Positions 1 through 64,000 of a stretch of DNA of 64,000 bases are shown piece after piece. The stretch spans positions 15,472,073-15,536,072 of the forward strand of contig JABAKD010000027.1 of NCBI GenBank assembly GCA_012845835.1, given 5' to 3'. Every line of letters starts with the position of its first letter. The stretch's first letter is position 1. Source of the stretch: Undaria pinnatifida. Lineage: Eukaryota; Sar; Phaeophyceae; Laminariales; Alariaceae. Position numbers and translations under genes: made by a program. Below the pieces are notes generated by a model that made no database searches, was not told the DNA's origin, and saw nothing but the letters and a program-made list of their open reading frames with translations.

Positions 1-61
1 TGAAAAGTCGACCCCTTTAGAACCGCTTCCCCACGTTTTGTGGCGACAAACTACGGTAGTC

Positions 62-215
62 CTTTACAGTGCCGGTTGCCCGCTATAGCGCCTGTGAAAA
101 CGCTTGGCACAGAATGGAACAGCAGCCAGTAGGCAGCTTGCAGCGTAGTGCCGGTTTCCGCTATAGTGCCCGTATTTCCGGCGGGTACATACCGGCGCTG
201 TAGGAGGGACCACCA
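62..215 (+). repeat. Dispersed repeat family W, copy 1
   Basis: The stretch shares the ordered blocks ggttgcccgctat, gcctgtgaaa, tggcacaga, tttccgc and ggtatttccg-like segments with copies at about 1063-1215 (same strand) and 51285-51445 (opposite strand). Spacing is similar, so these are copies of one element. No terminal repeats were found, and the class is unknown. Confidence 0.6.
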
Positions 216-1062
216 CTGTACTTGGAAATAGTGTGGATGATTTTTGCAGCGGTAACAGGGTTAAGCAGGGGGGGGGGGAAACACGGGTAGGGGGGGGGGG
301 GGCTTTTGGTACACCCTGATTGGCTATGGGCGCAGTCGTTGTTGGAGTCTATCGATGAGGTACATAATACGTTGTCGGTTTTATGCTGTTTTGAAATACT
401 TGTGTTCTGTTTTTGTTTTTTACTCTTATGAATAGTGGTGGATGCCCCCCCCCCCACCGCCGAAAAACGATCCGTGAAGAAAATATGCCCGTGCGTATCC
501 CACCCAGTTAGAATAGCAGCCAGTTGTGGACTCCAGCCAGGGTATATGCAATAGGGGATTGAGGGATCGAGGAATCCCTGGTCTCGTGATTGGTGATGAT
601 CGAGGCACCGCCACCGTGAGTGTTTTTTTGCCTTACTATTTTTTTTGTTGTCGGCGAGGGGCGGGTTAGCGTCATGCTTGACTGACTGACCAGTGCCCGG
701 AGTTATCCCGGGAACTGTACATGTCAGGTTTCTCTCGAGTAGCGGGTAGATGTCGGGACTGCACAGCCGGCGTGTGCTGGGGTTTTTTTTTCGGCGTGTG
801 GAGTTCAAATACCTTCCCTATTAATAGCGGTTTTATGTAGAAAAGCGCGTGCTACGTGCACTGAGCGCGGCTGGCGCTTCTATTTGTTGAAATGGTAATT
901 GCGCGGCGGTGTCCCGCGGTATTTTCAACAGTAATTATATCGTTATGCGGAGTACACGTTTCTTGCGTAGGTATCATTCATCGTCTCCTTTAAGAAACGA
1001 GGCGAGATGTCAGTGTCTGCCCTTGTTTTGGCGGCTATTGACAGCCTGCTTCACGTCCTAGA

Positions 1063-1215
1063 GTACAATAAGGTTGCCCGCTAGTGCCTGTGAAATCGTG
1101 TGGCACAGATGGGAACAACCAGCACTAATGGTGACGGTATGCGGAGTAGCGCCTGTTTCCGCCATGGTGCCGGTATTTCCGACTATTAATAGCAGGTACC
1201 GACAATATAGAGGGA
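1063..1215 (+). repeat. Dispersed repeat family W, copy 2
   Basis: This is the second + copy of the repeat at 62-215. It includes aaggttgcccgctagtgcc, a block around tggcacagatgggaac, a gcggagtagcgcctgtttcc block, and an end near attaatagcaggtaccg. A 90-codon ORF lies across it, but related peptides in the other copies are broken, so coding is not supported. Confidence 0.6.
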
Positions 1216-2759
1216 CGCTTACTGTACGGAGAGTTTCGGGTGTGTGTTTAGTTAGGTGTGAAGTACATACTCTAGGAGCACTCAGGTACATATCCGAGTA
1301 TAACCTGAATAGCCAGGTTTGGCACTATAACCTGAGTACAACCTGAGTAGCCGGGTTTGCTTCTCAGGTACCCCGGAGTTTATTATACCTGACTGAGCAC
1401 GCCCTTGGAGAGGTTATATGTGGTAGGGTCAGGGTCAGGCGGAGGGAGGTAGCACAAAAGGAGAGGTGTGTTTTAAGGCTTACATGTGCCAACATGCGGG
1501 AGACCATTGCATGGCGCATGCCGAGGCAACTCATTTTCGTGGTAACCGGTGCGTGTAGTGCGGATGAAGGTATTCGGGTTCGAATGGTAACATTTTGGTG
1601 TTGTCAGTGGTTGGGCCTCTTTACGTTGTGTATTTATGGACATGTGAAACGTAAATGAAAAAAAAATGGATGATGCATCGCGCTTTTCTTTTGTAGGTAC
1701 TTGAAAATCGCAGTGGTGACCCACTAGTGCTTGGTCTCGTACCACGTAATCTCGCCAACTGTTGTATGTAGTTAACATCGGGGCATTCACATATGCGAAG
1801 CTGTGCGCGGCTTTTCTGTCGCGTGCGTCCTCACTGGACTCTACATCAATACGTGCACGTTTCTGATTCGAATCCCCTGGTTTTGTCCACGATTTTGGCG
1901 TGCAAATATGATGAGTACCGACCCTAAAGACGTCGAACTCGCAGCTGACGCCGTTGCAATATCTTTATCAAATATAGTTTTGATACCATCCCCTCCCTAA
2001 CCTATAACGGCAGCGAGTTGGACCTTTGTCATCCCTTCTCCTCTGTGGGTTTAGCCATCACCTTGCTGCCTTGAGAGTTCGTACGTAGAACCTGGCGAGA
2101 CCCAGCAATACCTTTAATTCCTCCGAGATTGCCACCCAGCTCAGCGATGGATTGCCCAAACTTTCAGGATGCTGGCAGCGTGGTTGAGCGGTTGAGTCTC
2201 GTGAGCACAAAGGACGACACGTTTCTACGATCGAGCAGTTGTTTATGCACGTGTGTACAGTTGTTTGCCTTCTGACGTTTTTTGCATTCTTTCTTTTTTC
2301 ACATGAGAAGTGTTTGGCACAACACTAGGTAGTCGGTCGGGAAAAAGGCGACTTGCTCGACACCTAGGCCCCGGTGTTACAGTTCAGCGGTGAAACCGCT
2401 CTGAAAGACACGTCCATCCCACCCTCCCAGAGTTTCTTCCTCCGCATACTGCGCGCCTAGTGCGTCGTGGCTGTAAGTCTACGGCACGCTATATTTTTCC
2501 GTGCTCCCACGTCCCCTCAGCAACACCCTCCCAAGCCTGGTACCCTCCAGAGCTTCGGAGATTATCGCCTCGGTCTTCGGAGCTTCCACCCTTACCAGCC
2601 AGAACCGCTGTTTAGAAATGGTTTGAGCCGACGTCGCCGATTGCTTTTCCCGTTGTAGATCCTGAAGACTCACCTATTATATTTCCAGGTTTAATCCGGC
2701 TCCTCAATGGAACTATCTCGGACACCCGGTTCAAACTGAAGCTGTCGCCAAATCCTTCC

Positions 2760-5700
2760 CCTGCTTAGTTCTTGACGATGCCGCTCCTCCCAATCACCGT
2801 CTGGATACCTCGCTCGCCAGTACGGGTCTTCTGAAGTCGTACACCTCTCCCACGAATACGTTTCTGGATGTCGGCAACTCCCTCCGGATGATTGTTCCTA
2901 ACGGGTGTGCGTTTAAGCGCCTCTTCTCTGGAAGCCGCTTCCATCTTACCTTGTGGGCATTCCTGGTAATCGAGTTCGGTGGTCTGCTCCATGCTGCCGC
3001 TCCCACAAGGCGTCAAACATGTCCAGCTGTAGCGGCTGCAGTGGTGTAAAGCTTTCTTGTGCTTCTCCCTCGTTCGGTCACTTAGATTCGACCGCTTCTT
3101 GGTGCCTGCCCTTACATTCCTAGATTCACGTGTACTTTTTTCTTGATCCACGAGGCGGTCGACTAGCATATACAACGGTGCTGCCGTAATGGAAGCCTCT
3201 GCAAGTCCAATGTCCGGCACCAAGGTGCGAACTCGTCTTGTATGCATGGCGAAGTCCCATCGGGTGCTCGTGAAAGGGTTTGATGTCCACCGCAGACACT
3301 AGTTTTTTCCTGATACTGCGGCCGTTTAGGTGCACCGCGTAGCTGAGGACTGGGTGTATCAAACGGACTACCCGGCATAGTCCCGTTCAGTGCTCGTTTA
3401 CTGATTTCAAGTGAGCCCTTTCCCAGAAATTCAAACCCACCCCGAGGAAGGTGTTCACCCCACCTCTCCTGTTCAGCGGCAGAATGACCAGTGCTCACCT
3501 ACTCTGTCTAGATTTTACCATCAAACATATAGGTAAGACACCTCCGAGAGCCGCTTTCTTTCAGCGTCCCGTTCAGCAGCGGCTATAGCACGCACTCACC
3601 TTCACGCCTGGACTCAATACTGCTGATATATATTCCAAACAAAAACAAAAACAGAGGAACGTTCACCCCCGCCCCCCATATATTCAACGATAGCCGCACA
3701 TTTGCTTACCTTCAATGTGTAGATGCTATCAATGAACCTATGTAAACGCCCACGGGGGCCTCTTATCTCAGCTTCTCGTGCTCAACAGCGAATAGCACGC
3801 GTGCTTACCTTCACGGTCCAACAAAATACTCTATAGACACATTCATCTACGTCTTCTACGCATCAGGTCAGGTTGCTTTCGACGACTCTATATATATTCA
3901 CACACCCATCGACGACGGGTTTAATCGAGTCCAACTGCGTGGAAGCATCTCGATCTAACAATAGATCGAAATGTGTTGGAAACGAGGGTAGGCTAGGGTC
4001 TGGTGGGACACGTTGAATTCAGCATGCAGGAGTTCATATCGGTCCTCCTGTGCCAAGACTTACAGAGTTCGGACAATAACTCCTGGAACCACCGCCGCCA
4101 CTATTTCGATCGCTCCCTGGGCACAAGGGTGATTGGTGGGGCCGTAGTCTATCGAACCGTTCAGCCACTGGCATAAAATACTTCACCACCTTCACGTTGA
4201 ACCCCCCCATCATCGCTTCGGGTTGATAGTGGCACCCTGAAGGTCAACAGGAGTCAGGAGGCCAGCCGCTTGCGACTCACCCCGACGGCATCCTCCGACG
4301 GCAATGGGTACGCAAACCGGAACTTGCTGACTCTATCCACAACAACCAACAGATACCTGTTTCCGTCTTCCGACTCTTGTTTGACGTCTTGGATGTCCAT
4401 CTCGAGAACTTCCCAAGATCGCAGAAAACTGGCGGGCATCATGGCTACTCGCTGTTCGCTCGTTTTCTTCTCCTGCAGCCACACCAGAACACACACTCGC
4501 GTACATCTTCGACCAACATCCGTCAGTTGTACTTGCCCTGGACGAGAAAAGCTGTGCGTGCCACCCCTGGGTGGTCAAACGCGTTGTGAACCAGCGACCA
4601 GCGCCAAGACCCCAGGTGCCATCACCCTTGGTATTGCGAACTTAGTTTCCTCGCAATTAGGGGCAGAATACCTTCGTCGCCCAACAGACCCCTCCTCCCG
4701 CCTCAGCGTTGTCTGTCGCGTCCTGCGGGGCGATCGTTACTCCCGCCACAGCTACTATGCTCTCCACTGTAGGGCTGTCCACCTGATTTACACCAAGCCC
4801 CGTGAGAGGGAACGCCGTCCAATCAATGCTTGTCCCTCTGGTCCTCGATACGAACGACGACTCGATGTATCGTCCGGGGAAGAGGGGTTCTACGGTAGCT
4901 CCCCCAACTTTTCTTTAACGAAATCGCCGGTATTGAAACCAGCTCCCGGTCGAATCTCCTGAAATACGGTACTCCTTGTCACCCTCCCCGACGTGTAATG
5001 GAGTGCTCTCCGTCGAAGGATAGTTTGTAAATTCGACGTGAAACCATGTCGTCATGGTTGAGGGGAAACCACGTGATATCAGATGATGTCGCACTCGCGT
5101 CAAGGCCATCATAGATGGGCGATAATGTAAGTGACGATGATGGGACTAGCAGGACGCCACTCATCTCACTACCCTGTGTTACCCTGCACCACCATGCCTT
5201 ACCCTACCTGGCCCTGTTATGTCTGTCTTTTAGTATTTTATGTAGGGAAATAATGCGTAAGCTTGAGCCTAGCCAGCGAGCCATGAGGAGAGACCAGCCA
5301 AAGACACCGGAACCCATGAGAGGCACGCTTCCCAACACCGACCAACCACGCATCCCCCACTTGGATTACGGTCACAATTGGCGTCGTCGGCCGATATTCC
5401 TTTGCAAGTCAGAAAATAATGAAGGCATAGCTTCCGTAGCATCCTTCCTCCTACCGAGCAGCCATGAAACGTTCGTTAAAGAAAATCGCTGGTTCAGGGT
5501 GGGGGCTATCGTAGAATCAGTCAAAATCTTCAGTAATGCTGCCACGTTAATAGGTCAGGTCAAGATGTCCCGCTACTTGTCCATCTGTCCACTTGTTGGG
5601 TATAGATGATAATGGTATCCAAACAGTTTTAAACTTCCTTCTCTTTCAGCGAAACCAAGGGCTCCACCAACAAAAACTGCGAAGCCTGGTGGTAAACTCT

Positions 5701-6620
5701 TCATTACTGGGTCCCCATAGTGTACCGTGGGCATCCCGAAATGAATTTTTGTGATTATCCCCTTCGGCTATCTTGAAATGTTTCTGGAGATTATCACCGT
5801 TGTTTAGCCGCATACGGTGTACAGTCCTCTGGTCAGGAGAAATCGAGGCTTTGTCCCGTGACATCGCGTTGGGGTTGGCGGGAAACAGTCCGCGGTCATG
5901 GTACTCACGCAGCAATTCCAACGAATCCGATTTGCACCCATGACTTAGCTGCCCTATATTTTCCGCTAATATTTAAACTGCAATTTCGTCGAGATCACCT
6001 GCTGGCCTCTCCACACCTCTTTTTTCCTCTCTCGATAGCTGAAACTAGCTCCTTTCCCGTCGATCGGTTCAGTATTAGGCGCATCCTCTCTGTATAACTG
6101 GAGTTGGTTGCGAAGGCATTTGATCCACAACACCTTGCTCTGTGGTCATCAATGTTTCGTTCGAATGCGACCTTGCATTGTAGAGGGTTGCCCGGGTACC
6201 ACCATTGTACTCTCCTGGCTACCCCACTCTCCTGGCTATCCCTCAGCTCCCAGCCCCATGTCATATATATGTTGCGTCAGTATGACCAGTACCAGCTGTC
6301 GATCCTGGGGTTGAGGGCTAATAACTAAGGCTTCCGTTTGTACCTACTATGCTCCCACAGCAGTATAACAAGCCGGTCTTCTGGTATGAACACCTTCGAT
6401 CCTACGATGTTCATGGGGATAAATCCAATCTGGATTGGATTAGCGGCCCTTTGGAGCTGATTTTTATCTTCCCCCCTCTTTCTTGCGCTTCGCTCAACTG
6501 AGCGAAAACTGTTTTTGTGGGGTGTCAAATAGTGCCTTTGACCCATGCCTGTCGTGTCCTCCCTCCATTTCCATTCCTGACAGGAGATGACATACGAGCT
6601 CCTTCTTAGGCTCCTCAATT
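2760..6620 (-). mobile_element. Decayed Ty3/gypsy-like LTR retrotransposon
   Basis: The minus strand carries fragments of a retroelement polyprotein in shifting frames. The clear part is an integrase (3880-4590). Short minus-strand ORFs upstream (5646-5921, 5995-6264, 6325-6618) could be remains of gag/protease/RT, and those downstream (2765-3500) of the integrase C-terminus, but I see no diagnostic motifs in them. No LTR pair or primer-binding site was found, so the limits are approximate. Frameshifts and stops throughout show it is dead. Confidence 0.6.
3880..4590 (-). pseudogene. Ty3/gypsy integrase remnant
   Basis: Read on the minus strand, a HHCC-like zinc-binding region comes first, in its own frame (HPGVARTAFLV, then EDVRECV). 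A catalytic-core segment follows with WEVLEMDIQDV, carrying the first Asp, and RYLLVVVDRVSKFRFAYPLP. After two more frame changes come NHPCAQGAIE and ELLSELCKSW, matching the region after the core in gypsy integrases (usually HxxGQGxxE and LxxLxxxWP). At least three frameshifts and several stops break it, so no functional enzyme is made. The order on the minus strand fits a pol end. Confidence 0.75.
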
Positions 6621-6699
6621 ATTATCAACGGCAATAATGTGCTGCATTTCCACCGCATTTCCACCACTTTATTTATCAAAGTGAAATAGGATACTCACT

Positions 6700-7266
6700 C
6701 GTATTAGGATTTTTTTGGTATCTTATCTGTCGCCACATCAACTGTCACAGCGGCGTATCCAAGTGAAACAAAGAACGTCGCCAGGCCATCACGTTTTATC
6801 CAACACACAGCAGGTTCATCTGCCGCAGACCAGTGGTACGAACTCGTCCGTGATATAGCAGCAGAAAAGACCCCTGTCTCCTTGCCTACTACTGCCGTAG
6901 TACAGAAGCTACGACTGGCGTGCCCCTGTCTCCATCACTCGCTTCCTTCTTGCTTTTTCGGCACTTTCGTTTAGAATACGAGCAGTTAATGGATGCCGTA
7001 AGCCGTCGGTAATTGTCGGTGCCCCGGTATCATAGGAGCAGCAATCACCTCTCCCTCCGGCCATTTGCTGGTCCGTGATAGCCGCAGCAGTGGCCTTTGC
7101 TTTGCCTTCTTGGCGCCTCGCCCTCCCTTGGCAAAGATATCAACGGGTACTTTGCGGAAAAAGCATCTGTGCGAGTATCCTTCATTATCTTCAAAAAACC
7201 CTTGGTTGTCCTGACCGCCCTGCTGCAACTGCGACTCGCTACATACGTAAGTCCACCACCACCCTC
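6700..7266. other. Upstream region of the PPR gene
   Basis: No TATA-like or other clear core promoter is visible. The frame of PPR exon 1 stays open upstream to a GTG at 7075 without an ATG. A possible donor (gtaagt) lies at about 7246, and an ATG followed three codons later by gtaagc sits near 6990. An additional 5' exon carrying the start or a targeting peptide is therefore possible. Confidence 0.4.
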
Positions 7267-7770
7267 ATGAAGGATGCCGCAGCCTTTGCATTCATCCCAC
7301 CACCATCATCGGTGGCCATGTCGCCACGTTGGACCCGCCGCGCGCCACCCTTCGACCCGTCCCTCGCGATACCCGCGCTCGTAAAGGCTAGAACAGTCAT
7401 CATGATGGGATGCAGTAACAGCATCAGCAGCAACAGCAGCAGCAGCAGCAGCGGCGGCGGCAGCAGCAGTCGCACCAAGCACCGGCAACGCCGGCGCTCC
7501 CTGAGCGCTGCCGTTGCCGGGCAGGGCCCAAAGTCCACCCCGCCGCCACCACCATTGGGGTACCAGCCGAACGACCCTCGGTTCCTGGAGGGAGAGATGC
7601 GGTTTCGGCGACTGCTTGGGACGGACAGGTGGCAGGACGTTCCTGCTGTGTTTGAGGGACTCAGGCGCGATCACTGCGCTTTGAACTTGAGGACGTATCG
7701 GGCAAGCATGTCGGTGCTGGCGGAATGCGGGAGGGGGAAGGAGGCGATGGTGTATTTACAGGAGATGAAG
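7267..7770 (+). CDS. PPR gene exon 1
   Basis: The first in-frame ATG is 7267; later ATGs at 7318 and 7402 are alternatives. The exon encodes an Ala/Pro/Arg-rich N-terminus, a polyserine run from an AGC repeat (about 7414-7470), a proline stretch, and the first PPR units ([18 protein letters not shown]). It ends ATGAAG before gtgggt, phase 0. The basic, Ser-rich N-terminus would suit organelle import, but no signal-peptide core is evident. Confidence 0.8.
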
Positions 7771-10700
7771 GTGGGTGTGCGGAGGAAGGGGTAAGGAGCG
7801 CTGTGTGCTGTGTACGGAGTGGGGGATACGGAATGATATGCTGCCTTCTGTGTGTGCGGGCTGTTTGTTGTCGTTTGGTGTCATGTTTGTTTGACTACTA
7901 GACTATAGACTATGTCATCTCGCATGTGCAGACTAGCATACCAGGTACACAGCAGCAGTAGCTGCTCGTGCGTCGTGTTGCAACAGTCAGCAGTCATACT
8001 GTTTCAATGCGCAAAAAGCTGACAAGTGGGAACGCTGAACCCTATGCGCGATAAAATCGAAGACACGTACCGGGGCGGAGAAGGGAAGACACCTGTGACC
8101 ACGGCTTGTCCAGAAGGTCTCTGAAACCTCTGTTGAGCTGGAGACTGGCGAGTAAAAGTGATGAAAAAATAAAAAGAGTGCAACTTGACTCATGCCCGTA
8201 CGTAGGCGTTTTCTTGTGCTGCTCTACTGGTACTGGTACCTGATACCTCGTAAGCAACTACTTCGAAACAGTTGCTAAGAAATGCCAGATACCTCAGCGG
8301 TGCGATCGAGGATTCCATCGAATCTCATGTTAGCTGCGTTGGATACATCGATCGCGCATGTATCAGACGTACTGGGAAGAATTCATGAAGGATAATAGGT
8401 CGGCGGCTCTCCTGCTGGGTGTTGTCATTAGTACCCAAAAGGTGACCGTTTTTATGTGCATACGATGCATCTAGACCGCTACCGGGTACCTGGTATACCA
8501 GGCATCGCAGTAGTACGGACCCGCCAACAATGAACGCCTACTCTGAGGCTGAAACTTTATTTTGACACCAACCTTGAGCAATAGCAAGAGGCTATTCCGT
8601 ATTCTTGTCGTACGTTCGTACAGCAGTTTTGATATTCGCCTAACGACGAGAACTTAAGAGCCTATACGTCGTGCGTAGCTGATTGTCACTGCGACGTGCT
8701 GTTATCGCAACCCTCTTACCACTGCAGCAAGAGTTTAACAGTACGATACCAACTCCAAGTAGTTTGTCCCCGAGGGCACAGTTCTAAAGCGCACTGCTTC
8801 CAAGTAGTTGTGGGTCCCTCCTGGTAAAGCTAAAGCCGCACGAGGTTCCAAGCGAAACAGCGATGCCGCCGCTGCACCTTGACGGAGGTTGTCAGACGTC
8901 GAGCCTCACCATGACCTTGTAAAAATAGTGTTGCTTCCGCTAGGTACTTGCGCAGCAAGACGTTTGTATTTATGCGGTCAACTTGTGTGCGTTGGTGCTC
9001 AACGGACGCACGGACGCTTCAGGCAACTCAAAGGCGATCCCTGTGTTTTGGCGGCGTCAAAATTGGAAGCTCGCACATACAGCAACATCGTCAACAGCCA
9101 CAACAAACACAACCGCCATGGCCACAATAACAGCAACACAAACGGCAACACCACCAACAACAACAGTACCAATACCAACAACCACAGCCACAATCACAGC
9201 CACAACCGCAACAACACAACCAATACCAGCACCAGCACCGACACCGACACCGACGCTGAAGCTAACACTAACGCTAAACTATCACTCGTAGCACTAGGCC
9301 TAACCCCATCAACCACAACAATACCAACACCAACAACCGCGTGGTTTTGGCTTCCTCGCCATGGTGTCTCAACAGGAAGCGGGAGTAATCGCGGACAACG
9401 CCACCCTGGGTTACGTAGCGACAGCTTGCGCTAGAGGAGGGGACTTGGACAGCGCGCTAACCATCCTCAGGCGTATGACCGAGAAGGGTATGAGCGCGCC
9501 TAGGACGTACAACTTGGTGCTGCTGGCGATAGCCAACGGGAAGACAGGAGCGCAGCCTCCACCGGCCGAGAGGTGTGGTGGGTTCGTGGTGGGACGATGG
9601 TGCTACTGCTGTAGTGGGACGTGCTACTGCTGTAGTGCTACGTGGTCTTGCTGTGTGTTACTGCTGTGCCGGTACGGTGGGGTTACTTTGGTGTTGCTGT
9701 GGTGTTACTCGATGTGTGTCAGGTATGTTGCAGTGTTGCTGCTGCGGTGCTACTGTGCTGTTTCTGTGATGTTATTTGTGGTTTTGCTGTGGTGTTATGT
9801 GTTATTGTAGTGTTAGCAGGCGTTTCTGGTGTGCTGCTGCTGTGGCTTTCCGGCGATGTGGCTGTTGTGGTGTTCATTGTTTGTGGTGTGTGTTTGTGTG
9901 GCGATATTGTGGCGTTGCTGTGGTGTTACGTTTGTGTTTTTGTGGCACTTCGGGGTTGTTGGACGCATGCTACTAAGAGCACTAAGAGTACTAAGAGCTA
10001 ATCCTATAGCAGTGAATCTGAGTATCCTCGTTTGATAAACTACCCTGCAACCTCACCCAATAACTGACTTGCTTGAAAAAACAAAAAATGCAGGACGATG
10101 AACAATCCCATGGTAGAACTTATACAATGGTACAGTGGTGTGCCCATTTTAATACCATTCGATTTAATACCAGGTAAATCAGCTTGTCTCGAAGAAGAAA
10201 TTACCTGGAATTACTGTGGGTTGATTTCTGCAGTAGTAAATATAAGACCACAGTGGAGATAGTACCACCTAAAATTGGCTTGTCACGGGGTGGTCTTACA
10301 CTGGGTGCACCGCTGTACTACAGTATGTTATTCACGATATATTGATTGGGTTCCTCAGTAAAGAAGCCCGAGCCAGTCAGAATGTGTTGGCCGAAAAGTG
10401 CCACAGTTAGTACTACTTCAACACTTCTATCGTTGGGCGCATCGCCAACCTCCTTACCCCCATCCCCACCCCCCCAACCGCGTGTCATAACGACGGCCTG
10501 TCTAGGCGCTGGAGACGCGGCGGAAATGCGAGGTATAGGCGAGGGCCCCTGTCGGCCAGGGAGTGTGATCGGGCAGTTGCCCTCGTCGATGAAATGCGAA
10601 CGGCCGGAGCGTCCCCGACGATTTTGACATACAACGTCCTCATCGCCGCGTTGGCGAGGTCCAGGTTCGTGTTAAGCTCTAAAGAATGCATTTGAGAAAT

Positions 10701-13700
10701 TGGGAGTTAAGACGTTTCGGCTCGACTTTTAAACATAATATGTACTCGTATGTCATGTTTGTGCTAAAAATGGTGCAGCAGGACACAACTTTCCGGCGTA
10801 AGAAAGTATGTTTCGTGTAGATATGTTTCTCCCCTTTCTTTTCGTTTCGTTTATTCTGTTTCGTTTTGCTTGTTTCGTTTTATTCCGCCTCATTCGGTTT
10901 TGTTTCGTTCCGTTTCGTTTTGTGCCGTTTCGTTTCGCTCCGTTCCGTTTCATGTGCTTCGTTTCATGTTTGTGTATATGGTTGTTTTACTTCCCCACCG
11001 CAGGAGGCCAGAGGAAGAGGTGCTCGGGCTGCTGGAGCTAATGCGCGGGGAGGGGCTCTTGCCGGACAGCTACACGTATGTGGGTGTGATCAAAGCGTTG
11101 GTAGGTAGGGACCGGTGCGAGCGAGGGAGGGAGCTGCTGGAGGACGCCAAGACCCACCTAGAAGGAGAGGCTTTGTCCGCTGTGTACGGCGCCGTTATCT
11201 CCGGCTGCAGCCCACTCGCCAGGTAGGGATAGGCCAGGGCTATGGTTTCCAGCAGTAGGAGAAAATCCTGTGTCAGGGTTAGGGTTATAGGGGTAAGGTT
11301 ACGAGAGCTAGGGTTAGGGATGGAGGTAGAGTTGGGGTTTCAAGAAGTAGGGTAACTTTTTACGGGGTCAGGGTGAGAGTCGGGTTACATTGTCATCGAA
11401 GTGCTGGTAGATAAGGACCGGTGCGAGCGAGGGAGAGAGTTGCTGGAGGACGCCAAGACGCACCTGAAAGGAGAAGATTGGTCCGCCGTGTACGGCGCCG
11501 TCATCTCCGCCTGTAGTCCGCTCGCCAGTTAGGGTTAGGCTTAGAGTTCAAACAAAAAGTAACCCTCCGTCGGATGAGTAGCTCAAGCCCACCACACTTC
11601 CACGTACACATGTGTCGTGTCAATTTAAGGCACTACCGTGGCAACGGCAGCGCAAGTTGCCTCGACCCCCGGCTGCCGTGAGCTGCGGACGCATGGCTAG
11701 GTCGACCCGCTCTGATCTCAGGCTCGATTGGTTTGCCAGTTGCTGCTGCTGCTGCTCTCGGTTTCGAGGTGGTGATGTACACACCTATCCCCTTGCTTTG
11801 CTTGCGCGAAACCGCCTTTGACTTACTCGGTTGCTTGCATGATACCTATGCCGACTTGCCGCCTTGCTGTTGACGTGACATGCCTTGCCTCTGTTGATGT
11901 GGCGTGCCTTGCCGCGCACTCCAACCCAAAGGTGGGAAGAGGCGACGGAGCTGTTCGAGGAGATGCGAGCAGCAGGCTTGCCAAGAGACGAGTATACCTA
12001 CTGCGCGGTCTTAAACGTGAGAGCCAGCCTGCGAGCCAACAGCAAGGATACTATCATAGGAAACGGGTATTTTGGAGCCGCGTCAGATATGTAGGCCTTA
12101 ATCGTTGAAGTACAGCGAAACAAGCCCAGCTCTAATTCCGAGTATTTTATCGCCGAAAAACATGGGTGCCAGTCTAAGAGGGTTTCACATAGTGTAGGGG
12201 GGCGGCGAGTCAAAAGGATCAACGACGGTTCACTATTAGTGGAATATTTCGTAAAGTTGGCTCGGATATGTCAGCTGTGAGTTTTAGATCAATTTAAGGG
12301 TCGATACTCATCTTTGCAAGCTGCGTGATACTCCGGTCGCGCGTTTGGTCAGCAGAACGCGCCAAGGCTTCATGTGGCCTACGTGGCCTTAGTATACTAG
12401 CAGGTATTTTAAGCGTTGAAGGGATGCCATAGTAAGAGAGCGGTGTCTTTGGGCGAGATAATACCTCTTGTGGCTTTAGTATTCTAGCTTTAGGGTAGGG
12501 GGGCGGTCCGTCAAGGGGTCGAACCGCGGCGTCACAGTATCGTTGACTGGCAGAGCCGTCTTTTTGGGCGGGTCAAGCTCTCTTTTGGCCTTGCTATACT
12601 AGTTTTTGTTCAGGGGGGCGGTGAGTCAAACAGTCAAACCGCGGTCTCCTAGCATCGATTTGGCAGCAAAGCGGTCTTTTTAGTGGCCACGAAAAGGCCT
12701 CTGTTGTGTTCAATATAATAGTTTTTAGGCAGTCAGTCAAGGGGAGCAAACGGCTGTCTTCCAGTAAGGTAAGAAACAAACGAAGCAAAGCATGGTCTTA
12801 TTCAAAATTCGTGCGGAAATTCCTCCCCTCTTGTTTGTTTTTCGTTTTGGCTTGGCGGGGAGCGTGGTGTGGGTTTTATCTTTTATGTCGCGTACCCTTG
12901 CTATTGCCTGTCATCAGCTCTGTCATACCGCGATTGGCCTTGACCTTTGCATTAACTCCGCGAAAAAATAAAAATGGTTGCGTCGTTCCCATCCCGACGC
13001 GCTCCGTCCCGGCATTGTAAAGATTCGAGGGTCTATGGTCTCAAGACTATAGCTATGCATGAAAGGAGTAGCTCCCCCCTCCCCCCTTACCCTACATCCC
13101 TCATTCCCCTAATGACCTCCTTTTCACCCAGATATAGCAACAAGGACATGACGAGTGTGGTATTACCAAGCGTTTTTTTTTCTCACGGTGTCAGCGCACC
13201 CTATAAGTAGTATCCTTCACCTCGCGTGTCGAGCGACTCGTTCCGTTGAAGTTTGGGTACTCCATCTATGATAGTCCTACCCCAGCGACCCGGGTTGCTT
13301 TATGGCCGACGCCGTCATCGTAACTTGTTTTTCTACGCTTTTCCCGTCCGAATTCCGAAGGAGGTTTCAAGGCTTTGCACAAACCACGAACAACTGAAGT
13401 AGACCGACTGCATCCTCCCGCCGCCTTGGCATTCCTCATCGCACGGTATGCAAAGAAAAGGGACTATAGAAAACGCCGTCAACCTTTAGGGCGAAATGAG
13501 GCAAAGCGGTGTGACACCACACCTTGACTGTAGCCCCCCCCCTCCAACCCCCCCCTTGCAAGGGGGACGATGGTAAGACGACGTTAACTTTCTGGGCGAA
13601 ACGAAGGAAGACAATATCGCACCAAACCGTAAACACCTTCAACAGATTTGAACGTACCCCCCCCCCCCCCCCCCCTCCTAACCCCCCCTCGCAAGGTATG

Positions 13701-16700
13701 CAAAGAAGCGGGACGATGGGAAGACGCGGTGAACTATCTGGGCGAAATGAAAGCGGACGGTGTTGCACCAAACCTTGTCGCGTACAACACGGCCATCGGA
13801 GCCTGTGCCGTCTCCGGAAGGCCTTCAAAGCCGTGGAGCCACGGGGCGACGTCGGGTTCCTCCTCTAAGTCGGCGAAGCAGAGAATGCTCACGTCCACTC
13901 AGATGGAGGCGGTAAGGATCGGGGATGTGGCGTTGGGGCTGATGGACGAGATGGACGAGGAGGGGATTGTGCCCGATGTCATCACCTACGGGTGAGGAGA
14001 GAAACGTTTACTATTTTGGTGGTTGTTGGTTGTTTGGTTGTTGGTTGGTTGGTTGGTTGGTTGGTTGATTGGTTGGTTGGTTAGTTGGCTGATTGGCATG
14101 ATTGGTTGGTTGGTTGGTTGATTGGCCTGATTGGTAGTAATTGGTTGGTTGGTTGGTTGGTTGGTTGGTTGGTTGATTGGCATGATTGGTTAGTGGTTGG
14201 TTGGTTGGTTGGTTGGTTGATTGGCCTGATTGGTTGGACGAAGGAAGTTGATCGGAGGGGTGGCGTTGCGACTATTGGACGAGATGGGTGAGGAGAGGGT
14301 GGAGCTTGAGGTCAGTACCTACGGGTGAGAAACGTTAATGGTCGGCTGTTTGATTATTTGTTTGATCGGTTAATTTGTTGTTTTGGCTAGTTGGTTGGTG
14401 TTGTTCGTTGGTTTGCTTGGTTGGGGCTGATGGACGAGATAGGCGAGGAGTGGGTGGAGCCTGACGTTATCGCGTACGGGTGAAGAGAGGCAGTTTTTTG
14501 CTTTGTTGTGGGGGTTGGTTTGTTTCTCCCTTTCTAGGCGTTGGGCCTGATATGACAGCTGAAGCCTGAATGGGAAGTGTTATAGCGGCACGCTGCGTGT
14601 TACACGCTCTCACACATCGAACAGATCACGATCTAGATCATGTAGATCATATAGATCGCCTAATCCGATATGCTGTGCAGGATCTGTGTAGTACAGGTCC
14701 AACCCGGGAAACGTGTGCTAGATCATTCACAGCTTACGGCTCACACCCGGCAACAGGATCTATAAGCCATGCATATCGTATAGACGAAGGACCTGTCTGC
14801 CCTGGAAGGTATATACCTGGTATCATGTACAGATCATCTAGAGGGATCTGATCTGTCCGACTTGTGCACGTTTCGCTCAGTCGTTGTCACCTTTTTTTGG
14901 TCAATCCGTGTGGCGCCAGCTCGCTGATGTCGGCATTGAGTCCTCGGGGGAAAGCGGGCGCCGACCTCGTGCTGGAGTTATTCGATGCTCTGCTGGAGAA
15001 GAAGATCAAGCCCAACACCATCACGTACGTCTCCGTCATACGCGCCTGGGGCGACAAGGGCGCTTGGCAGCAGGCTGAAAAGGTGTTTATTAGCTCCTTT
15101 GGGACTTGAGACGCTATAAGGCTACGGTAGGGACGCACCCCACATTTAGCAGGCACCTCGCTGGAGAAGCTCCGTGTCTAACCCTAAAAGCTGATTTTGG
15201 AGAAAAAATATATTTTTTCTTGTTTTTGTTTTTATCGTCACTTTTACTCTCCAGCTTAACTCGTAAGAGCTTACACCCTCAGCGACCCTCTGGACAAGCC
15301 GTGGTCACAGGTGTCTTCCCTTCTCCCCCTCCCCCGGTCCGGTACTTGCCTTCGTTTTTATCGCGCATAGGGTTCGGCATTCCCACTTCACCTTTTTTTT
15401 TGCTCGTCGATTTGCATCGAATTGTGCTAACTCAGAGCCACCGTACCGGATGAACAACCCCATGGCATAGGCATACAACGAAACATGGTGAATCTAATAA
15501 TTAAAATCCGGACGATTTTAGTTAAGAAGCCCCGCCATTCAAAAAACCAAATCAGCCCAAAATTGCTACCTCTATAGTAGCATGCGTCTTCGATCGGTGA
15601 CAAGTTTCGATGAAAGCCAACGAATTCGAGCATCAACCACACGAAACAGCCCGGAATACCTACGTGTCTTGACGATTTACTGTTGACTTACTGTAGATGG
15701 TGACCGAGACGAGCGACGTCCACGGTCTGGAGCCGCAACGCTTACGTTGACCACTGAATACTACGTAACTGCTGCCTAGTGCCAACTAACTGTCTATTGC
15801 CTACTGACTTACTGACTCTGCATTGTAGATGCTGGTCGAGATGAGCGAGGTCCACGGTCTGCAGTCGATCCGCGTGTATTGAATGGCGATGATGATGATG
15901 TTCTCACATTTAGCTAATTATTCATATGAAACCTCGCCCGTAGTCACAAAAAAAGACGAATAAAGTGCCCCGATGAAAGAAGAAACAACTAGTAGGCGGA
16001 ACCATAGAGAAACTACGATACACGCAAGAACCTATGCATTCCTCTTTTTTACCAACAATCGTGTTCGGTTGTAGTTTCTATACGTTTGCCCATAACTCAA
16101 AATATTTCGTGCGCCGCAGTACCAGTACGCAAAGGAACGATACTGACTACGGCCTACCTACATAACGTACTGCAAATGCTGACCGAAACGAGCGAGGTCC
16201 ATGGTGTGAAGCTCGATCCGCTTCTGTTGATTTTTGCCTACGGCCAATTGCCTACGGCATACTGCCTACGACCCACGGCCTATTGCCTACTGCGTACGAA
16301 CTATTGCCTACTGCCTACGAGCTACGCCTTACTGCGTACTGAGATACTGTAGATGCTCGTACTGAGATACTGTAGATGCTGACCGACATGAGCGAGGTCA
16401 ATCGTGCGTTGTCGAGCCATTTCTGTTCTCTACTACATATTGCATACGGCCTACTGCCTACTGTCTACTGCCTAGTGCCTACTGCCTACGACTAACGGCC
16501 TACTACCAATTGAGATACTGTAGTTGCTGTCCGAGATGAGCGAGGTCGAACCGCTTGTGACGATAATGATGTTTTCACATTTGCTCAGTTCCTTGATTCT
16601 GGCCTGTGGTCACATAAAAGGCTTGAATGCATCCCGATTGGAGAAAACATAACCACTACTGACTACGAGTTACTGTCTAATGCCCACTGCCTTCTGCCTA

Positions 16701-19700
16701 CTGCCTACTGGCCTACTGTAGATGCTGACGGAGATGAGCGAGGTCCACGGTCTGGAGTCGAACCGGTTCTGCTTTTCGGCGGTGATCAAAGCTCTAGCGA
16801 AAGGGGGGCAATGGAAACGCGCGCTGGAGAAGATAGACGAGATGCTGGCGCTCGGACTGTCTCCCGACCCAGTGGTCTACACGGCCGCCATAGGGGCGTG
16901 CGAACGGGTGAGCACGGGAGAATGTGTGGTATCCCGGTATCCCGTTTATGTGTTTGGAAGGCGTTACTGACATGTGCTACGATAGAGGCGTTAGGGCAGG
17001 AGATCTTTGTATGTTATCCCCGTTATACCACCTGTTTTTCATGGACGCTTTACTGACTGTGCGGCTGCCACAGGGGCGTGCGAACGGGTGAGGACAAGAT
17101 TCAGTTATGGTATCCCCTACGCGTGCTATGGTGGGGATGTCCCTAAGTATTTTTTCGAGCTCCTCGCTTAAGCGGCTATATACCACACCCAAATAATGAC
17201 CTTGAGAAAAATGGTACGCTTAACCTGATGAACGATTCCGCGACGAAGGTATGGTAAGAAGCGTGTCTTACCCCCTTCGGGCCTTCAGAGAAAAAAAATC
17301 GACCAAATAAGTTGACGATTTACAGCGTCGATCGCACCTAGCAAAGCGGGTTGCCGGCTTAGGAGTTGGTTAGATTGCGTTCCGAAAAAAGCACATCCCC
17401 AAGGAGGTGTACGGCAAGCGCGCAAGCACGATACGACCCATGCTGTGCTGCGTCGCGCTCACACTAGCTCGCACATCTTGATCGTTTTGATGGCGTTTTT
17501 TGGGGTGCCCGAAGGGGGTTGAGTAGTGCCTCGCTTGAGGAACCCCGTCAGTCGGGAATATTTGGAGTCATCCCTCTGAATATTTGGAGTCATCCCTCTA
17601 TAGCGCGGTAGGGGTTTGCATTCTTTGGGCCAATCGTTTTTTTCTGACGTTCTGACGTTCTGATTGGTTGAGCTCCTCAAGTGGGTAACTATCGGTTGAT
17701 TATAGTTTCACAAGCATTCTTGTTTTGTGGACTATTAATAGCACATAGAAACGTTGGTCGGATTGTGCGAACGAACGTCATCGAGGTCATGTTTCGGGTG
17801 ATGGTAATGATGATGATGATGATGATGATGATGGTGTTGAGTTCCTCGTGTTAGGCGCGGAGAAATTTCTTAGAATATGATAAACCCGTGGGATGACTCT
17901 TGGGCCCAAAAGTGCTGCGCACCTCTGTCGCAGCGCTTCTATCGTAGTACACGCCCCGCCATATGCCCTTTGTTTGGGAGTAGGGCGGCGTTACTGCCTC
18001 CACGACCGCCTTAGGGGCTTGCGAACGAGTGAGGACCAGAAAAATTGTGATGGTATTCCCCATATCCCTTGTATGTAGGGAAGGCGTTACTGCCTAGACG
18101 GCCACTATAGGACAACAGGTTATGATAGCATTCTTCCCGTATTCCCTCTCTTTGTACGGAAGGCGCTACTGCTTACACTGCCACTATCGGACAAAGCATT
18201 ACTATGGTGTCTGCGTATGCCCTCTATGTGTTAGGAAGGCGTTACTGCCTACACGCGCCGCCATAGGACAGAATATCATTATGGTATCCAGGCATCCCCT
18301 ATATTTGTTAGAACCGCGTTACTGCCTGCACGGCCGCCGTAGGGGCGTGCAAACGGGTGAAGACAGGATGTTTCGTTGTATCCCCGTATTCCTTTCATGT
18401 GCAAAGTTTTTGTCCGGAGGCGTGCCTGTCTTGGCTAACCCCACCCCCCCCCTCCTTGCCCTCCCGCATCGCTTTCGCGCGTCGCTTTGCTCGGCTTGGC
18501 TTGGCTTGGTTTGGCGTTTGTCGTTTGGCGTGGCGTGGCGTGGCTTGGCGTGGCATGGCTTGGCGTGGCATGGCTTGGCATTGGCGTGGCTTGGCTGGGC
18601 TCGGCTTGACTTGGCTTGGTTCTTGGCTTGGCGTTTGGCGTGGCGTGGCGTGGCTTTGCCTGGCTTGGCATTGGCTTGGCTTGGCTTTGCTGGGCTTGGC
18701 TTGGCTTGGCTTGGCTTGGCTTGGCTTGGCTTGGCTTGGCTTGGCTTGGCTGGCTTGGCTTGGCTTGGCTTGGCTTGGCTTGGCTTGGCTTGACAGCATG
18801 GGCAGTGGGAGGAGGCTTTAGATACTCTGAGCAAGCTCATCGCCCAGAAGCCGCCGAAGCACGCCCTGACGTGGGGATACAATGCCGCCGTCAGTGCTCT
18901 GGGCAAGGCACGACAGCTGGATGGGGCGAGGGATCTGGTGGCGACCATGAAGGCTAGCGGTATGTGATGATGTTGATGGTGTTGGTGTTGGCGTTGGTGC
19001 TGGTTGGTGTTGTTGGCGTTGTTGATGGTGATAGCAGCGGCGGCGGTGGTGACGGTGTTGGCAGTGATGTTAGTGGTGGAGTTGGTGTTGGCATTGGTGG
19101 TGTTGGTGGTGGTGGTGCTTGTGGGGGCGGTAGTGTTGGTGCTGGTGTGGGCGGTGGTGTTGACGGTGGTGCTGGTGGTGGTGTTGGTGGTGTTGATCGT
19201 GTCGGTGGTGTCGTTGGCGTTAGTGGTTGTGGTGGCGGTGGTGTTGGTGTTGGTGCTGATGGTGGTTGGATGGTAATGGTGATGGTGTTGGTAATGATCG
19301 AGGCAGTGTGTTGGTGTTGATGCAGACGGTGCTGATGTTTTTGGTGGTGGTGATGGTGTTGGTGTTGGTATTGGTGTTGGTGTTGAGGGAGGCGGTGGTG
19401 GTTTTGGTGTTAGTGTTGGTGGTATCGGTGTTGATATTGGTGAAGTTTCGTTGCTATTGGTGATGGTGTTGATGTTGGTGGTGTAGTGTCGTCGTCGGTG
19501 GTGGTATTGGCGTTGGTGTTGGTGGTGGCATCGGTCTTGTTGTCGATGTGTTATTTGTTTGCTGTTGTCCGTTAATACTGCTTTGGTCAACAGTGCGGTA
19601 GGGCGGGTGCGGTGATATTGATGGTCTGACGGGGTGTGTTGGGTTGTGCTGGGTGCGGTGGGGTACGGTTGGGTTGGGTTGGGTTGCGTTTTGTAGGTGT

Positions 19701-22700
19701 GCTGCTGCGCTTTGGTATGTTGACTCCGTGTTTATTTTTTGTTGGGGTTTTTCCGGCAGAGCTGCTGCAATGGCTATAAATTGCTACCGTTAGAGCTACT
19801 GCGCTGCGTCAACAATTGGCGGGCAAGGAAAACCAGCTCAAACAACAGTATCAAAATCCGTTTTGGTTGTTGCACTCGTATTCATAGTTATCGGCGGTAT
19901 GACATACCAGGTATCTGCCTTTTTTGCTTTTATTGTTTTGTTTAACAAACACCTCAGCTGTGAGGTCGAGAATTTCGTCGAAAGTCATCTTAGTATCGTC
20001 GTGTGATACTTCGATCGCGTGTGGTATGGATGTTACGGGCGAAGCTTACCAACGTAACACCCTATTTTCCAGGGCTGCTCAAGGGTCGGATCACTTCTTG
20101 CAGGTGTGGTCGGGTCGGGTCAGGATCACCCGACCCGACGCGTGATATTTGAAACCCTCTTGATTCGACCCAACCCGACCCGACCCGTGAAATTTCGAAC
20201 ACCTGCTGACCCGACCTGACTAGACCCGCGAGTTTTTGAAAAAACTCCTGACCCGACCCGCGGGCCGGGTGATGACCCGTTAAAAGCCCTGCTGTTTTCT
20301 GGATTACACATTGTATCTTCTTGATAACGCATTCTATCTTCTTGACAGCACATTTTTTATATATCACAATGTACTCTATTACGTTGTTTCGCTCTGCTGG
20401 TTTTGGTCATGCTCTCCCAGGTCTGAAGCCAGACCAGTACACCTACGCAGCCTTGATGCGGGCTACGGGCATGGCGGGATTGTGGCAGGAGTCCCTGGCG
20501 ATGCTTGATGAAATGGAGGCGGAGGGCGTACCCGCGAACCGCGTGGTGTATAACACCCTTGTTGCCTCTCTCGCCAAGGCAGAACGGGTGAGACGGAGAG
20601 AGGGAATGAGGGACGGAGGGTGGGCGAGAGGGAGGGTGGGAGAGAGGAAGGGAGGGAGGGGGCGAGAGGGGGAGGGGGTGGGGAGGGGGTGAGGATAGGA
20701 GGAGATAACGAGAGAGTGAGGAGAAGGCGCGAACCGCGTGGTGCACAACGCCTTCGTTGCTTCGCTTGCGAAGGCTGAACACGTCGGAATTGTTCTAAAA
20801 TAAGGGAGGCAGGGCGGGCGGGATGGAGGGAGAGTAGGGGGGGGGGGGGGGGGGGGCAGAAATGAAGGGGGGGAGGAACGGACTGAGGGATTAATGACAA
20901 CTAGAACAACAGCCACAACGATTATAATATCTTAAAGCAAATGAAAATAAACGGCTGCGTGACATTCCTTTCCTTGCGTTGCCGGGCCCTGTCCCGCTGC
21001 AGTTTCAGGAGGCGGCTGACATGCTGACGCGCATGCGCTCTGCGGGAGTATCGCCGGACGTAACGACTTATACCACCATGCTGTCTGGGTGCAAGAGGGA
21101 TGCTGATTGGATCAGGGCGGAGGGTTTCATGTCTGAAATGCAGGCGTTTGGCATTAAGCCTAACACTAGGACGTGCACCGCTATGATTAAGGTGGGTGGG
21201 GGAGAGGGGAGGGGAGGGGGGAGGGAGAGAGAAGGGAGGGAAGGAGAAGGCGGAGAAGGGATGAGCGGCAAGAGCGGCCGGGGGGGGGGGGGAGAGTAGG
21301 TCAGCGAAGGGAGAAATGGGGAGAGGGGGCGGAGGGGGGCGGGTGAGGGAGAAAGGAGGGAGGGAGGGCGGGAGGGAGGGAGGGAGGCAGGGAGGGAGGG
21401 AGGGAGGGAGCGAGGGAGGAAGGGAAGGAGAGAGCGAGGGAGGGAGGGAGCGAGGAAGGAAGGGGGGGAGAGAGGGGGAGGGGAGAAGGGGGAGTGGTTA
21501 GTGGTTTCGGGGGCAGACAGCCGTCGATCGCGGGGCGAGCGGGTCTCGCCCGAAGCTGTGCTTGCGCCTTGGTCCCTGGCTCCTTTACAACTTCGCCCTT
21601 TGGGGGGGGGGGGCACAAACTACTTAGAATCCGTGTGTAACATGGTTTTTGCACACGTTAAAGGGCTGTAGTGTGGAACCCGGTTCTACCGCCGGGTGGT
21701 GTATCAATGTCAGCCGTAATGCGGAAGATACGCGGTTGAACAAGACAAGATAGAAAACGTTCGCCTATCACCTCCCCCCCCCTCCCCTCCCCCCCCACAC
21801 CCCGCCCTGCACACGCCCTCCAAAGGCGGGTATTTTCGATAATCTCTACTTCTTTCGTACCTGGCCTGTGTTATGTATCCGCAAGGTACGGTAGGGGTAC
21901 AGTGGGCGGCAAGGCTGTGAGTCGGCAGCATTTCACGACTAATAACTAGCCGACTTTAGTTTTGCCGACTGAAATCAGGCTGGCGAAGCGAGCCAAAAAA
22001 AAACTCCCCCCGGCCGAATTTCTTGGTAGCATAGGTCGTTTTAATTTTTGCACGAATTAGCATAAGAGCATAATGCCAGCGTAATCGTGGCTGAGCAAGC
22101 GTAATCCTCCGCTTAGGAGCATATTGCGGTAGCATAAAAACCGTTACCGGCGATTTTGATGTCCCCTGTGGAAAATGCCCCGAAAAAATAACCAAACTTT
22201 TCTTAGTCTATGTGTAAAAAACGGACAAAGCCCACGCTCTGGCTTTTTGTCAACAGCGGCTTAAATGACACGAGGTCATGCCGCCAAAAAGTCCGATTGT
22301 AAGTCGATACTACCGTGATTGATCTATGACGAGCATTCTTCGAGCTAAGTCGGCGTAGTGGGGAACATGACGGAGGATAAAATGACTTTTGGGCGGTAGC
22401 ATAACAGCACAATGGAACATAATTGCGACATGGTCACATTTTTGGTACGTAGCACAATGGTGAAAAACGGGCTTAAAAGAGGTGGCATACTCGACGAGAA
22501 GAGGAGCATAAATAACTCAAGCCTACATGTGAGGGTATCCGCAGCCCGCAGCAATTCACGTTTAACCATCTGGTTTAAAAACGCCCTCTTGCACTTGAAA
22601 CCCAATAATTCGGATGGTCGGAACTTCCGTTGCACGACTGACTGTTGCCCCACTAGTAATTAGTCGACGGCTCGTGGTCGTTCCAACTCACAGCCGTAGG

Positions 22701-25700
22701 AAACGGACATAGCGAATTTCCAACTGGAAATCCGTTTTGGGGAAAAAATACTTGGAATTGGTATAGGAGGGGGTTTTGGGGCTCTAAATGGGTTAAGAGC
22801 GGTCAAATCGTCAAATCGGCTTGTCATGCTTTGTGAAGCCTGTACTACTGTAAAACCTACTAGGTATGTGGTTCTCGCGCCTATACTAAAATCTACGAGG
22901 TGTATGCTACCCAATAGGGTATTGGGGCGGTACGGAGATAAAGCGCGATAACAATGGCCTATTCCAAGCGGCTCTTAAACCGAGTCCTGGCGCATGATAC
23001 GGCTCTTAAACCGAGTCCCCGGCGCATGATACGGTACAGGTGCACCCTTGTTTTTGTTGTTTTTTTGACATGATGGAACTGCTCTATACCCCTCCAAAAC
23101 TCCCAAAAAACGTTCTTGAGAAAACTGAAAGCGCAGCCTCGATGAAAAATATCATGGTGCAGGTAAAAAAACGAAAGCAATTGCAACAACAGCAACAACA
23201 AAATCCTTCCAGCGACTGACTTCTCATGGTGAAAATTTTTTGTTTGTATGTTTGTCGCCCTATCCTGCTTAACGTAGATATGCGGAAATGCGGGGGAGGT
23301 GGAGCGAGCGCTGGCTCTATTCGACGAGTGGGGGATGCAGGGCGTGGATATGGACGTGTACTGTTTTAACGCCCTCATGGGGGCTGTGCTCAAGAATGGA
23401 ATGCCGGATAAGGTTTTCGAGGTGAGTGAGTTTTTGCTTGGTGGGTAGGTTGAGGGGGGGGATTGGTTGATTGGTTGATGAGTTGATGAGTTGATGGGTT
23501 GATGGGTTGATTGGTTGATGAGTTGGTGGGTTGCTGAGTTGATGAGTTGATGGATTGATGAGTTGGTGGGTTGATGAGTTGGCGGTTGATGGGTTGATAG
23601 GCTAATTGGCTGGTGGATAGATTGGTTGGTTAGTTGGTTGGTTGGTTGGTGGGTTGATGGGTTGATTGAGATGCATGCTACGGTAAAAGGTTCACCATCC
23701 GTTTGTTTTACCGAGGCTCCTATCTTCACTTGAAAAGCTCTCTATAAATCACACAAAAAACGGAGTTGGAGAAAATTGAAAGTGCAACCCGATAGATAGC
23801 CGCATTGCCCTGGTATGCAAAGATTTGGCGGTAAGGAACCCCGCTATTCAGAGAACGTTTTACCCAAAGTGTGCTACCTAGAGCTGCGAGTCGGTAGGAT
23901 TTCACGACTAACAACTAATCGGTAGGTGCTGCGAGCCAAATTAACTGACTTTTGGTCGGCAAGTCGGCTGGTGAAGCCAACTGATGGCCGGTCGACTTGC
24001 CGACTTGGGTCAGGCGAGAAAAGCGCGCCTAATCAGGTCCCGCCGGCCGAGGGGGGCCTGCTCGAAAAGGAAACAAAAGTGCATCCCGTATTAGACAACC
24101 CTTCTCGCAAGCATGGCAACCCAATAAGTCGGATGGTCGGCACCGGCGGGAAGCGACTAACTAACTATTTTTCCGACTAATAGCTAGTTGGTGACTTTAG
24201 CCTTGCCGGCTCACAGTTCTAGTGCTACCTCTATCATAGCACAGGTCATGGGTACGGTCATGCTGCGCTCGTGCCTCACACCCTCTTGGATTGTAGCTCG
24301 GAAGGCAAGGGCTAAGCCACCCCCGGAGCCAGCAGTCCGCCTTCCTTCGTGTGGACGATTCTGTAATGGCCGTTTCTGATGTATTTCCAATTTTCGCACA
24401 TATTATACATGCCTTCCAAGTCTTCTGTCACCTGTTGTTGCTGTATTCCTGTTTGCTTTCGATTTGTTTTTCTCTGGAGTCCCCAAAGGGGTTGAAGTCG
24501 AACGTATTGCTCCCATGCCCCCCCCCCCCCCCCCGCGCGCTTCCCTCATCCCCCGCGCCTGCAGCTGTTCGATCTTTTGGAGTCGCGAAGACTCTCGCCT
24601 GATCCGGTGACGTTCAGCGTGGCGCTTAAAGCCGCCGAGGACACTGGGAAGGCGGCTTGGGCTAACGCATTGCTGGAGGTGGGGAGACTGCTGCTTTGAT
24701 GTTTTGATGTTTTGTTTTCTTGTTCGGTGGTTCTGCTGCTGTTTTGTGTGTTAGGTTTGTTATCTTTGTTGTCCTGTCTGTTGTGTTTGTTGTGTTTGTT
24801 GTGTTTGTTGCGTTCGTTTGGTCGTGTTGGTTGTGTTTGTTTTGTTTCGTTGCTTTTTGTTGTGGAGTGCTGTGTTTGTTGTATTTTGCGTTTTGTGTTG
24901 TCTGTTGTGTGTTGTGTTTTGTGGTGTTTTTCAACTTGTTGCTGCTTTTGCTGACGTGTTGCTGGAGGCGGGGAGACTGCTGCTTCTTTCGTTGCATGTG
25001 CTGTTTGTTGTGTTTGTTTTTTGTTTTTCGTGTATCTTGTATATTAATGATATATATTTTTTTATTGTTTTTTGCTTTCCGTCAAAAATGTGTACTGTGG
25101 GCGTCCTATAGTAGGGATCTCCCAATAAGGCGGTATCCCTGTATAATGCGGTATCTCCATATAACACGGTAAAAATCGCTTGGTGCGACTGGGGAAATGC
25201 AATCATAACCTGGAGTGAAAAAGGCGGTTTCCCTCTGTAAGGCGGTCATATTGCTCTCTATAGTGTATAGCACTCCACCGCCTTACTGGGGGACCCCTTT
25301 GTATCACAAACCATAAGCAAAAGCAATCGGAAGGTCAAACAAAACCGTAAAAGTATAACAATCAAAACCAACCCGACTCAACAACAATATCTCCTATACG
25401 TCCAACCCTTGATGGGTGTTCTGTGTTGTTTTGTCGTGTTTTATGCAGTGCTTGTCGATTAGGTTGTTTTTCTCATTTGTGCTTGCTTGTTGATTTTGTT
25501 ATGTAGTTGCGTTTTTTTATTGTGAGTGGTTGTTGTGCTGTGCGTTGTTTTCGTTGCGTTTGTTGATGTGTTTTGAGCTCCGTGGTCGTTTTGTCGCGCT
25601 CTAGACTCTTGCGGTTCCCCATCCGTACTCATGGCAAATATGGAGTAGCCAGAGCGTACGTTTCCCGCTCTAGCCAACCGAAACAGCCCGCATCATTTCT

Positions 25701-28700
25701 CTGATGCCACTTGCCACCAAACCTTACGTATGAGAAAACCGTGTTTTCCGCGGCAAATAACAATGTTGAGCTTGTATTTTGTGTTTTTATTCCTGCGGAA
25801 AAGCATTCTTCCCGCGTGAACAAACAAAAAAAAAACGTATCCCCGTGCTTCCTTCCCTTCCTCCCCCCCCCGCCCTTGTATGGACAAATATTTCCTAGAG
25901 GGTAAAGGCATTGGGGAGCCCCCCGCCGGTACTGGTGTACGCGGACGCCATCCGAGCTTGCTGCGCAACCGAGAGGAAGGTCGACCTTGTCGACGTCGAG
26001 GCAGGGGGGGTCGATGATGGTGGTGGTGATGGCGGTCATGGCGGAGATGGCGATGCTCTTTTGCGGCGAGCGCTAGACGTCTTTGCGGAGGCAAGTTGTG
26101 TGTTGTTCTTAACCTTTCTCCAGGCGCGTGCTTTCTGTTCTGGGATATCGTATCGAAAAAAAACGATTTACGGTCTGTCGAAAAAATGGTATATTGAAAT
26201 GTTGAACATTTTCCCGATACATCACAATATCGAACATTCTCCCGATATATCGAAATGTTGACTTTTTGATAGATGGCGGAAATGGCGTATGCACCTTTGC
26301 GGCGAGCGCTAGACGTCTGCGCGAAGGCAATTTATGTCTTTAACTACTTTTCTCCAGGTGCGCAGTTTCCGTTCTATGCCAGTGTTGGCTACGTATCGCA
26401 TCCATAATTTCGATGTCGGTGGCCGTTTGTAACCATCTGGCGGCCATCTGTAACAGTCAGATGACCGTGTGTAACGCTCTGGGGGCCATCTGTTACCGTA
26501 TGGCGGCCGTCGGTTGTCAAGTGGCCATCTTTAACCGATCGGTGGTCATTTGTATCCGCCAGGCGGTGGTAATCGGCGTCCCCGACGGTGGAGTCGGTGA
26601 ACCTCGTCCCTACTAACGATAAGGTGGTGGGTTGAATCAAGTCTCACCGAGTGCATACTCGTGTTCGCAGGGACTTTTTCATGCGTATACAGCGACGAGC
26701 GGAAAACGCGAGAGCATGAGTTGGCAAAAGTCGATGGAAAGCGACGACCAGCATAAGAAGCTGAAACGTGGGAATGCTGAACCCCATGCGCGATTCTAAT
26801 GAAGACAAGTCCCGGGGGGGAAAGGGAAGACAAGTGTGACCACGGTTTGTCCAGAGGGCGACTGAGGGCAAAACCTCTTTAGAGTTGCGCTGGGGAGTAC
26901 AAGTGATGATAAAAAAAAAAGTCTGACATGGTATGGTGGCCATCTGGTACCCCCTATTGATTGTACTTTTCTATTGTACTTCTGTCCGCTTTTGTTTTTC
27001 ATGGGGAGGCTAACGAGCCAACTTGACGATCCTCAATCTAATGTGTTCGGGTTATACATTCAGGCCAGGGTTACATTTGTGTTAGGGCTAGATCGAGGCG
27101 CGAAGAACGCTCTTCTGTCCCCCTGCCTGCCTATACTTATACCTTTTATATTTTTTAATTTTTTTATATCACTTCCACCGTCCAGCTCAACCCGTAAAAG
27201 AGGTTTTACCCTCGGCGATCTTGTGGACAAGCCACAAGCCGTGATCACCGGTGTGTTCCCTTAACCCCCCCGGTACATGCCTTCATTTTTATCGCGCACA
27301 GGGATCAGCATTCCCAAGTTTTAGCTTTTGGTGCTCGTCGATTTTCTTCGAATGTCGTCTGTCTCTGCCTGCCTCGGCTTGTGGAGATTATACACGCCCT
27401 TCTATGAGTTGCCCCTCTGCCCCTGTCTGCCTCCAAAAAAGTCTGATGTCGGCTTTTGAGGGGCGTGACGGACGGAAAAAATCGAACGAACCGCCAAATC
27501 CGCCGCTTGTTATAACCGTAGCGACTGCTGGTGCTGTAGGTTTAAGTTTGGACTGCGTCGGTCGTACTACCGTAACCTGCGCCCGTTTTTTTTTCGTGAT
27601 TGACCGATAATTGGTAGGGCTTTTTCTTGGCTAGAGTTGATGGTTAGTTAGTATTTAATAGTTGTTACCTGGTACTTGGGTGGCGGGGTAAAAGGCCAAG
27701 TAACTACATACCTGCCAGCCGTGCGTCTTCGGAGGTTTGACACCTTTCTTGAGACATTGAATGACCGCTAATATAGTAACAGTTGGTGAATTCACGGAGT
27801 TAATTCCACGTGACACATGGCTTCTAGCCATGGCTACTGGCAGCACAAATCCACAGCATGGTACTTGGTCATCGATCAAGGTACGTATCTGCTCTTATGG
27901 TGACTTTACTTGATGACATGTGGATGACTTATGGACCTATTGTTTGCGCCCAGCAACAGGCCGACTAACTGACTGAAGTCTTCATTGATGAGTACCGTGC
28001 TTCGAAGCGTACACGTCGAGCCATAAAAACAAAACTCCGCAGGTTATCGCACGCAACTACAGCAACTGCTGTAATACACTGTAATACACTGTAATACATT
28101 GTAATACACTGTAATAACCTGGACAGCTAATGGCTGGTGGGCAGCTTGTTCGTCGATCAAGTCACAGCTCTAGTTGTTTGACAGCTTTGTTTGTCTCTAC
28201 TGGTGGTGGTTGACTGTTTTTTTTGTCTTGGTGGTTGGTGCTCGGTTTGTGCCGTGTGGCAGGCTCGAACCCACTATCCGGGTAACGATGGGAGGCGGCT
28301 GTACACGAGCGCTATCGTGGTTTGTGCGCGTAACGGAGGCGCGGAAGGGGCCGACGCCGCCCGGAATCTGATCGCCGAGATGAGGTGAAAATGAAGGCTA
28401 CACTGCTGTACGCTACTGGTATATACTATTGTGTACATTATGTTTGCCAGTTTTTTAGTGAATCAGAACCACTCACGCGATTGGCTATCTACCGTATGTG
28501 ACTTTCGGTTTCGCAAAATTCAATGTGCACTAAATTGATACCATGGATTCGTGTGTTACGCTGCGCTAGCTATTAGTTTTTCAGTTCCCTTTTGAGGGAG
28601 GTACTGAGTCACGCGCGAATGCTTAAAATTCGATAGAGAAAAACGTGATATATAATGCTATTCAATACTTCGAAGTATTAAGTATAAAACTATGTAAAAT

Positions 28701-31700
28701 ACTAGTCTATATTTCGTAAATACATTTATAAATAGGTTGGTGCTTGCACGAGAGCAGCCCAAATTTCCGATTTAGACCGGGTTTTGAGCCGTCTTCGTAT
28801 TATCTCGAGCTGAGGTCCACTTCTCGGCGCGTTGTATTCTGGACGTGCCTCACCTTGCTCGACTCTCCCGACCCTGCCGGGATCGCTGAGCTACAGCCGC
28901 AACCGTCCTCTGGACTCTTGTCACGATGTAGTTGCAAATCTAGCAGCAAACATGCAGCAGGTCGTGAATGTGAAGGTTGGATCGCTGCGTAGCTCAGTAG
29001 TCAGTAGCTCATTTTAGGTTTGAATATTTCGCACAACCATGACAAATACAGTAGAAAGCGGGCAAAACAGGGCTTCTTTACGCCCAGGACGAAGTAGGTA
29101 GTTGGTGTTGACTGTAGATGGCGAGAGAGTGTCAACGATGGAAGGGTGTGAAGCAACGAGTATCAAGGCATTACTCGTCGGTGTCAGAGCGGTCGCGGGC
29201 CGTGGGTGCTGTACCATGAAACATTAAACAAGGGAACGACAACCAGGCAGCAGCATCCACTACTGCACTGCTGTGATGGTGGCCACACACCGTGCATACA
29301 CGCTGGAATCTGGAATCATGTTCACAGCAGCAGACTGGAAGTGTGCCCTGACGACCATACAATATGAACAATGTTATCGCGCGCGGGGGTCCTACAACAG
29401 GTGAACAAATCTGGCATGAAATCATAAACGAGCACAATTTGTGGCATTTTTATTAAACCTGCGAGCATCATTGTGAAAAACGGCATAAAACGGGCAGAAT
29501 AAGCTTGAATTTTGCCGGCATAATAAATTAAAGCCTGTATGCGGTCGGGGGTTCGAGTCCCGGCGGAGCGCTTCCGGTTTTTTTTCATGTACCGTTTGTT
29601 TTTCATCTCTTTTTTTGATTAGGCACCGCGTGTGGTTCCCGACAGGGTACGTGGACCTGATATATTAATATTACACTGCTGTGCGCTGCTGTACGACGTA
29701 CGAGTATGTGCTTGTATCTACCCGTTATGTATGTATTTTTGCTGCTGCTTTTGTGTGTTGCCATCCTGCTGTTGCTGCACCTGCAGTGCTGCTGCTTATT
29801 GGGCTGCTGTTCACCTTTGTTGCTTTGCCCACCCAAAACAAAGTTGGGCCACACTAGGCCGAAATACAGATATGGAACCACCTCTACCACTGAAATACTA
29901 AATACATGGAGGATCATGTTGGTCCTTGCACGAGAGCAGCCGAAGGGCCCGATTTAGACCAGGTTTCGATCGGTCTTCAAGATAACTCGCGCTGAGGTCC
30001 ACTTCTCGGCGCGCTGATTACTGGACGTTCCTCACCTTGCTCGCCCCTCCCTGCCCTGCAAGTAGCGGCTTGGACTGTGCTCGCGTCGTATCCCTGCGGC
30101 GGGTTCTATTTTCGTTATTTGGCAATTTTGTCCCTAGCGTCTATTCGAACGTACTTATGTAGGAACATGTGTATACCAGGTAGTAGATAAGACAATTGGG
30201 CTGCTGCCTCATAGAACAAGTCGTCCGCTGTTCGAGATGATATATAGTGTTTTTTTTGTGTGAGTTCCCTTTTTTTTGTTCCAGAGTAAAAATATGCACG
30301 ATCATGATTGAGATGTCGTCTGTGCAATCGAGGAGTAGGCTTTTTATTTTTGTTAGTCGCCGCGTGTGTAGACAGCAACGGGTGGTTAGAACGTAGTTTG
30401 CACTCCTTAGAGAATATGAGGTCGAAGGTTCGATTCCCAGAATGCTTCCAGTTTTCTGTTTTTGTATACCGTGTTTTTTTTAATGTATATATATATTTTC
30501 TGGGCTCCGTGTGTGAGTGGTTTCACACACAGGGTACCTGGAACTGGCATATTAATATATACGGGTATACAAGTTCTCCCTTCGGAGGTGAAATAAAGGG
30601 AGGGGATGCTATTAATAGGCAGAGTAAAAAGTGAGCGTAAAACCCAAAAGCACATAACAACGTAGAATGGAACGAACGGTAGCAAGCACGCAAAATCAGG
30701 ATATACATGTTCTCCCTTCGGAGGTGAAATAAAAGGAGGGGATGCTAGGCAGAGAGTGAAAAGTGAGCGTAGAACCCAAAATCACATAACGTAGAATGGA
30801 ACGAACGGTAACAAGCACGCGAAATCAGACCACAAGAGAGTGACGCAAGAGAAAGAGAGCGAAAGCATATATATGAGACAAATTACATGCAGTACTTAAC
30901 TACTTGTATCAATATAGTAGTAGTAGTGTAGTAGTGTAGTAGTAGTGTAGTAGTAGTAGTAGCAGTAGTAGTAGTAGTGGTATATGGTAGAAAAGCACAA
31001 CGCACGAAGCAGCAGCCATAGCCGCACACTATAATGAGCAGTATACAGCGTATCTTACATTACAACAGTGGGGGACTCCCAATAGTGCCGGTTGAATATA
31101 TAGTGCCACTATACTGTTTTTGCAAAGGTAGCCAAAGACTGGAGCTCCTAATAAAAAAAAAGTGTATGGCCGCTCTACCAGCACGACATCATGCACGAGA
31201 TATGATTCGCCACCGTGGGAGCAACTCTGACGGCATCTCAGGCACATACGTCCAAAACTTTTAAAAAACCATCGTAATGTAGGGCACATGTTCGTCATCT
31301 CGCGACGAATCATGACAGTATGCGCATGTAGCAGTGCATTGTCAGTAGCCAACAATGGGATGCAGCGTTCGGAACTCTCCTCCGAATGCTCTTTGAAACA
31401 TTGTATTACTATGTTGTGACCGTGCAAAGACAAACATACCGACCTCGAACGAGTTCAGACGAGATTCAGTACGTGAACGCATAAATACGGACACCATGGA
31501 ACAGACTTATCAATTTACGGGAGTAGATTGATATCTTGGTAACGATCCAGCAAGCTGTGGAGCACCTGTTCCATTTTACGCTACCCAGCTTACCTGATAC
31601 CCGTGACGGAAAATCGATGTCCTCCAGCTGTAGAAGTATTCCTTATCTTGCTCACCCCATTCACAAGTCCCGCATACGCACTGCCATACAAGTATCAATT

Positions 31701-34700
31701 TCAACAAGCCAATCCAGCTCGACAGCCCCCGCCATTTTCCAACGTTTATTCGCGTTTGTCCTGTTGTTGAATATTCTCCAGCCACCACCCCTCACAAAAA
31801 AATACTGGAATCGGATACTGTTGTTCGTCTCTCCTGGCGCCTGCATGCTCCCACTGGTATTCTCCTGACCCGAGTGTCGCCGAATAAGAATCCTCCTTCA
31901 TCGAAAATGTCGGGGTACCTGCCGTCCTCGGTATAGCCTCGTCAGTCCGACGCAAATAGAAAACGGCGCTCTTGGTTGCTGGGTTGCTGTGAGCAGCACA
32001 GCGGTAGCGCCAATGAGTTCACATGCAGCCGCATCTATAAGCAACCTAAACAGCAATCCAGAAGGCAGTCGGCGGCCCATGCAAGTGTCCTCAACTTTCA
32101 ACATGGTGTTGAGGTCCTCGCCGGGTTCATCAACTACCATTTCTGTCACTGCTCGCTCGACTTTTTCATTTTGATCAACTGCCATGCTACGGACGGTAGG
32201 CGCAGCTTTCTTGTCGCTTTTCTGTTGTTCTTCGACCACCTCAGGCACCTCCTCCGAGGATGTGGCGGAACGACCTTCCGCTGTGGAATAATTTTAAGTC
32301 ATGTCGCCTGCCACGGCCATCGCTCACTCGTGCGCAGTTGGTTCTGCGACCGCCGCAGTATTAACGCTTGCCGTCGATGACGTCAACAACAGAGTGGAGG
32401 CGTTAACCATTGCTTTCTTCACAGCAGCACATTTCGCCCGTGAAACAGGGATATCCCTAGACCGGGCTCGGGTCAGGAGATACTGCACCTTGGGCAGACA
32501 TCTCGCGCATTCCAAGAGAACATTCATCAGGATTGCTGACAGTACGCTTCTCAGGCCCGTACACCCTACGACTTGCATCAGCAATAGCACCAGTTGGCTT
32601 AGCCTCACCACGGTGCTCTGCCTTGCGTCCCACAAATTACTCCATTTCGAGAGGGCACGGGTCCGCTAGCTGTAACAAGCTGTGAAACCCATTGGATCCA
32701 CGGTACTTGCAACGCGGCGACTGAGGTATGTCGAAACGCACCTTGGTTGTGCCGTTCCGTTGTCCTTACGAGTATCTATAACGCATGAAGCACCCAAAAG
32801 AAAAAAAACGAGAATCTATATCTAACAAGATTAAATGAAACATTAAAAAATATATACCGGTTCGAGAACAAATGGAGGCATAAAAAATGTGTATTTCCGG
32901 TACGCGGAACTGTAAAATTTCGCAGGACTGTCATGTGTCATTACGCCGCGTTCGTGAGATGCATCAAATACTTCAAACACGCTGAAAAAAAGAAAGCACA
33001 GCATGCCCCCTGAGACACCCCACGAGCACCCCGCGAGCACGCCAGAGGCTGCCCCCGGCAGGGTCGGGAGGGTCGAGTAAGGTGAGGCACGTCCAGCCAT
33101 CAGCACTGCAATAGGCTTGTTCACGAAAACGAAAACCATGGTGTATCGTTCGTATCAGTATTGCTCCGCCTTCGCACGATTAAAACTGATACCCATTCCG
33201 CGAGACTATCATACAGTTCGTTGTTCGACTGTCGGATACTGACGCGTAGAATACTGTTCTTAAGCGAACCTAACGCATGAAACATGCAAGAGGAAAAAAC
33301 AAGAATTAACGACGCTTAGACACTGTTTTCAAGGCTGTCTAGCGCATGAAACGCCCAAGAGAGAAAAAAACAACGCACGAAACACCCTAGAGAAAAAACG
33401 ATAGTCTAGCGATGAGAAGAAATCGAACATTGAAAAAATATATTTCTGGTTCGAGAACAAATCGAACATTAAAAATATAAATTTATAGTATTTCCGGTTC
33501 GCAAGATGCATGAAATGCTCGAAAAACAGCTTGAAAAATAGCGAGCGCACCATGCCCCGTGGTGGAAGGGGCCGATGCCGCCCGGAACTCATCACCAAGA
33601 TGAGGTACGCCATATAGTCGACACTATCCTTTGTGGTGGGCGTGCGAATGCACGACTCGCTCGTCTGCTATCTCCTTCACACTTCCTCGAGTTTTATTAA
33701 ATTATTTACAATACGCCATCTGTGAGTTCGACGAGTTGAGTGGTCGATAGTCATATTTGCAAGCTGCATGATACTTCGGTCGCGCGTTTGTTCAGATTCG
33801 AATGGTTACGCTTTTAACAGAGTATCTACATGTGTTGAAGCTCATTGGTTGTTAAGGTTCCGCCGCATCGTCTCAGGTTGCACCGCATATTTATATGATA
33901 ACTGTTAAAGGCCCCGAACTCCGGGACTACTGTTGACCCCTCTGCGGATGGTGGCATTACTCAATTCTCATCGTTTTTCAACGTTTTCCAACGTTTTCGA
34001 ACGTAGTCGTTGGATGCATCATCGTTTTTGCCGCGCTTTTTAAATTTCACAGTTTTTCCGGCGCGTTATTAAGAGTTAATCGTCCCCACCCCCCCCCCAC
34101 CCCCCGGCCCCCGGTTCACCGTACCGACAACGCCCTCTCGTGTCATGGATTTTAATTCCCAGGTCGTGTTCGGTGGCGCCAGACCAAGCCTTCTTCCAGC
34201 CGGCGGCTTTGGCACTTGCCGCAGGGGGAGACTGGGAAGGGGCCGTGAAGGTTATCGAGGTGAGGGGGAACTTGACCCCTTTTCGACTGTCGGTAGGGCT
34301 TTGAGTGGGCTAACTATAAATCGCCGAGTAGTTATTAGTTGGGTAGGAATGTAGCCGACTAGCTACTAGTTGGGTGGCGAAATGAACCAACTAGCTGAGT
34401 TCGCGACTGTAGCGCTTCACCGGTGGACGAGACCCCCCCGCGTTTTGTAGACATAGTAGAAGGGAGGCAGAAGGCAGATCTTCTGAGCACCGTGAGAAGA
34501 GCTAGCTATGGCGCAATAGCCACGGTACGTTGGCAAACTCCAAACGACAGCCTTTGGAAGCACTTTTTCAAACGCCGAAAATCTAAGGTCACAAACGTGG
34601 ACAAATCCGCACGTTCTTGTGGTATTTGACGTTCCAAAAGGTGGTCAAAGGGTCGGCCTATCGCCCACCTTCTACTATGTCGACGAAGCGGAGGGGTCCC

Positions 34701-36912
34701 GTCAGCCCGTGCTGTAGCAGGGGGGGACTGAACTGATTTTGCAAATGTAACGCTTGTAGCAGGGGGGGGCTGGGAATGGCTGCCAAGGTTATGAACCCCC
34801 GTTGGGTGACAGATGTTCACGCGTCCGATAGATCGCCGATCCCCACTTGATGGTCTAGATCTTTCAGGGAGATCTGTATTGTCGATGATAGCTCATATTG
34901 CCGGGTGGGAGCTGTACGATCTGCATAATCTAGCACATGTTTCTGGTGTTGGATCTGTACTCTACATACATAGATCTTGCTCAACATAAATCTCATAGCG
35001 GCAGCTGTAGGATCTATTGTAGATTATCTAGATGGTCTATATAGATAATCTAAACTACCTAGATTATCTAGATTATCTAGACTATCTAAATCGTGGTCTG
35101 TCAAAGGTGTGCATGGAGATGTTAGGAGACAGCACGTTCAACCCTTGACGAGACATCATTTCCCCCGTAATTTTCCTTGACTTGACACCAAACTGCCAGG
35201 TTTAGCATGAAAAACTCCATCCTACAGCCTTGCAGTGCACGTTTTCCCTTAAGGGGCCATGTCTCCTTATACGTTTGCTTTGGCCAGGGCTGTGAGTTGT
35301 CTGACTATACTCATGATAAGTCGCCGACTGCGTAGTTATTAGTTGGCTAGGTATGCTATACGTTACGGTTGTAATATCATATATAGCGGTTGTAATATAG
35401 TACATTACGGTTATATTATAGTACATTAGTACAGTTGGTTGCGCGCGGAAAATTGCTTACTTGTAATTCTGCGGTTTTGTGTCTGACTGCCCCGTTTGTG
35501 GTACGCCACGAGAAAAAATGGAGACAGCAGTATTCGTAAGAACGAAGCAAAATTTCACGGTACATAGAGTAGTAGACCCTCCCCGCTTCAAACTGCCGCG
35601 TCTTTCGTTTCGTTTGCTTGCTCGCTCGCTTTCTCGCTCGCTCGCCGTGAGGGTCGGTACGTGTCTGCTATTTTCGACCCCGGCACGTTTTGTTTTTTTA
35701 CAAGCGAATGCGACCTTCTAATGTTTCAGGGCTTTTCACGGCTCATGACCCGGCCCGTGGGTCGGGTCAGAAGGATTTCCATATTGTCCCGGGTGGAGTC
35801 GGGTCTGGTCAGGAGGTGTTCGAAATGTCACGGGTCGGTTCGGGTCGGGTCGGGTCGGGTCGGGTCGAGTCGGGTCGGGTCGGGCCAGGAGGTTTTCAAG
35901 TATTACACGTCGGGCCGGGTCACCCTGACCCGATCCGACCCGCGAGAAAATTCGACCCGTAAAAAGCCTTGATATTTTTTACCACGTAAAAAAACGGGGA
36001 CCCCTTTTTCGAGTAGCCAGAAGCGTAGGCCGACCAAAAACCAACGCACTCCGTTCACGACAGTTACATTTATTTATTTTTTGTCCTCCGGCGGATGGAG
36101 AAATGTAAAGCTTTTGCTCACCGCAATTGCACGTATTTTCATGTATCATAGTGTCAATTTAACTCAATTGTATTCGCAATCCAGTGCTAGCTGGCGTATC
36201 CTTCGGTTCCCGCGGTATCGACTTCGCGAGCTGTCTCTGCCGGTGGTCGTACGATAGTTACACATGTCTACTACGTTGCTGCGCGAGTTTTTTGCGACAA
36301 CTATACGATAGTATGCCAAATCCTCACAACGGCATCTTATGGCCAGTGTTTTTTTTAATCCTACTGTAAATTAAAGCTCGAGGTCTTGCTGGGATTGGAT
36401 TAAAGTGCACCCAACGACTTCGCACCGCTTTCGGCGATCGCCCGCGACGTTTTTTTCATCGTTTTTGTTGTTCACACATTAACTCATCATCGCCGTAATA
36501 AAGTCCGTGCTCGCAATACAGGTTCTAATCACTCTGAGGTGGACGAAATTATCAGGGGAACACACACACATTCCAAACGTGTTATCATGGCTGAAGCAAA
36601 GTCGTACATAAGCCAAGGAACAAAGCGTGAAATGAGAAGTCAGCGTAAGTAAGTATCAATCCCATACCGATGCAAACCTTTTTTAAGGATGTGTATAACC
36701 CACAACGTAACCCCGCAACAAACACCCCTCCTCTGGGTTTCCAGGACGGAGCCGCAGTGGGACTGCCGCCGCAGGACGACGCCTGCGAACTAGTACGGGA
36801 AGCGGCTAAAGCTAAGGGACAGCTTGGGATCGCCAACATTCGCCTAGCCGGAATTCAGTTGGCACCGGCACCGACGGATGAGGACATTGCGATAGCTGGC
36901 ATGGGTGCGTGA
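7267..36912 (+). CDS. P-class pentatricopeptide-repeat (PPR) protein, 17 exons
   Basis: Exons are 7267-7770, 9376-9572, 10560-10664, 11004-11222, 11932-12016, 13696-13991, 14920-15082, 16722-16907, 18797-18959, 20421-20587, 21003-21191, 23278-23421, 24565-24678, 25899-26090, 28263-28384, 34163-34259 and 36745-36912. All phases agree and yield 1036 residues. About 18 PPR motifs run from residue ~110 to ~990, most exactly 35 residues long with the usual TYN-start, W/xEA helix and GxxPD end. A polyserine stretch precedes them, and the last ~55 residues are not PPR. There is no DYW, E or SMR domain, so this is P-class. Family knowledge: such proteins bind single-stranded organellar RNA; targeting is not provable here. 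Low-complexity insertions interrupt two repeats (exons 6 and 14). The start codon and final exon are the least certain parts. Introns run from 339 to 5778 nt. Confidence 0.87.
8008..8182 (+). mobile_element. SINE-like family 1, 3' part in intron 1
   Basis: gctgaaccctatgcgcgata, gggaagacacctgtgaccac, ggcttgtccagaaggtctct and a gatgaaaaaat tail match the family. The head is missing. Confidence 0.8.
9090..9340 (+). repeat. ACA/ACC-rich simple repeat in intron 1
   Basis: Degenerate aac, cac and acc triplets up to the exon 2 acceptor region. ORFs through it are Asn/Thr artefacts. Confidence 0.92.
9376..9572 (+). CDS. PPR gene exon 2
   Basis: The acceptor is tctcaacag. The peptide continues exon 1 in phase 0 (EMK then [20 protein letters not shown]) and contains [14 protein letters not shown] and [12 protein letters not shown], both PPR helices. 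The donor is gagag before gtgtgg, phase 2. Confidence 0.85.
9580..9960 (+). repeat. GCTGTGGTGTTA-rich repeat in intron 2
   Basis: gtgctactgctgtag and ttgctgtggtgttac units, G/T-rich on the sense strand. Confidence 0.85.
10560..10664 (+). CDS. PPR gene exon 3
   Basis: The acceptor is tcggccag. The split codon gives Arg and leads into [19 protein letters not shown] and [14 protein letters not shown], a full PPR helix pair. The donor is tccag before gttcgt, phase 2; an upstream gcgag before gtccag is also in phase. The next exon fits the 10664 choice. Confidence 0.82.
10838..10972 (+). repeat. TTTCG pentamer repeat in intron 3
   Basis: ttcgtttcgtt units lead into the exon 4 acceptor and may act as its pyrimidine-rich tract. 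Confidence 0.93.
11004..11222 (+). CDS. PPR gene exon 4
   Basis: The acceptor is ccccaccgcag. The exon encodes [30 protein letters not shown], an Arg/Glu-rich helix and [12 protein letters not shown]. It ends ccag before gtaggg, phase 2. A decayed second copy of its 3' two thirds lies at 11396-11533. Confidence 0.85.
11396..11533 (+). repeat. Decayed copy of exon 4, 3' part
   Basis: The segment repeats the last ~137 nt of exon 4 at high identity (gaccggtgcgagcgaggga, ctggaggacgccaagac, gtgtacggcgccgt). The reading frame is still open through it, but the donor has changed from ccag-gtaggg to ccag-ttaggg, and I see no good acceptor, so it should not be spliced in. Telomere-like ttaggg runs occur at 11274-11330 and directly after the copy. 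Confidence 0.85.
11932..12016 (+). CDS. PPR gene exon 5
   Basis: The acceptor is caacccaaag. With the split Arg codon it gives [17 protein letters not shown] and [10 protein letters not shown], an ideal PPR junction of one repeat's helix A end, helix B and the next helix A. The donor is ttaaac before gtgaga, phase 0. Confidence 0.85.
13443..13632 (+). repeat. Two decayed copies of exon 6, 5' part
   Basis: 13443-13532 repeats the start of exon 6 (ggtatgcaaagaa, then degenerate gaaaacgccgtcaac and ggcgaaatga). 13551-13632 repeats it again from gcaagg with gggacgatgg, tttctgggcgaaac and atcgcaccaaacc. Each copy is preceded by a C-rich pyrimidine tract like that of the real acceptor. Stops and frameshifts break both. 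Confidence 0.85.
13696..13991 (+). CDS. PPR gene exon 6
   Basis: The acceptor is ctcgcaag behind a run of about 20 C. The exon encodes [19 protein letters not shown] and [19 protein letters not shown]. About 35 Ser/Lys-rich residues follow that interrupt the repeat, then [15 protein letters not shown] and PDVITYG. The donor is tacgg before gtgagg, phase 2. Two 5'-part copies precede it and two 3'-part copies follow. Confidence 0.87.
14033..14236 (+). repeat. GGTT-rich simple repeat in intron 6
   Basis: Degenerate tandem ggtt and gattgg units fill about 200 nt between exon 6 and the first copy of its 3' end. Confidence 0.95.
14244..14479 (+). repeat. Two copies of exon 6, 3' part
   Basis: 14244-14324 and about 14417-14479 each repeat the end of exon 6 up to the tacgg-gtga donor. 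The first reads [12 protein letters not shown] then STYG; the second reads [10 protein letters not shown] then VIAYG. Both frames are open and both donors intact. In the first copy an upstream aag acceptor would define an 81-nt, phase-2/phase-2 exon that could be included without frameshift. Confidence 0.85.
14611..14869 (+). mobile_element. GATCTA-rich inverted-repeat element, copy A
   Basis: The ends are inverted: cacacatcgaacagatcac at left, and at right the complement of gtgcacaagtcggacagatc. Inside are repeated gatctagatcat blocks and ggatctgt and tgtgctagatc motifs shared with copies at 34817-35112 and 41371-41622. There is no coding capacity, so it is a MITE-type element. A perfect target-site duplication was not seen. 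Confidence 0.7.
14920..15082 (+). CDS. PPR gene exon 7
   Basis: The acceptor is tggcgccag. It completes ITYG and continues [21 protein letters not shown], then [21 protein letters not shown] and GAWQQAEK. The donor is gaaaag before gtgttt, phase 0. Confidence 0.85.
15222..15436 (-). mobile_element. SINE-like family 1, partial copy
   Basis: Minus-strand copy with the conserved core ggacaagccgtggtcacag, ttatcgcgcatagggttcgg and gctcgtcgat. The tRNA-like head is missing. It is in the reverse orientation to the PPR transcript, inside intron 7. Confidence 0.75.
15691..16562 (+). repeat. Array of five decayed copies of exon 8, 5' edge
   Basis: Copies at about 15691-15748, 15822-15882, 16170-16235, 16370-16430 and 16519-16560 repeat the acceptor and first 40-50 nt of exon 8 (tgtagatgctgaccgaga, tgagcgaggtccacgg). 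Between them are ctactgcctac-type short repeats. All copies diverge or stop before the middle of exon 8; four keep or nearly keep the tag acceptor. Confidence 0.9.
16722..16907 (+). CDS. PPR gene exon 8
   Basis: The acceptor is ggcctactgtag. It begins [14 protein letters not shown] and continues [32 protein letters not shown] and [11 protein letters not shown]. The donor is cgaacgg before gtgagc, phase 0. This is the only complete version among many partial copies. Confidence 0.9.
17061..18362 (+). repeat. Array of about six copies of exon 8, 3' edge
   Basis: Copies near 17066-17102, 17996-18035, 18087-18116, 18165-18195, 18243-18275 and 18322-18362 repeat the end of exon 8 and the start of intron 8 (acggccgccatag, ggggcgtgcgaacgggtga). 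The last four form units of about 78 nt that also include intronic ggtatcccc and ggaaggcgttactgcc. Some keep an intact donor. Confidence 0.9.
17808..17833 (+). repeat. ATG/GAT trinucleotide microsatellite
   Basis: About nine gat units in intron 8. A 22-nt direct repeat (gaatatttggagtcatccct) lies nearby at 17557-17600. Confidence 0.9.
18487..18795 (+). repeat. TTGGC pentamer satellite
   Basis: Tandem ttggc and tggcg units run up to the acceptor ttgacag of exon 9, so the satellite forms the 3' end of intron 8 where the pyrimidine tract would be. Long ORFs in either direction across it are artefacts of the repeat. Confidence 0.95.
18797..18959 (+). CDS. PPR gene exon 9
   Basis: After ttgacag the phase-0 frame reads [20 protein letters not shown], then [20 protein letters not shown] and DLVATMKAS, two PPR helix pairs. 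The donor is gctagcg before gtatgt, phase 1. No methionine-started ORF covers it. Confidence 0.88.
18964..19560 (+). repeat. GGTGTT minisatellite
   Basis: About 600 nt of degenerate gttggt and ggtgtt units in intron 9, followed to about 19690 by gggttgggttgggt-type sequence. Confidence 0.95.
19955..20050 (+). repeat. Dispersed repeat family D, copy
   Basis: The block cagctgtgaggtcgag, gtcgaaagtcatctt, gtgatacttcgatcgcg recurs at about 8285-8410, 12250-12355, 33720-33800 and 62907-63015. The class is unknown. Confidence 0.65.
20070..20291 (-). mobile_element. hAT-like MITE with GGGTC repeats, copy 1
   Basis: The ends are cagggctgctcaagggtc and the complement of cagggcttttaacgggtc. The flanks are ctattttc and ctgttttc, a 7/8 match to an 8-bp target-site duplication, which with CAGGG ends is the hAT signature. 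The interior is repeated gacccgacccg. A related element in the other orientation lies at 35727-35971. It is non-coding and sits in intron 9. Confidence 0.75.
20421..20587 (+). CDS. PPR gene exon 10
   Basis: The acceptor is gctctcccag. Phase 1 completes Gly, then [34 protein letters not shown] and [15 protein letters not shown]. The donor is gaacgg before gtgaga, phase 0. Confidence 0.9.
20728..20788 (+). repeat. Decayed copy of exon 10, 3' part
   Basis: ggcgcgaaccgcgtggtg, ttcgttgcttcgctt and gcgaaggctgaac match the last ~55 nt of exon 10. The donor is lost. Purine-rich ggga tracts surround it (20586-20720 and 20800-20880). Confidence 0.9.
21003..21191 (+). CDS. PPR gene exon 11
   Basis: The acceptor is cccgctgcag. 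The frame reads [51 protein letters not shown] and CTAMIK. The donor is attaag before gtgggt, phase 0. Confidence 0.92.
21192..21500 (+). repeat. GGGA purine-strand simple repeat
   Basis: About 300 nt of gggaggga on the sense strand at the start of intron 11. Long reverse-strand ORFs here are proline/serine artefacts. Confidence 0.95.
21909..22698 (+). mobile_element. hAT-like element, longer relative
   Basis: The left end caaggctgtgagtcgg, with the following tttcacgactaataactag, matches the MITE at 23879. The right end is the complement of tacggctgtgagttgg. Its target-site duplication is not clear, so the limits are tentative. No transposase domain is recognisable in the 790 bp. Confidence 0.5.
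22961..23038 (+). repeat. Short direct repeat, two units
   Basis: gcggctcttaaaccgagtcc and gcgcatgatacgg occur twice in succession, about 33 nt apart. Confidence 0.9.
23278..23421 (+). CDS. PPR gene exon 12
   Basis: The acceptor is cttaacgtag. Phase 0 continues MIK to [19 protein letters not shown], then [19 protein letters not shown] and PDKVFE. The donor is ttcgag before gtgagt, a consensus donor. Confidence 0.9.
23457..23670 (+). repeat. GTTGAT-rich simple repeat in intron 12
   Basis: Degenerate gttgatgg and gttgatga units. The 256-codon reverse ORF across it is His/Pro/Thr-rich repeat translation. Confidence 0.95.
23879..24221 (+). mobile_element. hAT-like MITE with perfect 8-bp target-site duplication
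   Basis: The termini are tagagctgcgagtcgg and, inverted, tagaactgtgagccgg. They are flanked by identical gtgctacc at 23871-23878 and 24222-24229. The 343-bp element has no transposase and is a non-autonomous hAT type inserted in intron 12. Confidence 0.85.
24565..24678 (+). CDS. PPR gene exon 13
   Basis: The acceptor is gcgcctgcag after a long C run. The frame reads [21 protein letters not shown], with [17 protein letters not shown] at the end. The donor is ctggag before gtgggg, phase 0. Confidence 0.87.
24690..24950 (+). repeat. TGTTTGTT-rich simple repeat in intron 13
   Basis: G/T-rich degenerate repeat with tgtgtttgttg units; no coding. Confidence 0.9.
24953..24988 (+). repeat. Copy of exon 13, 3' edge
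   Basis: gctgacgtgttgctggag followed by cggggagactgctgctt matches the exon 13/intron 13 junction at 24664-24697, with the donor gt changed to gc. Confidence 0.85.
25111..25301 (+). mobile_element. Tc1/mariner-pogo-like MITE
   Basis: The left end gggatctcccaataaggcgg is inverted at the right end (complement of ggggtcccccagtaaggcgg). TA lies at 25109-25110 and 25302-25303. The internal ggcggtat and gcggtatct blocks are typical of these short elements. It lies in intron 13. Confidence 0.7.
25899..26090 (+). CDS. PPR gene exon 14 (GC donor)
   Basis: The acceptor is tttcctag. The frame reads [20 protein letters not shown], then an Asp/Gly-rich insertion ([15 protein letters not shown]), then [12 protein letters not shown]. 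The best junction is gcggag before gcaagt, a GC-AG intron with an otherwise ideal donor. It keeps phase 0 and joins DVFAE to ARTHYPG of exon 15. A GT donor at 25980 would remove the helix. Confidence 0.78.
26272..26345 (+). repeat. Decayed copy of exon 14, 3' part
   Basis: ggcggaaatggcg, ttgcggcgagcgctagacgt and gcgaaggcaa repeat the exon 14 end, and ttttctccag downstream also recurs. The donor position reads gcaatt. Confidence 0.9.
26419..26570 (+). repeat. Minisatellite of about 26 nt
   Basis: Around six units of the form tggcggccatctgtaac with variations, in intron 14. Confidence 0.85.
26585..26925 (+). mobile_element. SINE-like family 1, near-complete copy
   Basis: The element contains gtctcaccgagtgcatactc, agggactttttcatg, cgcgagagcatgagttggc and gctgaaccccatgcgcgat, then ttgtccagagggcgactgag and an A-rich tail. 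It is the same order as copies at 48050-48362 and 54226-54535. The box B region is degenerate. Confidence 0.8.
27136..27352 (-). mobile_element. SINE-like family 1, partial copy
   Basis: Minus-strand copy with ccctcggcgatcttgtggac and tcatttttatcgcgcacagg, lacking the head. It faces the copy at 26585 within the same intron, giving an inverted pair about 250 nt apart. Confidence 0.8.
28263..28384 (+). CDS. PPR gene exon 15
   Basis: The acceptor is cgtgtggcag. Phase 0 gives [26 protein letters not shown] and AARNLIAEM. The donor is gatgag before gtgaaa, phase 2. Confidence 0.87.
28738..28890 (+). repeat. Dispersed repeat with copies at 29925 and 33040
   Basis: cttgcacgagagcagcc, cgatttagacc, ctgaggtccacttctcggcg and tgcctcaccttgctcg recur at about 29925-30060 on the same strand. 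The last part recurs inverted at about 33040-33095. The class is unknown. Confidence 0.8.
29440..29680 (+). mobile_element. SINE-like family 2, copy 1
   Basis: A tRNA-like T-arm (cggggg-ttcgagt-cccgg) is followed by cgcttcc, T-rich tracts, and ctgatatattaatatt. The copy at 30360-30570 has the same order. No matching 5' acceptor strand exists, so it is not a tRNA gene. Confidence 0.6.
30360..30570 (+). mobile_element. SINE-like family 2, copy 2
   Basis: A possible box A (tggttagaacg) precedes box B ggttcgattcc. The 3' part (aatgcttccagtttt, acagggtacctgg, catattaatata) matches the copy at 29440-29680. Confidence 0.6.
30564..30828 (+). repeat. Tandem duplication of about 135 bp
   Basis: gttctcccttcggaggtgaa, gtgaaaagtgagcgta-like, and gtagaatggaacgaacggta blocks occur at 30570-30700 and again at 30707-30828, over 90% alike by eye. 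Confidence 0.9.
30912..30985 (+). repeat. TAG trinucleotide microsatellite
   Basis: tagtag and tagtgtag units in intron 15. Confidence 0.95.
31029..31433 (-). other. Unassigned minus-strand ORF
   Basis: A 134-codon open frame begins at a TTG and includes a Cys-rich piece ([16 protein letters not shown]). I do not recognise a family. It lies within the largest PPR intron (intron 15) and could be remnant transposon coding. Confidence 0.25.
31898..32282 (-). other. Unassigned minus-strand exon-like ORF
   Basis: An acceptor-like attattccacag on the minus strand precedes an open frame with an acidic/basic start ([19 protein letters not shown]), [11 protein letters not shown] and [20 protein letters not shown], ending in TGA. 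Composition resembles real protein, but no family is evident. An adjacent minus ORF at 32324-32635 does not join in phase. Confidence 0.3.
33553..33606 (+). repeat. Copy of exon 15, 3' part, 5.2 kb downstream
   Basis: tggaaggggccgatgccgcc, cggaactcatcacc and aagatgag repeat the end of exon 15, with an intact gt donor (gatgag before gtacgc). The frame of the copied peptide ([15 protein letters not shown]) is broken. Confidence 0.85.
34163..34259 (+). CDS. PPR gene exon 16
   Basis: The acceptor is tttaattcccag. The split codon gives Arg, then [20 protein letters not shown] and [12 protein letters not shown]. The donor is atcgag before gtgagg, phase 0. Confidence 0.85.
34697..34800 (+). repeat. 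Two decayed copies of exon 16, 3' edge
   Basis: gtagcagggggggactg near 34712 and gtagcagggggggg, ctgggaatggctgcc, aaggttatgaa near 34757 match gccgcagggggagactggg and the end of exon 16. Neither keeps a donor. Confidence 0.75.
34817..35112 (-). mobile_element. GATCTA-rich inverted-repeat element, copy B
   Basis: The outer ends are cacgcgtccgatagatc and, inverted, gcacacctttgacagacc. The inside has repeated gattatctagat units and tgtgctagat/ggatctgta blocks. It is the same family as 14611 and 41371. Confidence 0.65.
35285..35480 (+). mobile_element. Fragment of hAT-like element
   Basis: cagggctgtgagttgtctga and attagttggctaggtatg are shared with the complement of 38490-38634 and with 44330-44437. 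Only one terminus is seen. Confidence 0.5.
35727..35971 (+). mobile_element. hAT-like MITE with GGGTC repeats, copy 2
   Basis: cagggcttttcacgg at left and inverted caaggctttttacggg at right frame a core of about ten cgggt units. It is the same family as 20070-20291, in opposite orientation. The target-site duplication is weak (5/8). Confidence 0.65.
36745..36912 (+). CDS. PPR gene exon 17 (probable last exon)
   Basis: The acceptor is tctgggtttccag. Phase 0 reads [20 protein letters not shown], then [12 protein letters not shown] and [11 protein letters not shown], ending in TGA. The end is not PPR-like. A gtgcgt eight bases before the TGA (36905) could act as a donor to a further small exon. 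Confidence 0.75.
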   Translation, partial: DGAAVGLPPQDDACELVREAAKAKGQLGIANIRLAGIQLAPAPTDEDIAIAGMGA

Positions 36913-37005
36913 AAGGTGTCACTGCCATCAACACCCCCCACCGCCAACATCCTCACCAACACCACCGCCACCACCACTGCCACCACCGAATATATGTAAT
37001 ATGTC

Positions 37006-37133
37006 ATTTTAGTGGTTTGACGGACGGCAAAGTTCGAAGAAAATGGCTCTCCCCCAAAGATAAGGGACGCCTCGAGGTCGCCAACATACGCCTAGTAGAT
37101 GAGGGCGCGGCGATTCCTGGCGTGGACACGTGA
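37006..37133 (+). repeat. Divergent copy of exon 17 with stop
   Basis: It encodes LEVANIRLVDEGAAIPGVDT before TGA, aligned with the exon 17 end, and even the downstream cactgccac-aac sequence recurs. A ccaccaccat stretch separates the two. It may be part of the 3' UTR or simply duplicated DNA. Confidence 0.85.
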
Positions 37134-37302
37134 CCGACACCACTGCCACGAACATCACCACCACCATCAACACCACCACCACCACCACCACCATCAGACG
37201 CGTATTGTGATATGGGTGGCACAATTTGGCCAAAATAGTGCTGCCTGGCAGAGGTCGTCAACTGAGGAATTACTTCAAGTGCGCTGGAACATGGCATCCA
37301 GT

Positions 37303-37556
37303 GTGTGTTGCTACGTTGTTCGGTGTATACCTAGGCCGTGGCGTTGTTCGGTATATACCTAGGCCTTAGGGTTGTTCGGTATATACCTAGGCCATTGAGT
37401 TGTTCGGTATATACCTAGGCCATTGGGTTGTTCGGTATATACCTACTGTCGGCCATAGGGTTGTTCGGTTTATACCTAGGCCATTGGGTTGTTCGGTATA
37501 TACCTACTGTAGGCCATAGGGTTGTTCGGTATACACCTAGGTCATAGGGTTGTTCG
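37303..37556 (+). repeat. Tandem array of 27-31 nt units
   Basis: Eight or nine units of gttgttcggtatatacctag plus gccatagg; some carry an extra tactgtcg. No spacers, so it is not a CRISPR. Confidence 0.95.
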
Positions 37557-37650
37557 TCGAATTAAGTGCGCACTTTTTTTCTACAAAAGGTCTGGTTTTG
37601 GGGGAGGTATAGAGCATGTCAAGTTAGGCAAAATATGGTGCGCAACCCTA

Positions 37651-37877
37651 CCGGGCCACGGGTAACCTTCGCCACGCTGGGGTTTGCTGGATCGCTGTCA
37701 CCGTGCTGGGGTTTTTGCTGGGTCACCACCACCACGGGACCCTGTTGGGTTCATTGCCGCATTGACCGGGCCACGGGTAACCTTCGCCACGCTGGGGTTT
37801 GCTGGGCCGCTGTCACCGTGCTGGGGTTTTTGCTGAGTCACCACCACCACGGGACCCTGTTGGGTTCATTGCCGCTT
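37651..37877 (+). repeat. Tandem duplication of about 113 bp
   Basis: accgggccacgggtaacctt through gggttcattgccgc occurs twice, nearly identical. Confidence 0.95.
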
Positions 37878-38305
37878 TGAGTTTTCCTCTTCCAGGCGGT
37901 TTTCGCGCGGCTGTTGGCGGGCTTCTTCCGTGTCTCCGGTGTTACCTCGAAACGGCGCGTCTGGTGTTGCTATTGTATGGAACACTATTAATAATAAAAC
38001 CAGCTATTGTTGCAAGTGGGGCCCTCACGGTGTCGTTTGGTGTTGCTTTCTTGAAGTGGTGTCTCTGGCGTTGCTACCACATGGAACAATACCACCCCAG
38101 GTTTTGTTGCAGGGCCTGCTGCTGTTAGGCAGAGTGTGGTTCGCCTGGGCGGGCGCTTCTGTCGGATGGAGTGTGGTCACGCGCGCCGTCTGTTGCGTAG
38201 ATAGCGTAGTCCACGCGTTTATGTGTTGTTAGCTGCTCTGATAACAGCCCATCGTTCCCCCCCCCGATAGGCACAGCAAAGCAGGAAGCTGCCTCGTGTC
38301 AGATG

Positions 38306-41300
38306 GTAAGCAAGCGCTTTTGTTGTTGTGAGTTTTTTTTTCTTCACGGCTAGTTGTTAGCCGGGTGGAGAAGTTAAAATACTTGACTTATTTATTCGTC
38401 TTTATAGAAGTGTGGTGAGCTTAAGCTTTAAACATTCCTCGTCCGCCGGAGGATTAGATCACAGAGAAAATCAAGAAAAAATGGTGTATGAAAGGAGACC
38501 ACACGCCGGGCTACAAAATCAAATTCGAAGACGCAGAACTCTGCAAATTGCCGCACGCAGCTAACTGTAATGCCTAGCCAACTAAAAACTAGTCGGTAAC
38601 TTACTATTAGCATAGTCAGCCAACTCACAGCCTTAACAATGGTTGTTACTGTGTTTCTTTTTTTGGGGGGGGGATCGGTGGGTCGGTCTGGCGGTCGGTC
38701 GGTCGGAGGAGAGCGTGACTAAACCGTCGCTAGCGCTATTTATTATGCGTCTCGGCGCTTTTTTCAGGGGCGCAAGCGGCGTGTAGCGTGACGGTTTATT
38801 TAGTTCAACACGTCGATGTTGACGCGACGCGTTTTTTGTACATTGTGTTTTCGTTTTCGTGACGAACGCGGATGCCAACAAGACGACTAAAAGGCGGCAG
38901 ATGGTTGCCTTTATGTCGTTTTTTCGGCGAGTGTAGATCTATACCTACCGCAAGATTCGCTATTTGCTGCAATGCAGCGCCAACGATATACGTTGGCGCG
39001 CTGTTCCCCCGTGCACTGCTTTATTAGGTACGTTGGACGGCCGTTCGAGGAGTTACTACTTTATCGCCAACAAGAAGAATGAACGGTATTGTGTTGCGAT
39101 GGTTGCATGTGAGAGGGAAAGCAAAGCACCGATTGATCTGTCGATGCATAGTCTATAAGTTACGGTAGAGTACTGTACTACCAGATACCTGGTACATTGA
39201 ATATCCATTGTAGCGGCGTCTGTCACTAACCTCGACTAGACACGGCGCGCTTCCCGCAACCTCGTACTTGTTGCTGTATTAATTAGTAGGCCGTTTGCGT
39301 TCGACGTGAGAAAAAAGGGTACAATGGCTTTCAAATCAAACGTCGTCTCCGTGCGTGTCTGTTGCCGTGCATACTGTCAATGTCCAATCGATTTCGCCGC
39401 CTCGAATTCAATCGATGCGCGTGCAAGTGCCACAGACTGTCGCCTTGCGATATACCATGGTAGTTGGTCACCATTAAAGGGTCTGGCTGCTTTCTTCGCC
39501 TTGGTCTGTGTTATGCTAAACAGCAACGGCGGCAACGAGAGCACGCACCCTCTCGGCGCGGACAGAGGCCTAGGTGAGACGGCATCCCACACCCGTGTCC
39601 TATAACTCGTCGTACTGCACGTCCCCTACAAGCAATATACCTCGTTGGAACACAGGAGGACTCCAAAGTTGTATGAACATAGCATAACTACATGACGAGT
39701 TGTATGCCACTCTCGACGTATTGTGTTTTGTGTTTGACGACGGGTTGTCACTGGTTTTGTTCGGCTAATGCAATACCCAGAGTAAAAGGGAAGGCGGAAA
39801 TACACGGCAAGCGGATGGCTTCTGCTTATCTTTTCCCAAAATAATCGGATCGGATCGGAACGATGATCGAATGCATTTAGTGGAATCTTCTGTTATTGTT
39901 CATACTAATACCTATCAATTGACCTCGGCGCTAGTCGGCTGGATCAAGTGTCGACGCGAGCGTTCCACAGCTGCCTCGATAGACGCAACTTAGTTTATAA
40001 CATCTCGACCACAACGTTAATCGGCTCAAGTGTCTGTGTGAGCTCACCATATCGAAAAGCAAAGCTTAGCAAACAGCAGCGTGTGATGGCTATTACCCCG
40101 CGCAAAGTCTAAAAAATGCCTCCAGTAGACGATGGGATTGTTGGCCGGGGTGCACATCCGTGTTTTATCGAAGCCCGTGATGGGGTGAGATATGTAGAGA
40201 TATCTCCTCAAGTAAAAAACCCTCGCGTACTTCAAGTGCGTTCCTTCCTTAGCACGAGTCAATACTGAAACCAGGTAATATTTTCAACTTTAAGCTATTA
40301 ATAGAAGCTCAAGCAAAACCAAGAAAAAAGAAAAATTCAATGTCAGACCCACGAATCAGGAATCACTAAATATTAACACATAGGGGAAAGAAAACAATGC
40401 CCTTAATTGGCACTGTACTACAGTCAGTGGCAAATAACCAAGAATCGGGATGTTATTTGTAGGTTGAAGGCCCGATCAAAACCAACAATCGCGAATCATG
40501 AATCAAGAATCGTTGTGAGTCAATAATCTTCATTTCTACTTGGTGCTTTTCCCATCAGTTATCTTCGCACTTATTCTTGAAATGATATTTGACCAAAAAT
40601 CGTGAGCACTGCATCAAGACAATCCTCGTGTTTACACTAAAACCTCAGTCAAAACCAAGTATCAACCAACACGAATCAACAACCACGAAAAAATTGATCA
40701 ACAATAATGAATCAACGATCTTCAATCACGCATCAATCTTCCATGAATCAAGACAGGTTCTCCTTTTTAGGCTGTAAAAGCTCAATCAAAACCAAGGATC
40801 ATGATAAAAAAAAACTTGAATCAAGCATCATGAATAATCATTCAAAGCAAACAATCATTAACCAAGGATCAACGAACGTCAACAATGAATCAAGACGACC
40901 CTCCTTCTAGGACAAATGCAGCCCGGCCCCCGAGAGCCCCCTTAAGCGGCAGGAGAAGATCGTGCAGCAGCAAGCGGGCATCCTCCGTTCTCTCCGCCGC
41001 GAATCGATAGACGAGCCCTCGACACCACGTGCCACACCCACCATGCAAAGGGCTGACTGAAAAAATAGTCCTCCCCTTATCCCCGCCTCGAGCAGACGCC
41101 TGGACAAAACGAAAGTGAGCGCCGAAATGTTGCAGGTGTTCTGTTAGAAGTAGGAATGGTGCTCCGGCTCGAATGGAGCTCTTGGTCAATGGTCAAATGA
41201 CTAAGGCAAGCAATAAATGACTACCACCCCCCCCCCACCCAACACCCCTTCGAGCAGAGACGCCTGCTGGCAAGCATCGGGCCAGGAAGCACGTTCACGT

Positions 41301-41370
41301 ACAGCAAATGTTGACAAACAAATCATACGACGACTCCTTGATGGGGGTTGGTTACAACTATTGAATGATC
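38306..41370. other. Intergenic block, no gene recognised
   Basis: It holds a hAT-like fragment ending near 38634 (ccaactcacagcct), a 9-bp hairpin at 38970-38992 (gccaacg-atata-cgttggc core) and a degenerate aatcaa-rich stretch at about 40330-40900. Short ORFs (for example 39306-39605) have no family features. Confidence 0.5.
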
Positions 41371-41622
41371 CACACCTCAAACAGATCATGATCTAGATCA
41401 TCTAGATCATCTAGATCATCTACAATAGTACATTCCGCATCTGCCGTTATGAGATGTTGCGCCGGATCTGGATACGAATATATAGTACAGATCCAAAGGT
41501 GGAATGTGTGCTAGATCCTACAGATCGTACGGCTCCTATCGGGTAACATGATCTAGACCATACAGATCTTCCCTAAAGTATCTAGATGATCAAGTAGAGA
41601 TCGGTGATCCGTCGGAGGTGTG
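41371..41622 (+). mobile_element. GATCTA-rich inverted-repeat element, copy C
   Basis: The termini cacacctcaaacagatcat and, inverted, cacacctccgacggatcac are clear. gaatgatc and aagtgatc flank it (6/8). Interior gatctagatcat repeats, ggatctgg and gtgtgctagatcct are shared with the other copies. Confidence 0.75.
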
Positions 41623-42004
41623 AAGTGATCCCATCATTACACCGAAGCAACTTACTCAAGGGGCGGAAAAAACAAGGTGATGGGGTGAAAATAATCATTG
41701 ATTTGGAAGTGATGCTGTATATTTCGCCATATCGTAGTGAAAGAAAATAAACGCTGATTTTGCTCTTGTCTGCAATCCTTGGTACTTCAGTTTCGACGCG
41801 TGCTACGATAGAGGCATTGATATATGATTAATGTGTACCGATTTTTGGCGAAAAACATTTTCTGAATGACGGGACTCCTTAACCCATTAATAACATCGTC
41901 GGAATTTTTTTACATTCTTGTTTTATCAACATGGCTGTTTCGTATTGCTAGGCCACGGGTCTGTTCATCGGGCTATACTTTCAGCTTGCTCAAGACCAGT
42001 TTTT

Positions 42005-42215
42005 GCCTTGCAGGGGTAGTGTATTTTAGTATGGGGTAGTATAGGGTATACTATAGTGTATTTTAAGGTATACTATAAAGAATACTATAGGGTATTATAG
42101 GGTATATTATAGGGTATATCATAGGGTATTACAGGGTATTATAAGGTATCCTATAGGGTATACTATAGGGCATACTATAGGGCATTATAGGGTATACTAG
42201 GGTATACTGTAGAGC
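42005..42215 (+). repeat. TATAGGGTAT satellite
   Basis: About 17 degenerate units of 10-12 nt (tatagggtatac). Confidence 0.95.
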
Positions 42216-42543
42216 ACTTCAAGTGAGGGGCCTCAGAAGGCGAATAAAAATATAATGTAACAATTATCATGTCACTGGCCCCTACCGTAGCGAGTGCCTT
42301 TTCTTTTCTTTTTCGTCGGGTCCATGTTGAGTGTTGAGTGCTCCGCAAGACCGGAGAAGCCAATGCCGGTAGGCCCTGCGAATTGGCTGGGCTTCACGGC
42401 TAGTTGGCTGGCATCCTTATCAGGCGTCAACCAAAAGTCTCGACGGCCAAAATTTTAGTGTCAAACCTTTTCTTGTGCGTCCGGAAAAATAAAATAAAAT
42501 GAAAAAAAACGCATAATGAAAACATTGTCTTTAAGGGTATCTA

Positions 42544-43209
42544 CTAATACAAGCGCAACGAAAACTCTTCAACCAAGACAAGTAAAAAGCAAGAAGTACT
42601 CGTAAGTACCTTGTACCAAGCATGCAGCAGTGTTTTCATCACCTTTTCGGAGCTCGGTGCTCTTGCACCTTCCCCTGCCACCCCCACGCCACCGCGCGCA
42701 CGCCGCTTCGGCTCTAAGCCAGGGGGGAAGCGCGATCGTTTCCCGGCCTCGACTTGCAGCACCGTCGACACCAGCCCTTCCACCCGAGGCCCGAGCAGGA
42801 TCACAATACCGACAACCTGAACAAGATGCCACAAAAAAAAAAATAACACGAGGGTCGAAGGAATGAAGAAAGGAACACGAGGAAAAGCGGAGACAGCCTC
42901 GATGTGGTTACTAACACGCACGAGCGAGCGAACAAAACAATACCATGGTACTACAATCAGTACAACCGTCAGTAAGCCCAGGGCCAAACCCCAGTGGGAT
43001 TTATACGCCTTGGTAACAAGCTTCGACACGACCGACAGGCCGGCCGACCGACCGACCGACCGATCTACAAATCGACCAACCCACCGACACGCGGACAGAC
43101 CGAGAGACAAACACACACAACGGCCGACATATCTCACGTTCATACCCAGCATTCTCTCTCGAATGGAGAGGCCCGGCAGCTCTTCCAACACCAGCGAGTC
43201 CAGAACCAA
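42544..43209 (-). other. Unassigned ORF with hydrophobic segments
   Basis: The 221-codon minus frame has two strongly hydrophobic stretches (GLALGLLTVVLIVVPWY and TLVLFFFLWHLVQVVGIVIL). Its first third is a translated gacc simple repeat (VGRSVGR-like), and the initiator is non-ATG. It could be part of a membrane-protein gene; I recognise no family. Confidence 0.3.
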
Positions 43210-43299
43210 CGCTTCCCAGCCAAGCCCTTGTTGTCCGTCGGGTGTGAGGCCCGTAGGCGACGCCGCCTTCTGTCCAAAGATAATGTTGAATGTTTTTCA

Positions 43300-44010
43300 C
43301 GCGTCAAACAGATCACGATCTACTATAGATCGCCTAGATGCTGAGTTTGTTGTGCAAGAGCCGTATCATACAGGTCCCACATGTGCGCAACAGCCGTGAG
43401 ATGCAGATCGCATCCTAGGTTATCTAGATCCTGCGCTTGCGCAATGATATGTTACGCAAGAGCTGTACCACACAGATCTCAATTTTTTCACACATCCAAC
43501 ACATCACGATATACACGATACTCAGCAGATCCTGTACATGTTTGGCGGTTGTGATACGTTGTGCAAGAACAGTATCATACATATCCAACATTCTTCAATA
43601 AACTGTTATTTTTCCCCACCAGCCGGAGGATTGAGAAAAAAAACTAACACATCACGGTCTAGATCGTCCAGATTCTACTTTTTCGGCAATGAGATGTTGC
43701 ACAAGAACCGTAACACATGGATCCCTGTTTTATGTCACATATCGAACAGATCACAATCCACGTAATCTAGAGCATCTAGATGCTATTTGTTTGCGGTTGC
43801 TAGAGCCGTCTCACACAGATCCCACTTTTTTTAGCACATCCAACAGATCAAGATCTAGACCCTCTAGATCCTATGTTTGCGGTTACGATATGTTGCGCAA
43901 GAGTCGTATCACGTAAGTCCCATCCGGCAACACATGTGCGCAAGAGCCGTGTCAAAACAGATCCCATCTGGCAAAATATGTGCTCAAGCGCAGTGCATAC
44001 AGATCGCACC
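43300..44010 (+). repeat. Tandem cluster of GATCTA-element ends
   Basis: Five or six units of aacagatcacgatctag, tagatgcta-like, ttgcgcaagagccgta and cagatccca recur every 100-150 nt. They match the left end of the GATCTA elements, so this is a head-only amplification. Confidence 0.75.
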
Positions 44011-44329
44011 CGGTCTACCTCACCTGCACCATGACTTCGTTGCGCGACTCGAGACGGGAAAAAGCCCACCCCTCGCCTCTTGACATGCGGCCGCTTGTGA
44101 GCCAGTCGACAAGGACCAAGCTTGAACCCCGGTCGAGCAAGAACCGCTGGTGCTGTTTGATGGTGGGTTGGTGGGGTGTTGATGGTAAGACAGGGAGTTG
44201 TCTGGACTAGTTAGTTGTCTTCACAGTTAGATGCTAATTTGGTGACGGAGCAAAAACCAACTAACTGGCGGCCGTCTTCATGAACAAACTCCACAAGTCG
44301 AGCCACAAAACGCGCTACGTCGCAGTCAG

Positions 44330-44437
44330 ATTCTAAGAAACCGGATGCCGCAAATTACCGCTCGCAAGTAACTGAAAGTACCCAGCCAACTAAGAAGGAG
44401 GCTGTGACTTTAAGTCAGCCAACTTGCAGCCCTAGGT
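44330..44437 (-). mobile_element. hAT-like fragment
   Basis: Minus-strand relative of 35285 and 38490-38634: gccgcaaattaccgctcgca, cccagccaactaa, gtcagccaacttgcagccct. Only one terminus is visible. Confidence 0.5.
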
Positions 44438-44617
44438 CGCGGGGTGTTGGTGGGGTGGTGGGACGAGGGGGTGATGACGACGACGGAAAAGCTGGCCGCA
44501 ATGATACAGCAGCGAGACACAGAATGGCGGATGCCGCACGTGAGCGTACCGTGGGCATGTCTCACGCGAGACGTAACAATAGTTCGAATAGCACTGCGAC
44601 ATGTTTTGTAATATCGT

Positions 44618-44735
44618 TGCGTTTATTTTCCAATTCAACTCGTACCTGATATGCAAGAGGCTTTACCCTCAGCGACCTTCTGGACAAGCTATGGTCACAG
44701 GTGCCTTCCCTTCTCCCCCCCCGGCACATACATGC
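44618..44735 (-). mobile_element. SINE-like family 1, 3' fragment
   Basis: ttaccctcagcgaccttctg and gacaagctatggtcacaggt match the other copies; only the 3' half is present. Confidence 0.75.
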
Positions 44736-45039
44736 CTACTCACGCGAAAAGGCCTGAAGGACATGCGGAAAAAATAGCAACCGAACGGACAAGCGACCAC
44801 CTGCATTCCCACAAGGCGATGCCATTTCTTACAAAATTAAAAGCTGTATCTATACAAACGACGCAATGTGTTTTTCTTACTTGAATAGCAGAAAATCTAA
44901 GCTCAACAGTTCCACATCCTAAATTGATTTTCATATAATCCCAAAGGGTAGTTTACCCCCCAAACCTGGAGTACAAAAGTGTTGAAAAGCTGAAACATAC
45001 CTGGGAGCATCTTATTCAGCAAGAAGGATACGGTATGGG

Positions 45040-45432
45040 CGGTACCCCCCATTTACACTCCCGGGTCAGAGCCAAAAAAGGGTATAGTACTAGAGGTGTA
45101 CCCTTTTTTGGCTCTTTTTATACCCTTTTTTGGCTTTGACCGGGGAGTGAAAATTGGAGGTACCCCCCTACCGTAGCCTTGATCCAAAGAGGTATACCCT
45201 TTTTTGGCTTTGACCCGGTAGTGAAAATTGGGGGTACCCCCCTACCGTAGCCTTGATCCAGGAGGTACACCTTTTTTGGCTTTGACCCGGTAGTGAAAAT
45301 TGGGGGTACCCCCCTACGGTAGCCTTGATCTAGAGGTATATACCCTTTTTTGGCTTTTTTTATACCCTTTTTTGGCTTTGACCCGGTAGTGAAAATTGGG
45401 GGTACCCTCCTACCGTAGCCTTGATCATGGGT
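45040..45432 (-). repeat. Tandem array of about 85 bp with open frame
   Basis: Four to five units of ccgtagccttgatc, agaggtatacccttttttgg, ctttgacccggtagtgaaaa and ttgggggtacccccc. The minus strand stays open across three units (45118-45465) and repeats GVPPIFTTGSKPKK. The initiator is a non-ATG codon and no family is known. Confidence 0.85.
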
Positions 45433-45998
45433 TTCACATATAGGGCCGTCGTTTTTAGCGACCATCTCCCCCTATAGTATCCTTGGACTTGCGATTTCGA
45501 CACTTAACTATTTTCGAAAGAAAAAGAGGGATATCCTACAGCGCGTACAGCAGGGCGATTCGAAATACGATGCACCCCTCCCACCTGTGTAAAACTGGAA
45601 TCCTTGAAGCAGGTCACGGGATCGGGGACAACCGCCAGCAGCCCCCCCGCGGACACTCGAGAGAGAAGCGACTGCGAGGCGCGGTGAGCGTGCTCGTGCC
45701 CGTGCTCGTGCTCCTGTGATCCAGCATTTTGGAGTCGTACTGTGCGTTTGTACACCTGCGTCGCAACAGACACGGGGCATGCTACCCGTGAAAATTGGTT
45801 AACATCACCGCATGTATATATTACAAGGCTTTCCTTCGGATTTGTCATAGCCAGGGCAACGCAAGAAGCAAGGGATGATTAAACACGGCAGCAGCAGAGG
45901 GAGAAGGCCATTTTTTAGTATCGCCTAGGGGATTTTCATTGGTTTGTGTCGCTGATTTCGTCGGTACGTGGTGCCTGGTACACAACTCGAGGCAGCAG

Positions 45999-46002
<4 letters not shown>

Positions 46003-46035
<33 letters not shown>

Positions 46036-46040
46036 GACAG
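46003..46040 (+). repeat. CAG/CAACAG microsatellite
   Basis: cag and aacagc units. ORFs over it give polyserine or polyleucine artefacts. Confidence 0.95.
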
Positions 46041-47024
46041 AGCGCAACATAATCGTATCATAGATGGCACTACTGTTTCGAGGGGTGCACACAGAACAGA
46101 AGTGAGACTCGAAGACCAAACGCAAATGAAAACGGTTAAAATCCTTGCGACAAGAAAAGAGGCGGACACGAATCATATCATATCAAAGATTTATCTACTG
46201 CAATCTCGATGCCTTCGGAGGCCACCCTTGGCAATTCTCTGGCCTCTCAGACAATTTTCAGCTCTTGATTGCCGGCGGGGAACTTATTTTTTCAAGATCG
46301 ATCTGTGGACAGCTCTTTTTTTTTCCTTTTTTCCTTTTTCGTTGTTGCTCCACCCTCGGACATAGCTACATATCTAACCCAAAGTATAATACCTGGTACT
46401 ACGTAAGCATTTTTCGCACGACAGAGGTAGAAAGCCAGAAACAATAAATTTGGATGTCGGCCCTAAGTGCCTTTGACACTCAGACCGGTGACGGGCCGCC
46501 GAATAGACGTCGTACTAACTGTATACTGAATTACCATGGAATATCTGTGCGCCTGGCGCGAACAAAACAGCCGGCTCTTTGCTGACGCTTGAACCATATG
46601 TTCCACCCTGCTGCTGCTGTGTGTGTTGTTATTGAACTGCTTTTTCAGTATCATACATACGTTTCTCCGTCGGTAAGACCTGGGAGTAGTATGAAAGGCA
46701 AGAGAGGGGAGGGCATGGCGGCGGAGCTTTTGTCATTTGCCAGTCTCACCAGTTTGCACCTACACCCAGCCATGGATACTCTGTCCGCTTCACAAAAGTT
46801 TGCTCAATTTTTGGTTGCCGAGAGCGGTCGTAGCGGGTGGCGAATGCCGCCCGCGGAGCGAAGAGCTTCGTACGACGTACGCTACGGTAAAACACACAAT
46901 GCGCTGAAGTACCACGCAGCTTGCAAACGTGTGTATAGACCGCTCAAATATTCGAACTCACGGCTGACGTATTCGAAACATTTTTTTTTTTTTTAACAAT
47001 TACTGGTACAATACGTACCGTCGG

Positions 47025-47500
47025 CATCTCTGAGCGGCCTGGGGGAGGGGGGAGAAGGGGGCGCGTTCTGCCCAAGAGACCGAATTCTGGGGCTGGCCAT
47101 CATCGTCTTGACGTTTGTGGGCCTTCCAATGGCCGTCACATGTTAGTGTAAGGCCACCATGACTTCTTCGCCTTGTTGCGTTCTCCCGCCAGTGCCATTG
47201 ATGCACTTGATACCCTCTATGAGCCCAATGCCGTCTTTAGTCGGTTCCTAGGGTCTGCTAGTATGGTGTTTTTTCCCTTCCTTTCCCTGCTTCCTCTTTC
47301 TGTTTTTTGTTTTCTTATTTTGTTTTCCTTTTCTTTCGATTTCTTTTATTTTCTTTCTTTTATTTTCTTTCTTTTATTTTCTTTCTCTTCTTTTCTTTGT
47401 TTTTTCCAATTGACTTGAGTCTGACGTGCGTATGCGTAGTGATAGATACTACGTGTAATATATACGTGGTAGTATTTTCTGGGTGGCAAGCGGTGTAGTC
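47025..47500 (+). repeat. Dispersed repeat family G, copy 1
   Basis: The order is gtcggcatctctga, G-rich tract, gcccaagaga, cgtcttgacgtttgtgggcc, cttcttcgccttgttgcgtt, gccattgatgcacttgata, ttcctagggtctgctagtat, then T-rich. The same order is found at 59100-60060 and, inverted, at 61079-61445. Confidence 0.85.
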
Positions 47501-47744
47501 GGTTTTTTCAGGCGCGAGTAGTGAGACGCATGTACCAGTATGAACCTGGCACATCGTAGGCTGGCTCCCGATTTCACTTTTTTATTTTTTCCTGGCGGAG
47601 GCATGAATTGCATCAGCTGTGATATATGCGTGTACGAACCACTTTTGGTTTGTTTGTGTTTTTCCCTCGGGTATTCTTCCACATTCTTCCAATCCAGAGT
47701 GACTGGAGCCTGTCCTGTGACCACGGACTTGATTACGCGAGTTA

Positions 47745-47929
47745 ATGTGAAAACAACAAGAACAAGATCAAGAACAACAAGAACAAGAACAAGAACAAGA
47801 ACAAGAGCAAGAAAAAGAACAAGAACGAGAACAATAACAATAACAAGAACAAGAACAAGAACACCAACGGCAACGGCAACGGCAACGACAACGACAACGA
47901 CAACAACCACAACAACAACAACCACAACC

Positions 47930-48001
<72 letters not shown>

Positions 48002-48002
48002 T
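47745..48002 (+). repeat. AAC trinucleotide satellite
   Basis: aacaag, then aacggc, then pure aac units. Several long ORFs cover it only because the repeat has no stops. Confidence 0.95.
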
Positions 48003-48049
48003 ACATACCTACGCAAAGTCCAACAAATCAAACACTAAGAAGAGGGAGG

Positions 48050-48362
48050 CGGCAGTTTTATGTGTTGCTTATCATCATGCTCTTACTCTCCAACTCAACT
48101 CGTGAGAGTTTTTGCCCTCAGCGACCTTCTAGACAAGGTCATAGTCACGGGTATTTTCCTTCTCCCCCCCTGCTACATACTTGCCTTCATTTTCATGGCG
48201 CACGGGGTTCGGCATTCCCAATTTTCAACTTTCTATGCTCGTCGTTTTCACTGAATTTTGCTAACTCACGCTTTCGCGCTTTCCGCACGTCATTTTTTCC
48301 GCAAGAAAAAGTCCCCACGAGCACGAGCATGCACTCGGTGAGACTGGAACCCACACCTTGAC
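48050..48362 (-). mobile_element. SINE-like family 1, full-length copy
   Basis: On the minus strand it begins with a box B-like ggttccagtctc, then accgagtgcatgctcgtgct, cgcgaaagcgtgagttagc, a ttgtctagaaggtcgctgag core, and a tail ending in gatgataag. No transcript-level evidence is available. Confidence 0.8.
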
Positions 48363-48369
48363 GCTAGTA

Positions 48370-50420
48370 GAAACGGTATTCATGTACTACTACTATGTTA
48401 CTACTCCGTTAGGGACGGCGATTACAGTTTACGGTAGACAACCTCAAAGCAGTAGTTACTGCCATCAGCAGCAGAGCAGGACAGCATACAAACCGCAAAG
48501 CAGCCAAGAGTAACTGTTGCCGATACACAACGGCAGCACAGCAGCATCAGGAATGGGCAGTAACACGAGGAGTGCAGTGTAAAAGAGTGTTGAAAAAAAC
48601 AAAAAAAAACGCAAGGAAAGTAACAACTCATTCGGGGAACCACAAACGTTCGTTAAACACAATAAAACTGTTGTTTATACGGGTAAAACACACCTGTGGG
48701 ACGAAACACCACGACAAGTCACAAGAACCGAAAGACACAGCAGTGGCAGGTAGCGCGGCAGTTACAGCTACACACAGCGCACACGCTTGACAGCAGCAGA
48801 GCAGCACCGGCAGCACCAGCAGCCGGCACATGTGAGCAGGAGTTTCACCCCGTATGCAGGTCGTCGGTTCTCGAAAGCTTCTTGTTGTGCTGTCTGGTTC
48901 TCCATGTTCCCCCCGGTAGCAAGCCGTATCTACGCTTGCGGCCACAGTTGTCAAGTCCATCAAGTCACGTTTGTTACTGTTGTGACAAAACGCGGGATAG
49001 TAGTGATGATTACCATAACCCACCGGATTCACACCTTGGCCAAATTTATGCATTTGCGATGCATGTCTCTGTTTTGTAGTGTGTGGCCACAGAGCTTGTC
49101 TCTCCATAGGAGGAGGCATCGGCACGGACACTGGGTGTGCAGTGTGCAGGATTGCGATGGGTGCAAATGACATTTCAACTGTGCCCCATGGTCGGTCGGA
49201 TATAGTACGTACGTTTGATGTCACAGCTTGTCAGTAAAAGACAACACACACAGCAGTGGCAGATGGCAGCAAGAAACAGCAGCAAAAAAGCAGAACAGCG
49301 GTTACTGATACAGGCGAGCAACAGCGGAGCAGAGCAGCACCACCAGCACCAGCACTAATATAGAGCAACGGTATCAGCACCAACACCTGCACGCACAGCA
49401 GGGCGCGACCTTCCCTGTCGTTCTTGTCAGTATTGATAAGTAGCTTGTTGTGATGATGCCTTGCGTTCTTTGCACAAAGCAGTCGTCAGGTTTTAGAAGG
49501 ATGGCGTTTTGATGAGGTTACAATATACCTGGTACTTATAATAGAAACATACGTTTGTTTTACACAGCTCTCGTGTATACCTGGAAGAAAAAACATACCG
49601 GGTACCAGAATTAAGAAAAAAATGAAAACTAGAGCAAAAAAGGAAGTAGTCTACAAATGAAATGACACTGCTTGTTCTAGTTGGTCTAAAAAGTGGAAAA
49701 AACACCAGCCCGCTTGGGCTAGCCGTAGCGGCCACTCTACCCGAAAACATAGATGTGTTTATACAACGCACATGCAGCAACGAGGCAGGACAATAGATAA
49801 TACACCAATGAGGCATGCAGCAACAAGACTCGCAGCAACAAGACATACAGAAACAGGGCAACCAGCAGCGCCGCCAGCCGACGTACACGTGCACGATACA
49901 CAAAGAAGCAAAAAAGGCTGTGTCTGCTGCTGCTATACTGTGCAAAACGGAAAACTTTGAAGACTCTTGTCTTGTAAATAACGAGGCATACAGCAGCACT
50001 AACGAGGCATGCATGAAGCACGGAGGCACCACGGTGCAACAGTGAAACACACCTTCGTTGACCCCTGGGTAGTGAGAGCCGCGGTGCACTCCTCCCCAAC
50101 GGAACAAGATATCGTCACCTGGTCGCCGCAAACAGCACCTCCTCCGTAGCCAAGCGCGTACTGTATAGCATCACACGCACATTCAACGAACAGTGTTGCA
50201 CCGGGCGGTGTCGGGAACGCGATGCCATGGATACAACGGTTGTGGTATAAGTAGGGCTGTCAGTTAGCGTTTGGAGCTTCACCCACGTATTGGGGGGCCA
50301 ACTGCTGGGATTTAGTTCGGGAAAGGTTTTACAGTGGTAAAACGGGTAAGGCCGACGGGGATCAAATGCGCCCCCCATCCCCGGGTTTCCGGCTCACTCT
50401 AATATCTAGATAATTTTTCG
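48370..50420. other. Intergenic block, repeat-like, no gene
   Basis: cagcag-rich islands recur (48460-48560, 48780-48830, 49245-49400, 49765-50050). ORFs in both directions of up to 212 codons are Cys/Ser/Leu-rich, with non-ATG starts and no motifs. Confidence 0.5.
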
Positions 50421-50426
50421 GTGCAG

Positions 50427-50760
50427 TCAAGTATGCCGCATCCTTTATCAGACCCTGCATTTCGATCTTCAGTCGGTGCGTGCAAGCGAGAGCGGGTGTT
50501 ACTTTTTAGTGTTGAATCCGAAGCGGCTTGTGACGATTCTGTGCAGATTAGCCGTTCCTACTTTCTCGGCGGAGGTCTGTTTATACCTCGACTTTGTTTG
50601 GTGTTTTGCAGTGGTCGACATTGGTCGAAAGTTGGACGACACGAAATGGGCAAACGAAAGACTCGAACTGAACGTGCGCACTTCACTTGCGGACAGCTAC
50701 CGCTCCTCGAAAGCTACAGCAGCCCACGAAATTGAGGCGTCCTCCAAACGGAGCCTATGA
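50427..50760 (+). CDS. Tentative small two-exon ORF
   Basis: An exon-like segment from ATG 50433 (MPHPLSDPAFRSSV) ends at a good donor, gtgcgt at 50476. An acceptor ttttgcag at 50611 opens a phase-compatible exon that reads VDIGRKLDDTKWANERLEL, then SLADSYRSSKATAAHEIEA, and stops at 50760. The second part is helix-like. It could be the last exon of a larger gene or chance. Confidence 0.25.
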
Positions 50761-51284
50761 GGGCGTCGAGTGCACCAGACAGCAGTCGTAGGCAGCCAGA
50801 AACGAATCACGAGATGATTTCGCGAATTAAAGTTGCCAGCGAGCATCACCAAAAACGCTCAACATCGACGTTTTGGTTCATTTTGTACCCCCGAGTACGT
50901 ACTGCCATGGAAACAACACGAAGAACAATGAAACGGCTTTCATAAAGTTAACTGGGGTTCTCGCGGCTTTTATGAACCACTATTAATAGCAACTAATACC
51001 CGGAAGAATGCGGACAAAAAAATATGCTCCCGTTCGGGGTAGCGAAGAATTAGGCAAAGAAAAAAAGAGCGAAAAAGGCTAACAATGCTCTAACGTCTTG
51101 TACATTTGCACTAGTTTTTATAACACGAAAAATTGCGGATCTTGCTTTATAAAACTCCTAGCTCTAGTTCCAAGTCACTGGCATATGTTGGCGAAACGCC
51201 TACTCGCGCCTACGTGACGAAACATCCCTTAAGCATCTCCCGCGGCCTTAAGCCGCCGATTACAGTAGATCTCAGTTACTCTAT

Positions 51285-51445
51285 AGCGCCGGCATGTGCC
51301 AGTCGGAAAAACCGGCACGATAGCTGAAACCGACGCTACTCCGCAAACCGTCGTACTGGCTGATCCCATCTGTCTGTGCCAAGCGATTGCACAGGCGCTA
51401 CAGCGGGCAACCAGCACTACTCAACCGGCACTATCGGGGGACCAC
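51285..51445 (-). repeat. Dispersed repeat family W, copy 3
   Basis: Inverted relative to 62-215 and 1063-1215: it contains the complements of gcccgctgtagcgcctgtgc, cggtttcagctatcgtgcc and acggtttgcggagtagcg. Confidence 0.65.
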
Positions 51446-51449
51446 TGTA

Positions 51450-53160
51450 GTATCATACAAGGGGCTTCGCTGGCGGCCTTTCGCCGGTCGCAGGCTTGCA
51501 TATACATGCACAAGATGTTAGCGATGTGTGGTAAAGGATGGAGATAAGGCATGATGCCAAGGGTTTGATACATATACTTTTTTATGCAGTCAATGGAGAA
51601 AAATACGGTATTCTAGGTGTAGGGAAGGGGTGCAACTCAAAACACAAAACGGGAAGTGTAGATACTGCTGTGTATCAATGTGGAAGGCATCGCTAAACGC
51701 CCCTGAAGCGTTCGTTACCCTCCGGCCAACACAGTCCTCGAAGTGAACGTGAAGGTTTCGAATTTTTTCAAAATAAGTACACGCACGGAAGGAAAAAAAC
51801 GAGACGGGCACGAGGAAAAAAGAGCTCTGTAGTACTGGGGCGGTGTGGCAATAAAAACCGGTACACCATCGGTGCGGCACACGGAGAAAGAGGGCGTCGA
51901 AATACCGGGACACACATACACAGGCTTATGCGGCAGGACCACGAAAGGATGCGAGGCATGAAGGGGACAAACACAGGGTATCATACATCAGGTCAGCATC
52001 TTTGACGTACGGTTGCAGAAACGATACGTTAAAAAAAAAGAACGAAAGAAGCAGGCAAAAAAAACTACAGCATACTGTAGCAAAAACAGCATGTTTGTGA
52101 AAAACCCGGCGTCGAGCATGTAACCTACCGATCATAGCCGCAAATCAGCTTTTGATGTAACCAACCGCTTATAACCGCAACCAACCGGGGACAAAAACGT
52201 CCCATCCCCGGGGTATCATACCCTTTGTTTGTTGTTCGTTTGAAGCAGCTCTCGAGACGTACGTGCTATATTGTGTGTGTGCTTCACTGCTGCTGCGGTT
52301 TGTTTATCTACTGGTATCTGATGTATGTGACAAAGCGAGATTGTCATACTGCTGAACAATTTTAACATTTTATGTAGTCAAGCAATGTATTCCTGCGGGT
52401 GACCAAAACCAAACGTACGACTCTCTCTGATGCAAACATGTGGCCGACGGTTCATGATACCGCGTGCCGCGCGAGAACTGAGTTGTAAACAAAAAAACAC
52501 AAAATAAATACTTGGCCCCTCCGGAAGTGAAATATAACCCGGAACTTCCGTGTAACGAACCTTGTAACCGGTAATAACCGGTACCGAGTTTTTCACATCC
52601 TTGGTAAACAGCAGTAGTAGCCGTGTACTTCAACATAATACACAGCAACATGAAGCTACCTGTTGTAGTATTGGGCGGTTTGTCAAAGGAACAAAACTTC
52701 AGCATACATACATACCCTCTGTAGCGCACACGAAAGAGGGCGCTAAAATAACGGAGGACGAATTTTAAGGATGCGTTCAAAAATTGTGCTCGTGTGTACT
52801 CTGTTGACCGGGAGAATGCATACCACGCAGATGAGCTTCGTTTGCTTCTTCGCTGAATCGCGCTCAGGGCGAAACGCGTTCGCTGTGAAGGGGCAGGAGT
52901 TGGAGTCTTCCTGCACGTTCTGGCTGCATGAATCAAAATACCAAACGACTCCACGAGAAGTAACTCCCTCGAACAGTTGTAGGCCCCGGCACCCGTTATT
53001 ACCAAACTCGTTTCGTTCGTAAGCTCGCCGACAACTTGATACGTCGACGTATCGGCGGTCTCTGTCGACTTGGTATTCTTGGCCGGTGAACCCTTCAGGG
53101 GGTCAATCGGTTGTGGCGGTTAGCAGGTGGAGGATGGTGATGCGAGAAGGTGCTGGTGGG
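51450..53160. other. Intergenic block, no gene recognised
   Basis: A 211-codon minus frame (52370-53005) starts at TTG and has no motifs. Short similarity between about 51870-51905 and 52725-52760 (cacacg-aaagagggcg) suggests an old duplication. Confidence 0.45.
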
Positions 53161-53327
53161 TGGTTGTGCTCACATGCGAGTAGGCATATGCGGGTCCCCA
53201 AAAAAGCGGGATAATTGCAGGCAACTTTGATACTGCTGTTGTTTTGTTTGTTTATAAAAACTCTGGGAGTACGTATAGGATGATGCAACGACCCACAGCG
53301 TAGCTGCGTAGAAAGGTAAGACCACAG

Positions 53328-53610
53328 AAGCTGCTGCTGTAGATACTGTACGTAGTACGTACCGTGCGTAGCAACGTTGACAGCTCATGCGCAGCTCCAT
53401 CACAGCTGCTACTACTGCTGCTGTACATGTCACACGTTCTGTGCTGTAGACTACAAACTCGTATACGTAACTCTCTCTGAGCTGCAGCTGTAGATACTTC
53501 ACGTAGGACATACCGTACGTAGCAACGTTGACAGTACATGCGCGCGTAACTCCATTACAGCTGCTACTGCTGTACATATCACACGTGCTGCTGTAGAATA
53601 CGTATCATAG
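53328..53610 (+). repeat. Tandem duplication of about 145 bp
   Basis: ctgctgtagatact, accgtacgtagcaacgttga, gctgctactactgctg and tgtacat blocks occur at 53328-53440 and 53480-53600. Confidence 0.85.
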
Positions 53611-54225
53611 CTCTCTGATCTTTGATCTCTCCCTTCTCAGCAGAAATTTTGATAGATGGCAGTTTCCGACGAAGCCTGGGTGGCATGTGTTCTTCGGGGC
53701 GTTTCAATTTTTCTCTCAGATCCGAGCACGCAGCCTCCCCTGCAGGCGTCCACAATGGCGACGCCGGCCGCGTAGCCAACCCCCCCCCATGGGTGGGAGG
53801 GCAGATAATACGTACCGGAAAAATCTCGCGAATAAATAGGCCATGTCGGTAGAAAATGCGCCAAAACGCTCACAGGGCAGGATTGTTCGGAGATATCGTG
53901 GTAGATCTCGACATCAAGGCCTCGCGCAGGCGCTATGGCGCTGAGCGGGCGGATCCGCGACGCTGGCCGTTGCAGGCGGGGCGGGGGCACGCCTCAGCGA
54001 AGAAACCGCGCGGAAAGGCGGTCAGAGGCTCGAGAGATCCGCAAATATCGAAAAAAAGTGTCAGATCAGCCTAAGGACTATGATGGGTATATTTATATAA
54101 CCGGTAGATAAACCCTCGGTTAGTTGACGATGCGTCGACGGCAGACGCTAACACCTTCTTCACAGCAATCGGCAGGGCGATGACTTCCCCTGAGTACGGG
54201 CGTCGCAATGCCATAATAGCCGGTC

Positions 54226-54535
54226 GCCCCGGTGGCGTATCAGGTTATCCTCGAGCCTGGTATAGGTCAGTTTCGCGAGTTCGAATCCCCCGAGTGCATA
54301 CTCGTATAAATTCGTAGGGACTTTTTCTTGTGCACAAATTGACTTGCGGAAAGCGCGAGAGCGTCAGTTAGCAACACTCGATGAAAAATCGACAAGCAGT
54401 GGGATTGCTGAACCCTATGCGCGATAAACGTTGAAGGCAAGAACAGGGGGGAAGAAGAGACGACACCTGTGACCACGGCTTGTCCAGAAGCTGGAAAGTG
54501 AATGTGTGTGAAAAAATAAAAAAAAACAGAAAAAA
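54226..54535 (+). mobile_element. SINE-like family 1 with tRNA-like head
   Basis: A box A match (tggcgtatcagg, 54233-54244, one mismatch to TRGCNNARYNGG) is followed 33 nt later by box B (gttcgaatcc, 54279-54288). The family body follows (cgagtgcatactc, agggactttttctt, cgcgagagcgtcagttagc, ttgtccagaagctgg) and ends A-rich. It is the best evidence that family 1 is a tRNA-derived SINE. Confidence 0.85.
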
Positions 54536-54549
54536 AGGGGCGAACAGGA

Positions 54550-55570
54550 CGATTCACCTTGTGAACACGACATTATACGTGCCAGGGGGTACGGACCAGG
54601 GGGCTATCATAGGTACCGGGAAGCAGAGTACCACGTAGTAGGGGATTTCGGGGGCGCAAGGTTGGAAAGGCACGCTACTCACCACCCACGAGCAGCCTCC
54701 ATCACATGCCCTGGTTGCTGAAACGAACTTGAGAGGGTACCTGAAATATGTGGATAGGTATACGTAGGTGGCGACAACCCGCGTGTAAGCGTCATGATAC
54801 GCACTGAGCTGTGTTGTGACGCTGCTGATATGCAGTTTTGCAGCTGTTCAGCTGTGACGCTATTTATTGTCGTATCCCTCTTACTCGCTCCTTCCCTCGC
54901 CTGATGATCAGATAGATGATACTTGGTTCCGCTGAGAGGGTCTACCGTGTAGGTATAGACTAGACTAGTCTAGGTGGACAAAAAAAAAAAAACGTGCGCA
55001 ATAATCAATACTACGATTTACGATTCGCACTGCAGTATGGTGACACTGCTGCTGTGTAGCTGTGAAGCAGTGGCACGAATTGCTTCACGTAGTGCTCCTG
55101 ATCAAATATGCCAGGTGACTGCCAAGCAAGGGAAAGCGCGCGCTGTCGAAAGGTGTAGCAATGTGCTGTCTCCCATCAAGGGTGAAGAAAGTGCTCTCTC
55201 CTCGGGTATCATATGGTCGCTTCGCTTCTTGCGAGATAATGCATGATCGGACAAAATAGTTTCATTTTCGAACGTCTAAACTTTTATCATTTTCTCACAA
55301 ATGTAGCAAAAAAATGGCACCAAAACAGTCACCTCGCGTAGGCAGTTGTAACAGCAGTCTTGCCGTGCACAAACTCGAATATCAGCTCGCCCGTAGGGCG
55401 CCCTCCTTGCTCGAACATCTGCATTACTATCTGCTGTAATTCCACCGCATTTTTCTTGGGGAGTTCCAGAGCTTCCGTCAGACTTTCTTCAGAAGGGACA
55501 GCACACATTGATCAACTGCACACTACTGCTGTGCTGCTGTGCCAGGTGACCCCACCTGCCACCTGGCAAC
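54550..55570. other. Intergenic block, nothing recognised
   Basis: No repeat or motif stands out. A 90-codon ORF at 54974-55246 has no family features. Confidence 0.45.
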
Positions 55571-55576
55571 CCACCT

Positions 55577-55882
55577 GTGCAGCGCCAGCAACCAGCAACC
55601 ATGCAGGGGCACTTGCAGCGGCACCACAGCGAGCCCATGCGGTTGCGCGACGAAGAGAAGAGAAAGGACTTCGTGATAGGGCTGCTGAAGGCCCACAAGT
55701 GGAGGTTTACGTTGGCTGTTGGCGTACGAGTCGACGCTTTCCACGCCGCCGCACCCGCACGAAAGTCGCAGACCGCCGCGAGAGATGGTTGTTGGCGAGA
55801 GGCCCGTGTGTCGAAGGTGGAAGGAGACGACATTACGGTGAGGTTGGAAGGTGGAAGGATGAATGCAGATGCAGGTACTTGA
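55577..55882 (+). CDS. Tentative exon, Tudor/agenet-like strand pattern
   Basis: From ATG 55601 the frame reads LRDEEKRKDFVIGLL, then VGVRVDAFHAA, RDGCWREARVSKVEGDDITV. The pattern G-x-x-V-D-A, about 20 residues, then W-x-x-A-x-V-x-x-V-x-G-D-x-I-x-V resembles small Tudor/agenet-type beta-barrels. It stops at 55882; a donor-like acg-gtgagg at about 55837 may end it earlier. Homology is by pattern only. Confidence 0.35.
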   Translation: MQRQQPATMQGHLQRHHSEPMRLRDEEKRKDFVIGLLKAHKWRFTLAVGVRVDAFHAAAPARKSQTAARDGCWREARVSKVEGDDITVRLEGGRMNADAGT

Positions 55883-55991
55883 GATTTATTATGTGCATTT
55901 AGCACGCTGGCAAGCCGTATAGCTGCAGGTGTTCCGCAATTTGTTACAGAGGTCGCGCTGTCATGATTTGCCGCCAAATTTCCTACAGTAA

Positions 55992-56808
55992 GGGCCCGAA
56001 TTGACGAGGAACTTGCCAAATCGAATTTCGTTTTTTTTTTTTATTTCATGAAAAATACCAGGTACACGAAAAATTCAACTTAGGTTCTTATCAAGGAACG
56101 GCGCAGTGCGTTCTAGGAAATAAAAAAAATTCAAAAAAGGCAAAAGGGTCAACGAACACCCGTGGGCAACGACCAAGGCGAGCGATGGCTCGCGTCCTCC
56201 CGGAGCGCCGCGGCTAGCCGCAGAATCTTTTGGCCGGCAGCGGCTTGGAGGCTATGGCTCTAGGTGTCTCTTGGATGGGCTGGCGCCACCCCGCCGCCCG
56301 ACACGGGCAGCAGCGACGGGGATATAGCGCTCGAACTTCTGAGCGAAGTCATCATGTGGTAGTTGGTCGTGTAACTTTTGAGGTGCAGGGCGACGAAAAA
56401 CTGGGTTTGCGGCGGTCTCGGTTGTTTTCGAAGCGTCGCAGGCGGTCTACGCTGTGCTAAGGACCGTCGGAGGCCGCGCTGCGGCTGCTCTGGTGGTCCT
56501 ACCTCTCGCAATGGTGGCTTCTCGCCTCTCAATCAGCCGACGACATGGCACCAATTCGCGTGGCCGGCTTCGGTTACACAGAACAAGCCATGTCTAGGTG
56601 GACAAACTCCCTAAATTCAATTTCGATTTTCGACTAAATTCGACCGAGAAAGTCTTTTTTTACTTCTTTGTTGAATTTGATTTTTCGTAATAATTCTGAG
56701 AATGCCTGCTTGGTGATTCATTTCTTGACCAATAAGATGCAAATTAAATTCAATTCTATAAAAAAAAAACGAAATTCGATTTGGCAAGTTCCTCTTTAAT
56801 CTGGGCCC
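55992..56808. mobile_element. Harbinger-like non-autonomous element
   Basis: The terminal inverted repeat of about 50 nt starts gggccc and includes gaggaacttgccaaatcgaa and tttcgttttttttt at both ends. TAA flanks both sides (55989-55991 and 56809-56811), the 3-bp TWA duplication of PIF/Harbinger elements. The opposite palindrome arm has a single TAA (read on its own strand) at that position. No transposase is present; ORFs inside (56230-56614) have no motifs. Confidence 0.85.
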
Positions 56809-56972
56809 TAAAATCGGAGAGCAAATATAATCGAATCAGACATGCTTCCATGATTTGAGAGCCGATAATAACACGGAAAATGATATCGCCCTTCTGACGC
56901 ATTGTCTTCGTCACCGGACCAAAAGCGAGAAAACATTCAGGGGACGATACATTATCTGAGGATTGTTAGGCT

Positions 56973-57644
56973 ATGTCCTCGTCGACGCGCACGACTCGGT
57001 CGGCGGCCAGGGGGCGGCCCCGGCAGACGGGGGCAGCGGCCACTTCACCAGTGACCACGTCAGCTCCGCGAGCAGCACCGACCGCGGTAGCCCCGCCCGA
57101 ATCTCGACCGGACTGGGCTTCGGCTACCCTCGTCCCCTCCACTACCAGGTTCGAGGACCTGCCAAGCGTAGCCCAGGGCAGCCTGGGAGCGGGTACCGTG
57201 TGTGAGGCCTCCCGTGTCTGGACCGCAGATGGCACGGCCTGCGATGCCGGCTCACAAACACCGTTGGTGTTCCGGCTGAATGCATTGGTGACGACGTTGC
57301 CGCCGGTACCGGGCATGCCCAATTTCCTGGATGTGCTCCGACAAGCGGAGGAAATCCGCAACGCAACCGATAGTTCCTTGGCATTCCGGAATAGGCTCGC
57401 CTTCTCGGGTATCGCTGAATACGCCGTGAGGGTATCCTTAGCCAGCGGGCTCCTCAGGCAGTCCAATGGGTGTGTTGTCCTCCCCACCCCGGCGGACTTA
57501 ACAGGGTTCACCGCCGCGGCCATGGACAGCGGAACACCGCAGCAGGGGGTGGTTACGGGGGAAGCGTCGGAGCTAAGAGGAAACGGCGTGTCAGAAGATG
57601 CGGGAGAATTACCTAGCACCATTTTTTTTTTGAAATGGTGCTAG
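56973..57644 (+). CDS. Unassigned 223-codon ORF in palindrome, left arm
   Basis: It starts at an ATG with STRTTRSAARGRPRQTG, an Ala/Pro/Arg-rich, AT-hook-like beginning. A more ordered region follows (FRLNALVTTLPPVPGMPN, DVLRQAEEIRNATDSSLAF, SGIAEYAVRVSLASG, RQSNGCVVLP). The stop lies in the opposite arm just past the centre. The right-arm copy differs in about eight residues. I recognise no family; a transposon-encoded accessory or truncated protein is possible. Confidence 0.5.
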   Translation: MSSSTRTTRSAARGRPRQTGAAATSPVTTSAPRAAPTAVAPPESRPDWASATLVPSTTRFEDLPSVAQGSLGAGTVCEASRVWTADGTACDAGSQTPLVFRLNALVTTLPPVPGMPNFLDVLRQAEEIRNATDSSLAFRNRLAFSGIAEYAVRVSLASGLLRQSNGCVVLPTPADLTGFTAAAMDSGTPQQGVVTGEASELRGNGVSEDAGELPSTIFFLKWC

Positions 57645-58284
57645 GTAATTCTCCCGCATCTTCTGACACGCCGTTTCCTCTTAGCTCCGACGCTTCCCCC
57701 GTAACCACCCCCTGCTGCGGTGTTCCGCTGTCCATGGCAGCGGCGGTGAACCCTGTTAAGTCCGCCGGGGCGGGGAGGACAACACACCCATTGGACTGCC
57801 TGAGGAGCCCGCTGGCTAAGGATACCCTCACGGCGTATTCAGCGATACCCGAGAAGGCGAGCCTATTCCGGAATGCCAAGGAACTATCGGTTGCGTTGCG
57901 GATTTCCTCCGCTTGTCGGAGCACATCCAGCAAATTGGGCATGCCCGGTACCGGCGGCAACGTCGTCACCAATGCATTCAGCCGGAAGACCAACGGTGTT
58001 TGTGAGCCGGCATCGCAGGCCGTGCCATCTGCGGTCCAGACACGGGAGGCCTCACACACGGTACCCGCTCCCAGGCTGCCCTGGGCTACGCTTGGCAGAT
58101 CCTCGAACTTGGTAGTGGAGGGGACGAGGGTAGCCGAAGCCCAGTCCGGTCGAGATTCGGGCGGGGCTACCGCGGTCGGTGCTGCTCGCGGAGCTGACGT
58201 GGTCACTGGTGAAGTGGCCGCTGCCCCCGTCTGCCGGGGCCGCCCCTTGGCCGCCGACCGAGTCGTGCGCGTCGACGAGGACAT
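57613..58284 (-). CDS. Unassigned 223-codon ORF in palindrome, right arm
   Basis: Minus-strand twin of the ORF at 56973-57644. It has the same length and start; visible substitutions are Arg to Lys near residues 13 and 54, Phe to Leu in MPNLLDV, Thr to Ala in LPAPADL, and a different C-terminal end caused by the T-rich spacer. The two ORFs converge and overlap by 32 nt. Confidence 0.5.
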   Translation of the reverse strand: MSSSTRTTRSAAKGRPRQTGAAATSPVTTSAPRAAPTAVAPPESRPDWASATLVPSTTKFEDLPSVAQGSLGAGTVCEASRVWTADGTACDAGSQTPLVFRLNALVTTLPPVPGMPNLLDVLRQAEEIRNATDSSLAFRNRLAFSGIAEYAVRVSLASGLLRQSNGCVVLPAPADLTGFTAAAMDSGTPQQGVVTGEASELRGNGVSEDAGELPSTISKKKWC

Positions 58285-58452
58285 AGCCTAGCAATCCTCA
58301 GATAATGTGTCGTCCCCTGAATGTTTTCTCGCTTTTGGTCCGGTGACGAAGACAATGCGTCAGAAGGGCGATATCATACTCCGTTTATTATCGGGTATCA
58401 AATCATGGAAGCATGTCTGATTCGATTATATTTGCTCTCCGATTTTACTGTA

Positions 58453-59060
58453 GTATTCTTCTGCTCCTTCGCCTACCATTTAATGTAAGTATTGGATTAA
58501 ATGAGGCCCCCTGCCCCCGCCCGTGATCCTACCCATACTTTCTTGTGCCTTTGTCTGTGATCAATGTGTACTCTTGGGCTAGGCCTAGGTCTTGCCTCAT
58601 CTCACCCATACTTACGGTATATCTCGGTTACCGTTGTTTTCCATGCAGCAAATCGCGAGATGCTGAAATTCGACCTTTCTTTCGGAAGAGCCGGACAACC
58701 AACAAGATATTGGCAATTGGTACAAACTTGTACCAGGTACGTAATATATTACGACTGGTAATACCAAGTGCGTTGCCGAGAGCTGCGTTGTGCGAGGGTC
58801 GCCGCTCTTTCGCTGCATCCTACGGTACTAGACTATAGTTTACGATGTATCATGCCGCCATTCGCCGCACTGTGTATACTCGATGGGCGTGCGAGGTATG
58901 AACGAAGATATATCATGAACCAATAATAATAGCCTCACGTTCGACCTGTCAGCGACAGTCTCTTTAGGCTCTATTGCTGCGCGCCTCAAACTTACCAGGT
59001 ACTGGTCGTTTACAGACAGCAGTATATAGCGGGCAGTGCAGTGCAGTGCTCTCGTAAAGA
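58453..59060. other. Intergenic, nothing recognised
   Basis: Only short ORFs without features. gtaccaggtacg-type palindromes occur here, as elsewhere in the window. Confidence 0.45.
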
Positions 59061-59099
59061 TATTTCGTGGTAGAAAACAATACCTGGTGCAGGTGCGAG

Positions 59100-60060
59100 A
59101 TGCAGGTGGGGGCAGAGTCGTTCATGCGGAAATGGCATGACGCGGAGAGCTGTAGATTTCCAGAGGGACACGCAAAGCCGCGGCAGCGCCATCCACCGTC
59201 GGCATCTCTAACCTGCCGGGGGGGGAGGGGGGGGGGAGGGGGGGCGGGAGGGGGGGGGGGGGGGGGGAGGGGGAGGGGGAGGGGGGAGGGGGGGAGGGGG
59301 AGGGGGAGGGGGAGGGGGAGGGGGAGGGGAGGGGGAAGGGGAGGGGGAGGGGGGGGGGAGGGGGGGGGGAGGGGGGGGGGAGGGGGGGGGGAGGGGGGGG
59401 GGAGGGGGGGGGGAGGGGGAGGGGGAGGGGGAGAGGGGAGGGGGGAGGGGGGGGAGGGGGGGGGGGGAGGGGGGGAGGGGGGGGCGGGAGGGGGGGGGGG
59501 GGGGAGGGGGGGGGGGGGGGAGGGGGAGGGGGAGGGGGGAGGGGGGGGGGGAGGGGGGGCGTCCTGCCCAAGACACTGAAGTCCGGGACTGGCATCCTCG
59601 TCTTGACGTTTGTGGGCCTCCGAATGGCCGTCAATAGCTAGCGTATGACCGCCCTGACTTCTTCGCCTTGTTGCGTTCTCCTTCCAGTACCATTGATGCA
59701 CTTGATATACTCTATGAGCCCAACGCCGTATTTAGTCAGTTCCTAGGGTCTGCTAGTATGGTGTTTTTTCCCTCGCCTTTCCTCGCTTCCTCTTCTTGTC
59801 GTTCCTTTCCTTTTTCGCTTTCTTTTACTGTCTTTTTCCAATTGACTTGAGTCTGTCGTGCGTATGCGTGGTGATAGTTACTACGTATATATACGTGGTA
59901 GTCTTTTCTGGGTGGCATGCGGTGTAGTCGTTTTTTCAGACGCCAGTATTGAGACGTATGTACCAGTATGGACCTGGCACATCGTAGGCTGGCTCCCGAT
60001 TTCACTCTTTTACTTTTTTCTGGCGGAGGCATGAATTGCGTCAGCTGTGATATATGCGTG
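59100..60060 (+). repeat. Dispersed repeat family G, copy 2
   Basis: It contains tggcatgacgcggagagctg and ccgtcggcatctct, then the G-run tract, then gtcttgacgtttgtgggcct, cttcttcgccttgttgcgtt, accattgatgcacttgata, ttcctagggtctgctagtat and a T-rich end. It is the most complete copy. Confidence 0.85.
59215..59570 (+). repeat. 350-nt G-run tract
   Basis: Almost uninterrupted runs of four or more G, separated by single A, with two C. Both-strand ORFs here are polyglycine or polyproline artefacts. Confidence 0.97.
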
Positions 60061-60156
60061 TACCACCTTTGGTTTGTTTGTGTTCTTTCCCTGGGGTATT
60101 CGTCCACTCCAGAGTGACTGGAGCCTGTCGTGTGACCACGGACTTGATTATGCGGG

Positions 60157-60163
60157 TTAATGT

Positions 60164-60225
<62 letters not shown>
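60157..60225 (+). repeat. AAC microsatellite
   Basis: About 22 aac units in the sequence after family G copy 2. The same position after copy 1 holds the 47.7-kb AAC satellite, so the repeat belongs to the duplicated unit. Confidence 0.95.
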
Positions 60226-60227
<2 letters not shown>

Positions 60228-61078
60228 GGTAGAGTAGACCACGGGATCCTGTACAACAGAAACAAAGTAAGCACGACAGAGCGACAGGGAGTCACCAGCA
60301 CTTTTTTCCATCAGGCAGTGGTACACGTGTACACGTATATATCGTATGATATCATAGCTGAAGTCGTGCGTCCGCCACGAAAAGATAAAAGTGAATCGGA
60401 CGCCAGCGTACGTACGTATCACGCCCATGCTGGTACATAATTTGATGACTCGCAGCTGGAACCGACTATGCCGGATGCCACCACGGAAACCAAATAATGA
60501 TGTAACGAAGACCACTGATAGGGACAGCTTACGCTATGCCTACAATGGGACCCGAAGGGTGCGCCAGCTAGCGTTGGGCTGCGAAAGCAGCTGAGTTCAA
60601 TCGACACACGACGCGTATGAAAATACGTGGAAGTGTGGTGAGCTAAAGCTTTATTTTTCCCCATCCGCCGGAGGATTAAAAAAAAAAAAAAAAAAAAATG
60701 TACGTACAAATCCGAGGAGAAAAAAGCATCAAGGAAGGAAGAAAAGACGAAAAAACGAGACAAATAGAAAAACGAAGCAAGGAAGATAACTCGTATCACA
60801 GGGGAGGTGTATGATAGCGAGGTAAAGGCAGGCGGCACAGCGCCATGGAAAAAACAAAATTACGCGTCCGATGTAGGCAAAATATAAAAGGGCAGCCACG
60901 TATTGGACGTAGTAGTTGAATACGTGATCTCGCCAGCAAGGGGGTTGCGGCGAAAAATATCAACTACACAAACCAGCCAGCGCTATCAAAACGTATGCGT
61001 ACGAAACCCGAGGCATTTGAAAAACACGAAGAGAACAAAAAAAAGCAAGGAAAGGAAAGGAAAGGAAAGGGAAAGACC

Positions 61079-61445
61079 ATAACAATCATAGCAGATCCTA
61101 GACACTGACGGAAAAAGGCATTGGGCCCATGGAGGGCATCAATTGCGTAAAGGCCACTGAGGGGAGAACGCAGCAAGGCGAAGTAGTCCGGGCGGCCCTG
61201 CACTAGCTACTTACGGCCATGGGAAAGCACACATACGCCAGAACGATGATGGCCAGACCCAGACTTCAGTCTCTTGGGCAGGACGCCCCCCCCCGCCCCT
61301 CCCCCACTCGCCCCCTCACCCCCCCGCCGCGTATTGGTGTCAACGGTGGGTGGCGCGGCCACAGCCTTCGCGTGTCGCTGTGCAGTCCTACAGCTCTCCG
61401 CGTCGTGCCATTGCAACATGATTGCCTGCACCCCCTCGTCAACCC
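61079..61445 (-). repeat. Dispersed repeat family G, copy 3 (inverted)
   Basis: Complement of the family order: agatcctagacactgac, gggcatcaattgcg, gaacgcagcaaggcgaagta, tcttgggcaggacgcc with C-run tract, then tacagctctccgcgtcgtgc and gccattgcaac. The G tract is reduced to about 40 nt. Confidence 0.8.
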
Positions 61446-61884
61446 GTCGAAACCTTCTGCCGACCTTATGTGCAGCCGTTCTCCACCCGTCCAACTTCAT
61501 GCCAATTTCCGTCTTGTCTTCCTCGTATCGACCACTCAATCGATCGAATTTACAGCTGATGGATACCAGGTAAATGATATTCGACTACTTAAGTGGCCAA
61601 ACTCACAGCTGACGTATTTTGAAATAGTTTATACAGTTGTGTATGTTATGTATATATACAAACATACTTATCTTAATAGTTTCCCTGCGCTGGCTAGATT
61701 GGTACATCCCTGGCCTCTCAGGCCTCTTTCACTTGAGCACCGCCTCCTTCCATTACTTGCGGAACGGTCCAACTTTTCTTTGATTTCTTCCTTTACCTTT
61801 ACCTTTCTTTTTTTTGTTTCTTCGTTTTTCAGTTTCACGAAGTATCATCGTACCATGTCCCAGCTGAGCTCAGATTGGCTCATC

Positions 61885-62235
61885 AGCTCAGCAGCGCAGC
61901 ACCGTGCGGTGCCGTGCGGCGCCGTGCCCTGTGGTGAGGTGCGGTACCGTGCCGTGCTGTGCCGTGCTGTGCCGTGCTGTGCTGTGCCGTGCTGCGTGCT
62001 GTACTTACTTTTCGGTACACGCTAGGTATCATTACGAGGTATCATGCCAGGTACCGGTACACCAGGTATGTACGTACTACTTGTTAAATCACAAAAAATG
62101 CACTCCCAGGTCAGCCCAGCTTAGCTATAGCTCAGCAGCGCAGCGCAGCGCCGTGCGGTACCGTGCCCTGTCGTGCCCTGTCGTGCCCTGCCGTGCCCTG
62201 CCGTGCTGCGCTGTGCTGCGCTGTGCTGTGCTTTC
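61885..62235 (+). repeat. GTGCC/GTGCT pentamer tract, duplicated
   Basis: Two blocks (61900-62010 and 62140-62235) of gtgccgtgct-type units, each preceded by ctcagcagcgcagc and followed by taccaggta-type sequence: a tandem duplication of about 240 bp. Confidence 0.9.
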
Positions 62236-62239
62236 TTCC

Positions 62240-63060
62240 AAACATACAGTACCAGGTATCGTGCCAAGTACCAGGTACCAGGCACCGGTATGTACGTGTG
62301 TATTCGTTTTTTTGCTTTTTTTATTGGTTGTCCTCTCTTTGTCCTCTTCATGTTTTGTTTTGTTTTCGCAATTTACACCCATACTGCCGATCAGAGCGTG
62401 ATATCGCCAGCAAGCACACAGCAAAACACAGGGCAATGAGCTCTGCACAAGATATTCTTGGCATTATCAAATCGCTTGTTTCAACTTATCATGGGCCTCT
62501 TCTTTCTGCCACCTTCACATTTTCTTTTATTCTTGCTTGCGCGAGGGTAGCGGGTGGCGTCAGCCGCCCACGGAGCGGAGCTCGTGAACTTTTTTATATT
62601 AATGCAAAAACGTCAGTGACGCTGACCCAGTTGGTGCTCTGCCCAGATAATGGACACCTAGTCGATATGTGCATCATTTGCCAGCCACGTGATGCCGTAT
62701 ACTTCGAAGGATAGGTACTTTAGTGTTGGATATCGTATCGAAAATCTCGTTGCATGCATGCATATGTCGAAGTTATAGTTTTTAATGCTCGGATATCGTA
62801 TCGAATTTTTCCGTTCACCAATATGTCGATATTGATATATCATATCGGTTTTTTTCGATACAACTGGTACCGAAATATCGGAACTTGTATATTATAAAAA
62901 TGAAAATACACTCCAGCTGTGAGATCGAAACTTTTGTCGAAACTCATCTTTGCAAGCTGTGTGTGATACTCCGATCGCGCGTATTACGGGTTGTGTGTCC
63001 TCATTAAGGATATAGGTCGGCGACTCCACTTGCAACTACAGTGTAGCTATCAGGGTCCAC
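62240..63060. other. Intergenic with short repeats
   Basis: 62730-62880 contains several ggatatcgtatcgaa and tatcgatat blocks, also seen at 26145-26265 in intron 14. 62907-63015 is a copy of family D. No gene is recognised. Confidence 0.55.
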
Positions 63061-63074
63061 AAGGTGATGTTAGT

Positions 63075-63540
63075 CAGTCTGGGCGCGGAAACTATAAAAC
63101 CCGTTTTTGAGGGGGACAAAATCTGACGGCTGTGGAAGGAAATGCATCAGTTTATCAAGTGAATCCTGTAAATCGAATAACCGGTGAGGGGAGGGCGGAG
63201 TTTTCAAGAACGTGGGGGGCTGGGTTTGACGAAGAGGGAGCGGGGGGGGGGGGGGGCGGGACGGGCGGGGCAGCTCAATCTGTGCGTGAAACTATAAATC
63301 CTGTAAAGGGATAAATCTGACGGTTTTGGAAAGAATGCACCAGTTTATCATGGGGGGGGGGCGGGATGGGCGGGGTAGCTCAATCTGTGCGTGGAAACTA
63401 TAAATCCTTTAAGGGGATAAATCTGACGGTTTTGGAAAAAATGCACCAGTTTATCACGTATATCCTGTAAGTCGTACAATCAGTGAGGAGGGGGCGGAGC
63501 GTTCGAGGGGGTGGGGGTGGGAGTGGGGGGGGGAGGGGGG
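63075..63540 (+). repeat. Tandem array of 105-200 bp units with G runs
   Basis: Three units contain ggaaactataaatcc, gataaatctgacggttttgg and atgcaccagtttatca. They differ by presence of a gtgaggagggggcgg segment and by G-run length. Confidence 0.9.
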
Positions 63541-63544
63541 GGGG

Positions 63545-64000
63545 CGGGCGAAACATCTATATTTCGTATAGAGCACGTTTTGCCCTCCTTCGGGTGGCAT
63601 CTAAGATCCCTAAATGTCCAAACTTGAGATTTGTAGACGAAACGTCGACAAACGGTTACAATACAGACACCCCTCGTGTTGATTTCCGGTAATTTGCCCA
63701 AGTTCCGTCCAAGTGCTGCTGATATCATATACCGGCACCAGGTACCAGAATCGAACAACCAGATTTCCCCTCCTGCCTACGGTGCTTATATACCCGACAC
63801 CCCCTTCCCCCGGAACACGGTTCGTTTCCTACGTAGATAATCGACTTCCCCTCCCCCCTCCAAAAAGGTGCACTTCCTGGGATGGAGCACACGGTCGGAC
63901 GCCGTGATTGGGCGAGTGTCGACCGACATTCAGCCTCCTGGCACGGTCACAAGGCCTTGGCGAGACGACCTCAGAGAGGGATCCGCCGTAGAAGTGCTGA
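63545..64000. other. Right edge, nothing recognised
   Basis: C-rich short stretches and ORFs under 95 codons without motifs. A gene starting here and continuing past the window cannot be excluded. Confidence 0.4.

Follow-up and report, generated by a model that had tools for sequence, protein, structure and literature searches.

Why should the exons of one intact gene be accompanied by decayed, partial copies of themselves? The gene in question lies at 7267..36912 on the plus strand of the window, by which we mean the whole stretch of 64,000 nucleotides of Undaria pinnatifida DNA that was analysed, and its 17 exons encode 1,054 codons in a single unbroken frame. It is a pentatricopeptide repeat (PPR) protein gene, as its tandem PPR motifs exceed the Pfam cut-off (PPR_2, PF13041, at E 1.5e-99 in 10 stretches; PF01535, PF13812, PF12854 and PF17177 are also above it), and the nearest named relatives of the protein are Ectocarpus proteins with ~55% identity. 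The gene model was built from the sequence, with a putative start codon, and then corrected against relatives at E3, E7, E11 and E14. Its exons are E1 (7267-7770), E2 (9376-9572), E3 (10506-10664), E4 (11004-11222), E5 (11932-12016), E6 (13696-13991), E7 (14920-15082), E8 (16722-16907), E9 (18797-18959), E10 (20421-20587), E11 (21003-21191), E12 (23278-23421), E13 (24565-24678), E14 (25899-26090), E15 (28263-28384), E16 (34163-34259) and the terminal E17 (36745-36912), all on the plus strand, with 15 GT donors, one GC donor and 16 AG acceptors. Among other possible genes of the window, 10 long open reading frames matched no Pfam family above the cut-off; a weak match to MtN3_slv (E 0.0099) fell below it. 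Searches of the window found no Rfam match at the gathering score and no tRNA, and when viral contigs were scanned with an alignment for related loci, none of the 35 pattern matches proved to be a relative.

To describe the copies, every exon was compared by alignment with the sequence on either side of it, on both strands, giving 34 exon sides per strand. Twelve plus-strand sides exceeded z 4.5. One of them, the downstream side of E1 (z 5.7), consists of CAG-rich simple sequence and fell to z 1.2 after masking. The other 11 sides (upstream of E6 and E8; downstream of E4, E6, E8, E10, E13, E14, E15, E16 and E17) belong to nine of the 17 exons, the number that the sequence-only reading had given. 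E13 is the weakest, with z 4.7 from exon letters alone and z 13.1 when 40 nt of intron are added, and under masking with a 1.5-kb limit E13, E15 and E16 drop below z 7. Iterated alignment yielded 33 matches, of which 14 were discarded, 12 (at E1, E9 and E11) as simple repeats and two (at E8) because they held no exon letters. The 19 partial copies retained are about 74-91% identical to their parent exons and lie on the gene's strand. On the minus strand none of the 34 sides reached z 3 (highest 2.8), so that the flanks of all 17 exons hold no comparable inverted copy; nor was any comparable whole-exon copy found there. In the rest of the window, beyond the adjoining introns, no exon had a comparable match: scores were 13-23, and 8 of 34 exon-strand pairs slightly exceeded the best of eight shuffles where about four were expected, the highest being E1 (23.0 versus 17.5).

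The copies, all on the plus strand, are arranged in a simple way: those upstream hold the exon start with the acceptor side, as had been claimed, and occur at E6 and E8 only, whereas those downstream hold the exon end and occur at all nine exons. Upstream of E6, 13414..13526 repeats the exon start with 32 nt of intron (13664-13777; 74%, acceptor AG changed to CG) and 13534..13644 repeats it with 29 nt of intron (13667-13789; 80%, AG retained). Five copies of the E8 start lie at 15659..15743 (with 37 nt of intron), 15789..15893 (with 36 nt), 16142..16226, 16331..16430 and 16477..16547 (24 exonic nt); AG is retained in all except the third, where it is AA. Downstream, the E4 end (11085-11234) recurs at 11391..11540 (85%, donor GT changed to TT), and the E6 end recurs, with GT retained, at 14235..14350 (from 13904-14027) and 14420..14520 (from 13932-14031). 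The E8 end recurs at 17062..17116 and twice more (17998-18068 and 18326-18395) inside a tandem array in intron 8 (17980..18401, period ~76-95 bp), whose unit combines the final 31 nt of E8 with ~60 nt of intron 8; GT is retained in all three. The remaining copies are of the E10 end and following intron (20533-20694) at 20728..20888 (73%), the E13 end (24652-24718) at 24941..25020 (GT changed to GC), the E14 end (26038-26141) at 26273..26375 (82%, with a GC donor like its parent), the E15 end (28343-28386) at 33564..33606 (91%, GT retained), the E16 end (34215-34255) at 34753..34792, which has no recognisable donor, and the E17 end and following sequence (36808-36949) at 37056..37172. The last repeats the end of the terminal exon with its stop codon, and no donor is involved. 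The E15 copy lies 5.2 kb from its exon, and the earlier statement that downstream copies hold the 3' side with the donor is correct for the exon side but fails for the donor at E16 and E17.

At 11/11 sides the copy has the strand of its exon and represents the end that faces it, for which the probability is ~2e-7 under independent random orientation and end choice. The copies therefore show what tandem duplication predicts, namely the same orientation, the facing end and a local position, with the E15 copy, 5.2 kb away, as the most distant; the random polarity and the whole-exon copies that would have spoken against such an origin were not seen in the flanks, all 19 copies being partial. The polarity had also been taken as the mark of repeated tandem duplication. 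It is, however, geometric: a tandem duplication that spans an exon edge always leaves it, and it must follow whenever such duplication occurs and the gene survives. Local duplicates are also present in 39/290 non-exonic tiles of the window. Further evidence comes from adjacent units with no foreign sequence between them. Adjoining copies form a contiguous array of this kind upstream of E6 (offsets 133 and 250), and the array in intron 8 is another. This is largely so at E17 and at E10, where the copy covers 161 of the 195 nt separating the copies, partly as G-rich sequence. No convincing complete tandem unit lies between the copies at E4 (spacing 306, 150 aligned), E13 (289), E14 (235, 103 aligned), E15 (5221) or E16 (538), about half of the copy-bearing exons; therefore, a tandem origin at these exons rests on polarity and on assumed later change.

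The homology crosses the splice sites. It continues at least 12 nt beyond the exon in 17/19 copies, and for internal exons 12 or more intronic nt are present in 16 of the 18 copies; the copies are therefore DNA-level, and a processed, RNA-derived origin was rejected. Decoy splice sites, which had been anticipated, do exist, but few are strong. The parental dinucleotide is retained in 13/18 copies, with one more GT changed to GC, and three copies (two donors and one acceptor) score at least as high as the median true site; the E8 donor copy at 17087 has a score of 9.4, above the 7.6 of the E8 donor in use. Differences between copy and exon number 56/358, 56/358 and 87/354 at codon positions 1, 2 and 3 (15.6, 15.6 and 24.6%), a modest third-position excess that fits one drifting, neutral partner and one constrained exon. 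Frame-breaking gaps occur in 9/19 copies and in-frame stops in 3/18. Where the exon differs from aligned relatives, the copies agree with the exon in 63 cases, with a relative in 8 and with neither in 17 (summed over 18 copies, with sites shared among copies of one exon), and this agreement at derived residues indicates that most of the duplications are lineage-specific. By eye, no clear trend towards the outermost copies being the oldest was seen along the arrays at E6 or E8.

We consider repeated tandem duplication across exon edges to be the best-supported reading, with a probability of roughly 0.8. On this view, small local tandem duplications (~80-300 bp each) have struck the region many times. 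If a duplicated unit spanned an exon edge, whichever copy remained attached to the rest of the exon would stay in use, and the other (acceptor and exon start upstream, exon end and donor downstream) would become intronic and drift. Later duplication, growth of simple repeats and insertions would expand some copies into arrays (E6, E8), separate others (E4, E15) and lengthen the introns. The sequence-only reading had likewise proposed repeated tandem duplication with the inner splice site kept; the uniform strand and end, the homology past the splice sites and the arrays upstream of E6 and in intron 8 agree with it, and tandem duplication is presumably the event at the other sites as well. Use of the inner sites in RNA is predicted from protein homology, and exon definition, in which the nearest sites pair, may be the reason that they win.

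Are exon edges special targets? Local duplicates are common in the window generally, including young, clean tandem duplications of 115 bp at 37650 (96.6%), ~105 bp at 63247 (94%) and 136 bp at 30563 (86%) that themselves speak for the tandem reading, and exons therefore largely serve as slow-decaying recorders of duplication. A uniform-rate model predicts an exon to background-tile ratio of ~0.7, which the exons exceed (6/17 versus 39/290 tiles; odds ratio 3.5, p 0.025, post hoc), so uniform random duplication may not explain everything. Copies also occur at 8/16 donor sides versus 2/16 acceptor sides (Fisher p 0.054). GC skew is above 0 in the first 150 nt of 16/16 introns (just 0.02 in two; pooled +0.47, against +0.07 in the middle and -0.13 in the last 150 nt), and tandem repeats take up 0.316 of these first 150 nt versus 0.096 of the middle. 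It is therefore conceivable, though we think it doubtful, that exon edges, chiefly donor sides, are hot spots where tandem duplications arise preferentially, through R-loops or replication stress brought about by the G-rich starts of introns. The numbers are small, however, and the window was picked because the pattern was noticed there; with intron tiles as the only background p becomes 0.077, a binomial test of the 8 to 2 split by itself gives p 0.11, arrays within 100 nt of the donor occur in 7/16 introns where rotation expects 4.7 (p 0.15, not significant), and survival bias could likewise favour donor-side copies. The excess at exons and the donor-side bias are thus suggestive and post hoc.

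Templated insertion during break repair, by which pieces of nearby exons are copied into intron breaks, would suit the copies that are distant or without a full unit (E15 at 5.2 kb, E4 and E16). As it predicts both orientations and any part of the exon, whereas a single orientation and the facing end were seen at every side, with no comparable exon match elsewhere in the window, we regard it as improbable. Slightly less probable again is that selection maintains the copies, either as functional alternative exons or as regulated decoy splice sites. The frame of the E4 copy is open, and over its 46 codons the differences number 4 at first, 6 at second and 10 at third codon positions; the retained dinucleotides and the strong E8 donor copy point the same way. 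Against this, none of the copies spans an entire exon with a splice site at each end, the codon-position bias is modest overall, gaps break the frame in nearly half of the copies, and 13/18 retained dinucleotides are about what drift is estimated to leave at 20% divergence. An assembly artefact is very improbable: a 99% palindrome elsewhere in the window (56873-58384) could itself be one, but copies that are about 9-26% divergent and have separate indels are hardly what false joins or uncollapsed haplotypes would produce.

The duplication process itself is already known. In tandem whole-exon duplication with mutually exclusive splicing, whole, conserved exons carry both splice sites. The copies described here likewise are exon-like and lie in adjoining introns, but they are partial and decayed and lack the whole-exon extent, paired splice sites and coding constraint of such exons. 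They share their mutational input with ordinary intronic tandem duplications and minisatellites, as the duplicates in non-exonic tiles illustrate, and differ in that one partner is an exon, which keeps the ancestral sequence and polarises the pair. The model of intron gain by tandem duplication requires a duplication inside an exon, which creates an intron (Gao and Lynch 2009, via PMC3443670; PMC2891723); there too, a local tandem duplication with exon sequence supplies splice sites, whereas in the PPR gene the duplications lie across splice sites already in place, and the introns that they enlarge were already present. In a published duplication at a single site of one gene, the copies carry the acceptor and polypyrimidine tract, and the outcome was a new intron together with an extra piece of exon; the PPR gene differs from this case, as its outer copies appear silent in existing introns, at nine exons and with several ages. 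A literature search of limited reach found no report of comparable copy density in one gene.

All of the copies sit outside the exons, which already encode a conserved protein, and what they offer is an unusually clear record of intron growth in one gene. Two duplicates that both lie in introns diverge at twice the neutral rate, whereas an exon retains the ancestral letters; therefore, copies of exon edges record the lengthening of introns for longer, and they give that record a direction. Exon-edge tandem duplication may contribute to intron growth in this lineage generally. That the lineage's introns grow mainly in this way, with donor sides preferred for their G-rich starts, edges acting as growth seeds and stacked decoys tolerated by splicing because the innermost pair alone is used, seems to us unlikely. 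The 11 polarised sides in one gene permit an estimate of the local duplication rate and a test for hot spots at exon edges or donor sides, and they offer a means of studying how the spliceosome passes over several near copies of the sites that it uses.

The pentatricopeptide repeat (PPR) gene whose exons have partial copies is a single plus-strand gene at 7267-36912, with 17 exons (E1-E17) and a product of 1054 codons that matches Pfam PPR_2 with an E value of 1.5e-99. Open frames and splice sites gave an initial model, which comparison with protein relatives then refined by moving the starts of E3, E7, E11 and E14 further upstream. Fifteen of the 16 introns have GT-AG borders; intron 14 is GC-AG, with its GC donor at 26091-26092, and GC likewise stands in the decayed copy of that donor at 26327-26328. 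Among the relatives aligned, P0001 (from EukProt) is 57% identical to the product, and the Ectocarpus proteins P0002 and P0003 are the closest with a named source; identity to the three is 55-58% when measured on the initial gene model. P0001 and P0002 share 70% identity, so the lineage of the window, probably another brown alga, seems to branch outside that pair.

Every exon was aligned with both of its flanks on both strands, with shuffled flanks as the control, and true copies were found on the plus strand at 11 of the 34 exon sides. On the minus strand the same alignment gave none at z 3 at any of the 34 sides. The downstream side of E1 was a twelfth candidate and was rejected, as its signal came from CAG-rich simple sequence and disappeared on masking. 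Iterated collection, using each exon plus 40 nt beyond it as the query, gave 33 alignments, of which 19 were kept: one downstream of E4, two upstream and two downstream of E6, five upstream and three downstream of E8, and one downstream of each of E10, E13, E14, E15, E16 and E17. The sequence-only reading, which had reported partial duplicates beside nine of the 17 exons, is thus borne out, as is the fixed polarity that it described and against which it had set random polarity or whole exons: all 19 copies contain the exon end that faces them, and none is a whole exon. At least 12 nt past the exon is carried by 17 of the 19, the E15 copy extending 2 nt and the E16 copy not at all, and the parental splice dinucleotide is retained in 13 of 18, the terminal E17 having none to copy. 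In the remainder of the window, after masking of other exons and of tandem arrays, scores lay at 13-23; eight of 34 exon-strand pairs came out slightly above the top score of eight shuffles, with about four expected by chance, and the largest score was that of the CAG-rich E1 (23.0 versus 17.5).

Differences between copies and exons number 56/358, 56/358 and 87/354 at codon positions 1, 2 and 3, a modest third-position excess, as expected when a drifting copy is paired with a constrained exon. Frame-breaking gaps occur in 9 of 19 copies and in-frame stops in 3 of 18. Where an exon residue departs from that of the aligned relatives, the copy agrees with the exon 63 times, with a relative 8 times and with neither 17 times (summed over 18 rows, with sites common to copies of one exon). 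Copies mostly share exon-specific residues, so the majority of the duplications are younger than the split from these relatives, and the range of copy-exon identity, 74-91%, suggests several ages.

Under independent random orientation and end, the observed orientation and polarity would have a probability of about 2e-7, and by themselves they are a strong argument that exon pieces were not inserted at random. Contiguous units lie upstream of E6 (13414-13526, 13534-13644, then from 13667 on into the exon), and an array in intron 8 (17980-18401, period about 76-95 bp) repeats the last 31 nt of E8 with about 60 nt of intron. At E10 the copy spans 161 of the 195 intervening nt, a partly G-rich sequence. 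The sequence between copies at E4, E13, E14, E15 and E16 completes no convincing tandem unit, so it must be assumed that insertions or repeat growth after duplication separated the copies there. Young, clean tandem duplications at 37650-37880 (115 bp, 96.6% identical), 63247-63456 (about 105 bp, 94%) and 30563-30828 (136 bp, 86%) show the duplication process away from exons.

Local same-strand duplicates are common across the non-exonic rest of the window. With exon-derived material excluded and partners sought within 1.5 kb, they occurred in 5 of 42 background tiles on the left side of the gene, in 15 of 103 intron tiles and in 19 of 145 on its right side; 19 more tiles were skipped as low-complexity, and because both partners could be counted the tiles are not independent. 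Separate random sampling gave 11/120, 24/120 and 10/120, with exon-derived copies not excluded from the 24. By a comparable test, which required z of at least 7 within flanks of 1.5 kb after masking of tandem arrays, copies were present at 6 of 17 exons (E4, E6, E8, E10, E14 and E17); score, distance or masking left E13, E15 and E16 below the bar. Compared with all 290 tiles this gives a Fisher p of 0.025, and compared with intron tiles one of 0.077. In a simulation of uniform tandem duplication, in which exons evolved 0.3 times as fast as neutral sequence, exon pairs were detectable to greater ages, yet had fewer allowed placements (273 versus 565), and integration gave an expected exon rate about 0.7 times that of tiles. 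The observed number exceeds this expectation with binomial p 0.003 and an equal rate with p 0.019; p becomes 0.07 if, in addition, deletion removed intron pairs at twice the rate. The excess is post hoc, as it was this pattern that led to the choice of the window.

Copies lie at 8 of 16 donor sides versus 2 of 16 acceptor sides (Fisher p 0.054; binomial p 0.11, or 0.065 for 9 versus 2 with E17 added). This bias may have arisen through survival, acceptor copies competing better with the site in use: donor copies, being downstream of the used site, are transcribed after it, and acceptor copies, being upstream, before it. Another reading places the bias in mutation, as intron starts are G-rich and abound in tandem repeats. 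GC skew is positive in the first 150 nt of all 16 introns (within 7771-36744; pooled +0.47, against +0.07 in the middle), and the tandem-repeat share of intron starts is about three times that of interiors; however, arrays near donors, found in 7 of 16 introns with 4.7 expected, are not significantly enriched (p 0.15).

Decoy splice sites, which the copies had been expected to supply, do exist, but few are strong. By a matrix from 16 true sites, so few that scores are rough, 9 GT sites in 26,481 nt of intron score at least as high as the median of true donors, and 14 AG sites as high as that of true acceptors; copies of true sites account for two of these donors (14324 and 17087) and one acceptor (13563). 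At 17087 the copy of the E8 donor reaches 9.4, above the 7.6 of the true E8 donor. Conservation shows that the inner splice sites are those that would yield the conserved protein.

The window also holds other repeats. A near-perfect palindrome at 56809-58447, whose 752-nt main arms are separated by 8 nt and 99% complementary, with further 63-nt outer arms at 97%, is either a foldback element or an artefact of assembly. A dispersed family in both orientations, with 71-91% identity between copies, is possibly a transposable element (8013-8176, 15223-15434, 26610-26921, 27159-27353, 44656-44737, 48069-48370 and 54290-54490). An element rich in GGGTC/GACCC lies in opposite orientations in introns 9 (20108-20291) and 16 (35727-35940), 72-84% identical; two direct repeats of about 770 bp, 79% identical and including an (AAC)n run, lie at 47041-47810 and 59535-60225, and a 342-bp G tract interrupted by A at 59218-59559.

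Tandem duplication is treated as a source of introns in a review and a survey (PMC3443670, PMC2891723), and in one potato gene a new intron arose from a tandem duplication that crossed an intron-exon boundary (PMC4974935); in the PPR gene, in contrast, the copies are apparently silent and lie inside existing introns. Among the matches listed, judged by title and beginning of abstract in a largely open-access collection, no report described such copies at numerous exons of a single gene. The type of mutation is ordinary; what is unusual is its density and its apparently silent outcome within existing introns.
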